Positions 1 to 64,000 of a stretch of 64,000 nucleotides of DNA are shown piece by piece. The translations under genes were made by a program, and so were the position numbers. The notes under the pieces were generated by a model. The model was not told the DNA's origin and did no database searches. It saw only the letters and a list, made by a program, of their open reading frames with translations. How positions within the stretch are numbered: the first letter of the stretch is position 1; each line of letters begins with the position of its first letter. This DNA is from Mytilus galloprovincialis (Eukaryota > Mollusca > Bivalvia > Mytilida > Mytilidae): positions 15,092,863 to 15,156,862 of the forward strand of contig NC_134849.1 in NCBI RefSeq assembly GCF_965363235.1, written 5' to 3'.

Positions 1-299
1 TAAATACATTTTATTTTGAAAATTCATCCTTACAGTACAAACTTAGCATGATTATAACGAGATGATGAAATGCACAGTTTCTGAATTTTAAAGGTTAACA
101 TTCGAATAGTATAAGTTGAATATGTGAAATTATAAATAAATAACCGAGATTCCTTATCATCGTCGTCTTTCATAGACTGAATAAAACTCCTCATCTTTCT
201 ACCTTCTTTGTTCAGTTCATATAGGACAGTATTTGAAATTTGAATTTGACCTCAACCGGAAGTCAGATATATAGATAAACAAAGAAAATTGGAATGCAT

Positions 300-975
300 T
301 AACATGTTATTCATTGTAGCAAATCATCAATGAATCACACCATGATAGCTAACAAAGTTAACAAATCATTTTCAAATCATTTCATATGATATTATAAGTT
401 AACAAATCATATCGCAATCACACCATTCTAGCTAACAAAGTTAACAAATCTCTTTCAAAAAAAGAGGGACGAAAGATACCAAAGGGACAGTCAAACTCAT
501 AAATCTAAAACAAACTGACAACGCCACGGCTAAAAATGAAAAAGACAAACAGAAAAACAAAAGTACACATGACACAACATAGAAAACTAAAGAATAAACA
601 ACACGAACCCCACCAAAAACTAGGGGTGATCTAAGGTGCTCCGGAAGGGTAAGCAGATCCTGCTCCACATGCGGCACCCGTCGTGTTGCTTATGTGATAA
701 CAAATCCGGTAAATAGTCTAATTCGGTAGGTCACATTCAGGAAAGGGAAGGGGATTGTAGTTACGACGTAAGGAACATATCCGATATCATTTGTGATACG
801 GTTATTCCATAACGGTCAACCAACTCGTGATGGCGTCCGTAAAATTTACGAAGGGATGATTTCAACTTCACCATTTGGAACTCTTGGTTCAAATCATTTC
901 ATACGATATTCTAAGTTAACAAACCATAAAGAAATCACACAAAAACAGAAACAAATTGCTTACAAACCATACAAT
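300..975. repeat. Two-unit tandem repeat of about 81 bp, second unit split by a Penelope fragment
   Basis: AGCTAACAAAGTTAACAAATC occurs near 350 and 431 in two otherwise matching units. The segment with CATTTCATATGATATT (373-409) recurs at 891-928 beyond the inserted fragment. The uninterrupted unit shows the pre-insertion sequence. Confidence 0.6.
460..887 (-). mobile_element. Penelope-like family A, 3' fragment with 6-bp target duplication
   Basis: The fragment carries the last codons of the family-A reverse transcriptase (the FYGRHHELVDRYG region) and the family's 3' tail ending in CGTCCCTC plus a T-run in element orientation. TTCAAA flanks both sides (454-459 and 888-893). It interrupts one unit of a local tandem repeat, so both boundaries are well defined. 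Confidence 0.65.
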
Positions 976-2458
976 TGAAAGAAATCACAAAGAAATCAGT
1001 TTTAGGGAATTTGTAAAATTCTGATTTGTTTATAATTTGTTTAATGAATCGCAAGCAAACGGTACTAACAAATCGCAGAATCACGATTTGAAAGAGATTT
1101 GAATACGATTTGAAACCAATTTGTTCATTTATTTTTCTGTTTGGGCCCTTCATTTCTGTGAAATAGATAAAAGTTATCTGCAGTAGTATACATATATAAA
1201 TAAATTAAAGTAAACCTTAATGTCTTTGAAGCTCCTTCTGATAATTTAAATAAATAATATTGATGTTTTGTTTTTAGAGTTTTAAAAATCGCACACAGAA
1301 TAGTTTTAAATAACATGAATAAGTATGTGAAACATGCAATATTTACCTAATGTTTGAGATCCACATTTAATGGGAAGCATCATATTCCGTAAGTTGTCAA
1401 CTATCTTCCTTTCTGAAAATGAGATATATACACACTTGAGTTATGCTAAAAAAAAAAGAACCAGTTTAAGCCAACGGTGTAAAATTCTCTGAGAACTTAA
1501 GCTGCAATATCAATACTAAAAGGTATCTCAAAAGACTATTTGAATCCATCTATGCTCAATCTGCTCCATGGAGGTGAACTTTGTTGTTGATAATTGCTGA
1601 ATTGATCTATGAAGAGTTTTAGAAAGACAATGTCAATATTGTATTGCTCTGAATTCAGAAAAAGTTTCAGTGTTATTTTTACTCAAAAATAAAGATTGCT
1701 ATTTTAAATTTTGTATACTGCATTTTTCTGAAATTGAAATATTTAATCTTTATTTGTTTCCATTAGTAGATTCAATACACGTGTTTGTTATATGTAAATG
1801 TCGTGTATATGTTATTTTTTTAACAGGTTATTGAATGTACTTGTATACTTGTATATTATTAATCGAATATTTTTAAGGATTTGTGATTCGTTAAAACTTG
1901 ATCACATGTACATTTGTATTAACTCAGATTGCACGCCAATACTGTTGTGTTAAGCTTTTCGTAGGTCAAAAACAGCATATTGCACAGGGCATACAGCATG
2001 TAACTAAAAATACATTCTAGAAATCCCCAATTTACATTGTTCATGCAATAGTTGTTGATTAAGTGCCAGTCTTTGTAAGAATCAGGCAATTTAGGTAAAA
2101 ATTAAAACATGATTAGAAAAAACCCACCAAGCTAATCATGTAATTTAATACTAACCATCATCCTGAGTTAAAAAGTGTAAGTGTTTCGTTTGTTTGTGTC
2201 TGGTAATATCAAATAACTTGGTTAGAAAATTGGTTAGAATGATAGCAAACTACAGAGTTATCTCCCCTTATTTGTTAATTTCTAGTGCATTTCAACCAAA
2301 TTGTATCTTCTATTACCAAAACAGAACATGGAAATGAATGTTATTTTTGTGCATAACTACATATTATGAACTGAAATCAATGTCAAATTGGGTGGGTTAT
2401 TTTGGGTCATGTTTTCACCACTGCCTGATTCTTAGGCAGACTGGCACTTAATAATATA
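976..2458. other. Non-coding, AT-rich; no gene recognised
   Basis: Both strands carry only short open frames with no recognisable domain or splice context. I see no clear repeat. Confidence 0.5.
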
Positions 2459-2602
2459 ACAATTGTAGCCTTTGGTAGAGGTCAATACGATGTTATATCG
2501 ACCTAGAGAAGCATATTGACCTTGGACTTCGTCCTCAGTCAATATGCTTCTCTTAGGTCGATATAACCTCGTATCGACCTCATACAAAGGCTATAATTGT
2601 AT
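2459..2602. mobile_element. Foldback element, family with TTCGTCCTC loop
   Basis: Two arms of about 60 bp (left reading AATTGTAGCCTTTG, right CAAAGGCTATAATTGT) form an almost perfect hairpin. The loop GGACTTCGTCCTC is shared with the hairpin at 9577-9653. Confidence 0.7.
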
Positions 2603-3712
2603 AATACACATGTTATACAGGTTGTTACTTGTATCAAGCCATCATATAAGTCATTACATTGTACAAGTAATTACTAGTACAATTTGTACTGAGAAAAAGA
2701 TAATAACTTGTACAAATCATTATTCGTCATTGGCCTATTTGTTTCTAACATGGCCTTTAAACAAATAAGTAATTACTTTGTAAAAAAGAATAAAATTTTG
2801 GCATGCAAGTACTTTTTATATAACCAAAATATGAGCAAAACTGTTCAGTTTAGTTGTCAAAACTAAAGTGTAAAGATGGGAATCAGTGTCGAAAAGATTA
2901 CTCATGATGAAATATTTAAATTGTGTGATGACAATAAATCTTCTAATAATTCACCCTCAAAGCCAGGGGTCTATGACTCATGGGACAAAATAGTCGTCAG
3001 AGAGATGTGAACTGATGGTAATGCAACTTCATACAAAATAGCATTGATCGATATCGATCAGTGAGCTTCCTTGTCTTGTATCAAATAGGTTTGTTCTATT
3101 ACGCTATACTTTTGTTTCCAATATATGATATTATTTATGCAACTGTCATGATTTATGTTTCAAAATTAAGGTAGAAGGGTTTCCTTTTATTTTTGCTTTC
3201 GTCTGTAACCTTTTAACATTTCAAAAACAATACTGATAAACTCTCCGAAAGAATTTACATACAAATACATAAAGAGAAAATAGTAAAAGAAAAAAGAAAA
3301 TACATGACAAATGACGAAAATGAATCCAGAATAAGGAAGACGTTTTTGAATAAAATATTTGACACAGAATAAGAAACAAATGCAATCCAAAGATAGTAAG
3401 TTATTATCTTTTTCTCTACAAAAATTGTACAAGTAATTACTGGTATGATGGCATCATACAAATAATAACATGAACACAGTTTTTGGACAATCAATAACCA
3501 GTGCAAAATTATAACATGTACACGACATATATTTATATATTATTCAATTAACAGCTTTTTCCAGGTGACTTTATCTATCAGGTTTGCATACTGCGGGTTT
3601 CAGTTTCAACGATAACTAGTAATGCTCTTAATAAAATCAAAACCAATCTTAACATTTGTAAGATAAATGGATAAGATTGCCCGATTTTGCAGTAAATGTC
3701 AAAAACACTTAC
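2603..3712. other. No gene recognised
   Basis: AT-rich sequence without recognisable coding potential. A 44-codon frame at 2876-3010 on the + strand has no family resemblance. Any further exons of the signal-peptide gene at 3713-3806 should lie here or further left, but I could not identify them. Confidence 0.4.
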
Positions 3713-3806
3713 CAAGCGTAGTGCATGATCCAGCTTTCACTTCATCATGCATCATCAGAGTCAACACAATGCAGATACTAAATATAGATACTTTTAAATT
3801 CAACAT
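3713..3806 (-). CDS. Partial: signal-peptide first exon of a small secreted protein
   Basis: An ATG in good context (AACATG) opens a 31-codon exon, MLNLKVSIFSICIVLTLMMH then DEVKAGSCTTL, a convincing signal peptide with cleavage near KA/GS. The exon ends in phase 1 at a consensus donor, G/GTAAGTG. A first Cys follows the predicted cleavage site. This resembles signal exons of molluscan Cys-rich peptide genes. No matching downstream exon was found at lower coordinates on this strand, so the gene may have a long intron or be a remnant. Confidence 0.42.
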
Positions 3807-3957
3807 GTTGTTTACATACGGCTGTGTCATAGGAACTGTGTAGTGAAACTGTGTGAAATTTTTTAAATGTTTTCTTCTACAGAGGGTCATAATGACGATA
3901 TTGCGTGTTTTTGAATGAACATATGTTACACAATTTAAAAAATCTATTTACTTGTTA

Positions 3958-6900
3958 CATGGAAAATGAAATAAAAGTTAATTTTAAAATAAGATATTTT
4001 ATTCACATTTTATCTTTTTATCAGCATTTACCCCCGGTCCCAAGTCAGGAGCGTCTGGTCTTTGTTAGTCTTGTATGCTTGTTAATTGTAGTTCGTTTAT
4101 ATGTTTTGGAGTTTAGTATGACGTCAATTTTCACTGAACTAGTACATATTTTTGTTTAGTTGCCCGGTAAAGCCTCCAGATGAGGGATTTTCTCGCTGTG
4201 TTGAAGAACCATTGATAGTCTTCGATTGTTTTCTTCTCGTCTCTTTGACACCTTCCTAATTTCAATCTTAATTTTATTCTTCAAATACTTGTATATTTTC
4301 TCACCAAACTACAGAGAGTCGATTATTTTCAAAAAAACATCATTAGGTTTCTCATAGCCTTGGGAACTTTCATTAATCAAATTAAGTTATTAAATGCATT
4401 TGGCGCGCCATTGTAACGATGATATTAAGTTTGACTCATTTGAAAGTTTAAAAATATTTGTTTCCTGTGAGTTTAAATTTTTTTTAAACTGCTGCTATTA
4501 TAAAATATGTATTTTATATTTTTGTTCAACTTAAGATTCGTGTTCAATCCCTCCTCTCTTCATCGGTTACTTGATAAGATGTCAGTTCCATAGTTCAATG
4601 ATTCATAGAACGTTTATATTACATACTGTAAAGATTGATCAACTGCATAAGTCCAAGTATTTATTTTTAAAGATATTTTACACAAAAGACAGCCTGAAAA
4701 GGTTTAAGACCAGGTGTGTATAACAAAAGAATTATTTTGTTAAACTACTATAAAAACGAGACACTAAAAGTCATCCAGCAGGAACATTTAAAAAGGACAA
4801 AAAACGTTGTTATATTTCTTATGCCGTATCAAAGTCATTAATTATTTATTTGCGATTAAAGGTATGTATGCTTGCTGTATTTGTTTGCATATATATACTG
4901 GCAATATTTCATTACTGGTTATTATCGATATTTTCTTGTTGAACATTTATGCATTTAACAATATAATTTTTTCTTGTTTAGACATATTGTCTAGCTAAGG
5001 TTGATAGCTGTATTTGTGTAGATTTCTTTAAGCAATTTACAGTGTAAGAGGACACGGGTTTATACAAAACCCAAACGTATGTGTGTATGTTTTTCTTTTC
5101 AGTACAGAAAACAATATAAGAAAATAGTTTCCTTTCAAAATTACACAAATGACACTAATATCTGCCCCAAATACTAACAACGACAGTGTGCGTATAACAT
5201 ATATTAAGGATGTTCGCTTCTCTGTTTAAACATAACAAGCTTTTTAAAAGACTGTTATGAATTGATGGTATATAAATAAAGAAACTAAAAAAGTAGAAAA
5301 AAATGGAGGGTCTGTGTGTATGTTTTCGAGATATAAGCCATTGAAAATTTAGCGGGAAATAATTCTCTCTAGATTTTTCATACATATGACATTGGCCCCT
5401 TTTTTGTTTCAAAAACTATGAACAAATAACAAGGATTTTATAAGACTTTGAAAAATGGCTTTTAAAACTTTATGTTATAAAATTATGAAAAAAAGTAGGG
5501 GTTAGTGGTCAAATTTTCTTGTTTCTATTTTTACGAATATTGACGGTCCGTGTAACACTTACCAATTCAAAGTTTTAAAAAGTTTTGAAATTTTAGTTTT
5601 TTCGAATTTTGATCAAAGTTTTAAAATATCAAAATTCCAAATTGTGTAAAAGTTTTATAATTTTGAAATTTTAACCAAATAATTAAAATATTAAAATTCT
5701 AAATATCATTTTAAAACTTGATAGTTTAGGAATTTGATCAAACTTTAAAAATACTAAACCTAACGTGCAATTTTGATTATTTCACTTTTTGAAAGTTTGA
5801 TTTTTTGATTTTTTTATGAAAATATCAAAAATAGAAAAGGGGCGAAAAAGGGGTACCTGTAAACTGCGAAACGAAATAAAAGTGGAACGAAACGAAACAA
5901 AATGAAATGAAAACATACTGATACTTAAAAGTTAATGTATGAAAAAAAAAACACATTCGTGTGTGATCTCTGGAGCCTCTGGCCTTTTAAGTCTTGTATG
6001 ATCTTAATTTTAGTTCATTGTTATATTTCGAACATGGAAAATGAAATAAAAGTTAATTTTAAAATAAGATATTTTATTCACATTTTATCTTTTTATCAGC
6101 ATTTACCCCCGGTCCCAAGTCAGGAGCGTCTGGTCTTTGTTAGTCTTGTATGCTTGTTAATTGTAGTTCGTTTATATGTTTTGGAGTTTAGTATGACGTC
6201 AATTTTCACTGAACTAGTACATATTTTTGTTTAGTTGCCCGGTAAAGCCTCCAGATGTGGGATTTTCTCGCTGTGTTGAAGAACCATTGATAGTCTTCGA
6301 TTGTTTTCTTCTCGTCTCTTTGACACCTTCCTAATTTCAATCTTAATTTTATTCTTCAAATACTTGTATATTTTCTCACCAAACTACAGAGAGTCGATTA
6401 TTTTCAAAAAAACATCATTAGGTTTCTCATAGCCTTGGGAACTTTCATTAATCAAATTAAGTTATTAAATGCATTTGGCGCGCCATTGTAACGATGATAT
6501 TAAGTTTGACTCATTTGAAAGTTTAAAAATATTTGTTTCCTGTGAGTTTAAATTTTTTTTAAACTGTTGCTATTATAAAATATGTATTTTATATTTTTGT
6601 TCAACTTAAGATTCGTGTTCAATCCCTCCTCTCTTCATCAGTTACTTGATAAGAAGTCAGTTCCATAGTTCAATGATTCATAGAACGTTTATATTACATA
6701 CTGTAAAGATTGATCAACTGCATAAGTCCAAGTATTTATTTTTAAAGATATTTTACACAAAAGACAGCCTGAAAAGGTTTAAGACCAGGTGTGTATAACA
6801 AAAGAATTATTTTGTTAAACTACTATAAAAACGAGACACTAAAAGTCATCCAGCAGGAACATTTAAAAAGGACAAAAAACGTTGTTATATTTCTTATGCC

Positions 6901-8105
6901 GTATCAAAGTCATTAATTATTTATTTGCGATTAAAGGTATGTACGCTTGCTGTATTTGTTTGCATATATATACTGGCAATATTTCATTACTGGTTATTAT
7001 CGATATTTTCTTGTTGAACATTTATGCATTTAACAATATAATTTTTTCTTGTTTAGACATATTGTCTAGCTAAGGTTGATAGCTGTATTTGTGTAGATTT
7101 CTTTAAGCAATTTACAGTGTAAGAGGACACGGGTTTATACAAAACCCAAACGTATGTGTGTATGTTTTTCTTTTCAGTACAGAAAACAATATAAGAAAAC
7201 AGTTTCCTTTCAAAATTACACAAATGACACTTATATCTGCCCCAAATACTAACAACGACAGTGTGCGTATAACATATATTAAGGATGTTCGCTTCTCTGT
7301 TTAAACATAACAAGCTTTTTAAAAGACTGTTATGAATTGATGGTATATAAATAAAGAAACTAAAAAAGTAGAAAAAAATGGAGGGTCTGTGTGTATGTTT
7401 TCGAGATATAAGCCATTGAAAATTTAGCGGGAAATAATTCTCTCTAGATTTTTCATACATATGAAATTGGCCCCTTTTTTGTTTCAAAAACTATGAACAA
7501 ATAACAAGGATTTTATAAGACTTTGAAAAATGGCTTTTAAAACTTTATGTTATAAAATTATGAAAAAAAGTAGGGGTTAGTGGTCAAATTTTCTTGTTTC
7601 TATTTTTACGAATATTGACGGTCCGTGTAACACTTATCAATTCAAAGTTTTAAAAAGTTTTGAAATTTTAGTTTTTTCGAATTTTGATCAAAGTTTTAAA
7701 ATATCAAAATTCCAAATTGTGTAAAAGTTTTATAATTTTGAAATTTTAACCAAATAATTAAAATATTAAAATTCTAAATATCATTTTAAAACTTGATAGT
7801 TTAGGAATTTGATCAAACTTTAAAAATACTAAACCTAACGTGCAATTTTGATTATTTCACTTTTTGAAAGTTTGATTTTTTGATTTTTTTATGAAAATAT
7901 CAAAAATAGAAAAGGGGCGAAAAAGGGGTACCTGTAAACTGCGAAACGAAATAAAAGTGGAACAAAACGAAACAAAATGAAATGAAAACATACTGATACT
8001 TAAAAGTTAATGTATGGAAAAAAAACACATTCGTGTGTGATCTCTGGAGCCTCTGGCCTTTTAAGTCTTGTATGATCTTAATTTTAGTTCATTGTTATAT
8101 TTCGG
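3958..8105. repeat. Tandem duplication of a 2.07-kb segment
   Basis: Unit 1 (3958-6032) and unit 2 (6033-8105) are nearly identical, with a handful of substitutions by eye over 2 kb and an offset of 2075 bp. Each begins CATGGAAAATGAAAT and ends in a Penelope-tail relic at TTATATTTCG. Only unit 2 is followed by the rest of that tail, so the breakpoint fell inside it. Each unit carries one older Penelope-tail relic, an AT-rich block and no gene. The few differences imply a recent event. Confidence 0.88.
4026..4300 (+). mobile_element. Penelope family-B-type 3' tail relic (in duplication unit 1)
   Basis: It carries the tail landmarks in order: CCCAAGTCAGGAGCGTCTGG, TTGGAGTTTAGTATGACGTC, a CACTGAACTAGT block, then TCTCTTTGACACCTTCC. 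The second copy is at 6101-6375 in unit 2. Confidence 0.6.
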
Positions 8106-9249
8106 AGTTTTGTATGACATCTATTATCACTAAAGCATCACTGATCACGTAAACAATTTTGTGTAGGGGCCAGCTGAAGCACACCTAGCACAACATTCAT
8201 TGCGAAACCATAAATTAAGTTTTCCTTCCGCATCATTACTTGGAACCGAAATCAATCATAAAAGGCAATACATTATCGTCATGCAATCGATAAAAAAGAA
8301 AACAAAACGTTTTAACTTGCATGCGACCGAAGCGCTTTTTCTGGATCTACCTTCATCAAAAACGTCAAAAAGGCGAATAATGCTATTTGGCCTACTGCGA
8401 GTTGATCAGTTTTCACTGTTACCTCTAAATGTTGGGCACTGGGGACCCCAAATAGCTCTGAATTATTTATCTCAAACGCTTAACTTATATTATTTTGTAC
8501 ATTAATAAGGCCGTTAGTTTTCTCGTTTGAATTGTTTTTGTTTTACATTGTCATGTCGGGGCCTTTTATAGTTGACTATGCGGTATGGGCTTTGCTCATT
8601 GTTGAAGGCCGTACAGTGACCTATAGTTGTTAATTTCTGTGTCATTTTGGTCATTTGTGGAGAGTTGTCTCATTGGCAATCATACCACATCTTCTCTTTT
8701 TTTTTTATTATTTTATGCCGGTTAAGTAGGTTAAAATTTCTTTTTTTAATACTAGTAGATGCACAACCTTAAAATTGCAGGATACTGTTAACCAATGGGA
8801 TGTCTGATATGTTTTATAAAAATCGACTTCTTCTTTTAATTATTTATTTTGTAATTAAAAATGATTGGATATATTTCGTGGTATTTATTCTTAACTAAGA
8901 AAGATTATTATCAGAGCCGTGTTTACAGGAACTCCTCTTTTCGCCCCTTTTCTATTTTTGATATCATAATCAAAAATCCAAAAAATCAATCTTTCAAAAA
9001 GTGAAATAATCAAAATTGCACGTATTTTAAAAGTTTTATCAAATTTCTAAACTATAAAATTTTAAAATGATATTTAGAATTTTAATATTTTAATTATTTG
9101 GTTAAAATTTCAAAATTTCAAAACTTGGAAATTTGGAATTTGGAATTTTGATATTTTAGAACTTTGATCAAAATTCCAAAAATCTAAAATTTCAAAACTT
9201 TTTAAAACTTTGAATTGATAAGTGTTACACGGACCATTGACGCTTTGTT
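7608..9249. repeat. Inverted pair of 330-bp AT-rich blocks
   Basis: The block at 7608-7945 (also 5533-5872) reads from GACGGTCCGTGTAACAC to GGCGAAAAAGGGG and CTGTAAAC. It recurs in inverse orientation at 8917-9249, from GTTTACAGGAACTCC to GTGTTACACGGACC. The interior is quasi-repetitive TTTTGAAATTTT-type sequence. The arms flank about 970 bp holding two repeat tails. Confidence 0.65.
8503..8705 (+). repeat. Interspersed repeat, type a (GGCCGTTAG...CCACATCTTC)
   Basis: It runs from AATAAGGCCGTTAG through GGTATGGGCTTTGCTCATTG to TTGTCTCATTGGCAATCAT, ending ACCACATCTTC plus a T-run. Close copies occur at 36617-36805 (-), 50449-50635 and 58030-58222 (+). It is non-coding and is probably the 3' end of a retroelement. 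Confidence 0.7.
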
Positions 9250-9576
9250 TCTATTAATACATATAGTGGTGGTCAATATAAAACTGTTAGATTTATAACG
9301 TAATGACGTCGCACATAACAACCACGGAGGAAGCGCTGCTTCAGAAAGGAAATTTGCTTTATCAGGAGATTTCAAGAGTTTTATGTTAAATGTAGACGAT
9401 AAAAATATAAGAATGCTAATGCAACAAGCTATGATGTTTTTAAGAAAAAATTATATTCTCAATAACATATTAACATTTTTGCAAAATACAATTAAAAAAT
9501 ACACAGAAAGAACATTAAACGACATTTTCCTAATACTTTATTTAATTAATTAATGACTTTCACTTCGTCGATAAGT

Positions 9577-9653
9577 TATATTTGGACCTGTTAGATTATA
9601 TTGACACTCGGATTTCGTCCTCGGTCAATATAATTTGAACAGGTCCATATATA
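9577..9653. mobile_element. Foldback element, TTCGTCCTC-loop family, short copy
   Basis: The arms ATATTTGGACCTGTTAG and its complement flank a loop reading CGGATTTCGTCCTCGG. The loop and adjoining ATATTGAC match the hairpin at 2459-2602, so they are one family with different outer arms. Confidence 0.6.
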
Positions 9654-9689
9654 ATGTATTGACCTGGTCAAAAGTCCATTATTGATATA

Positions 9690-10090
9690 TATATAATAAC
9701 TGATGATTTGAATTAAAATGTCAAAACTGTTCATGCTGTATGAATAATTTTCATAAATATCTAGGTTTAATCATTAGCCAGTGATTTTCACCAACATGTG
9801 ACTTATTTATTAGATGTTTTTACTTGTACTTAGCTTATACGTTTCGGTATTACGGTTTCAGGGTATAAGAAGTATAAAAAAAAAACAATTAGAAGTTTGT
9901 CACGTGTTTAGAGATCGCTTAGTTGGTATTTCTCAAATTATTAATACTAACAAATGCTCCAACAAAGTTTTCGTTTCCTTTTAATTTTTGTATGTAGAAA
10001 GTTGTGAAAGTATACTGTGTATACTCTTTGATAACTCAATGGCATAACATATTACGGAAGGTTTTTTGGGGACACGTTTTGTTTTCTATC
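9690..10090. other. No gene recognised
   Basis: AT-rich non-coding DNA between a foldback element and a degenerate tandem block. I see no recognisable feature. Confidence 0.4.
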
Positions 10091-11730
10091 ATTTCTTTTT
10101 ATTTTAAATAAATGTAAATAAATTCTTTAACTTATACACCATAGTATCATATTTTGTGTTTAAATACTTTTTTATACGCACTTTATTTGTAATGTTATTC
10201 ATGATTGATTTTTATTTTAATTGTGTACACTCTTTATAATCGAGAGTTTACAATTATTTCAGATTGAGAAGTTATTTTATCATTATTTTCTTTTGATTTA
10301 CAAAAAACAAATCAGTGACATGACGCTCGAATAAAAAGAAAGTTAAAAAGGCCAAATAAAATATGGAGCATGGTGATTGCTGTTTTTTATGATTTATACA
10401 CTTCTTATACTTGATAGTGTTCATCGTCTCAACCCGTGCATGTTGCAATCGTGTCATGTTTATTAGTTAACATTTCATTCGTTCATATCTTTTTTTTTAA
10501 TTCAATTTCATCATCTCCGCACATTCAAGTTGAAAATCTTTCATTTTGATCAGTTACTTTTCAATATTTTATTTTTATTTTTAATATTTTGAAATATGTT
10601 TTTTTTAACTAACGCGTCATCTTTTTATATTATGTGCTTAAATACTTGTGTCTTATTTGATACGCACTTTATTTGAAATGTACTAAATAAACTAATCCAA
10701 GATACCTGGATTGAATTTTGTATAAGCGCTAACATGCGTTTCGTCTACAAAAAACAAATCAGTGACGCTCGAATAAAAAAAAAGTTAGAAAGGCCAAAAA
10801 AGAATGGAGTTGAAGAGCATGATGGTTGTTGTTGTTTTTATTATGATTTATACACATTCTTATATTCGATAGTGTTCCCAATCTCAACCCGTGCATTTTC
10901 AAATCCTATTATGTTGATTAGTTAACCTGTGGTATTTTTTTTAATTCAATTTTCCTATCTCTACTCATTCATGTTACAATTTTGTTATATTATTTGTTAT
11001 CTTTTCATTATTTTGGTTTTATTACCCAACTTCAATATTTTGAAATACCTATTTTTACTAATATGCCATCGTATCATACTTGATATAGAAATATTTGTGT
11101 CTTAATTGATACGCATTTTCCTTTAACAATGTTAAAATTAAATTTACGTCCATATTGTTGTTTACTATAGATATTTTGTAAGTGTATACACTTTTGAAAT
11201 TAGATAGTATTCTACATTTTTACTCCACCAAGTATTGAAATATTTTTAGATATATATTTTAACTAACACGTCTGTTTAGAAATACTTATGTATTTTTAAT
11301 ACACACTTTATTTTTAATGTACGTCATTAAAACTGTTTACTATAAAATGTATACTTCCTCTATTGGATATTATTCCCTATCTCTACTCGACCATGTTAAA
11401 TTCATCTCGTGTTATTTAATATGTACATTCATTTTTTTTTTTGCTATCTTATTATAACATTTCTTTAATATTGTTTCATTTTCATTGGAAAATGTCTGTA
11501 CCAAATCAAACATTTAAAAGTTATTTTTTCACTCGTTCCGTTGAAAATTGTTTGATTTTGTTAGTTTTTATTGACTATTTTGTAAATCCCGTAGGACTTC
11601 CAATTCTTTTGTTGAAAGGTTTTTCACGTGATCGTATCTTATTTAGGATGTTTAACTACTTGTACCCTTTATTTAATACGCATTTTATTTTAAATGTTCT
11701 TCCTAGTAGTTGTTTACAATTTCTCTGTTA
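10090..11730. repeat. Degenerate long-period tandem block upstream of gene A
   Basis: A marker resembling ATACGCACTTTATTTGAAATG recurs near 10174, 10660, 11110, 11302 and 11670, each within a longer diverged unit. Two units share a 150-bp stretch starting CAAATCAGTGAC and ending TCAACCCGTGCAT (10305-10442, 10752-10892). The block ends about 40 bp before the gene A start codon and so covers its likely promoter. Confidence 0.45.
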
Positions 11731-11769
11731 ACGACGATCGTTTGCTTCACTTGAATCTATACACAAACC

Positions 11770-14700
11770 ATGGAATGTTGTGATCTAGATCCAATACGGA
11801 TTAAAGGTAAATTATCATATTAACTATTAGATGTATAAAACAAAACGTCGGACTACTATCAGATAAAATAGAAAATGGAAATAGGGAATGTCTCAAATGA
11901 CAACCACCGAATCAAAGAATAAAATACACAGCCGTAAACAATCGGATTCAAATTTTATTAGGGTAAAAAACATGTTCGAATGAGCAAAAATTCAGATTGG
12001 CAATACATACCATATGTAGGTCTTTTAAAAGGAGACAATCTGAATACAGGACAGGAAATAAGGATTGCCACTGGAAAATGATGATATATTGGTTAAGGAC
12101 GAAAAAATAGATGATAAGGTTGAAATGCCGTATGTTGTACTGTCACCATGAATAAAAAAGGGAGGATAAGTCGAGTCAAGTCGCAAAAGAAAAACAATAA
12201 TAACAAACAACTATCCAAAATACATACAATAAATGAATACATACGACATAGACACCACCACACTGAACAGCATAACCTCACTAAAAATCGCGGGTTTGTT
12301 CATGTCGCCCAGAATGGTACCTGCTCCACTATTGCTTATGTAAGTACAAATTATGTGGTGAATTTCACCCAATTATAGTATATTCAAGGCAAAGAGATGG
12401 TGGGTGGTCAATGGTACAAATAAGATACGAAAATTGCCAACCTATATTATATATTTTTTTTTCATTATAGAGCCAACAAGTCGAGTAGTGAAGACTGGAT
12501 ACCTTACTATTTATGAACGTATGTTAAATAAAAAGTTAATTTAGCGGCCGAACTGACAACATTTACAAACCGTTGAACAATGTCATTGAAAATTAATATT
12601 CTGATTAAATATCATACAATGGGGTTTCATTTTAATTGTCCTTGATTGAGTGAAAATTAGTTAGAATTGTGAAAATCAACTAGTGTGCACGTAAGTGACG
12701 TCAAAACACTGTATTACGACGATATATTCCTAAAAATGGTTTCTTTCCTGCAAATGAACATGTTGAACAAAAACATAAGTTATTCACCTAGTAACAAGTA
12801 GACTTTGAAAAATCAGGACATTAACGCTAATATGAGTCTTTAAAACACTGTACTCATTTCCTTGGAGATTGATGTCTAGTGAATTAAATTTACACTCGTC
12901 AATTGACACTAATGCTTAACTTTTTAGTAGATCAAAAAACGTAACAGTAAACTAAGAATTAAAACAAATACACGATGATAACAAAATAGTAAGATGAAAC
13001 CAATGAGCAATTAAAAAACATTCAACCAAAAGGGACAACATTACAATTTTCAGTTCATTATAAACTCGTCATAGATATATGACTTAAATGAGAGCCAGAC
13101 TTGCGTTAAGGCAACTAAAGACACGTCAGGGACGCTCAAATCAATTAATCTGAACAGTACAAAGAAACAAAATACTTAAAACAAAACCTCACATAAAAGT
13201 AGGGATAAGCATTGTAACAGGAGGGTCGGGTGGCTATGCGTCACCGTTCCCTCTTGTCGATTAATGGTTCGTTCCGCTGCGACTGAGCTCTGGCAAATGA
13301 GACCAAATACAGATGATATTCAGATACTTTATTAAAATGTTCCACATAATGTACATGTGAACAGTGAAACTAAAACATAAATTTAGTTAAGTTAAGTTGT
13401 CGGATTAATGATAAACCAATGTAGTAATAAAAGAAAGGCGGATTAATGATAAATCCAGGTTGTCTATTTGAGACCCAGTACAAAAATTTTCTTTAATAAG
13501 TTTATACTTTTCACAAGTCCATTTAAGAAGGTATGAATCTTCTACGAGAATGGCAAAATCTTCTCTTAAATATCCAGTAAGTTGGATGAAACGTCTACCA
13601 AATCATTACCATATTATTTATATTAATATACACTTTGTTATTCCTTTATCTGACAGTGAAATAGTTCATTTTGCGTCATCTCGTATTTAGCAAAGGGAGA
13701 TTATTCCACAGCATCTCCGTTACATTAGTCCCCTCTTAAAACTTGAAATACAGCGCAGCTTTATTTCTAGTTAAACTTTCGAAATAATCTCACACTGGTT
13801 ATCGTCACTTTATACACATTTATCGCCGTCTGTAGCGTGATGAACTTCTTTCACTTGTATGTAGGAGACATTTGATCCCCATGACATGTAAGCTGTGCAT
13901 ACGTAAATGTTTAGCAAGTACACTTGCTGAAATGAGAAAGCAAACTTAAGAAAACTATACTTTAAAGTCAATTCAAACAAAACATATACATAATGTTCAT
14001 ACTGCTTTTAAATTGTTGTACAGCGTTTGTAAATATTCACACAGCTAACCTAGGTACCGATACTATTTTTCCCAAGTCCTATTAACGGCCCCCTTATGGA
14101 AATATAAGCCCTCTGGCACATAGTTGTGGTAGCAGTATGGCTATGCTGCGGCTTTCTTGCTGAAAACTGTTGCGGCTTCGATGCAGCGATAGCATATGTC
14201 GTATGCAAACTAGTTTTCTGGCACCATAATGGCGGCTACATTCTGGCACCATTGCGGCAATATTCTGGCATCATGTTGCGGCACTGATGCGGCTATAGCG
14301 TATTTCGTATGCAAATTAGTTTTCTGGCATTATTGTGGCGCTGTTACGGCTCTAATACGGCTATATTATTGCATCATTTTAGTGACAAAACATGCGAATA
14401 GGCCGTGCTTTGTATAAAATGTATTGCGCCGGCAAAACCAAGTTGTCAATGCATATATATGACATGCATTCATGCATTATAAATTTATATGCACAGGTAC
14501 CTAAAATAAATGTCAGCGGTATCTGCATAAAATATAATGAAAATTTTTAATGTGCCCTAAGTTTAGCAAATAATATTGTGTTATTTACCAAACTACAAGT
14601 ATGCAATTAAACTGCTGCAAGAAAGACCCACAAACTTCACCGATACATGTATAGTGAACTCAGATGAGGCCATGTTATTGAAATACACAATGCAAGATTG

Positions 14701-17700
14701 ATCTTTTCTATACATGCAATTACTTGATATGAGTTTACTTACAAGTCTTCAAATCTTCAAAAAAAACAGCTAGAACACCAAATTCTTCAATACAATTATA
14801 ATCCCAAGCAACATGGTGGATTTCTAACACACTAGTACAGGGAATAGCTAAAAACGCTGGAAGTGACATCATCAAATGTTCTGGCTATATTGTGGTGCTC
14901 ATTAATTTTGAAAGGAATTAGTGTCGCAATGATGCCAGAACAATGCCGCTAGCAGCATCATCCGGCACTACTCCGGCAACAATCCTCTGGCAACCTGATT
15001 AGATTGCAGCTTTAAAGCCGCAACGCTGCGGCAATGCTGCAGCAACATTTTAAATTTCATAAGGGGGTATAACCAATTAACTTTGTAAACACTTCACCAA
15101 AATGAAAGACATATTATAAACATATACACCCGAAAATAGACACATCATTGTGGCATTCACAGATATACAATCCATTAGTCACATTGACTTGTGAATGTAA
15201 ATCTCACCAGTAGCAGCTATATTAGATACCCCTACTCACATTTTCAAAAGTACTAGTCTAACCTAACCACTCTGGTCCTACAATAATTCTCAACCTTCGT
15301 CAGAAAAAACACATGCAGTACAAAGTTATATGTCGCAACTATATGCTATATACTTAAAAATAATTACATGTTTTCAGAATGTAAGTGTATTCGTGTGGTT
15401 GCTAAAACTTACAAGTGTCTACAAAATGTAATGTATGGAATCATTGAACTCTCAAATATATTCTGCTCTGTCTCTAATACTAACAGTTGTATACTGCATA
15501 TTACTTCTATATATTTATTATATTTTATATTAACATTTCCTACAAATGTATCTATTCATTTCCTTTTTTTTTTATTTAAACCATAGTGTATTCCATTTAT
15601 CAATAGTGTAATATGTGGACATCAAGTTTCATACATAAAATCAACAACATATACATACACATGTACAATGGTATCATAAAATTCATATACTTAGTTTAGT
15701 AAAAATCAATGTATCATATCTGGATCTCACTACCAAGTTTCAACTCAAGTTAGATAACACATTGGCCACCAAAAATGTAACAGGAGGGTCGGGTGGCTAT
15801 GCGTCACCGTTCCCTCTTGTCGATTAATGGTGTTCGTTTCGCTGCGACTGAGCTCTGGCATATGAGACCAAATACAGATGATGTTCAGATACTTTATTAA
15901 AATGTTCCACATAATGTACATGTGAACAGTGAAACTAAAACATAAATTTAGTTAAGTAAAGCAAATTGTGTTGGTCGGATTATTGATAAACCCATGTAGT
16001 TATAAATGTAAGGCGGATTAATGATAAATCCAGGTGGTCTATTTGAGACCCAGTACAAAATATTTCTTTAATAAGTCTACTTTTCACAAGTCCATTTAAG
16101 AAGGTATAAATCTTCTACGAGAATGGCAAAATCTTCTCTTAAATATCCAGTTTCGTCTACCAAATCATTACCATATGATTTATATAAATATACACTTTGT
16201 TGTTCCTTTCTCTGACAGTGAAATAGTTCATTTTGCGTCATCTCGTATTTAGCAGAGGGAGATTATTCCACAGCATCTCCGTTACACATATCTAAAAGAA
16301 AAAAGGGTTTGCTCCACATTTACATCCATCTACATACATTTTAGTGTACATAAATAAATTTGACTAAAATATACTCTTTCGAATTGTGAACTTTCCATTT
16401 CTAAGAAGCAACATTCCAGCAGCACCTACATACGGGGTGTATATCTCCCAATTTATACGATATTTCCTGTGCTTGTATTTCCTATCATGATTTTCTTGAT
16501 AGAGGGTTGCTGCTCACAAGGAAGCTATTAAACTAGGAGTTCCAAATGGTGAAGTTGAAATCATCCCTTCGTAAATTTTACGGACGCCATCACGAGTTTG
16601 TTGACCGTTATGGAATAATCGTTTCACATATGATATCGGATATGTTCCTTACGTCGTAACTACAATTCCCTTTCCTTTTATCAATATGACCTACCGAATT
16701 ATACTATTTACTAGATTTGATATAACATGAGCAACACGACGGGTGCCATATTTGAAGCAGGATCTTAAACCCTTTCGGAACACCTAAGATCAGTTTTTGG
16801 TGGGGTTCGTGTTGCTTATTCTTTAGTTTTATATGTTGTGGCATGTGTACTATTGTTTGTGTGTTTGTCTTTTTCATATTTAGCCATGGCATTATCAGTT
16901 TATTTTCGATTTATGAGTTCAAAGTATCTGCGATGGATCATAGTTTTATGTTAAAGGGTTCATTTATGTTTTTGTTTAAGTTTCAAGCGTTGATTTGGGA
17001 CGATCTTGTTTATGATTGTCTGTTTAATATCTACCGATAAACTTGTTTTTTCTTTGTCTTAAAATTTTTTTTTCACTTTAATTTCACATATCGTTATAAG
17101 ATTATTATGATTTTCATTATCTGTTGACCTTCCCGGACTATATGTGACCCGCCACGACATATCCAGGCTTATGGAGGTAGAAAGTCATTGTGAGAAAAAC
17201 GCCGTTAACTATATGTGACTAGCCACTTCAAGGCTTAGGGGGGTACATTGTCTAAAATTTGCTTTTTGTATATTTATCTAGAAGATCTAGTCATGTTATT
17301 ATGACATATTTGTTGTAAAAGCAACGAGTCATTTCGAATACCGGTATGAAAATGAGACTGTTCTAATACGACTTTTATTAATTGAAGGCACTAATTTATA
17401 AAACACAAAAGTATTGTATTTATTAGCTCTTATTGATGTTCAACATGTTCAATAGCGTATTTGAATAAAATATCAAAGACTTAGATTTACTACAATTTAA
17501 ACAACTCTTATCTCTTTTTTAGAACATGTAATTTAAACTTGTTGAAGTGAAGTTAGTTTAAAATTTCTCAAAGTAAACTTTAAGAATTCCTTTTTTTTAA
17601 TTTAGATTTATTATGCATGTCTCTAAACATAGTATGCGACGCGTAACAGATTATGAGGTGTTCTCATATATGCATTTGATACGGTGCATTTATTATGAAT

Positions 17701-20700
17701 ATATATCAGACTTTATTTATGAAAGAAAATCTTAAGAGCAGAGCATTTTTGTTTTGTTTGTAACTCTATTTTAGAACATGTAATTTAAAATTGTTGAAAT
17801 ATGTTTAAAATTTGTCAAAGTAAGCTTAAGAATTCCTTTTTTTAATTTAGATTTATTATGCATGTCTCTTTACATAGTATGCGACGCGTAACAGTTTATA
17901 AGTAGGTGTTCTCTTATATGCATTTGATACGGTGCATTTATATTTCAGACTTCATTTATGAAAGGAAATCTATAGAGCAGAAATTTAAATTTTTTTTGTA
18001 TTAATTTAAAATGTAGATTCAAATATTTTTCACTTCAAACGATAAACTAAAACTTTTTCAAAACTTACATATGATGTATAGTTCTGCGTCCGCAAAAAAG
18101 AAGCCAAGGAAAGTGTTTATCTCTTCTTCACAATACGCATTTCATTGAATCTCGATATTTATCATGTTTATAATTTTTCTAACAATGACGTTCTACCTTC
18201 GTAAGCCTGCAAATGTCATGGCGGGTCACTTATGAGATCAACCCCCTATTGTTTGTTAAGATTTTTTTCAAAGTTGATTTATTTTTTTATTATATCATGT
18301 TTCATTACTGTTTTGTTATAAGTACGCTAATCGGTATTTAGGCATCCCACCGTTTTATCAGCGTCATATTGAGCCATCCCTATTTACAATACTTTATTTT
18401 AAGAGGGTTACACATTTAGAAAAGCATAACAAAAAATGCAAACATATACATAATATATTTCGAATTATGGAAGTGAAAATAGATTGTTATGCCTTTTACT
18501 TTGTTTTTATGCATTTTAAATATAAGTTCCGTAACTGACGAAAGATATCAAAATTTTAAATGCAAACATTGTATCACAATATAACAAAAACATGGCGCAG
18601 ACTTGTTAAAGAAAGCATTTTCAATGCGTTACTGTGGACTCTCGTCTATTCTATATATTTTGATATTACACAGGAGGATTTTTCGTCAACGGATGGAAAG
18701 ACCGGTATTTTAAATTGTATGCCGACAGCAGTCTTTTATGGTACCATGGAAACAACGATGGGTATCACAAGGGTGGTATAAGGCTAAAGGTAATATTCTT
18801 CCACTTTTGTATGAATATCTTTTTCCAATTATGGAACACCACATACAGTTGTGTATCTGTATTCAAACTTATCATACAATTGTTAAACTTATTTATACTC
18901 ATAAAATTAGATTCTGAACGGACACTTTTGTACAGTATCAATAGAAGGGATACAGTTTTAAAAGTCATAGGAAGATGTGGTCAGAGAGCCAATGAGACAA
19001 CTTTTCATCCAAGTCATGATATTTAAACTTTTACCATCATTATAATCGCTTATGAACCACATAGACAAACGACAACCACTGATCAATAGGTTTCTAAAAT
19101 TTATATATGTACGTGTAAATTTAAAATTTAGCAGTATACCTTTTTACATTTAGGGTTAACCAGGAATAAACTGAAAATCCTAGAGGATACATTGTACTGT
19201 ATATGTTAAACGGAAAGAAAATACTGTCTCTCCTTATTCATTTGTCTTCATACGTATACAAAACATTTAGACAAAGCACTGTTAAGTAGCCACGTTATAT
19301 ATATGTTTTTTTTACAAATTGTTATTATTACAATTAGATAGATAAAATGAACAAACGAACAAGTGAAATTAGACATGTTAAATATTTGTTTAATTGTATA
19401 TCTGAATCCTATTTTGATACTCTCACCCAAGGTGATATTTGCAACCACAAGTAACGTACTATTTGTTACATTTACATGTTTGCAGTTCATGCATGTTCAT
19501 TTGCAATTGAATTTTTAGTAAAAATGCTTAATATTCTAAAACAATTGTCCTCCCACATTATGTTTACTTCCGATATCTTCAATTTCAGTGATCATAATTC
19601 AATTAATGTATTTCTGATCGACATGATTAATACAAGAGATTAACAGATTTAATTAGCGTGAATTTTTAAAATAGTTAAAATAGGAAGTTATTATTTTAAT
19701 TACAATTGAACTTTTTTAAATTAATTTGAGAGTTAAGTTATGTTGATCTGTTATATATATTTGTATCTTATAAACTTCACCAACTTCCGACCGTATAAGT
19801 ATTTTTGAAAAAGTACACTTAAGGTCCAATTACTCATACGGTTTGGAACATATACAATGTCATTTTATAATCATATCAAGCTTTTTGTAATTGATAAATA
19901 TACATCAATAAGTTTAACAGATAACAAAGAGACATAAAACGAAACGAAGGTCATGTGATAAAGCATTTCTGGTCTATATGTTCGACTGATATATTTGAAA
20001 ATTTTCTATGCATTATAGGTTAAGTGAACCCTATCTTAAACAAAACTAATTATAAGATATTTTTTAACTTATTTTCTTTTCGTGCTAGTACTGGAACAGT
20101 TTGTTCTAGTCTTGTCAATATTCAACTCTATTTAAGGTTCATTAGACGATTACAACAATTAAACATATTAGCTAACCTTGTATGGTTAATCAGTTTTCTA
20201 ATTGTTAAGTGTTTATCTATCGATTATACTTTTTCAGATATTCGGCAAATACTCAAGCAAGTTATAAAAAACTTTAGTAATGGGCAGTAACGAGTCAGCT
20301 CACGTTTTCGACTATGTTCACTTATACATAAATCTAGTCTTGTTGGTCAATTTTTTGCTATTAAAAGTTTCCGTTTATCTTTCCGTTTATACAATAATCA
20401 AGATAATATACAAAAATGAAAATAAAATGGTAAAATGTGTCATGGGAAGGTTATAAATCCTATAGTAGTCGTCTAGCTATTTTGATGAAAAAAGACAGCA
20501 GAAAAATCTTATCATTTCGTACATGCATGCCTTTGTCAGATTTTCTGTATTTTTTTAAGCCTTTAAATCAATCGACAAAACTTATATTTTACCTCTATGT
20601 TCTATTTTTAAAATATTGTTAAATTCGATAACCAAATAGTGATTGTGGGTACGTCTAGTTGAATTTAGTTCAATAGTTTCAGAGTACAAGATTTTTGTAA

Positions 20701-23700
20701 GAATAAACGACGACGGACGATGGACTCAATATGACAGGTGAAATATTACCAGTTTGTACCCAAAACGTAATGCCTAAAAACTGGCTTGGCTGATTAAACC
20801 ATCGAAGACTAATAGTCCATCAGCAGCAAAATCGACCTAATACCATCAATTTAAAAATTATTGCTAGACTTTTATTACTTAAAAAATATAAAGCAACTAC
20901 ACGGTAGGTATAGTATCCGGATAGGATCGTGGGATTTCGAGTGATTTGGTCGGGCTTTTTCGAGTGATTTGATTGGGCTTTTTCGATTGAATATCAAAAA
21001 TGTAAACAAACAGACTTGTTTTCTAACAAAACGTGATATAGAAGCTTGAGTTTGATATATAAGGTTATACATGATATGTTAGTATTTGAAATATACAGAT
21101 AGTATCATTCTGACATTGCTTTTCGTTTAAAAAGATAAATTAAAATAGGGACGAAAGATACCAAAGAGACAGTCAAACTCATAAATCTAAAACAAACTGA
21201 CAACGCCATGGCTAAAAATGAAAAAGACAAACAGAAAAACAGTAGTACACATGACACAACATAAAAAACTAAAGAATAAACAACACAAACCCCACCAAAA
21301 ACTAGGGGTGATCTCAGGTGCTCCGGAAGGGTAAGCAGATCCTGCTCCACATGCGGCACCCGTCGTGTTGCTTATGTGATAACAAATCCGGCAAATAGTC
21401 TAATTCGGTAGGTCACATTCAGGAAAGGGAAGGGGATTGTAGTTACGACGTAAAGAACATATCCGATATCATTTGTGATACGGTTATTCCATAACGGTCA
21501 ACCAACTCGTGATGGCGTCCGTAAAATGTACGAAGGGATGATTTCAACTTCACCATTTGGAACTCTTGGTTTAATAGCTTCCTTGTGAGCAGCAACCCCC
21601 TATCAAGAAAATCATGATAGGAAATGCAAGCACGGGAATATCGTATCAATTGGGAGATATATACCCCGTATGCAGGTGCTGCTGGAATGTTGCTACTTCG
21701 AAATGGAAAGTTCACACTTGGATTTTTTTGTTTGAATCAGAGTGGTCCTTTACAAAGTAGGATTTATCCCTCCCTAAGACAAGATACTTGTATCTACGTT
21801 GGCCATTCTTTTTTACGAAGCAAAGCAATACCAACTCTTTCAATTTGTCTTTTAGTTTGGAATGTGGAATACTAGTGTACAGAGTAGAAAAGTCAAATGT
21901 TTTAATACTGTTACAAGATGAAAGAGAGTTAGATTGTATGTACTCTAAAAGATCTTTGGAATTTTTAACTATCCACATCTGATTCACGCCCCCTCTAGAA
22001 TAGGCAGTTTCACAATAACTTTGAAGCCCGTCTTTGATTGCTGATACAATGGATGTTAATAATTTAGAAAGAGGTTTCGTGGAGCACTTGGAAGACCCAG
22101 CAATATACCGTTGTTTATAAGGACACTTATGTAGTTTAGGTATCCAATACAATGATGGCAGATCTAGTTCTTCATTTTTGGTTGAAATCCCAAAGGAACA
22201 CAGAACAGACCTATGATTATCCAGGATTTCCTCTTTGGTAAGTGTCGTGAGTGTATATGTTGAGTTTCCAAGTGAATTGTCAATACCTAATTCGTTTATC
22301 AAGCAGTTAATGTAATGAGTTTTACATACAAAAACGATGTTGTTTGGGGCTTTATCTGCGGGGACAACAACATATTTGTCATGGAAGTAGGATAGGTGTT
22401 TTGCAACATTTGGGTCTTTAAAGATTGACGTAGCATGGGCATTGATAGACCCATTCAGTTTCTTAATTCTGATTTGTATCAACGACCTCACTGCCTTAAT
22501 CCATTCGGAAAGAGTGTCTACGTCCTCCTTCTCGCGCTTAGCCCATTGCCTGGCATAATCCTCAACTGAATCCATCAAAATTTTAAAGTTGAATTTCCAA
22601 TTGATGGATTTAGGCTCATGATATTTCGGACCTTTCGATAACACATTTCGTAGAGAAGTGTTATTAACAATGTTGAGGTCACCGGTAATAACGTGGCCAG
22701 CGGGATTATATGTGAATTGGGAATTAGCACAAGTGCAATCGGGAGGTTTAGACTTGAAGTCGTCCATATCGAGATCCTGCAAAACGTGTTTGTAATTGAA
22801 AATTTTAGTTGCAATAGGTTTGGTAAAATGCTTTTATTTCAAAATACCGAAGAAAGCCATTTTCTTACACATACAAATGCAAATGTCGACGGAAATGCAT
22901 ACATGGAATCTATGTATCCTTGGATATACAGACACTTTACAAAAACTATTGTTATTGCATTGAAAACGACATTTTGAGACTAAATTCAGTTTTTCATGTC
23001 CGCGCTTTTTCGAAAGTAGTCCGGGTTTTTCAAGTGTGTCCTTCTTTTATCGAGTGATTGTACACATTTCTAATAGCTAAAAATGTTATGTGTTTACGAA
23101 ATAAAGGCTCAAATTAAGTACTTTCAAGGCAAATGGTGTATCAACACTTGCATTTTATCATGAAACAAGTATCGTTCATTTGTATATATTCTTTTTCTCA
23201 CATCTTATAAATTGCATAAACAGTATTTATCCGTGATGTCAACAATCTATTGTGAGTGTTCCGGACCATATAAGTATTTGAATCTCATGGGATAACTATT
23301 ACTGAACAGCAAAATGTCGACTTGGAAAATAACTTCCAAAAATGTCTTAATGAACTGTTAAACAAGAGTTCAACTGTTTTTCTAACTGACAAAAAAAGTC
23401 GATATGATAAAGAGTCTAATAATTGATACTAGAGACGGCCAGAAAACAGATACACACAGATTAAGACAATTGATTGAAAGACAATGGGTTTCAACTTGTA
23501 ACTTGTGCTGTTTTGAATAGCCTTTGAACTATAAAATTCATACATTTCACTTAACCGTCATTGTTATAGATAAGTTTATTGTATTATTGAATCGTTTCTA
23601 ATGTATACATATATGGTCCCAAATTGGGTTTCCCCTTGGGCAATTATTTGTTTCGCCACCTCTTTCGAAAAAAACAATATGTAACATAAATATATCTTTC

Positions 23701-26700
23701 GTTTACAATTTTCCTTTTTTTCTACCCCAACCACACTAAACCGTTAGTTTTCATGTTTGAATGGTTTTTAACTAGTCATTTGGGGGCCCTTTATAGCTGG
23801 TTGTTCGGTGTGAGCCAAGGCTCCGTGTTGAAAGGCCGTACCTTGACCTGTAATGGTTTATTTTTATAAACTGTGTTTTGGATGGAGAGTTGTCTCATTG
23901 ACACTCATACCACATCTTCCTATATCTACATATACGCGTATGGTCCTAATACACATATGGTCCGGAACATAAGCATAAATAATTCGAATTGAGACGTTCA
24001 TACATATATTGTATAAGATGAGATGTATGTTTGTTCTTAAATGAGTATACATCCTAAAATTGAGAATGGAAATGGGGAATATATCAAAGAGACAACAACC
24101 TGACCATAGAACAGACAACAGCCGAAGGTCACCAACAGGTCTTCAATGCAGCGAGAAATTATCGTACCCGGAGCAGTCCTTCAGCTGGTCGCTAAACAAA
24201 AATACTAGTTGAGTGATTAATGAACGCCATACTAAATTTCAAATTGTACACAAGAAACTAAAATTAAAAAGAGTACAAGACTAAGAAAGGACAGAGGATC
24301 CAGACTTGGGACAGGAGCACAAATGCGGCGGGATTAAACATGTTTGTGAGTTCTCAACCCTCCCCTATACCTCTAGCCAATGCAGAAGAGAGAACGCATA
24401 ACAATACGCACATTAAAATTCAGTTTAAGAGAAGTCCGAGTCTGATGTCAAAAGATGTAACCAAAGAAAATAAAAAAAAATGACCATTATATACACTTGG
24501 AAAAAAGTATTGCAACACCTTGATTTTTAAAACTTTGAAAAATCAGCCTCTTTTTTTGGATGAAATATAATAAAATATATGTATAATATTATTGAAACAT
24601 AGTTTATGATAACATTGGCATTGAAACGAACAAAAAATGTTTGAAAAAAAATGATTTATATAACCACAATTTTAATAACAAAATGAAGTGTTTTTTGTAC
24701 AAAAAAAATGTATTTTACAACTTTTACTGTAGTCGAACTTTACAATGTCAGACATTTCAAAATTAATCTTCAGATGACTGTTCACATCATGGTTGATCGT
24801 TATACGCCAAAGAATTAGTACTTTGTGCGCAGCCTCCATTCAAACGGATAACCGCATCTAAACGTCTCCTGATTCTTGCCAAAAATCAACTTATTTGTTG
24901 CTAAGGTAGCAGCAACCATTTCTGATGAAGGGCATTGTTTATTTCAAGATGTGTTTGAACTGGGGTTGTCCTTTCGCGCACGGTCCGCCCAATAGTGTCC
25001 CATATATGCCCGATATGGTTCAAATCCGGGCTACGATCCGTCCAAGGAAGATGAACCGAATTCCATTGGAACAATGGATCTTCCTCCACGATGCTAATTT
25101 TCAACTTTAGCGAGCTCTGCACTACATTGGATACGGAAAACTGTGTGTCTGTTTGTAAGCAAATGTCTCCGAAATGGTCTTATCGCACGATAACCAGTAG
25201 CGATGAGTCGATCTCGAACAGTTCTTGTTAAAAGGCTCCTGTATGCCCACCACTCTCTTTTTAGAATTGTATTGTATGCAATGGGTTTCCTTCTGACCAA
25301 CCTTCATTATGCTTGATTTTCCCTAGCAAATGGTATAGGGGGTCTTCTTTATCTCGGAAGGTCTTTAACATTGTTTAGTGCCTTATTTTTATTCTCAAAA
25401 CGACTTATAGTGGAATGGTGATGACCAAAAATACGTGCAGTTGTTTCAGCGACATCCCTGCTTCTCTCATGCTGATAATCTGCCATCTTGCTGCAGTTTA
25501 GAGTTGTCGAGGACCCATTACAAGGTGTCAATCACTTGGTTATTTAAAGTGTTGAAAACAATGAGAATGAAAACATCTGTTTTGCTGTTTACGGGTACAG
25601 TAGCTGCATGTGCAGATAAAAACTTATAGAGTCGATATTTATTGATTAAACTCAGGTGATACTTAAATAATGTTTAATTAGTTCTATTTTACCAAATTAT
25701 ATCACAAAAAAATAAAAAGTGTTTTTTTAATTTCAATTTCAATTTGGTGTTGCAATACTTTTTTCCATGTGTATACATAAATAACAACAGACAACTAGCA
25801 GTTAACTGACATGCCAGCTCCAGACGTCAATTAAACTGATTGAAAGATTATGTCTTCATCATATGAATATCAGGCACAATCCTTCCCGTTAGGGATTTAG
25901 TATTACACATTCATAACATATAGGAGAAGAACATAACCCGTGTCATGCCAACAACTGGTAGATTATTCCATTATCTATTTGTCTGGTATCTTGTATTATT
26001 TATTTTATTGTTTAAGAACTGGAAACCGAAAATGACTAAATGCTACAACTGTGAGGAGGAGTCTGATTATGCAAATATAATAATTGGTCATACAGCAACT
26101 AAACACTATGATAACTTCCTTTCAATAAAAGAAGTGTCTAAAAGGTGGAAAATAGGAATATTAATCACGACATTGCAATGTTGTTCCTGTTGTCGTTCGA
26201 AGCACTGGACAATCTAGCTGGTGATAGCATATATAATATACACATTTTGTATTTGTCTATCATTGCAAAGGATCCTATTTAGGCTAATGAACTATTCATT
26301 TCATTGTTGATTTTATCTGAAATTTCGTTCAAATTTGGTATTCAATGGAAATAAAAATGGGGTGGATTAAGTGTGTGTTTTTTTTATTAATAGGTTTCTT
26401 TTATTAATCTTCGGAGTTCACTACAAGAAATATTATTTACTGTAAAATCAAAAGTAGCCTGAAATGAAGTTAAAATGAATATGAGTTCCCTGCATGTTCT
26501 CGACACCGTTTTGTTAAGGATCAAGTAATTTCTAAATGAACACTGAAAAGTAGTATAACGCTCTCCAAACATTAAATTGAAAAAAAAGATTCATTTTGAT
26601 ATGTTTTTGATAACTTGGGAATATATGATATTGTCCTTCACTTCATTACAGTTATAAACTAGAAATAAAGTATTTTTTTAAAGTCTAGAATACCTTCACA

Positions 26701-29700
26701 ATTTCTGTAAAAAACCCGGACCATTTGTCTAAAAACCCGGACGATTCTACAGTTCTACTAGCGAAAAAAAAACGGCCAATAACAAACACTGATTTTTTTT
26801 ATTAAATACAAGGAAATTGAGCTTCTTTGTAAATCAAAATATATATAATATTCAATATAAGATGGGTAGTAATGTTAAAACTGTTATATTATATATTTCG
26901 TTAATTGAACTTATCGAATGTTTTATCACTCGAAAAAGCCCAAACTACACTCGAAAAAAATGGACCAAATCACTAGAAAAACCACGATCTTAGCCGGACA
27001 CTATACTTACCGTGAACTAGTTGAATATAATAAAAAATAAGAACTCGCATCTGATATCCGTGAATTATATCTGTAATGTGTTTTTTCTTAAAATTGCGCA
27101 TTTTTGTAAAAAATAAAATGGAAAATAGCTATAATTAGGGATTATTTTTAAGAACAAAAACTATATTATTTTTGATTTGTTTTACAGATGGTTGCAAATT
27201 TCATTGCAGTTGGACCAATGTGTCTTCATACAGTTGATTTCCCAAAGCTTCCAAAAGGCAGACATGTCATACATTTGATGGGTGTTCCTGATATCTTCAA
27301 AAAGAACACTAAAAGAAGAAACATTAAAATGAACTGGATTTTGTTCCCGACAGATGGAGACATGCAGTACGTAATTACAACACATATGATACAGCTGGGT
27401 CAGTTCAAAACTCTCTAAAAATCTGTGTTCGTAGACATCCTCGAACTGTTCGTCACTATGATTCCAAGTACATAACTAAAAATGATCACTACGAGGAACT
27501 TAATATAGAATTAACACCGAAATGCAATTATGTACGTGATATACGGGGAAATCAACGGTATCCATTTTTCTGCCAAATATGCGCATTTTGACATGTCTCT
27601 TCGGTAATGTTCGAGGTTAACTCATTTGAAAGCTATTCACCAAAAACACCTAGACATTATTGCCATATCCGTGCGAAGAATCAGAGTTGTGCATGAGGGC
27701 GATATATTCCGTAATTCAAAATAAGTTCATATATTGTGTAATTTATATATTTTTATTTTATTTATTTTGTAAAAAGAAAACACTAAATCTTTATGTTTAT
27801 GCAAGTAATAGCTATTGCGTTAAAGAGGCATTTGCTGTCAAACCCATTTCACCGCTTTCAATCAAATTAAAATATTAAAATGTATTTCCAAATTACAAAT
27901 TATTTTCATTCATTATTAATTGCAGGGCATGGCTTCAGGCTATAAAACCAACGGTAGGTACAATAAAATTCTCATTTGATATGTGCAGCGAAACGCTTTA
28001 CCTCTTGCACTTTATTTCATAGTATGTACCTCGCTTTGACTTTCGTATTTCATACATTTTTACAATTCTAATATTAAAAAGTAAACTTATAATTGGTCTA
28101 CTGATTGCCTTATATTACCTGAATGCTTGTATCACAGGTCGTGTAAAACAAATTCAGTTACTACGTTTGATATATGGTAAATACACTCATTAGCGTATTA
28201 GTATTCATGTTAGTTCAATCTTTGACAATGATTGAGCTGACCATCAGTTCATGAATGCAGTGAAGAAGAATAGCAAACTTTGCAACTTATCTGTCAATCA
28301 AACAATAAAAAAATAGTGATATTGAAGGCCCTTAACTCCAGAAGTAAAGGATAGCAGAGACTGGTGAAATAATGTATATTAAGACAAATCATTACATAAT
28401 CAGATGACAAAATGAGCAGTCTAAATATAGGCATATGTAATAAAGTTGCTGTTGACATTTTTGATGTTTTGAAAGAAAAATCAATTTCACTTTCAACTAA
28501 ATTGAAAAAAAAGATGAAAAAGAGAAAAGATCTTACCTTAATCTTTCCTTTGCCAAAAAAGGTATCGATGGCGTCAACTTAGGCAATATCCTTCATCATA
28601 AATCAGTTCAATCGATAATACCTCTTTATTTCAAAGACCAGTCTGTACCACATGTGTACAAATCATTGCTTATACCTATACCAAACCTATTGCAACTAAA
28701 ATTTTCAATTACAAACACGTTTTGCAGGATCTCGATATTGACGACTTCAAGTCTAAACCTCCTGATTGCACTTGTGCTAGTTCCCAATTCACATATAATC
28801 CTGTTGGCCACGTTATTACCGGTGACCTCAACATTGTTAATAACTCTTCTCTACGAAATGTGTTGTCGAAAGGTCCGAAATATCGTGAGCCTAAATCCAT
28901 CAATTGGAAATACAACTTTAAATTGATTCAGTTGAGGATTATGCCAGGCAGTGGGCTAAGCGCGAGAAGGAAGACGTAGACACTCTTTCTGAATGGATTA
29001 AGGCAGTGAGGTCGTTAATACAAATCAGAATTAAGAAACTGAATGGGTCTATCCATGCCCATGCTACATCAATCTTTCAAGACCCAAATGTTGCAAAACA
29101 CCTATCCTACCTCCATCACAAATATGTTGTTGTCCCCGCAGATAAAGCCCCAAACACCATCGTTTTTGTGTGTAAAACTCATTACATTAACTGCTTGATA
29201 AACGAACTAGGCATTGACAATTCACTTTGAAACTCAACATATACCCTCACGACACTTACCAAAGAGAAAATCCCGGATAATCATAGGTCTGTTCTGTGTT
29301 CCTTTGGAATTTCAACCAAAGATGAAGAACTGGATCTTCCATCACTGTATTGGATACCTAAACTACATAAGTGTCCTTACAAACAACGGTATATTGCTGG
29401 GTCCTCCAAGTGCTTCATGAAACCTCTTTCTAAATTATTAACATCCATTGTATCAGCAATCAAATACGGGCTTCAAAGTTATTGTGAAACTGCCTATTCT
29501 AGAGGGGGCGTGAATCAGATGTGGATACTTAAAAATTCCAATTATCTTTTAGAGTACAAACAATCTAACTCTCTTTCATCATGTAACAGTATTAAAACAT
29601 TTGACTTTCCTACTCTTTACACTAGTATTCCACATTCCAAACTAAGAGACAAATTGAAAGAGTTGGTATTGCTTTGCTTTATAAAAATGAATGGCCAACG

Positions 29701-32700
29701 TAGATACAAGTATCTTGTCTTAGGGAGGGATAAATCATACTTTGTAAAGGACCACTCTGATTCAAACAAAAAAATCTCTGAAACTGATATTATCAAGATG
29801 CTTGATTTCTTGATTGACAACATATTTGTTACGTTCGGATGACGTGTTTTTCAACAGACTGTCGGCATTCTAATGGGAACAAACTGTGCCCCTCTACTTG
29901 CCGACTTGTTTCTTTATTATTATGAGGCTGACTTCGTGCAGGAACTTCTTAGTAAGAAAGATAACAAGTTAGCAATATCCTTTAACTCTACTTTCCGCTA
30001 TATAGATGATGTTCTTTCACTAAATAATTCAAAATTTGGTGACTATGTGGAACGCATCTATCCAATCGAGCTAGACTAAGGATACCACAAATACAGTTAC
30101 GTCGGCCTCATATCTTGACTTACATCTAGAAATGGACAATGAGGGTCGGTTGAAAACAAAACTTTACGACAAAAGAGATGCGTTCAGCTTTCCAATTGTG
30201 AACTTTCCATTTCGAAGTAGCAACATTCCATCAGCATCTGCATACGGGGTATATATATATATCTCCAAATTGATACAATATTCCGTGCTTGCATTTCCTA
30301 TCATGATTTTCTTGATAGAGGGTTGCTGCTTACAAGGAATCTATTAAACCAAGAGTTCCAAATGGTGAAGTTGAAATCATCCCTTCGTATATTTTTCGGA
30401 CGCCATTACGAGTTGGTTGACCGTTATGGAATATCCGTTTCACAAATGATATCAGATGTGTTCCTTATGTCGTAACTACAATCCCCTTCCCTTTCATGAA
30501 TATAACCTACCGAATTATTATTATTACCGGATTTGTTATCACATAACCAACACGACGGGTGCCACATGTGGAGCAGGATCTGCTTACCCTTCCGGAGCAC
30601 CTGAGATCACCCCTAGTTGTTTGGGTGGTTCGTGTTGTTTATTCTTTGGTTTTCTATGTTGTGTCATGTGTGCTGTTTATTGTTTGTCTTTTTTCATTTT
30701 TAGCCATGTTGTTGTCAGTTTGTTTTAGATTTATGAGTTTGACTATCACTTTGGGATCTTTTGTCTCTCTTTTACATCACATTAGGGAAAATACATCAAT
30801 AATGAGTTTATTCAAATGATATATATATAGTTCAAAAGTTGCTTTTTCGCCTTTGACGTTGACCTTGAATTGTTGTAGCTGCCGTCTCCTCCTTCAAGAC
30901 CAGAGCATCTTCACCATTCAATTAATAGACATCAGGTTAGACCAGAGCATCCTCACTATTCCGTTAATGAACATCAGGTTAGATCAGAGCATCCTCACCA
31001 TTTAATTAATGGACATCAGGTTAGACCAGAGCATCCTCACCATTCAATTAATGGACATCAGGTTAGACCAGAGCATCCTCACCATTCAATTAATGGACAT
31101 CAGGATAGACCAGAGCATCATCAACATCCAAGAAATGGTACCCAGGTTACACCAGAGATTGCTCCTGAATCAAGTAATGGTGACCAGGTTAACTTATACC
31201 CAACAGTTAATGTTGTACGATGTTAGTATGAATAACTTAATACTCTACATTAACTAAAAATAGAAGTATTTAAAAAATTGAAAGACCGTTCTCGTAATAA
31301 AAAAAAGTGCATGAATAGAAAATTTACATGACACATCCACAAAACAATGGTAAAAACATAATGAGCATGTTGGAGTTAGTAGAAGACTGCATGTACTCGT
31401 TCTCTAATAGCAAGCCATTTTTCCTGACTTACAGACATTAGCTTTTAATGACGACAAACGATTTATGATAATTAGATTACATAGTAGATTAGCAAGGACC
31501 TTGTATGTTGCAAACCTCAAACATCCCGATTCGACGATTCCAATCCCGAACAAGAGACGATGTAATCACAGAATTTAAATTGCCAAATCATTAACAAATA
31601 GCAACACAAAAATGATCCAAAGACAATGAAATAGGTTTCAACCACAATTTAAGTCATTTCTGATGTAACGTACAAGCTCCTTGAGAATCTACTCTGTATT
31701 AATTATCATAAATCGTTTACTGACAGTTACTGACATACCAGGTTATACCTCAATTAAGCTGATTGAAAGAATCCGTCTTCAAGTATTTATAAATGACTAT
31801 CAGATCGATGTGACTTGTGGCGAAATAAAAATATATGTTAAACCATTTTACTTGTTTGGCTTGTTCTATAATGCTTCTTTTATAAGACCCATCGGTGATA
31901 TTTGTCCGTTGTCTGTTCTTTGATCGGTTTTGTATCTCTTTGACAAATTCCCCTTTACCCTTCTCTGTTCCAAATTAGATTGTTTAACATAAGTGTATTA
32001 TATAACAATTTACAAATCAAGTGTGTGCGTTTTGTTCTGTCTTACTGATTTTTTGTGAAGTTCCACTTTTGATTTTTATGAGAAACACTTCTTCTTTCAA
32101 TTGTATAACTTTTTCCGTACAACAAATATGTATTTCTTTTCATTTCCGCCATCTTGTAACAAAAAAGCACTGTGTGCATATTTTTGAATAATGGCAACAG
32201 TAGTATATAAGTGTTCCGGGTTTTCAACGTTTTTTCAGTTTTGAATTAATCTATATAAATTTCAGACCAACCTGAATGTCAACATATAAACACTAGAGAC
32301 AAAACAACCTTTTCAGGCATTCAAAGAGGTAAGGTAATATGTAAAAATAAAATATAGTAATATGAGATGGCATTTCAATAGCAAATAATAAGTGAATGTG
32401 TTACCTAAACGAGCTTCGACTCTTTTTTCTATTAACTATTGTTGTGATCCTGGTATTATAGATCAGTTGGTTTTAATGTTAAGTCCTAACTCATGATATA
32501 TCACTGCTGGTATTGCTTCAATTAACATATTCTTTACTTCCATTACAATGTATTGCTCCAGAAAAGTTTCGTACCTTACACATGCCGTGTGTAGTATAAC
32601 TACGGTGTATAACTCTAGAAATGTTTTGTGCCTTACACATGCCGTGTGTAGTATAACACCTTCTTTATTTCCATTACGATGTCTTGCTTCAGAAATGTTT

Positions 32701-33800
32701 CGTACCTTACACCTGCTGTGTGTAGTATAACCCCTTCTCTACTTACATAACGATGTATCGATCCAGAAATGTTTCGTACCTCACCATGTTGTTTGCAATA
32801 TAACACATTCTTTATTTCCATTACGATGTATTGCTCCAGAAATGTTTCGTACCTTACCCATGCTGTGTGCAATATAACACTTTCTTTATTTCCATTACGA
32901 TGTATTGCTCCAGAAATGTTTCGTAACTTGCCCATGCTGTGTTTAATAATACAGTATTTTGAGGCGTGGTTTAAAGTGTTTCTGGACACGAAACGTATAT
33001 GGTTCATAACGATTTCTTGTGGGGAAAAGCACTAACAAAAAAACAGTAGATTGAATTAAATTGTTGCTGAAAACTATAAATATCAATACCAGATGGTAAA
33101 ACAGAAAGATCCGAAAGAAAATTCTATTAAAAAACAAGGTTTTGTTTTATCTTTCTTCAAAGTTTAAAAAAGATCTGTTTTTCTAATGAGTTTGTCCATC
33201 AAAAGAAACTGAAGTATATCTTATTTATCAAAATAAAGTACTTACATGTGTACATCCTTTACATATGATGCTGTTTTATCATGTTCTGTAGGTGTTATCC
33301 TGGGAGGACCGTTAGGTTATGGTATTGATGGTTATGGGCCAGGTATTGGATGGGGTTGGGGATGGGGATGGGGACCAAATCCCTACGGTGGATTCTGGGA
33401 AAGTTGGAATGACGTTAGTGGCTGTGGAAGTGTGAACATTGATCGCATTGTCGGCGATTTGTGTCAAAAAAACAACAATTACGGCTATGATATAAATGAT
33501 GTTGAGGATTTTGAAAGAGGAAACTTTAGTAACAATGGCGGTGATGGTTGTGGTGATGATGTTGATGGAAATGGTTTCTGTGATGAATGTTGTGGCGATG
33601 ATTGCTGTTGGGATCATTGCTGTCAAGATAGTTGCTGCAAAGTGGGTTGCTGTGGAGAAGATTGCCGTGAACATGGTTGCTTTGGAACTGGTTGCTGTAA
33701 AATTGGCGATGGAGACGGCCGTCCTGGACATTGTGGTGCAGGTTGCGGGGGTTGTGGGGGTGGTGGTGGTTGTGGAGGTTGTGGAGGTTGTGGAGGTTAA
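11770..33800 (+). CDS. Gene A: PH-domain protein with His-rich repeats and Cys/Gly-rich tail (8 exons)
   Basis: Coding exons, each with AG/GT borders and continuous phase: 11770-11806, 12471-12518, 18674-18789, 27188-27366, 27926-27953, 30879-31221, 32266-32328, 33292-33800 (TAA). They total 1323 nt, 440 aa. Residues about 20-135 form a PH domain: KTGYL in strand 1, WKDRYF (W36-F41) in strand 3, SLLWY, and the C-terminal helix AWLQAIK with the invariant Trp at 129. PH domains bind phosphoinositides or proteins at membranes; K20, K37 and R39 would suit lipid binding (inference). A His-rich repeat linker (143-240) and a Gly-rich then Cys-rich tail (272-440) follow. The ATG sits in a good context (AAACCATGG). 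There is no signal peptide, so a cytoplasmic protein is likely. AATAAA lies at 34253. Gene B downstream has the same exon plan. The first exon is the least certain, supported mainly by its twin in B. Confidence 0.82.
13213..16286 (-). mobile_element. Non-autonomous LTR retroelement, gene A intron 2
   Basis: Two direct repeats of about 512 bp (13213-13724 and 15776-16286) begin TGTAAC and end GTTACA and are roughly nine-tenths identical by eye, so the insertion is not recent. AATAAA falls inside each LTR on the - strand. A purine tract (AAGAGGGGA) adjoins one LTR and a TGG-starting primer-site candidate adjoins the other, both fitting - orientation. The 2.05-kb interior shows no gag or pol coding and holds a nested TIR element. 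Only CAT is shared by the flanks. It is a fossil or a short non-coding type. Confidence 0.7.
14087..15070. mobile_element. TIR element nested in the LTR element, rich in TGCGGC repeats
   Basis: The ends CCCCCTTATGGAAATATAA (left) and its near-complement TTTCATAAGGGGG (right) form terminal inverted repeats. Subterminal sequence on both sides is packed with TGCGGC and CTGGCA motifs. There is no transposase and no clear target duplication. It is probably a non-autonomous DNA transposon. Confidence 0.6.
16389..16924 (+). mobile_element. Penelope-like family A, 3' fragment
   Basis: It starts in the reverse transcriptase C-terminus (NFPF then a YGVYIS-type stretch), runs through the GGACGCCATCACGAGTTTG landmark and the GCAACACGACGGGTGCC tail, and ends in TTTATGAGTT. 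It lies in gene A intron 2 just downstream of the LTR element. Confidence 0.65.
17142..18231. mobile_element. DNA transposon with 49-bp TIRs and internal duplication
   Basis: The ends GTGACCCGCC...AGGCTTATGGAGGTAGAA and the inverse at 18183-18229 pair over about 49 bp. TA flanks both. A second partial copy of the left end lies at 17206-17260. Inside, a unit of about 250 bp (TAGAACATGTAATTTAAA to GAGCAG) is repeated at 17501-17745 and 17762-17985. It has no coding, so it is non-autonomous. Confidence 0.65.
18965..19025 (-). repeat. Fragment of interspersed repeat type b
   Basis: GAAGATGTGGT, GAGCCAATGAGACAACTTTTC and CATCCAAGTC match the terminal part of the type b family seen at 51968-52175 on the same strand. 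Confidence 0.5.
19081..20630. other. Gene A intron 3, left part; no feature recognised
   Basis: AT-rich intronic sequence. The open frames are short, with no homology I recognise. Confidence 0.45.
20632..20735 (+). repeat. Fragment of the CTCACCTGGCC bivalve repeat
   Basis: GTTTCAGAGTACAAGATTTT, GTAAGAATAAACGACGACGG and ACGATGGAC match the near-terminal part of the full element at 45538-46316 (GTTTCAGAGGAGAAGATTTT). Confidence 0.5.
21146..22835 (-). mobile_element. Penelope-like family A, reverse transcriptase copy
   Basis: A 356-codon frame (22782 to 21712) carries the N-terminal two-thirds of a Penelope-type reverse transcriptase: PKSINWKFNFK, VVVPADKAPNNIVFV, LYWIPKLHK, YIAGSSKCSTKPLSKLL and FDFSTLYTSIPH. 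The reading then jumps to the C-terminal NFPFRSSN...YGVYISQLIRY region (21715-21443). The segment with the catalytic YIDD, present in the copy at 28.4-30.8 kb, is absent, so this copy is inactive. The family 3' tail follows (21400-21146). No GIY-YIG endonuclease is seen. It is inserted in the 6.1-kb TIR element. Confidence 0.8.
23061..23744. other. Intronic/transposon interior; no feature recognised
   Basis: Sequence between the Penelope copy and a type b repeat inside the 6.1-kb element. No coding potential or repeat structure was seen. Confidence 0.4.
23745..23925 (+). repeat. Interspersed repeat, type b
   Basis: It carries AACCGTTAGTTTTC, TTTGAATGG, GGGGGCCCTTTATAGCTGG, the GGTGTGAGCCAAGGCTCCGT block and GGAGAGTTGTCTCATTG, ending ACCACATCTTC. 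It is related to but distinct from type a. Other copies are at 51968-52175 (-) and 53850-54027 (+). Confidence 0.65.
24057..25957 (-). mobile_element. Penelope family B 3' tail, split by a Tc1 insertion
   Basis: 24057-24491 and 25774-25957 together match the uninterrupted tail at 34647-35265, landmark by landmark (AGAATGGAAATGGGGAAT, AACAGGTCTTCAATG, GCCATACTAAATTTC, CATGCCAGCTCCAGAC, CCGTGTCATGCCAACAACTG). Confidence 0.75.
24492..25773 (-). mobile_element. Tc1/mariner element, 1282 bp, internally deleted
   Basis: Terminal inverted repeats TACACWTGGAAAAAAG...GCAACACC are flanked by TA on both sides. Transposase pieces read on the - strand: an N-terminal helix-turn-helix region (25531-25349), a second DNA-binding part with RDRLIATGYRAIRPFRRHLL (25300-25094), and the C-terminal DRSPDLNHIGHIWDTIGR (about 25060-25000), where Tc1 family members read SPDLNPIEHLWD. 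The central catalytic section with the first two acidic residues is missing between these pieces, so the copy is not autonomous. The family usually spans 1.3-1.7 kb. Confidence 0.85.
26035..26217 (+). pseudogene. Short ORF with a C2H2-spaced motif (unclear origin)
   Basis: The frame reads KMTKCYNCEEE and then IIIGHTATKH. That gives C-x2-C-x12-H-x4-H, the spacing of a classical C2H2 zinc finger. It then reads FLSIKEVSKRW and stops after a CCSCC stretch. It lies inside the 6.1-kb TIR element within gene A intron 3. It has no good splice or start context and no partner exon. It could be a remnant of a transposon protein or chance. Confidence 0.25.
26218..26690. other. No feature recognised
   Basis: AT-rich sequence between the C2H2-like frame and the right subterminal repeats of the 6.1-kb element. 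No coding signal. Confidence 0.35.
28405..30776 (+). mobile_element. Penelope-like family A, longest copy
   Basis: In gene A intron 5. It includes the N-terminal part missing from the other copies (region of IFNYKHVLQDLDIDDF near 28700), then VVVPADKAPNTIVFV, LYWIP-type, KPLSKLLTSIVSAI, TSIPHSKL, MGTNCAPLLADLFLYYYEAD and FRYIDDVLSLNN, the last holding the catalytic YxDD motif. The C-terminus and 3' tail follow (30200-30776). Reading is spread over several frames, so it is a decayed copy. No endonuclease domain is visible. Confidence 0.8.
30879..31221 (+). CDS. Gene A exon 6: seven tandem 14-residue His-rich repeats
   Basis: The exon opens in phase 0 after TTGTAG with LPSPPS, matching LPPPPP in gene B exon 6. 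It then encodes seven units of 14 residues (protein 143-240), consensus RPEHPHHSINGHQV. The first five are close copies and the last two have drifted (TPEIAPESSNGDQV). The DNA period is 42 bp, so copy number can change without shifting frame. It ends NLYPTVNVVR plus one base before GTTAGT, phase 1, matching the B exon. B's exon is only 94 nt, so the array is a gene-A novelty. The His and Glu content suggests metal or pH-dependent behaviour, an inference only. Another frame through the repeat is also open but does not fit the flanking exon phases. Confidence 0.78.
31700..31975 (+). mobile_element. Penelope tail relic in gene A intron 6
   Basis: Weak but ordered matches to the family-B tail: CTGACATACCAG, TCAATTAAGCTGATTGAAAG, TTTGTCCGTTGTCTGTTCTT and CTCTTTGACAAATTCCCC. 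Confidence 0.45.
32528..32955. repeat. Minisatellite, about 74-bp unit, 6 copies, gene A intron 7
   Basis: CCAGAAATGTTTCGTACCTT recurs at about 32558, 32611, 32687, 32762, 32835 and 32909, linked by ATTTCCATTACGATGTATTG. The spacing is 73-76 bp except one shorter unit. Frames through it are repeat artefacts. Confidence 0.8.
33292..33800 (+). CDS. Gene A exon 8: GWGWGWGWGPNPY block and Cys-rich (CCxxx)n tail
   Basis: The acceptor TTCTGTAG precedes the exon and the phase joins exon 7 as a Gly codon. The first part, a hydrophobic Gly-rich stretch followed by GWGWGWGWGPNPYGGFW, aligns well with gene B. After an Asn/Asp-rich middle the tail becomes cysteine-rich, with 24 Cys in the exon. The core is CC spaced by three residues (CC GDD CC WDH CC QDS CC KVG CC), then CGGCGG-type repeats to the stop. 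Periodic vicinal Cys pairs suggest metal binding or dense cross-linking (inference). With no signal peptide, oxidised disulphides would be unusual unless the protein leaves the cytosol. The opposite strand is open over much of this exon only because of the codon bias. Confidence 0.85.
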
Positions 33801-34640
33801 GATTTTGTAGTAAGGGAACGGCATTTTAACTTCAAGGTTTTTATCTATAAAAAAAATCTGATCCCTAATTTGATTGAAAAAACTATTTCTGTTCAAATAG
33901 ATGACCTAAAAATATTCTGAATCTAGATTTTTTTAATACCAATAAGTATTAAATTTTGAAAAACAAACCATTATTTCTGACTGAGACACAAAACATAAAC
34001 CCCATTCTTTTTGAAGTTAGATAGTTGGTCCCTCAACATCGGGTTTGTTTTATTATATGATGATGTGATATTTTATCATTGTGATACATTTCAATTGAAA
34101 ACAAAATAACTTTATGTATTTCATGTACTTGGTATATACTTTCGATATAAATTTTAACAGTAAATATTATGCAGGATCAATGTATTATTTTCCTTATATA
34201 CTACGTTTCCTATCGCGTCTGATCTATTTGCCTGTTGTCAGTTTACAAATTGAATAAAATTCTGCATAAAAATTGCGTCACATCAAAATCAAAGCGAATG
34301 ACTAATTTTATTTTAGCGCCTGAGAGATCTAAAAACTCATGTGATTTGTGTAACAATTAAATACGGGTCCTTTTTAGAGTATATGTTTGCTATTTAGGAT
34401 TTCAATGCAATACCTATTTTATTTGTGATTGAATGTTATTTTACAAATGTTTTATATTGTCTTATTCTTGTATAGTATGTTAATTCCAAATACATATTTT
34501 TTTATTTCAATGTAATTATACACGTATAATTTACATATCTTTCATCATTTTATTAATGTTTTGTACAAACTGTTATTTGAATGTTCATAGCATAGGAAAT
34601 GTAAGATACTCTTTACACAATGTTAATGTGTAATTGTCGT
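33801..34640 (+). other. Gene A 3' UTR and downstream spacer
   Basis: No further coding. A canonical AATAAA lies at 34253-34258, about 450 nt after the stop. The actual polyadenylation site is unknown. Confidence 0.4.
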
Positions 34641-34646
34641 CTAATA

Positions 34647-35965
34647 AAATTGAGAATGGAAATGGGGAATGTGTCAAAGAGACAACAACCCGCCCATATA
34701 AAAAACAACAGCAGAGGGTCACCAACAGGTCTTCAATGTAGCGAGAAATTCCCGCACCCGGAGGCGTCCTTTAGCTGGCCCCTAAACAAATATATACTAG
34801 TCCAGTGATAATGAACGCCATACTAATTTCCAAATTGTACACAAGAAACTAAAATTAAAATAATACAAGACTAACAAAGGCCAGAGGCTCCTGACTTGGG
34901 ACAGTCGCAAAAATGCGGCGGGGTTAAACATGTTTGTGATATCTCAACCCTCCCCCTATACCTCTAACCAATGTAGTAAAGTAAACGCTTAACAATACGC
35001 ACATTAAAATTCAGTTCAAGAGAAATCCGAGTCTGATGTCAGAAGATGTAACCAAAGAAAATAAACAAAATGACAATAATACATAAATAACAACAGACTA
35101 CTAGCAGTTAACTGACATGCCAGCTCCAGACTTCAACTAAACTGACTGAAAGATTATGATTTCATCATATGAACATCAGGCACAATCCTTCCCGTTAGGG
35201 GTTTAGTATCATACCATCATAACATATATGAGAAGAACATAACCCGTGTCATGCCAACAACTGTTTTTAGAATAAATGTGTTTAGTTCCGATGCAAAGAC
35301 CTTATCAGTGACTCAATATTAACGCCAAAATATGCAATCTTTAATGACTTGACAACAGTATCGTAATTATATCCCTTCTTAATAAGTCTATTCATAGGTT
35401 TTGTAAGTTTCTGAGGTGAATACTGACACCTTTGTGCTTTAAAAAGAATATTACCATAAAAAATTGGATGTGAAATACCTGAACGTATTAGAAGTCTGCA
35501 TGTTGAGCTATATTTACGAATGATGTCTTTATACCGATGATAAACTTTAGTAAATGTTTTGACTAGTTTGTGATATCGAAAACCCTGGTGTAATAATTTT
35601 TCAGTAATACATGAATTTCTCTCGTTAAAATCTAAAACATTGTTACATACACGAGCGAATCGTACAAGTTGAGATATATAAACACCGTAAGATGGTGACA
35701 AGGGAACGTCACCATCTAAAAACGGATAATTAACGATAGGAAATGAAAAATCATCCCTTTTATCATAAATTTTAGTATTCAGCTTTCCATTAGTGATATA
35801 GATATCAAGATCGAGAAAAGGGCAGTGGTCATTGTTAGTATTAGCTTTATTTAAAGTAAGTTCAACAGGATAAATTTCATTAATATACATACTGAAGTCG
35901 TCATTATTGAGAGCCAAAATATCATCCAAATATCTAAAAGTATTATTAAACTTACTTAAAGTCAT
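34647..35965 (-). mobile_element. Penelope-like family B: RT C-terminal fragment plus 3' tail
   Basis: A 227-codon frame (35965 to 35282) starts near FRYLDDILALNN, the catalytic YxDD region, and continues with HCPFLDLDIYIT, KIYDKRDDF, YGVYISQLVRFARVC and the thumb region. It is 5'-truncated: palm motifs upstream of YLDD are missing. The stop is followed directly by the non-coding tail (35270-34647) ending GACACATTCCCCATTTCC...CTCAATTTTA in element orientation. This links the abundant tail-only repeats to a Penelope element. No endonuclease domain is seen. Confidence 0.8.
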
Positions 35966-36616
35966 GTGTTACTTTATAAAATGGTTACATATTTCTGAGT
36001 ATTATTTTTTTTCATTGTTATTATGATCATGAGATTCAAAGGATATATAAGTATATGGATGCTTTATTACTATTTAAAAGTATGTTGGGGTGTTTGTTTT
36101 CGAGGGAGACATGAATTATGACAATGTTCACATGCGGTTGTGGTGTTTTAATAGGGTAGTGTGATGAATAACATAAATGGTACCAATAGGTATGCACAGA
36201 TGTCCTATCAATGTCCTGTCAATGTCCTTTTAGTGATGCTCGATTCAAAGTATTTGAAAATACAAAGATGTTTAAAACGATGAAGAATGATAAACCGAAA
36301 ACGACAACAAATTATAGTCAAAGTCGGGCAAGGAATCATAGCTTTAAATGAGGGAGAGATATATATACATTCCAGAATTCAAATAATTTCCGAAATTTTG
36401 TAACTTTGAATAACATTAAATCAAGTCAGTACATAGGAGGCATGTAATGTGAGTTACAAGGTATATATAAATTTATTTTCTTATCTTTTTATTTTCCCTT
36501 AACATCTGAAAATGGAGAAGAAACAAACAATTCACTTATCTATATATTCTATATACACATAAAATAGATCTTCTGGAATAAATTGCATATTCTTGTTCAT
36601 TTTATAAGTATAAAAA

Positions 36617-36805
36617 AGAAGATGTGGTATGATTGCCAAGAGACAACTGTACACACGAGTCCAAAATGACACAGAAATTAACAACTATAGGTCACCGTAC
36701 GGCCTTCAACAATGAGCAAAGCCCATACCGCATACTCAGCTATATTAAAGTCCCTGAAATGACAATGTAAAACAATTCAAACGAGAAAACTAACGGCCTA
36801 ATTTA
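36617..36805 (-). repeat. Interspersed repeat, type a
   Basis: It is the reverse complement of the 8503-8705 repeat: AAGATGTGGTATGATTGCC to GAGAAAACTAACGGCC. Confidence 0.7.
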
Positions 36806-37006
36806 TATAAAAAAGGTTCGTTTAAATTCTAATGTTCTATTACAACTTAGACTGAATACATCAACGACCGTGCAATGGAGAGGATCTATAGTCGTAACAT
36901 TTATCTGCATGTGTTTATGTGTATGATCCTAGAAAAAAATGTAACTAAACAGTTTAAGCTTTGTATAGTTTTGTTTCTCGCATGTGTATATATATGTTAG
37001 CGGCAA

Positions 37007-37262
37007 ATCAGGAGCCTCTGGCCTTTTTTTAGTCTTGTATTATTTTTAATTTTAGTTTCTTGTGTATAATTTGGAGTTTAGTACGACGTCCATTATCACT
37101 GAACTAGTTAAGATGTTTGTTTAGGGGCCAGCCGAAGGACGCCTCCGGGTGCGGGAGTTTCGCGCTGCATTGAAGACCTATGGGTGACCTTCTGCTGTTG
37201 TCTGTTCTATGGTAGGGTTGTTATCCCTTTGACACATTCTCCATTTCCATTCTCAATTTTAA
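37007..37262 (+). mobile_element. Penelope family B tail-only copy
   Basis: It runs from ATCAGGAGCCTCTGGCC through GGGGCCAGCCGAAGGACGCC to CCATTTCCATTCTCAATTTT and is a close match to the tail at 34647-35265. It is a 5'-truncated insertion about 520 bp upstream of the gene B start codon. Confidence 0.75.
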
Positions 37263-37785
37263 TAAGTGAAATAAGCATTAAGCTTAAATCCTAGGCAATA
37301 GGCTGACGCATAGGCAGCAGGTCTATTGCTACAATAGTGTTAGGCATTAATCTTAGATCCTGAAAAATGTGTCCAGGCTTAGATCCTGGAAAATGTGTCC
37401 AGGCATTCAATATGCCTAAAATGTAAATGAGGTTAAATATATTATCAAGATCAAATTAGAGTTATCTTTCGTAATACATTGACTGACTCGCTGCAAATTG
37501 TTTTTGTATGGTACAATTGAGAATTATACACCTAAATGTCACAGTGATGTGTGCGTTGAATAAGTGATGATGTCAACAACATATGATCATATAGTATAAG
37601 TCAGGTGAGAAACATGGGCTTGTTGAATCCGTTTGGTAAAAACCACATACATGTATATATGTGTGTGTTGAAACATTAACTTTACGACAATAATTCTATT
37701 TATAAATTCCGGTTTATAATATTTACAATATTGTATGTTAAATTTGACAATTACTTAACACAACGGATTTCCTAATCATATACAA

Positions 37786-40700
37786 ATGGATTGTTTTCTT
37801 TGTCGTCGTCCAAAAATGATAAGAATTAAAAGTAAGTTTTTTAATAACTTAGTATAAGTTAGTCGATAACTCTTTATAATCAGATAAACATGAAACAATC
37901 TCTGTTAGAAAAAAAAATAACTTAGTTTAACTAAAATTAAAGTGCATCAACGATGTCAACATCATGAAAATATCACCGTTTTGTAAACTGCGTCATAAGT
38001 AAAGTGTTTGACAGATCGATCTGTGTAACAACTTACAAGGTTGATCTTATAAATGCATTGTTTCTGTTTTAAGATGTTGTATCGTGTGATTGATTGATTG
38101 ATTGGTGTTTAAAGCCACTTCAGGACTATTGTGCTATTTTTTGGCGGTCAGTTATTATTTCAAGATGGCAAGAGTTTCCAGGGAGAACTATCGATAATCG
38201 GTACGAAAACGAGATAGCTGAAGTGTCCAGGAAGAACTATCGATAACCGGTACGAAAACGAGATAGCTGGAGTGTCCAGGAAGAACTATCCATAATCGGA
38301 ACTAAAACGAGATAGCTTGAGTGTCCAGGGAGAACTATCCATAATCGGAACGAAAACGAGATAGCTGGAGTGTCCAGGGAGAACTATCGGTAATCGGAAA
38401 GAAAACGAGATGGATAGAGTGGTCAGGGAGAAATATCGATAATCGGTACGAAAACGAGATAGCTTGAGTGTCCAGGAAGAACTATCAATAATCGGTACGA
38501 AAATGAGATAACTAGAGTTTCCAGGGAGAACCATCCATAATCGTAACGAAAACGAGATACCTGGAGTGTCCAGGGAGAACTATCGAAAATCGGAACGAAA
38601 ACGAGATGGCTAGAGTTTCCAGGGAAAACTATCGATAATCAGTGCTAAAACGAGATAGATGGAGTGTCCAGGAAGAACTATCGATAATCGGTACGAAAAC
38701 GAGATAGCCGGCGTGTCCAGGGAGAACTATCAATAATCGGTACGAAATCTTACAATCCCAGTCAATATAGGTTACCGATGATCACACCTGCCATGTGTAG
38801 GATTCCAACGCACCCCTCATTGTTGACACGCAAGTGATACTCTAATTATAGTGGGACTACTAAGACTTCTCTGACACTGCGGGATTCTGCATCATATGAA
38901 TGAGACAACTGTTCAATAAAGCCCATGGATAAAAATGTAGACAGATATGCAAATTCTGTGAGGCATTCAACCTGAACAAAACTCATATTATATAGTAGCT
39001 TAATTCAATTATTCAAGTTATTCAATTCTCTATCATAATCTTAATTCAGTTAAGATGATAGGAATAAGCTGGAATGAACGAGCATCGTAAGGGATTTGTT
39101 CCAGAAGAGAGGCAAAAGATACCAGAGGGACAGCTCATAGATAAAAAAAAAACTGACAACGCCATGGCTAAAAAATAAAAAGACAAACAGACAAATAATA
39201 TTATACAAGACACAACATGGTTAAACTAAAGACTAAGCAACACGAACCCCACCAAAAACTAGGGATGATCTCAGGTTCACCTTTTCATAAACAAATACTG
39301 GTATACTGAAGGGAAAACAACTAAGTTTGCCGTTCGATTAGTGAGGGTTTAATTATAACCCACCATTTTCTTCGGAAATTACTTAACTAAGTTAGAAATA
39401 TGACAGTTGTCCATTTGTTGAAATGGTAGATAAAGTCGTTTGATTGTGTCAGTTTGTATGGACTTTCTCTTTCTACTTTTTCCCAAAAAGGACAAGGTGT
39501 GTTTACAAAGAATGAAAAAAATATAGATCACATAAATCAATGTTAATAGTTATCAAAGGTACCAGGCTTAAAATTTGATATGCCAGAAGCGCGTTTCATT
39601 AACATTGTATATAAGACTCGTCAGTGACGCTCAGATCAAAATAGTTAGAAAGCCAAACAAGTATAAAGTTGAACAGCATCGATGACACAAAATTCCAATA
39701 CATTGTGCCAAATACGGCTAAGGTAATCTATTCCTAGGATAAGAAAATATTTAGTATTTCGAATAATTCATACTTCTGAAAACAGTAAATTTATAAAATG
39801 ACCATATCAATGATATAATCATATTCATGTCAACACCGAAGTGATAACTACTAGGCTGTAAATACCCTCGGGAACGAAACGTCCATCAGCAGTGGCATCG
39901 ACTCAGTGGTGAAAATAGTTTTCAACCAATTGATAACTATTCGCTGCTTAGGATAGTCACATAAAGATTAAGATGGAGTTATGTGTAACCTATTAAACTC
40001 CAACCTCTGCTTTATCTGGAACCGTGATGTAAACACAACATATTAATTGGAACTAGCTTGTCTCCTCAGATTGGCACTTAGACCAAAAAACAAATACCAA
40101 CAAAAAACACAGTGCAATTTTACAAGTTGCTATGCCGGCTCATCCGGTTTGCAACATCAATTTGGTAGGCAACTGTTTCCGATGTTTTATGGAATAAAAA
40201 TTTAACACTTTACCTTGGGCGAGGTCATCTAATTTTGGTTCTAAACAGTTAGGTAATGTCCAGTGTCAAATATGTATTTTATGTATATTAAGGAAGACAA
40301 ATGAACAATATGTCCAGTGGCAGGTTCTGCATAGTTGTAAGAAGTCCTATAAAAGGTAAAACGTTTTGGATCGACGCTGCAAGAACGGAATATTGCAGAA
40401 ATGTTGCCTACATACAAGCTACGCATGTTTCTACTAATCCCTTAAAGAGTTTCTAACATTCTGAAAACGTCGATCTCGACTCACATGTGACATCAAATTT
40501 GACGTCATCAACTTGTTGACTAACGTACATCCAACAAAAGTCAAGGAGATGCCCCTTAAGAGTGTGTTCTGCTTTTGGCAGGCGAGGTCGACATAACATA
40601 CCAACTAATGCGTTAGGTTTATATTTTTAACATTTCAACAATATTTGTTTAGATATTTTCCACATGTTAATCAATATGTATGTTGTTTATAGAACCAAAC

Positions 40701-43700
40701 GCACGAGTGGTCAAAAAAGGTTACCTGAAGATTTATGAACGTATGTATCTTTGTGTAGTACGTATGTATCTTTGTGTATTACGTATGTATATTTGTGTAG
40801 TACATAAACAAAAGTGAAATTGTATGTAATATTGTTTAGCACGTATGAAACATAGTGTTGTACCTTTGTACCTTTGTGTAGTTTTAAAACATGTACATGT
40901 ATGTGTGTGAATCAGTTAAAGAAGAGCAGAGGGTTCAACATTGAAATGAGATAATTAACTATCATAAGTCGAAACAAAGTACGATAAACAATGGCGAAAC
41001 AAAACACGATTAGCACGTAAAGAAAACTTAATTTTGAGGAAGACAAATCCCTACAAAAACTGGGGCTTAACTCAGCTAGTGCTTCGAAAGGGTGATCAGT
41101 TCATTGAACAATTTTTATAAAGTGAAAATGAGTGAAATTGATTGAAAAAGATTGAAAAAGAAAATACGTTTGTTTAAAAAGAAATGCGTTCACATAAATC
41201 TTTCGGTGAACTTTTAAATGCAGTGATAGTTATCGCGTTTTCCCTAATTTTTGCTCTGACTTCTTCCCATGAAATCGTCTATTTTCAAAAATGCGTCACA
41301 AAGTAAGTTTATATTTCTGAATCTGTTATAAAGCGAGAAATGATCTACCTTCCTGGTGGTCAAAACCACAATGGAAAAACTTTGCAACAAATTATTTCAA
41401 AATAAATACACACAATATATTTTATTATTTGACCGAGAGTTCTGTTCAATGAAAATTTATACACTACACACAAACTGTAAATGTTGACGTATCTAAATGT
41501 TTAGCTGTTTACAAGCAAAGCATAGCTCCAAATAACGTTGGGCTCAAATGTTTCGGTAGGGTCTGCAAGAGATACTCTTTTTGTTACCCGTTCGGAATTA
41601 GGGTAATTAGTCTCTATGCATCGATCATTGAGTGGCTAAAGAAACAATACCAACATAACCGTAAACTTCATTGATGACCACACGAAACGCGATTCTGACG
41701 TACAAAACGTTATTCTTTTATCTATGCTGAGTTTATTCCTTCAAAAAGAGCAAGGTTCTTTTGATTTTCTACGCGATGACAAAAACAATTTTCATCAACG
41801 AATTCATATTCTTTTGAAAACTCTTTGCGTTCTGTATTAGCTATAGGTAACACACCACTAAACATAGTTTGATAGGCTATTATTAGTTAGGCAAAGAGAT
41901 TTGGGAAAGCATGTATTATGAGATCACCCCTAGTTTTTTGGTGGGGTGCGTGTTGTTTATTCTTTAGTTTTCTATGTTGTGTCGTGTGTGCTGTTGTTTG
42001 TTTGTCTTTTTCGTTTTTAGCCATGGCGTTGTCAGTTTGTTTTAAATTTATGAGTTTGACTGTCCCTTTGGTATCTTTCGTCCCTCTTTTTTGAAGTTAT
42101 GAAAATTAAGATAAATTGGGAAAACACTATTAGAAAGAAAATAACGACATAATGGTATATGTCGGAAAATGCATTGCTCTAAAACAGAATTATCCTTGTT
42201 TTAATAGTTATCAAAGGTCCCAGGCTTATAATTTTATACGATCTCGAGGATGAAACGTTCACCAGCAGTGGCATCGACCCAGTGGTGTAAATAGTTATGA
42301 AAGGTCTACATAATAATCATCGGTGATGCTCAGATTCAAAAAGTTTGAAAGCCAAAACAAGTACAAAGTTAAAGATCATGGAGGACCAGAAATTCCAAAA
42401 CGTTGTGCCAATTACAGCTAACTAAATGTAATCTATGCCTGGGATAAGAACATCCTTATTATTTCGAATAATTCATACTTTTCCAAACAGTAAATTCATA
42501 AATATGACCATATACTTGATATTCATGTCAACACCGAAGTGCTGACTACTGGGCTGGTGATACCCTTGGGTACGAAACGTCCAACAGCAGTGGCATCGAC
42601 CAAGTGGTGTAAATTCTAATCAATGGTACCAGGCCTATTTTATGTACTTGTATATGAAATGCACACGCAACTCTCGATATGCTGTTGAGAGATGTTGTCA
42701 TTTAAGCTTAGTTGTCTTTTATTTTATTTATAGGGAGCATATAATTATACATGTTATGAATAAAACTACTAATAAATTTTTAATATTTTCTCCCTTCAAA
42801 CTTACTTTTAAGTCTTTATTTGCATTAGAAGTAGATGTGGATGCTATAGACGAAATTCCAGATTATTTCCTGATATTCATTGCTCTGAATCCCCTTTTTG
42901 TATTATTTTAAAGGAGGGTGTTTATATGATGGATGGAACTCGCGATTCTTTGTGTTATTTGAGGACAGTAGTTTATTATGGTATGAAAACCAAAATAGTT
43001 ACCATCACAATGGAGGCATCAAATTAAAGGTAAATCTAGAAACAGGCAATTGCTTAATCTTGCTTTTCGGTAAAAAAATAATTGATTTACAACATGTAGT
43101 ATATATCTGTAATTGATGATGCATGACAACATTTCACGTGCATTCAAGTGAAATTCCGTCTTGTAATGTTAAACCACGTCTCATGTATATTGCTATCAAA
43201 ACAAGAAGTTGACATGTACACAGTTTAAGCCTGACTGACAGTGGTGCAACCAACAAGACATCTACATTTGTACTTTGAACATGCAAATATACAAGATGGC
43301 ACATTTTATTTGAAAAGCATGGTCAAATGCAAGGTCAATTTTTTTTTTTATGTTTCGCTTTTAGTCATAATACTGACCATTGATTGTCCATTCTTTTTAT
43401 ATTTGGTGATAATAACAGTATGTTATGGCGTTTAATAAATTACTAAAAATATGCACTTTTTGTTGAGATTTCTTATCTTATCAAATTAAGTACTTCTAAA
43501 ATAGTTGGAGGAATATATTTATTTATCTAACTATTTCTCTCCATTCTAGATGGTTGCTAATTTTATGGCGGTTGGCCCAATGTGCCTTCATACAAGTAAA
43601 CTCCCAAAACTTCCGAACGGTAAACAGGTAGTTCATCTCATGGGAATACCAAATATATTCAAGAGGGGAACCAGAAAAGAAAACATTAATATGAACTGGA

Positions 43701-46700
43701 TTTTATTTGATGGAGGTGATGAAGATATGAAGTGAGTGTATGAATCTTTGTCGTATCCTAAGGGAGCTACCATTTGATTTTTAGGGGGGGGGGGGGGGGG
43801 GGGCTAGGATGAAATTTGAAAAAATAGGCAGGACATGAGTTTTGAGTTAAAAAAAAAGGCAGGATGAGCATCTTGGCAAAAAAAAAAGGCAGGATGACAA
43901 TTTGGGTAAAAAAAGTCAGGATAAACTAGTAAAAAAAAAGGCAGGATCGAATAGAGTAAAAAATAAAAAGGCAGGACAGAGATTACAACTAAAAAAAAGC
44001 AGGACAAAATTTTTCATCCTAGCCCCCCCCCCCCCCCCCCCCATAAAAATCAAATGGTAGCTCCCTAAGGGGCGGATCCAGCAATTTTCATAAGTGGGGG
44101 CACTGATTGCCGAAAAGGGGGCCCGCTCCGGTCATGCTTCAGTCATTCCCTGTATAATTAACACAATTTTCCCAGAAAAGGGGGGTGGGGGCTGGACACC
44201 ATCCCCCTCTTAATCCGCCAAAGTGGGATGTATTGTGACATATAATATCTAGAATGTTGATACAAATGAAGACATTCTACGATTAATAAAAAAAAATGTG
44301 AATGACATATGTTTAGGACAACACACACAGGATTCTACTATAAGCAATTGTTTGTTAAAAATATGAAGCTCTAAATGAATCGAAACAATTTTATTTATAC
44401 TACGTAAAAAGTAAAATCACAAAAATACTGAACTACAATTAATAATAATAATAATTATTATATTGTTGGAAGCAACTCAAAGTAATATAATGAGAAGCGG
44501 TTCTCGGATTTTGAAAATTCGGAAGTTGTTCTTGCAAAGAGCAATATCAGTCTTTCCGGATTTCCTAATTATTTACTGTGGTCCTACGTGTCGATTTGCA
44601 AACGGTTAAAACCATAGTATTATACATGTACATTATTAGAAACTTTTCTAGAATGAGTTCGACCGGCTTTCTGCAATAATTAAAGAATTTTGTACCAATC
44701 AAAATTGTCGTTTGAGTTGCTGCACGGGTGAAGGTGTATAATTCAAAAGCCCACTAGTCTATGATGTAACTGAGTGTGCTGCAGATGGCATGAAACACAA
44801 TCGATCAATCGACCAACCAAATGCTTGACAATGATACATCTATATTATTTATGTGTAAATATTTAGAATTTGACAGTATTTGCTCAAGTCTCTGACCGTT
44901 ATATTTACTTACAGGGCGTGGTTAGAAGCTATTAAAGTAACTGTAAGTAACAATATATTTTCTCTGAAGTTTGAAATATCAACATTTATATTCGATTTTA
45001 TAAACGAGATTTTTAATCACGAGTATTTAAACAAAATTTGAATAAGCATAATCAATTGCATCTGGATTACATTAATATAATCACGCTGTTCGGTTTGTGC
45101 TTTGGACGTTTAAGAATTGTGCATACCATATTTCAAATTATTATTGTACATATTTGTTAATACTCATTTTGTGTTCGTGTCGTATTTCGTATGTTGTTGC
45201 TAGTGGGTTTTTTGTGATTTTTTTGGGAAGGGGAAGGGTTTTTTTTTTTAATCTTCCAAGACTTAACTTGAAAAAGGTTTGAACATAATTTTGATATCTA
45301 TATATAAAGTAAAATCACAAAACTACTGAACTTAGGGGACAATCAATTCGGAAAGTCTATAATCCTTAGCAAAATCAAATAACAAAACGCATCAAAAACG
45401 AAAGGACAAGAACTGTCATATAAAGACAACTTTGGATGATGTTTTCTGGTAATTTCTGTCAAACATTTACAGCAGTTTCTCTTTGGTCACATACAGTATC
45501 GCATTCGTCGACGATACAAGGAAACTATAGGCTCTAAAGAGCCTGTGTCGCTCACCTTGGTCTATGTAAATATTAAACAAAGGAAGCAGATGGATTCATG
45601 ACAAAATTGTATTTGGTGATGGTGATGTGTTTGTACGTCTTACTTTACTGAACATTCTTGCTGCTTACAGTTATCTCTATCTATAATGAACTTGGCCCAG
45701 TAGTTTCAGTGGAAAATGTTAGTAAAAATTTACAAATTTTATAAAAATTGTTAAAAATTGACTATAAAGGACAATAACTCCTTAGGGGGTCAATTGACCT
45801 TTTCAGTCATGTTGACTTATTTGTAAATCTTACTTTGCTGTACATTATTGCTGTTTAAAGTTTATCTCTATCTATAATAATATTCAAGGTAATAACCCAA
45901 AACAGTAAAATTTCCTTAAAATTACCAATTTAGGGGCAGCAACCCAACAACGGGTTGTCCGATTCATCTGAAAATTTCAGGGCAGATATATTTTGACCTG
46001 TTAACAATTTTACCCTAGTGCTCTAAATGCTTTGGTTTTTGAGTTATAAGCCAAAAACTGCATTTTACCCCTATGTTCTATTTTTAGCCATGGCGGCCAT
46101 CTTGGTTGGTTGGCCGGGTCACCGGACACATTTTTTAAATTAGATACCCCAATGATGATTGTGGCCAAGTTTGGTATAATTTGGCCCAGTAGTTTCAGAG
46201 GAGAAGATTTTTGTAAAAGTTAACGACGACGGACGACGGACGACGACGGGCAACAGACGACGGACGCAAAGTGATGGGAAAAGCTCACTTGGCCCTGTGG
46301 GCCAGGTGAGCTAAAAAAGGAAGATATCATTACAAAATCAGCCAAGACTATGTATGTGCACGCTATCGACGTACATTACAAAATCAGCCAAGACTAGGTA
46401 TGTGCACGCTATCGACGTACATTACAAAATCAGCCAAGACTAGGTATGTGCACGCTATCGACGTACATTACAAAATCAGCCAAGACTCGGTATGTGCACG
46501 CTATCGACGTACATTAAAAAATCAGCCAAGACTCGGTATGTGCACGCTATCGACGTACATTACAAAATCAGCCAAGACTAGGTATGTGCACGCTATCGAC
46601 GTACATTACAAAATCAGCCAAGACTAGGTATGTGCATGTTATCGACGTACATTACAAAATCAGCCAAGACTAGGTATGTACACGTTATCGACGTACATTA

Positions 46701-49700
46701 CAAAACCAGCCAAGACTAGGTATGTGCACGCTATCGACGTACATTACAAAATCAGCCAAGACTAGGTATGTGCACGCTATCGACGTATATAATCAGCCAA
46801 GACTAGGTATGTGCACGCTATCGACGTCATTACAAAATCAGCCAAGACTAGGTATGTGCACGGTATCGACGTACATACATTATCATTACAAAATCAGCCA
46901 AGACTAGGTATGTGCACGGTATCGACGTACATACATTATCATTACAAAAATCAGCCAAGACTAGGTATGTGCACGCTGTCGACGTACATACATTATCATT
47001 ACAAAATCAGCCAAGACTAGGTATGTGCACGCTATCGACGTACATACATTATCACTACAAAATCAGCCAAGACTAGGTATGTGCACGGTATCGACGTACA
47101 TACATTATCATTACAAAATCAGCCAAGACTAGGTATGCGCACGGTATCGACGTACATACATTATCATTACAAAATCAGCCAAGACTAGGTATGTGCACGG
47201 TATCGACGTACATACATTATCATTACAAAATCAGCCAAGACTAGGTATGCGCACGGTATCGACGTACATACATTATCATTACAAAATCAGCCAAGACTAG
47301 GTATGTGCACGCTATCGACGTACATACATTATCATTACAAAATCAGCCAAGACTAGGTATGTGCACGCTATCGACGTACATAAACTGCCTTTCCATAAAA
47401 TCAAAAGACGAAAACCAATTAAAAATCATTTATCAAGTCTTACAATTATTTCAGTTGTAAAATTCTTTTCAAATCACAGACACAATTTCAGTCGAACGTG
47501 TAAGTTCTGCATAAAACGTACCGACAGCTGACAAACACAAATCTTGCAGGAAAGATTCAAAAAAGATTTGGACACTTTGAGTGAGAGGCACAAATATATG
47601 ACGTTTAATTTACTTTTTTCTCTGTAGCTTCCTCCGCCTCCTCCTAGACCGGCTCGTCCTTATCCCCCTAACAACAATGTACAACCAACTGCACCAACTC
47701 CACCCTACAATGTCACGAATTGTAAGTATGACAAACGATAGCAGGTACATCTTGATGTCGAATGGAGAATGGAAAAGGGGAATGTGTCACACAACAACAC
47801 AACCGAAGAGCACAAAAACAGCCAAAAACCACCGATGCCGATTGGTTTTGAACACAGTGAAAAAAATCATGTATCCGGAAAATTTAAAATAGTGTGTACA
47901 GTCATACATTATTTCGTTTATTAATTTACTCTTCAATTACATTTACTCTATTAAGTATTCGCTACTTTAGAATAGGAAGCTTGCATTCAGGTAATATTCC
48001 TGCATTTCTATAAATATATAGAGCTACTAAATACGTCAAAAAATACATAAAAGATCCAAGCAGACGTTCTTCTTTGAAACTTTTTTGTATACAAGAAGGT
48101 CTGATGTATACAAGAAGATGTGGATGGGGTTTACAGAATAAAGAATAATAGCAAGAAAAATACGAAGGGAGAACATTAATCAAAAAAAAAAAACAGGGAT
48201 GCAAAGAAAAAAGAATAATGAGGGAAAATAAAAGAATTATTAGCTATTTTGATATTGGCAACAGAGAGGAATGATGTACAGAATAAAATTATTTAATTAC
48301 CGAAAAATGTAATTGTAAAATCAATTTCAAGAGAAATTTATAGAATTATAGAATAAGCGTTATTATGAAAGATAAAGAAAAATGTCCTAAGATTTAAAGG
48401 ACTACTTATAACTGTTATGAGGGTATGAATGGGAAGTAATTATACGTTGATGAAAAATAAAACTTGTTTTTAAATGTTCTGTTGGAGTTATCTCTCTTCG
48501 TTGTTATATCCACATCATACCATAGACAAAGCATGGTGCTGTTAAGTCAAATACAATGACTATTATTTCTTCTTTGTCTAAAAAAAGCTTCTTAATAAAT
48601 TCAAACAACGTCTAACTTTTCAGCTGTTTATACAATGAACTCCATTTTTTTCAAATAATCTCAAACTTTTTAGTTGCATATATCAAACACTATTTTTTTT
48701 CAGACCATCCTCCAAATGAGACCTTCCCTCTTATTGAAAAAGTTCTTACTTTTTAGCTGCATATATCAAACACTAATATTTTTGTGTTGTTTCAGACCAT
48801 CCTCCAAATGAGGCCGCCCCTCTGATTGTACACACACATAATACATACGGTGGTGGTGATTCAAGCTTGGCCACAGGTAACATAACATTGGTGGCATAAG
48901 ATTCTGATATGTAGTGATGATCATGAAATTATTTATGGAGAACTGTCAGAACTGTCACTTTATTCCGACGAGAATGATTTACATATATACCCTCATAATG
49001 ATTTCCAAGCATTGAAGACTGGAGAAAACGATCAAATAAAAAATGAAACATAAATCCAACCCTCGACATGAAATATGTATACTGTAGATCACTACTATTC
49101 GTGTTCTTTAATACTGATTGTGTTTTTTTAAATATACATGCTAGCTATACCCTATTGTAAAAACTATTTTTATATGCATTTGGTATCCTTACACAAATAG
49201 TTCGAAGAAATATGGAGGTAAATTACAGTCTTCAAAAATAATCAGGTTTCAATTAATATATTCAAGTCCTAAAAGTTTTAACGAGTTATGCTTTTAACAA
49301 AAACTATCGGAAACCGCTGACTTACAAAATTCTCCAAAGTAAAATTATTCCGGCATTACAATAGACAGCCGCTTACATGTACGAAGTTTCCTACTTTGGA
49401 TATGTGTTTCTGTCTAGAATTCAGCACAGCATTTTTATAAAGATGACTTCTTTAAATATACGATTACGACTAAAACTTTTACGGTTTGCTCACGTATATC
49501 AGTATCCAGGTAATAATGATACCTCCTCTCCTTATATTTGTTTACTAATATAGCGTAGTGTTTAATTTTCAGGAATGCTTGTTGGAGCTGCAATAGGATA
49601 TGGCCTTGGTGGTTTTGGACCAGGTATGGGGTGGGACTGGGGTTGGGGATGGGGACCAAATCCCTACAGTGGTTACTGGGGAGGTTGGGATGAAGGTGGC

Positions 49701-50048
49701 ACCGTTGATATAGATTACGCTGACTATGACTTCGGTGACAACATGGATTATGGGTATGCTGACAGTGATATTGGTGAATTTGAAGATGGTGATTTTGGTG
49801 GTGACGACGGTGGTTTTTATGGTGGTGATGGTGAGGGCTATACTAATGACTATGGCGGTGGTTACAACGATAGTTTTACTGGTGCGGATGGTGGAGGATA
49901 TGACGGTGATTATGGCGGTGGTGACGGCAGTGGTTTCGCCGGTAATGAAGATGGCGGTTATGCTGATAACTATGCTGGAGGTGATGACGGTGGTGGTGAT
50001 TATGGAGGGGATGGCGGTGGATGCGGAGGAGGATGCGGGGGAGATTAG
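37786..50048 (+). CDS. Gene B: PH-domain protein with Pro-rich linker and Gly/Asp/Tyr-rich tail (8 exons)
   Basis: Coding exons: 37786-37831, 40693-40740, 42914-43029, 43550-43731, 44915-44942, 47628-47721, 48796-48876, 49573-50048 (TAG). They total 1071 nt, 356 aa. Intron phases are 1,1,0,2,0,1,1, identical to gene A. The PH domain spans about residues 23-138: KKGYL, WNSRFF (W39-F44), SLLWY, then AWLEAIK with Trp133. The linker (141-171) is proline-rich, starting LPPPPPRPARPYPP, which could bind SH3 or WW domains (inference). Exon 8 begins with a hydrophobic glycine block, then DWGWGWGPNPY, then an acidic Gly/Asp/Tyr run ending in two cysteines. ATG context is CAAATGG. Relative to A, the residue after the strand-3 Trp is Asn rather than Lys, so lipid affinity may differ. 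It lies 4 kb downstream of A in the same orientation, as expected for a tandem duplicate. Confidence 0.85.
38165..38752. repeat. Minisatellite, 49-bp unit, 12 copies, gene B intron 1
   Basis: The unit contains GAGTGTCCAGGGAGAACTAT followed by CGATAATCGGTACGAAAACG. Units start every 49 bp from about 38172 to 38716 with scattered substitutions. Confidence 0.88.
39100..39276 (-). mobile_element. Penelope family A tail fragment
   Basis: AAAGATACCAGAGGGACAG, AACTGACAACGCCATGGC and CACCAAAAACTAGGGATGAT match the family-A 3' tail. It lies in gene B intron 1. A diverged relic with the same landmarks is at 40920-41100. Confidence 0.6.
39545..39920. mobile_element. Hammerhead-like (retrozyme-like) repeat, copy 1
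   Basis: It starts AATAGTTATCAAAGGTACC and ends in a module with TACCCTCGGGAACGAAACGT, GCAGTGGCATCGACTCAGT and AATAGTT, returning to the start sequence. The body shares GTGCCAAATACGGCTAAGG, ATTCATACTT and CATGTCAACACCGAAGTG with copy 2 at 42215-42640. On the - strand near 39592-39624 there is a CTGACGAG...GAAAC string. Confidence 0.55.
41918..42095 (+). mobile_element. Penelope family A tail fragment
   Basis: It runs from GAGATCACCCCTAG to GTATCTTTCGTCCCTC plus a T-run, ending where the family ends in the copy at 460-887. It lies in gene B intron 2. Confidence 0.65.
42215..42640. mobile_element. Hammerhead-like (retrozyme-like) repeat, copy 2 with duplicated end module
   Basis: The end module (GAAACGTYCAMCAGCAGTGG then CATCGACC) is present at both ends, at 42241-42295 and 42546-42612, flanking a body like copy 1. 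The right module can fold as helix I (ACUGGG with a CCCAGU-type partner), core CUGGUGA, helix II UACCC/GGGUA, CGAAAC and a helix III hairpin CCAC...GUGG before AUC. It is the direct-repeat layout of retrozymes, but core positions are imperfect. Confidence 0.5.
43757..44070. mobile_element. Foldback element with poly-G/poly-C in its arms
   Basis: The arms read CCTAAGGGAGCTACCATTTG, ATTTTTA, a G-run of about 20, then CTAGGATGAAAT, with the inverse at the right end including a C-run. The interior repeats AAAAAGGCAGGAT-like units. It lies in gene B intron 4, 26 bp after exon 4. Confidence 0.75.
44070..44222. mobile_element. Small MITE-like element
   Basis: GGCGGATCCAGCAATTTTC at the left and CTTAATCCGCC at the right give short inverted ends around a G-rich interior. 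It abuts the poly-G foldback. Family unknown. Confidence 0.4.
45538..46316 (+). mobile_element. Bivalve interspersed element with hairpin at each end, gene B intron 5
   Basis: The left end has GGCTCTAAAGAGCC then TGTCGCTCACC; the right end has AGCTCACTTGGCCC-TGT-GGGCCAGGTGAGCTAA, a near-perfect hairpin followed by CTAA. The interior carries twice TACTTTRCTG..TTATCTCTATCTATAAT. I recognise this as a common non-coding repeat of bivalves. A 3' hairpin followed by CTRR is reminiscent of Helitron ends, which is inference only. Confidence 0.65.
46320..47385. repeat. Minisatellite, 46-bp then 56-bp unit, 21 copies, gene B intron 5
   Basis: The core AATCAGCCAAGACTAGGTAT plus GTGCACGCTATCGACGTACA recurs 21 times. 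Copies up to about 46850 have a 46-bp period. Most later copies add CATACATTAT, giving 56 bp, and many of those carry CACGGTATC in place of CACGCTATC. The long open frames here follow the period and are not genes. Confidence 0.92.
48671..48760 (+). repeat. Duplicated acceptor and start of gene B exon 7
   Basis: TTTTTAGTTGCATATATC, CAAACACT, a T-run and CAG/ACCATCCTCCAAATGAG occur here and again about 90 bp downstream at the real exon 7. The upstream copy encodes HPPNETFPLIEK in the same phase but lacks a good donor. It looks like a local tandem duplication that made a decoy or alternative 3' splice site. Confidence 0.6.
48900..49560. other. Gene B intron 7; no feature recognised
   Basis: Ordinary AT-rich intron ending in the TTTAATTTTCAG acceptor. 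Confidence 0.5.
49573..50048 (+). CDS. Gene B exon 8: GWGWGWGPNPY block and Gly/Asp/Tyr-rich tail
   Basis: The acceptor TTTTCAG precedes the exon and the phase joins exon 7 as a Gly codon. It starts with MLVGAAIGYGLGG, a hydrophobic Gly-rich segment that may embed in a membrane or self-associate. DWGWGWGPNPYSGYWGGW follows, then about 110 residues dominated by Gly, Asp and Tyr in loose GGDGGGY-like repeats, ending CGGGCGGD. The acidic low-complexity tail is probably disordered. Homology to gene A exon 8 is clear only in the first 40 or so residues. Confidence 0.85.
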
Positions 50049-50448
50049 ACTGCTAGATCTTAGTTATACATGCGGATCTCTGCGATAATATTTAAACTTT
50101 CATTGTGTACTCCTAAGTCAGATGACTACCTCTAACGTCTATCTTATTGCTTAAAGATTAAGAGATGTCCAATGTGCTTATCTAGTCACTATAAGAATGC
50201 TTTACTTTGTATGCTTATTTTCTTGTATAAAATGTTGTTCCTTGTTTAAATTATAGTCTGTTAAAAGTTAACTAAACAAGAAATTAAGAGAAACGGTTTG
50301 TCAACCTTATTTTAATACAAAGTGTGAAGTTCTTTTTTTATAAATGTATATTCATTATTCATGATATTTATTTATAAATTTCTATAGAATCCTAAATCAT
50401 GAATTTTATATAAATATTTCAAAACTCGATTCATTTTTCTACATAAAT

Positions 50449-50635
50449 AAGGCCGTTAGTTTTCTCGTTTGAATTGTTTTACATTGTCTTATCGGGGCCT
50501 TTTATAGCTCACTATGCGGTATGGGCTTTGCTCATTGTTGAAGGCTGTACGGTGACCTATAGTTGTTAATGTCTGTGTCATTTTGGTCTTTTGTGGATAG
50601 TTGTCTCATTGGCAATCAAACCCCATCTTCTTTTT
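50449..50635 (+). repeat. Interspersed repeat, type a
   Basis: It runs from AATAAGGCCGTTAGTTTTC to CATTGGCAATCAAACCCC plus ATCTTC, close to the 8503-8705 copy. It lies 400 bp after the gene B stop codon. Confidence 0.7.
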
Positions 50636-50720
50636 TATAAGAAGCTATCTCAGTCTAAACCAAACAAAATGTGTATAATATATGGTTTAGAAGCAGTATC
50701 AGAGAAATTTTATGTAAATG

Positions 50721-50985
50721 TTCCATTCTAATTCAACATCGTTTGTAACGTTCATTTTGATTGGAGTTATAACGGTCACTACTTTTCAAGACATCAACAC
50801 ACAATTGATGTTATAAAAATATACGCGCAAGCGCGAGCGACCTATGACAGATTTTAAATGTTTGATTTAACGATGGTTTCTGTAATTTCATTAGAATGGA
50901 GATATTGTCTTTTAAACACAGAGGTCTTCAATTGGTGCCGTCGGAGCTTAACATACAATACAGTTATCACCTAAATGGTGTCCTC
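50721..50985. mobile_element. MITE copy lacking the long hairpin
   Basis: It matches 55393-55735 in ACGTTTGTAACGTTC-type, CAATTGATGTTAT, ACGCGCAAGCGC and GCCGTCGGAGCTTAA landmarks. The terminal palindrome is reduced to one arm. Confidence 0.55.
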
Positions 50986-50989
50986 AGTG

Positions 50990-51960
50990 GACAACAGATA
51001 AAAACCACAAAAGGGCTATATGGAAAATAAAGATCCTCAAACGGGAGAATAATCCAAGTTAAATGGGGCAATATGCGTAATTGTTTCTCCATAGGCGTTA
51101 ATGGTAAACTTTTCTTCTGTAGCTCAGCCCATATCGTAAACTTGTATATGTATGATGACTTGTTTCGAAGCTGAGACATTTTTAAATATGTGGTTAAATT
51201 TTCGGGGTACGAAGTGTGATTCATTTTTCCGTAAATTAGCACACCCCGAAAATCATTTCGTGATGCGGCTCTTCATGGTAAAGGTCCCTTCTTCTTTGAA
51301 AATTTAATATTTTGAATATATATAATAACTCCATAGTTTTTACACATTTATTCTAAGGTCCTATACTTTCCAGATCAACACAAATGGTTAAGCTCATTCG
51401 CTTGTTAAAATTTGAAACATGTCCAATATCACTACACACAGATTTTTTTGTTTACAAACCACTTCCTCAATCAAAGGCGCATTTTGAATATTGTCCCAAC
51501 TGCACAAGTGTTTACATGCCAACAAAAGTACAGCAAAACGTTAGAGTAACCAAAAGATTGGATTATATCAAGATGCTCCGAAAAGATAATTATATCCTAT
51601 TAAGCATAAGACGCCTGTCGATTTGTATTTACGGGAGGGGTTTACAGGGGGGGGGTAATAATGAACAAAAAAATGAAAAATAGGAAACAATATATAAAGG
51701 CAAAAAATAAAGACAAAAGATTGAGATGCCAAAATATATAGCATACATTCAAACGGGAAAACCAACAGTCTAATCTATAAAAAAAAAAACTAGAAACACT
51801 TCTGAACCACATCAACAAACGAACATCAGATTCCAGTTTAGGACAGGAGCTAATAACCCTGGTTTATTTTACTATGCTGTTGTTTCTCAGATTTTTTTGT
51901 GTGATTTTGTTGTCTGTCTGTGCGCTTTTATCGATTATAGTAATCTAGCCTGTATTTACA
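50990..51960. other. No gene recognised; weak repeat relics
   Basis: Short open frames lack domain or splice support. A fragment at about 51725-51790 (CATTCAAACGGGAAAACC) resembles one end of type b repeats. Confidence 0.4.
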
Positions 51961-51967
51961 TGAGGTA

Positions 51968-52175
51968 TAAGAAGATGTGATATGAGTGCCAATGAGACAA
52001 CTTTCCATCCAAGTCGCAATTTGTAAAAGTAAACCATTTAAGGTCAAAGTACGGTCTTCAACACGGAGCCTTAGCTTACAGCGAACAGCACAGCTAGAAA
52101 GGACCCTAAAAATGACTAGTGTAAAACCATTCAAACGGGAAAACCAAAGGTCTAATCTATATAAAAACCGGGATA
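51968..52175 (-). repeat. Interspersed repeat, type b
   Basis: AAGAAGATGTGATATGAGTG, CCAATGAGACAAC, GTACGGTCTTCAACACGG and CATTCAAACGGGAAAACC follow the reverse complement of the 53850-54027 copy. Confidence 0.6.
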
Positions 52176-52893
52176 CGAGAAACACTTTATATGAGCCTAA
52201 TAAAAAAAAACGACAACTACTGAACATCAGATTCCCGACTTAGAACAGGTGCAAACAATTACAGTGTGTTTTGCCTTCTTTCTCAGTTCTATAATTTGTC
52301 TCCTCAATACATAGAGATGTTTTCAACCCGGAATAAGATAACAGATGTACAAGTATTTTATCCGACGCAGCTCAAATGTTAGAGTACTATGTTAAATTTT
52401 GCGTAAGTTATCATAGGTTGTTCGTCTCTCTAAATGTGTTCTTGTTTTTAAAAAAACACACACACAAACCACTGTATCTATTCGGTACATTTTCTAACAA
52501 TATGTAAGTTGCCCATTATTCTCAATTCTGTAAAACCCAAACACACCCTCATAAATATACTACAACATAGAATATATTTTCCTGACCATTTTATTTTTCT
52601 AGCAAAATTCCATGTTTAACATTTAACGTTTTCATATCATATAATTTGGCTATTTAGTAATTAAATTTCGATAGTTTAACGATCCACCTTAAAATTTAAG
52701 CACGTTTTATATATTATATAATAGCAAAAGCATTCACATCCCAATTGGTATGTCCACTCCTATATACATTAGCTGTGTCTTCAAAACAAAAATTTCAATT
52801 GAAATGCTGATAAGAAGATCTTTTAGGTTCTAAAATTTTAATGGTAATGAAGATGATAACCACGTATTTTTATGCTGCACAAGCTTTGATGTT

Positions 52894-53446
52894 TTAAAAA
52901 TAAGGTAATGACATATCATCGTCTTCTTCTTGTGATAATTCGAAATCATTGTAATATCTTTTGTTCCAGCTTCCTCTTTTATCTTCACATCTACAATAAA
53001 ATCATATAATATGTATAATGATACAAGAAATATAAAAATATGATATATATATATATATATATATACTAGATATAATATTGCGTGAATAATATATAAAATA
53101 TAACAACTAATTTTATAACACTCATTAGTGTGTTAAAGTTACATTCTTAGTCACTTATATAATTTAATTTAGTAGCTGCATCAGTTTATTTACAAACTGA
53201 TCCACACTAAGATAGATTGAATGTTGATTGTTGCTATTTTTAGACACTATATATATTAGATATAATATGTATAATAGATATATTATGTACATGATGATAT
53301 AGTATGACTGTATAGTAATATAACTTTTTTATGATTTTAAACTGTCTATGCCTTTTGTTGTTTCCCCTTTCTTATCGTTTTATCTTTTTTGACAGAACGT
53401 GTCTGAACTTCTATGCCATTTGTTCTCTTCTAGAGGGTTGTCTCAG

Positions 53447-53483
<37 letters not shown>

Positions 53484-53795
53484 TTATGATGTTTATTTAT
53501 TAAAAATGTTGTGTTACTAGTATCCTAAGTCTGGTTCCCAACATTTTCTCTCCTTTGCTCTTACTATTTAATTCATACGTGATGTAAAAGTATAAAAAAT
53601 GTTGTATTACCTTAAGTCTGGTTCACCACATTTTTCCAGTCCACACTTTTTAAACTCTTCGCAGCAATAATCCTTCTTTTGTCGTTTACATCGGATAGCC
53701 TTCCGTAAGCACATAAACTCACACTTTCCACTGTAAACTTCTGAAATTGTAGCAACTGCTAGCATAATAGCATATAGACAATAGATTGACTTCAT
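52894..53795 (-). CDS. Secreted eight-cysteine peptide precursor, two coding exons
   Basis: Exon 1 runs 53795 to 53611, with donor GTAATA. Exon 2 runs 52990 to 52894 after TTTTATTGTAG, with stop TAA. The product is 93 aa. Residues 1-22 are a signal peptide (MKSIYCLYAIMLAVATISEV...). The Cys-rich core has C25-x3-C29-x6-C36-x7-C44C45-x5-C51-x4-C56-x6-C63; the eighth Cys comes only after the splice. A possible DKR cleavage site (65-67) is followed by an acidic tail (SQEEDDDM). Signal, cationic Cys core and acidic tail is the layout of mussel antimicrobial precursors such as mytilins and myticins, but the spacing matches none I know. CAG directly precedes the ATG after a pyrimidine tract, so a 5'UTR intron probably ends there. 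AATAAA lies near 52595-52590 on this strand. Confidence 0.72.
53042..53070. repeat. (TA)n microsatellite
   Basis: About twelve TA units lie within the intron of the Cys-rich peptide gene. A T homopolymer of about 30 lies at 53453-53482. Confidence 0.85.
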
Positions 53796-53849
53796 CTGAA
53801 AAAAAAAGAAAATTTGATGATGGATGTTATATATAGATTACACAATTGG

Positions 53850-54027
53850 TTTTCCTGTTTGAATGGTTTACACTAGTCATTTTAGGGCCCTTTAGAGCTT
53901 GCTTTTCGGTGTGAACCAAGGCTCTGTGTTGAAGACCGTACTTTGACATATAATGGTTTCCTTTTACAAATTTTGACATGGATGGAGAGTTGTCTCATTG
54001 GTACTAATACAACATCTTCTTCTATTT
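53850..54027 (+). repeat. Interspersed repeat, type b
   Basis: It runs from CCTGTTTGAATGGTTTACAC through GGTGTGAACCAAGGCTCTGT to GAGAGTTGTCTCATTGG and AACATCTTCTTC. Confidence 0.65.
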
Positions 54028-54049
54028 ACTTTAAACGTAATATAACGTA

Positions 54050-54410
54050 CCTTACTTGTTATGCTTAATGGTAGAACATTCGGAATCCAGAGAATCGAAA
54101 ATCGGATTTCATAAGAAATACATGCAGTTGAAATCCATAGGATACTATGTCTATGTTCGAAATTCAGAATACCCCATACAAATTCTAAATTCAGACACAT
54201 ACAACGTAACTCTAAATTCAAAGTACCGCTTCAAAATTCTGAATCCATGGATTACTTCATCTAAGTTCGGAGATCAGAGGTTTCACATCAAAATATAAAC
54301 GAGTTAATGGGAGAATAAATTGAAATTCGGAATACATATGATAAAAATCGAAATTCAAAATTCAGAGGATCAAACATTAAAATTCAGAAACCGTTGGATA
54401 AAAAAAACAA
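54050..54410. repeat. Degenerate short tandem repeat (AAATTCAGAATAC-like)
   Basis: GAAATTCAGAATACC-like strings recur about every 20-40 bp with heavy drift. It is non-coding. Confidence 0.4.
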
Positions 54411-55067
54411 ACAATGCAGACGAATAAAAAGATAAAAAAATATAGATGATTGATTGAATACACCCTTCCTTTTTTCCAGGTGTTTATACATTCCCCTCCA
54501 ATTAAGAAATTTGAATGTCTCAAAATTTACATTTGACTTTTAATTTCTGTAATTCACTAACCAATGCAATTATGCAAGAAATAAACTAGAATGCAAAAAC
54601 TGATACGGCTAGCTTTTAAAAAAAAAACAAAAAAACTATGACCTGTATTCAACCTTGTCGCTATATGGCATTTACCAATACTTGAGCTATTGACCTAGTG
54701 TCGATCGTTATTCAACAATCAATTTTGCACATTGGCTGCAGACATTTAATTTCTCATGTGACTTCATATTTTTGCAGGAACGTATTATATGTCGGTACCG
54801 TTAATTAATGCGCGGGTCAAATCGTAGTTTAATGTAAATTCTTATTTTTTAAATATCTTCAGGTACATGTGTATATCAAAATATTTTTTAGAATCGCAAG
54901 ATGTTATTTAAACAGTTTTACAGTTAGAAATTATAATATTTTTTTTTAATTTGAACTCAATGGTATATTTGTTTTCTACACTAGAAGCATTCCCTTTCCC
55001 CTATATCAAAGATAACTGCATTGTCAGTAATTAAAAAACAATATTAACCCCAAAGATCGTTTTATTT

Positions 55068-55342
55068 TTAGGGGGATTGTGGTGTATGTCATGTGCGCCC
55101 GTTTGTGTGTGTTTTAGGGAGATTGTGGTGTATGTCATGTGCTCCCGTTTGTGTGTGTTTTAGGGAGATTGTGGTGTATGTCATGTGCGCCCGTTTGTGT
55201 GTGTTTTAGGGAGATTGTGGTGTATGTCATGTGCGCCCGTTTGTGTGTGTTTTAGGGAGATTGTGGTGTATGTCATGTGTGCCCGTTTGTGTGTGTTTTA
55301 TGGGGATTGTGGTGTATGTCATGTGCGCCCGTTTGTGTGTGT
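55068..55342. repeat. Minisatellite, about 47-bp unit, 6 copies
   Basis: GATTGTGGTGTATGTCATGT followed by GCGCCCGTTTGTGTGTGTTT repeats six times, two units having changed bases. Confidence 0.9.
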
Positions 55343-55392
55343 TGTGAAGTTAATCAAACGTAGGTTTCAAACATTCAAACAAATGATATGAC

Positions 55393-55735
55393 ATTCTAAT
55401 GCAACAACGTTTGTAACGTTCATTTTGATTGGATAACGTCACTTATCTACATGGCATCAATTGACAATTGATGCTATGGAACGTACGCGCAAGCGCAGAC
55501 GGCATGTGCCAGTTTTTAAATACATGTTTTAACGTTGTTTTCTGTCAGTTTCCTTAGAATGGAGATAACAATATTGTATTTTAAGCTCCGACGGCATCAA
55601 TTGGGGATTTGATGGTCGCAAATACTCGTTTACTGTCTCCGCTAACGCGTCGCCAGTAAACTGAATTTGCGACCATCAAATCCCCAATTGATGCCGTCGG
55701 AGCTTAAAATACAATACAGTTATCTCCTAAATGGT
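55393..55735. mobile_element. MITE ending in a long perfect-looking palindrome
   Basis: After a body shared with 50721-50985, arms at 55573-55635 and 55653-55716 pair base for base over about 60 bp (AAGCTCCGACGGCATCAATT in the left arm). The loop is TCTCCGCTAACGCGTCGC. Outer ATGGAGATAAC/GTTATCTCCTAAAT extends the pairing. Confidence 0.75.
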
Positions 55736-55739
55736 TATG

Positions 55740-57540
55740 ATATAAAAAAAAAATTATGTTCTTTCTTTCATTTTTATTTGTCAAAGATGTTACGCTCATC
55801 TTTGCATTCATTATACTGTATCATCTTAAAATTTGACCAATCAAAATTGATTTACTTAGATCCATGATCGTTCACTTGGTCTTTGTTGCTATTTTTCCTT
55901 TGATCTAATTATATTCTATAGCAGTTAAATATGGCAGTACAATCAAGAATTCGCCAAGATCGTAAAAAGTCAAAAGAAAAGTTATAAAAATAGGTTAATT
56001 ATGTATACATTAATGATCGTAAAAAGTCTGCAAAATAGGTTACATATGGATATATTAATAAATAACACGCTAAATGAAATTTAAAAAGTGTTGATTTAAT
56101 TTTTAGCGCTTGTTCAATATATAGCTGGTGTTGGACAATTTATACCATAGTGTATCATCAGCTCAGTAGTCAGTGATTCGGAACTGACATGATTAACAAT
56201 GTATTTTTCTAAAAATTCCCGATTGATAAATTACCCAGTTCCAACTCTTTCCGGCAACGTTTACTTTAGAAGAATTTGACTATTCCTTTGAGGTCAATAT
56301 TGGTCGAATTGCTCTCAACGTTTAAATACGTGTTTATAATACATCGATCCATCATATTTATGCACTCATATGTCTTCGGTGTGAGCTTTCATATATTAAG
56401 CGATTCTGACGCAAAAGTTTTTTTTTAAATAGTTTTTTAAAATGTTATTTTCATTGCAATCCACATAATTTTCAGAAATAAACACGCCATATGTTTCCTT
56501 TGGAATTATATTATTTCATTAGCGTAAACAAATAAGAGAAAAGTGAATGGTACAATTTGACTTCCCAATACATCATTATGTTTCAAGATAAAAATGACTC
56601 TTGGCATTGTTGTGTCATAGATGAGTCCCAGAAGATAAAAAATGTGCGGGAATTTGTATGCGTTTTCTCTTTAGGGATCACGTGATAAAGAAATCGACAA
56701 ACATTGACATTTCATCTAGACATGTCAGTCATTAAAATCAGCAGTATATAGTGTCAATTTCCATGAAATATTTAGGAAATTGACTCTTAATGAATAATCA
56801 GCTTTCTCCGGGCTATGAACCTACTTATAATTTAATTAATTGCTTATGATCAAAGATTAAAGATAAATTCTCGAATGAGGTATTACTGTATCGTGGACAT
56901 TGTCAGTTAAATAATTCGTTTTAGTCTGAAAAGGTTTCAATGACCTATTACATATTCTTGTATAAAAGTGCATGAACATTGTATTGCTACGGAAACAATG
57001 ATGTTTCCCGAATAACACTCTCTCGATTTCAACTTTGAAATATTTGAATATTTAAAAGTGTGCACCACATTTTTTTAGGTTATTCATAAAAGACAGGAAC
57101 AATAATACAGTCATTCCTTATATTCTAAACTAATCCATCTTTAAGGAGTGAATGATTAAAAAAAAAGTCGATGACGTGATGGTTATACAATGGAATATGT
57201 AATGACAAACCACGTTTAGCCAATCAGAAGACATGTTGCATCCCAAATTAAATTAAAATAATACCCTGTGCACCTTCAGAATACGATTGATACAAAATGT
57301 AGAAATCATGTTCGACCTAAACAGGTCTATTATTTCCAAATGTGTCCGGCAGAACAAAATAAGATGCAAATGAAAAAAAAAAACACTTAATAAATTGAAT
57401 GTGTTCGTTACGTTTTTTTGTTATTGACCATAATCAGAAAAAAGCTCAAATCAAATCTCTGAAAATTGAGTGTCAAGAATGCAAAAGTATCTGAAATACG
57501 TAAGAATCTCAGTTTAGCATTAAAAGGGAATTTGAAAGAA
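55740..57540. other. No gene recognised
   Basis: AT-rich non-coding DNA. No frame with domain or splice support was seen on either strand. Confidence 0.45.
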
Positions 57541-57544
57541 TTTT

Positions 57545-57730
57545 CTCAGGTCAAAAGAGATGATAGTATTCAAACGTATTGGAAGAAGAAAAACAAGCTG
57601 ACAACGACATGCTAAAAAATGACAAACGACCGAAAACATAAGCAACAGACAACGAAAAACAAACTAGAAACTAAAACAAAACTCAAAAACGGAGTTGATC
57701 TCCGGTGCATGGTATGATACGCGTCGTGTC
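57545..57730 (-). mobile_element. Diverged Penelope family A tail relic
   Basis: AACAAGCTGACAACGACATG, CTAAAAAATGACAAACGACC and GAGTTGATCTCCGG are recognisable but heavily changed tail landmarks. Confidence 0.4.
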
Positions 57731-57844
57731 CACTTTGCATTGCATATTGTATTATTGATTCATTATATATTCAAAGCAGACACTACTGATGAAGCATTTT
57801 CTCAAAAGGAGAATAGTATCAAAAATCATATAATTTTAACCAGG

Positions 57845-58490
57845 TTCAGAGGTTATAACCTAATAACTCGGGGACAACAAACTTGCTATTACCTTCATAC
57901 TTCGGGAAAACAATCTGACTACCCCATATTATTTATGTATGTGCCTGTCCCAAGTCAGGAGCATGTAATTCAGTGGTTGTCGTTTGTTTGTGTTACATAT
58001 TTGTTTTTTGTTATTTTTTTTTTATATGAACAAGGCCGTTAGTTTTCTGGTTTGAATTGTTTTACATTGTCATATTGGGGCATTTTATAGTTGAATATGC
58101 GATATGGGCTTTGCTCATTGTTGAAGGCCGTACGGTGACCTATAGTTGTTAATGTCTGTGTCATTTTGGTACCTTGTGGACAGTTGTCTCATTGGCAATC
58201 ATACCACATCTTCTTTTTTATATTAACTAGTATCCTCATAACTTAGGAACAACAAACTTGCTATTATAACCCTCATAACTCAGGGACAACTGACTTGCTA
58301 CTACCCTCATAACGCAAGTGGGACAACATACTTGATTTAACCTGTCAGGGACAAAACAAAATATTATTTCAGGGACAACTAAATTGTTATTACCCTTATA
58401 AGTCAGGGACAGTAAACTTGTTATTACCACCATGACTCAGGAACAACGAACTTGCTATTACCTTTATAACTCAGGGATACAATCGTGCTA
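57845..58490. repeat. About 36-bp imperfect array split by an interspersed repeat
   Basis: Units like CTCATAACTCAGGGACAACA plus AACTTGCTATTAC occur at 57845-57930 and again about seven times at 58228-58490. The gap is filled by a long type a repeat (57945-58222) starting GTCCCAAGTCAGGAGC. Confidence 0.6.
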
Positions 58491-58979
58491 TTATTCTTAG
58501 AAGTAATCATCAATGATTTATCAAGCAACCAAATGGTACACAATTATTTTGTTTTTATTACGAAATGATATAACTTTTCACTTTATTTTTATCTTGAATA
58601 TCTCACGAAACACCTGCTTAAACCATAGTAGTCAGATTATTGAACGGCGGCAAAACAAACTAATTATATGTTGTCTTCAAATATATTGCAATTTTTCAGC
58701 ATCTTGTATACGTATTCAATTTGTTGATAGACGTGTAAATTATGTCGAACAACTAGAATTAATACGTCTGGCATTCAGGTAATAACTCTGATAATTATGT
58801 AGATCTCATCTTTACCTTTTAATAGTAACGAGAAAGCAAATCGTGTTGGGTACCTTCTTTTGAAGTACATGGATCTCCTAAGCCGTTTTTGTCCGAATTG
58901 CGACAATTGTCATACAAACACTTTTTTAAATTTTAGGAATTAATCAACCCACAATTTAATTGTTATTAACGTCAAAAGC

Positions 58980-59046
58980 GCGTTTCCTCTACAAAAGACT
59001 CATCAGTGACACTCGAATCAAAATGTTAAAAAGGACAAAAGAAAGT
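58980..59046 (-). repeat. Fragment with hammerhead-like CTGATGAG...GAAAC string
   Basis: On the - strand it reads CACTGATGAGTCTTTTGTAG then AGGAAACGCGC. Relatives with a changed core lie near 10735-10775 and 39590-39625. It is probably part of the same retrozyme-like family. Confidence 0.4.
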
Positions 59047-59049
59047 ACG

Positions 59050-59690
59050 AAGTAGTTGGGAAACCAAATTCCTAAAAAAAAATTATTAAAAAATATATGG
59101 GGGCAAAAAAATAGAAAATCTACAAATAGTTTTCTTTTTTTCCATTTTGGACATTTTATTCCATATTATCCGCGAACACTATATCCATCCCTGATGAAAT
59201 CGCTGTGATGCAAAAGAAAAATAACAATACAATGTATCTTACAAAAAGTACACCAGAAATAACACAAATAAAAATATGCCACCAGTGATAATTAACTTAG
59301 CGGCGGAGAAATCCACTCTTGAGATTTCTTTATCCTTAAAAACAGGATTTTCTTTTAAATCGCACCTTTTTGCATTTGTAAATAGAAAATGTCTTGATAA
59401 TACGTCTGACAATAAAATCTAAGCAGTTAAGTTGAACAAAATCTATGCCCTTCCATTAAAAACTTATAATCAAATCGAGGCCATTGGGTATAATATGTGT
59501 TTATATGAAGACTTCATTACTCATTTTCTTATTAAAAAGCAATAATTTTCTTTACATGTCTGTCTTTTTCTCATATTAAGACATGCATCGACTAATGTAC
59601 TCATGTCAAAAAGGATTATCTACGGAAAAAAAATATATATTCAAAGAAAACTGATATTTGTTAAATTACTGAGTGAGGGTTAAAATTGTG
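59050..59690. other. No feature recognised
   Basis: AT-rich non-coding DNA between a repeat fragment and a minisatellite array. Confidence 0.4.
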
Positions 59691-59943
59691 TGATGTCAAT
59701 CAAATGTGTGGAGCGAAAAATCCAGTAAGTAGTGTGAAATGTGTGGAGCGGAAAATCCAGTATATAAGTAGTGTTAAATGTGTGGAGCGAAAAATCAAGT
59801 ATATAAATAGTGTGAAATGTGTGGAGCGAAAAATCCTGTAAGTAGTGTGAAAAGTGTGGAGCGAAAAATTAAGTATATAAGTAGTGTGAAATGTGTGGAG
59901 CGAAAAATCCAGTCAGTAGTGTGAAAAGTGTGGAGCGAAAAAT

Positions 59944-60613
59944 CATTACATCCCAGCTCCTCTGTTCTTACAGGGGTGATCTGAGCCGGATCACCCCTAC
60001 CAGATCACACCAGTTTGAGTTTCTTTGTTATGCATGCTTTCCTTTGTTCTGTAACATTTTGGCGGGAATGCCAAATCCACTATAAAACTTATAATTCATT
60101 ATACGGAAAAGACTATCAAAATTCACAAAGAAAAAATCCAGTCTATATGCTGTGATTCGAACTCAAGCCACGACACGTTCCACTACACCAGGACGACTGG
60201 ATACGAGCTATCAGTAATATAACATACTTAAAGGAAGCAAGATATTTTTATAAGTGGGGCGAGTTGGCAGACCTGTATTCAGTGGGGTTTATACCCTTTT
60301 CGTTAATAAGTGAGTTGTCAGACTGATTTTTCAATTTGATTTTACACTTTTTCAAATTGGGGCGAGTCGGTAAACAGGAATGGGGCGATATTTTTCATAA
60401 AGTGGCAATATAGGTTGGGCCGATTGGCCAATGGGGCGAGTTTACATTATTTGATATCTACTCATCGTCTTCGGGGCTCATTAAGGGTATACATCATATA
60501 ATGATATAGTAATATATATAGTATATTATAATGGTTGTGTGGCGTTCTAAACTAGATTTAATGAATTGTAAATGGTTTTTCGTGTAATCTAAAACAGCTG
60601 GGATGTAAAATAG
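59944..60613. mobile_element. Inserted element with ATTACATCCCAGCT inverted ends
   Basis: ATTACATCCCAGCT at 59944 and AGCTGGGATGTAAAAT at 60598 are inverted. Inside are a palindromic GGGGTGATC...GATCACCCC segment (59974-59998), a tRNA-like stretch and GGGGCGAG repeats. No transposase is seen. Confidence 0.5.
60137..60201 (-). tRNA. tRNA-like sequence, probably a relic or SINE head
   Basis: 65 nt. The ends TCCAGTC and GACTGGA pair perfectly as a 7-bp acceptor stem. GTGTAGTGG resembles an A box and GAGTTCGAATC matches a B box. It is shorter than a normal tRNA and the D, anticodon and T stems pair poorly, so a functional tRNA is unlikely. Confidence 0.35.
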
Positions 60614-60714
60614 TTATACCATTCGGACTTGGTGTGTCAGTGTTCGATCACACTCTGGCCTCCGGCCATCGGGGTGATCTTACACTGACACACCGCGTCC
60701 TCGTGGGATAACTA
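60611..60714. mobile_element. Foldback hairpin at the edge of the array insert
   Basis: The arms TAGTTATACC...GGTGTGTCAGTGT and ACACTGACACACC...GGATAACTA pair over about 38 bp around a GC-rich loop with GGCCTCCGGCC. Confidence 0.7.
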
Positions 60715-61547
60715 TTAAAGTAAGTAGTGTGAAATATGTGGAGCGAAAAATCAAGGAAGTAGTGTGAAATGTGTGGATCGAAAAATCAAGTAAGTAGTAT
60801 GAAATGTGTGGAGCGAAAAATCAAGGAAGTAGTGTGCAATGTGTTGAGCGGAAACTCGAGTAAGCAGTGTGAATGAATGGAGCGAAAAATCCGGTAAGTA
60901 GTGTGAAATATGTGGAGCGAAAAATCAAGTAAGTAGTGTGAAATGTGTGGAGTGAAAAATCCAGTCAGTAGTGTGAAAGTGTGGAGCGAAAAATCCAGTA
61001 AGTAGTGTGAAATGTGTGGAGCGAAAAATCAAGTAAGTAGTGTGAAATGTGTGGAGTGAAAAATCAAGTAAGTAGTGTGAAATGTGTGGAGTGAAAAATC
61101 AAGTAAGTAGTGTGAAATGTGTGGAGCGAAAAATCGAGTAGTGTTTCCTTTAATCGTGTTTAATTTGCTGTTTGGTCTGGTTGATGTCTCTTTGACATAT
61201 TCCCCATTTCCATTCTCTATTTTGGTTCCTTTGATCGTGATTTGAAGATTTCCCAACAAACTGTGATTCATAAACGTAAAGCAATGAATTTGCAATAACA
61301 AGGCACAATAAGTCCCCAAAGGAATACTAATCATTTGGTGTTATTTCGGCTACTCCAACATGGTTAATATAATCAACTTGCAAAACACGAATGGATCTAC
61401 TCATTTCTTCGCATGTCTGACATTCTTATTTTTGTACGCATTCTGATTCAAAAAATGAATTGTAGGACTCTCTCTTTGTTAGTCGAATAAATTACGTAGG
61501 GATAACATTGGATTTTTGACAATGTCGATATTAATGTTGGAATATTG

Positions 61548-61905
61548 GGATAAAAATTCACACACGAACGTCTACGTGTAAGGATTTAACTGCACACGCG
61601 AAACACATACATATGAGTATAATTTTTCACACATATGTTAGGATAAAATTTCACACAGGAATGTCATACATGTCATGATAAAATTGCATTATCGATCGTC
61701 AAACGTGTAAGAATAACATTCACACACGAACGTCACGTATACGTCACACATGTCATGATAAAATTTCACACACCACGATTGTCATACGTGTCATGATACT
61801 AGTTCACGCACGAATGTCGTACATGTTGGGCTTAATTTCACACCAATGTCATACATGTTGGGATTAAATTTCACACATGAATGTTATATATATGTGAGGA
61901 TATAT
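61548..61905. repeat. Degenerate about 40-bp tandem repeat
   Basis: GATAAAATTTCACACACGAA plus TGTCATACATGTCATG-like units recur about eight times with strong drift. Confidence 0.6.
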
Positions 61906-63377
61906 TACAACTGAATTTGGATTAGAAAAGCAGTCACACATGAATTATGTCAATTTTCGGTAGCATTTAATAAGTGGCTGTTATGACCACCACGTACTGA
62001 ATTTCATTGGCATATATCGAATCATTTTTTTATTCGGACAATTGGTAATTTTGCCATTCATTTTGCTGCTATGCTACACTAATCGAGCTAGTTTTGTTAT
62101 CGGGTTTGGGTTGATATTTGAGGATACGTCTATTATATTCGCCCCAAAGATTCACTGAAAGAGTTCAAAACCGACGACCTTCTGAGGGCCGTGGGAAAAC
62201 AATAATTTCGTTCTGAATAAATAATTGCATTGCTATTTTACGAAATTTTCCTTTGATCTTACTGACTGATAATTTCCTTTTTCAGCTCAGTAGAGTGATA
62301 TGGAAAATTATCGCTAGTGTGCACGCGCCGTTGTCTATGAAATGAACGACGTCGTCATAGGTAAAATTGCGATATTTAAACAGTATAACTTTGGTTGTTA
62401 TTCTCATTTTCGCCGTACCTGCTCAAACTAAAAAAACAATCTCGTTAAGTTGACCAACAATAATCTATAAATATCCCCTGTATCGGATCAGACATTGTTC
62501 TACTGAAACATCAACATGTGTTGGTCGATTCATTGCAAATATGTAGCTGCAAAATATTGTTTTTAAATTGTTCCACCATTTTATTGTACATGTATATTGC
62601 AATTGACACAACTATCTGCCAGAGTTCATTTGTCGTGAATATAAGATATTAAAAAGGCACATTAAACAATGAGAAAAGTCCATACCGTAAAGTCAGCTAT
62701 AAAGGCCTTTACATGAAAAATGTGAAATAATTCTAAAAAAAAATCAATCGACCCAAGTTTATGTTGATTTGAGACTGCTACCTCATTTGTGCCGGAAATA
62801 TGCAATTACTTATATTGTTTATATGTATTCAACTCCTCGGGGTATAAATGTGCATTTCATTAATAAATAAATAATATAGCCGGAAAATTCAGCAACGGTT
62901 ATTAGGTTTATTATAAAAAAAACTAATAATATTATCATGATCAATGTAACATGCATTTGTCTTTTCTTTTCTTGACACACAAATTCCGATAAACACAAAC
63001 AATTATAACTGTTAACATAATCTGTCTTTAGACATTGTTGTATTCATTTTTTTTGTCTGAACCTACGGTGCATTCGAACAAACAGACATACAACGTTATA
63101 CCGTAATTCATCCTGTAAATGCATGGGCGTATAAAACTGTAAACATCAGTTTTAAAAGTGAGCATTTATTCTTTAGAAAGGTACTTAGCACAAACATCAG
63201 AAAGTCACAAAGTAACTATTATGTAGGAGTATCCATACTGGTTTCGTTATGGTGGCTTTTTTATGTCACTTTTTTTGTGTATCCATTTCATTTTTAGAGT
63301 GGGATCTCATCTCAAACATTTGATAGTTTTGGATTTGCAACTATTTTCGGCTTTGAAATGCCTCTAAAGAATACGGT
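61906..63377. other. No gene recognised
   Basis: AT-rich sequence. A worn type a relic on the - strand is visible at about 62663-62735 (CAATGAGAAAAGTCCATACC). I saw nothing else. Confidence 0.4.
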
Positions 63378-63650
63378 TTACAGCAGATTTCATTGAGTGT
63401 GTATCCAAAGGTAATATCGTTGGTTAGCTTGCTTGTTAGCTAAACCGTGAAGTCATTGTTAGGTCAGGTAAACTACCCTATTTTAAGAGTAGACTAGTCC
63501 GGCAGATAACCAATTTATCTGTATGTTGGACTAGGCTTCTTTGAAAGAAGAGTAGTATACCTGATCTGATAATGAATTCACGGTTCAGCTAACAAGCAAC
63601 CTAACCAAAGATACTACCTTTGGCTACATACTCAATGAAATCTGCTGTAA
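63378..63650. mobile_element. 273-bp foldback element, nearly full-length hairpin
   Basis: The left arm TTACAGCAGATTTCATTGAG pairs with the right end CTCAATGAAATCTGCTGTAA. Pairing continues inward with small mismatches through TTAGCTTGCTTGTTAGCT, AGGTCAGGTA and ACTAGTCC to a centre near 63514. No coding. Confidence 0.8.
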
Positions 63651-64000
63651 TTGTGGTATGCATGTTTGTCCAGCATAACCATACTTTCCATAAATGAATC
63701 ACGGATTCATCAAAAACTATTAACCTTTAGAGTTTTATTTTATTTGGTTTTGATTCAATGTTATAGAGAGACCTTCAGCGCCCTACCATATAATAACATT
63801 TAACCTTTAAACACATGCTATTTGAACTAAAAGTACAAACAAGATTCAACAATATTATTTATTACTAAAACTGTTTATTACTTTGTAAATAATATTAATG
63901 TAAGGTGTTTTTTTTTTCTTTCGGAAAAAACTCTGTCACCTGAGAATGGTTATACAAATGTATAGTGTTATATGCGTAAACTATATTAATGACTTTTTTT

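Follow-up and report, generated by a model that had tools for sequence, protein, structure and literature searches.

What kind of protein joins a PH domain to a low-complexity linker and a tail rich in glycine and tryptophan? The question is raised by two neighbouring genes of the same orientation, gene 1 and gene 2, in a mussel genome (Mytilus galloprovincialis). The window, that is the whole stretch of DNA analysed, comprises 64,000 nt. Myticin-prepro, a protein family known from Mytilus mussels and their relatives, was matched 17 times above its cut-off in this genome and in none of 14 control genomes, as would be expected of a mytilid.

Gene models and copies of the family

Eight exons were assembled for each gene. 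The PH-part exon sizes of 48, 116, 179/182 (gene 1/gene 2) and 28 nt and the intron phases 1,1,0,2,0,1,1, identical in both genes, had been proposed in a preliminary description and were recovered by splice assembly, with all 14 introns of the GT-AG type. Both reading frames run uninterrupted across standard splice sites. We infer the splicing of both genes from the DNA. The deduced proteins have 440 (gene 1) and 356 (gene 2) amino acids and are identical at 96 of 175 positions in the best local alignment.

All exons lie on the forward strand. Exon 1 of gene 1 (11770..11806) encodes MECCDLDPIRIK with paired cysteines near the N-terminus and has an equivalent exon in copies A, B and C described below. 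The PH domain starts in exon 2 (12471..12518) and continues in exon 3 (18674..18789), which carries GWKDRYFKLY; both were placed by splice assembly and Pfam. Exon 4 (27188..27366; splice assembly and family alignment) holds the MVANFIAVGPMCLH block of the PH part, and the C-terminal part of the domain, AWLQAIKPT, is encoded by exon 5 (27926..27953; splice assembly). Exon 6 (30879..31221) carries the motif LPSPPSRP and then a linker, in which a 42-nt minisatellite (30897-31157) runs in frame. The linker is continued by exon 7 (32266..32328; splice assembly), and exon 8 (33292..33800, including the stop codon) encodes a glycine-rich segment, GWGWGWGPNPY and an Asp/Gly/Cys-rich end.

Exons 1 to 6 of gene 2 were likewise placed by splice assembly. 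Exon 1 (37786..37831) encodes MDCFLCRRPKMIRIK, and the PH domain extends from its start in exon 2 (40693..40740; also by Pfam) through exons 3 (42914..43029) and 4 (43550..43731) to its C-terminal part in exon 5 (44915..44942). A proline-rich linker with LPPPPPRPARPYPP follows in exon 6 (47628..47721). Exon 7 (48796..48876) ends in GGGDSSLAT, which was aligned with NDSDLAL of evectin-2. Exon 8 (49573..50048, including the stop codon) comprises the glycine-zipper-like segment GMLVGAAIGYGLGG, the block GWDWGWGWGPNPY and a Gly/Asp/Tyr tail. An intronless match elsewhere in the genome, on C5, considered as a possible processed copy, spans exons 2 and 3 of gene 2 (44/63 nt; protein match E 0.206) and weakly backs the junction between them.

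The Pfam PH model (PF00169) was matched with 27.3 bits by gene 1 and 25.9 bits by gene 2, above the curated cut-off of 25.1, over profile positions 1-102 and 1-101 of 105, respectively. Other Pfam matches at E up to 1 were weak PH models below the cut-off. The combination of PH domain, low-complexity linker and Gly/Trp tail reported initially holds for both genes. The tail string GWGWGWGPNPY that had been ascribed to the pair is exact in gene 1, but gene 2 reads GWDWGWGWGPNPY at this place; a degenerate form of the pattern had a single exact match in the genome, in gene 1. In the family, the order of parts after the linker is glycine-zipper-like segment, Trp/Gly block and acidic Gly/Cys end. 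Past its first 14 residues, exon 8 adds ∼155 in gene 1 and ∼144 in gene 2.

Relatives were searched for in the whole genome (1.385 Gb, 331 contigs). The protein search yielded at least 35 matches (E up to 10), of which all but one fell into two regions: a cluster on C12 (15.01-15.15 Mb, at least 19 matches) and one on C3 (71.52-71.86 Mb, at least 15). Ten copies were located, five in the C12 cluster, one of which is broken, and five in the C3 array. Thus the two genes are indeed neighbours in tandem, but not an isolated pair. Exon-by-exon search resolved the C12 copies as A, B (minus strand), C, D (gene 1) and E (gene 2), besides a fragment of exon 8 at C12:15073841 that contains stops. The eight-exon layout and the phases of genes 1 and 2 could also be built in copies A and B, exon 7 of copy A being the sole candidate from a splice-site scan. 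Copy C was counted as broken because exon 2 was not found in the exon-by-exon search of C12 DNA, exon 8 contains a stop and GT is absent after exon 5. Exons 2-6 and 8 are present in all five C3 copies. A candidate for exon 7 was seen in C3-1 only, which is the only C3 copy covered through that region. Upstream of C3-1, a search for exon 1 with the filters used found none. The family, distributed over two chromosomes, shows birth and decay of copies. The tail block of the C3 copies reads GWGYGWGWGPHPY.

Comparison with evectin and other PH proteins

For the family alignment, the PH regions of nine members were used, leaving out broken copy C. They share 63 of 136 columns, and the motif LPxPPxRP directly after the PH domain is invariant in all nine, in contrast to the remainder of exon 6, which is variable. 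The block MVAN..AvGPMCLH is nearly invariant. The signature of PH domains is W-x-x-R-[YF]-F; its W and R are invariant in the nine members, and K follows W in four of them. When the PDB sequences were searched with this alignment, myosin X (26.1 bits), SBF1 (23.0), AKT2 (22.1) and pleckstrin-2 (22.0) scored above PLEKHB2 (20.0 bits over profile positions 7-70, chain 3aj4), and AKT1, KIAA0053 and PLEKHA6 were slightly above PLEKHB2 as well. The PH domains of myosin X, AKT, SBF1, pleckstrin-2 and PLEKHA proteins have the signature and similar or better scores; most match roughly the initial third of the profile only, PLEKHA7 nearly the whole. The remainder of these proteins is of other kinds. 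Judged by its sequence, the PH domain on its own is ambiguous and does not single out evectin.

Evectin came into view through the order of parts. Evectin-1 and evectin-2 (PLEKHB1/PLEKHB2) share with the mussel proteins an N-terminal PH domain and a proline-rich linker and, with gene 2, a glycine-zipper segment after DSxLA. PPPY, present in exon 6 of all five C3 copies, is shared with evectin-2. Unlike in evectin-2, a motif scan of the proteins found no PPxY after the PH domain in gene 1, gene 2, A or B. The C12 copies have an N-terminal extension with cysteine that is foreign to evectin: MDCC (A), MEFC (B), MECC (C, D) and MDCFLC (E). Evectin proteins end at a C-terminal anchor, whereas the mussel proteins carry a long Trp/Gly/Asp/Cys tail past the glycine segment. 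This segment is weakly hydrophobic, and less hydrophobic than that of evectin-2 in all five members measured: averaged over the best 19 residues, Kyte-Doolittle hydropathy is 1.34 for gene 2, 0.96 for A, 0.70 for gene 1, 0.62 for B and 0.42 for C3-1, compared to 1.66 for evectin-2. With regard to phosphatidylserine binding, Lys20 of evectin-2 was aligned by eye with K in A, B, D and C3-1, with N in gene 2 and with Q in C3-2 to C3-5.

The part after the PH domain was compared with human evectin-2, for which a provisional reference sequence was used, in five members. For gene 2 the score was 74; in 2000 plain and 2000 local shuffles it was reached twice and once, respectively. The corresponding counts of 2000 (plain/local) were 46/101 for A, 259/486 for C3-1, 477/799 for D and 551/798 for B, the C3-1 row having one residue off at the exon 6-7 junction (R; P by splicing). 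The shuffle test is a post hoc one, as the resemblance had been spotted by eye beforehand. Pairwise BLASTP of gene 2 against evectin-2, run with four sequences only, gave colinear matches of the PH domain (E 4.8e-4) and of the C-terminal segment (E 0.02).

Together, these comparisons suggest that the duplicated family of about ten genes, to which genes 1 and 2 belong, encodes intracellular membrane adaptors of an evectin-like (PLEKHB-like) kind. We hold this reading at about even odds (probability roughly 0.5), because the lead was found by eye, five members were tried, the reference sequence is provisional and the PH domain is ambiguous. Evectin is the best lead for the ancestry of the family. 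The preliminary description could assign no named family; the order of parts and the colinear match of gene 2 after the PH domain now point to a putative membership in evectin (PLEKHB).

There is a substantial minority chance that the genes instead form an independent mussel- or bivalve-specific family of PH adaptors, with an ordinary PH domain and a newly evolved Gly/Trp tail, in which the likeness to evectin is convergence of proline- and glycine-rich low complexity. PLEKHB2 is not the closest PH domain in the PDB by sequence, and the post-PH resemblance exceeds most shuffles in only two of the five members tested, with no significant match in B, D and C3-1. In addition, a genome search with the same evectin-2 sequence gave three matches at E up to 10, and the mussel family was not among them. 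What speaks against independent origin is the ungapped, colinear DSxLAxGMLxGAA at the corresponding position in gene 2. The best of the three genome matches (E 0.063) was considered as a canonical evectin and rejected, as its open reading frame reads as another PH domain, which we take to be MPRIP-like. A search of the genome for the exact pattern GMLAGAATG of a canonical evectin had no match, and the post-PH query of gene 2 returned gene 2 itself only (three matches).

Two further kinds of low-complexity protein resemble parts of the family. GW-repeat proteins (GW182/TNRC6) share the Trp/Gly low complexity, although the mussel family has one compact GW block and not dispersed repeats. Plant glycine-rich XYPPX proteins share a proline-tyrosine linker adjoining a glycine zipper. 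At E up to 1, neither family was among the Pfam matches of the two genes. The open-licence literature yielded nothing on PLEKHB in bivalves, on PLEKHB2 in mussels or on an expansion of a Mytilus PH family, and the papers on pleckstrin homology and Mytilus were unrelated to judge by their titles. The string GWGWGWG occurred there in unrelated use only. The family may nevertheless have been described elsewhere.

Selection on the PH and tail exons

Ratios of dN to dS were calculated by the Nei-Gojobori method for 36 pairs of nine members, leaving out broken copy C; they are rough because many dS values exceed 1.5. Between gene 1 and gene 2, dN was 0.275 and dS 1.93 in PH exons 2-5, and 0.42 and 1.38, respectively, in the tail exon. 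The PH ratio was 0.05-0.22 in the 21 pairs with defined dS between A, B, D, E and the C3 group, dS being saturated in five pairs (gene 2 vs C3 copies). For the tail exon it was 0.12-0.43 in 20 such pairs and 0.62 for B vs D, with saturated dS in five pairs (A vs C3 copies). The PH and tail exons of the older copies are thus under purifying selection, with dN/dS below 1 wherever computable. These values support the exon calls from the DNA itself, and together with the same layout in A and B they bear out the earlier argument from exon conservation. Exon 6 measures 343, 94, 91, 217 and 139 nt among the copies; that these lengths differ by multiples of three, together with the selection estimates, supports the frames of exons 6-8.

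Inside the C3 array, the tail exon of C3-1 had ratios of 0.08-0.13 against the other C3 copies, and its PH exons 0.40-0.71. The ten PH pairs of the array ranged from 0.12 to 1.78 on 3 to 23 changes, one being undefined; C3-4/C3-5 gave 0.76 (4 changes) and C3-3/C3-5 1.78 (8 changes). On so few changes, there is little sign of constraint yet in this young array.

The selection estimates bear on two further explanations. A structural or secreted glycine-rich protein of the shell, byssus or mucus matrix type, with an incidental PH-like part, comes to mind in a mussel genome in view of the long Gly/Asp/Cys tail. We consider it very unlikely, since by eye none of the N-termini (MDCC..., MECC..., MDCFLC...) resembles a signal peptide and constraint acts on the PH exons in all older pairs with defined dS, which fits a working intracellular domain. 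Least probable of all are decaying or non-functional duplicates, for which the three defects of copy C, the stop-bearing exon-8 fragment and the high PH ratios within the C3 array could be cited, but genes 1 and 2 are fully open with standard splice sites and the PH exons of the 21 older pairs are conserved.

A possible membrane-bound scaffold

For the evectin-like adaptor, a mode of action can be proposed. Evectin-2 is described as binding phosphatidylserine by its PH domain, which places it on recycling endosomes, and is predicted to have a C-terminal transmembrane anchor and a cytosolic N-terminal part (PMC8740049). PPPY at Pro129 of evectin-2 is reported as required for binding of the Nedd4-type ligases Itch, WWP1 and WWP2 (PMC5665887).

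In the mussel proteins, the PH domain recognized in the sequence, possibly together with S-acylated N-terminal cysteines, would attach the protein to a membrane at the cytosolic face. S-acylated N-termini are known from PSD-95 and GAP-43, and the cysteines near the N-terminus of the C12 copies could be of this type by analogy. PxxPxR is the pattern of one class of SH3 ligands and occurs in A, B, D and E. LPxPPxRP conforms to it and may recruit an SH3-domain partner. The linker that follows is variable, and the PPPY of the C3 copies might recruit WW-domain ligases, as in evectin-2. The glycine-zipper segment, the putative counterpart of the membrane anchor of evectin and best preserved in gene 2, continues into the Trp/Gly/Tyr stretch and the long Gly/Asp/Cys tail. 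This tail could lie at the membrane surface and drive self-association into a membrane-bound scaffold.

If evectin is a guide, the mussel proteins would act as adaptors close to the membrane, and the tail would be their new part. The membrane-binding scaffold already considered in the preliminary description is plausible and is the leading reading that we infer. Going further, mussels might have converted the evectin anchor into a polymerising Trp/Gly/Cys tail and expanded the gene to about ten copies. The outcome would be a novel class of scaffold, tethered to membranes and self-associating, by which an acidic-lipid reader is linked to SH3 and WW partners; in this full form we regard the proposal as rather unlikely.

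A hypothesis of evectin ancestry is now on offer for a gene family that was previously unassigned. In its members, a putative lipid-binding PH domain is combined with the invariant motif LPxPPxRP, which is SH3-ligand-like, and with a Trp/Gly tail on which selection acts. Should the tail self-associate, these proteins would represent a compact natural membrane-bound scaffold.

Repeats and duplication in the window

Exon 6 of gene 1 contains a tandem repeat of a 42-nt unit (6.2 copies, window 30897-31157), which is in frame and encodes units of the RPEHPHHSINGHQV type. Among the family copies, the linker, the region following the PH domain and encoded by exons 6-7, varies strongly in length. At exon 7 of gene 2 a tandem duplication was found (window 48665-48736 and 48748-48828). 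The duplicated stretch corresponds to the start of this exon, including the acceptor region, and inspection by eye revealed no obvious donor at the upstream duplicate. The window also holds five large minisatellite arrays with units of ~35-56 bp (38172-38747, 46328-47382, 55066-55343, 59702-59945 and 60718-61140).

Reverse transcriptase-like ORFs

Reverse transcriptase-like ORFs are located within introns of gene 1 and between gene 1 and gene 2 (window 21712-22833, minus strand; 28602-29842, plus strand; 35282-35968, minus strand). We take these to be Penelope-like in appearance. A Pfam search with four pieces of the ORFs gave no matches at E <= 0.01.

Decayed copies outside the window genes

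Decay inside the C12 cluster of the same genome (G000) is seen in the broken copy C (C12:15062071-15068822) and in an exon-8 fragment with stops (C12:15073841). On contig C5, the decayed locus L052 (C5:5933701-5933808, minus strand) matches gene 2 exons 2-3 at 44/63 nt and spans them without an intron. L052 is possibly a processed pseudogene.
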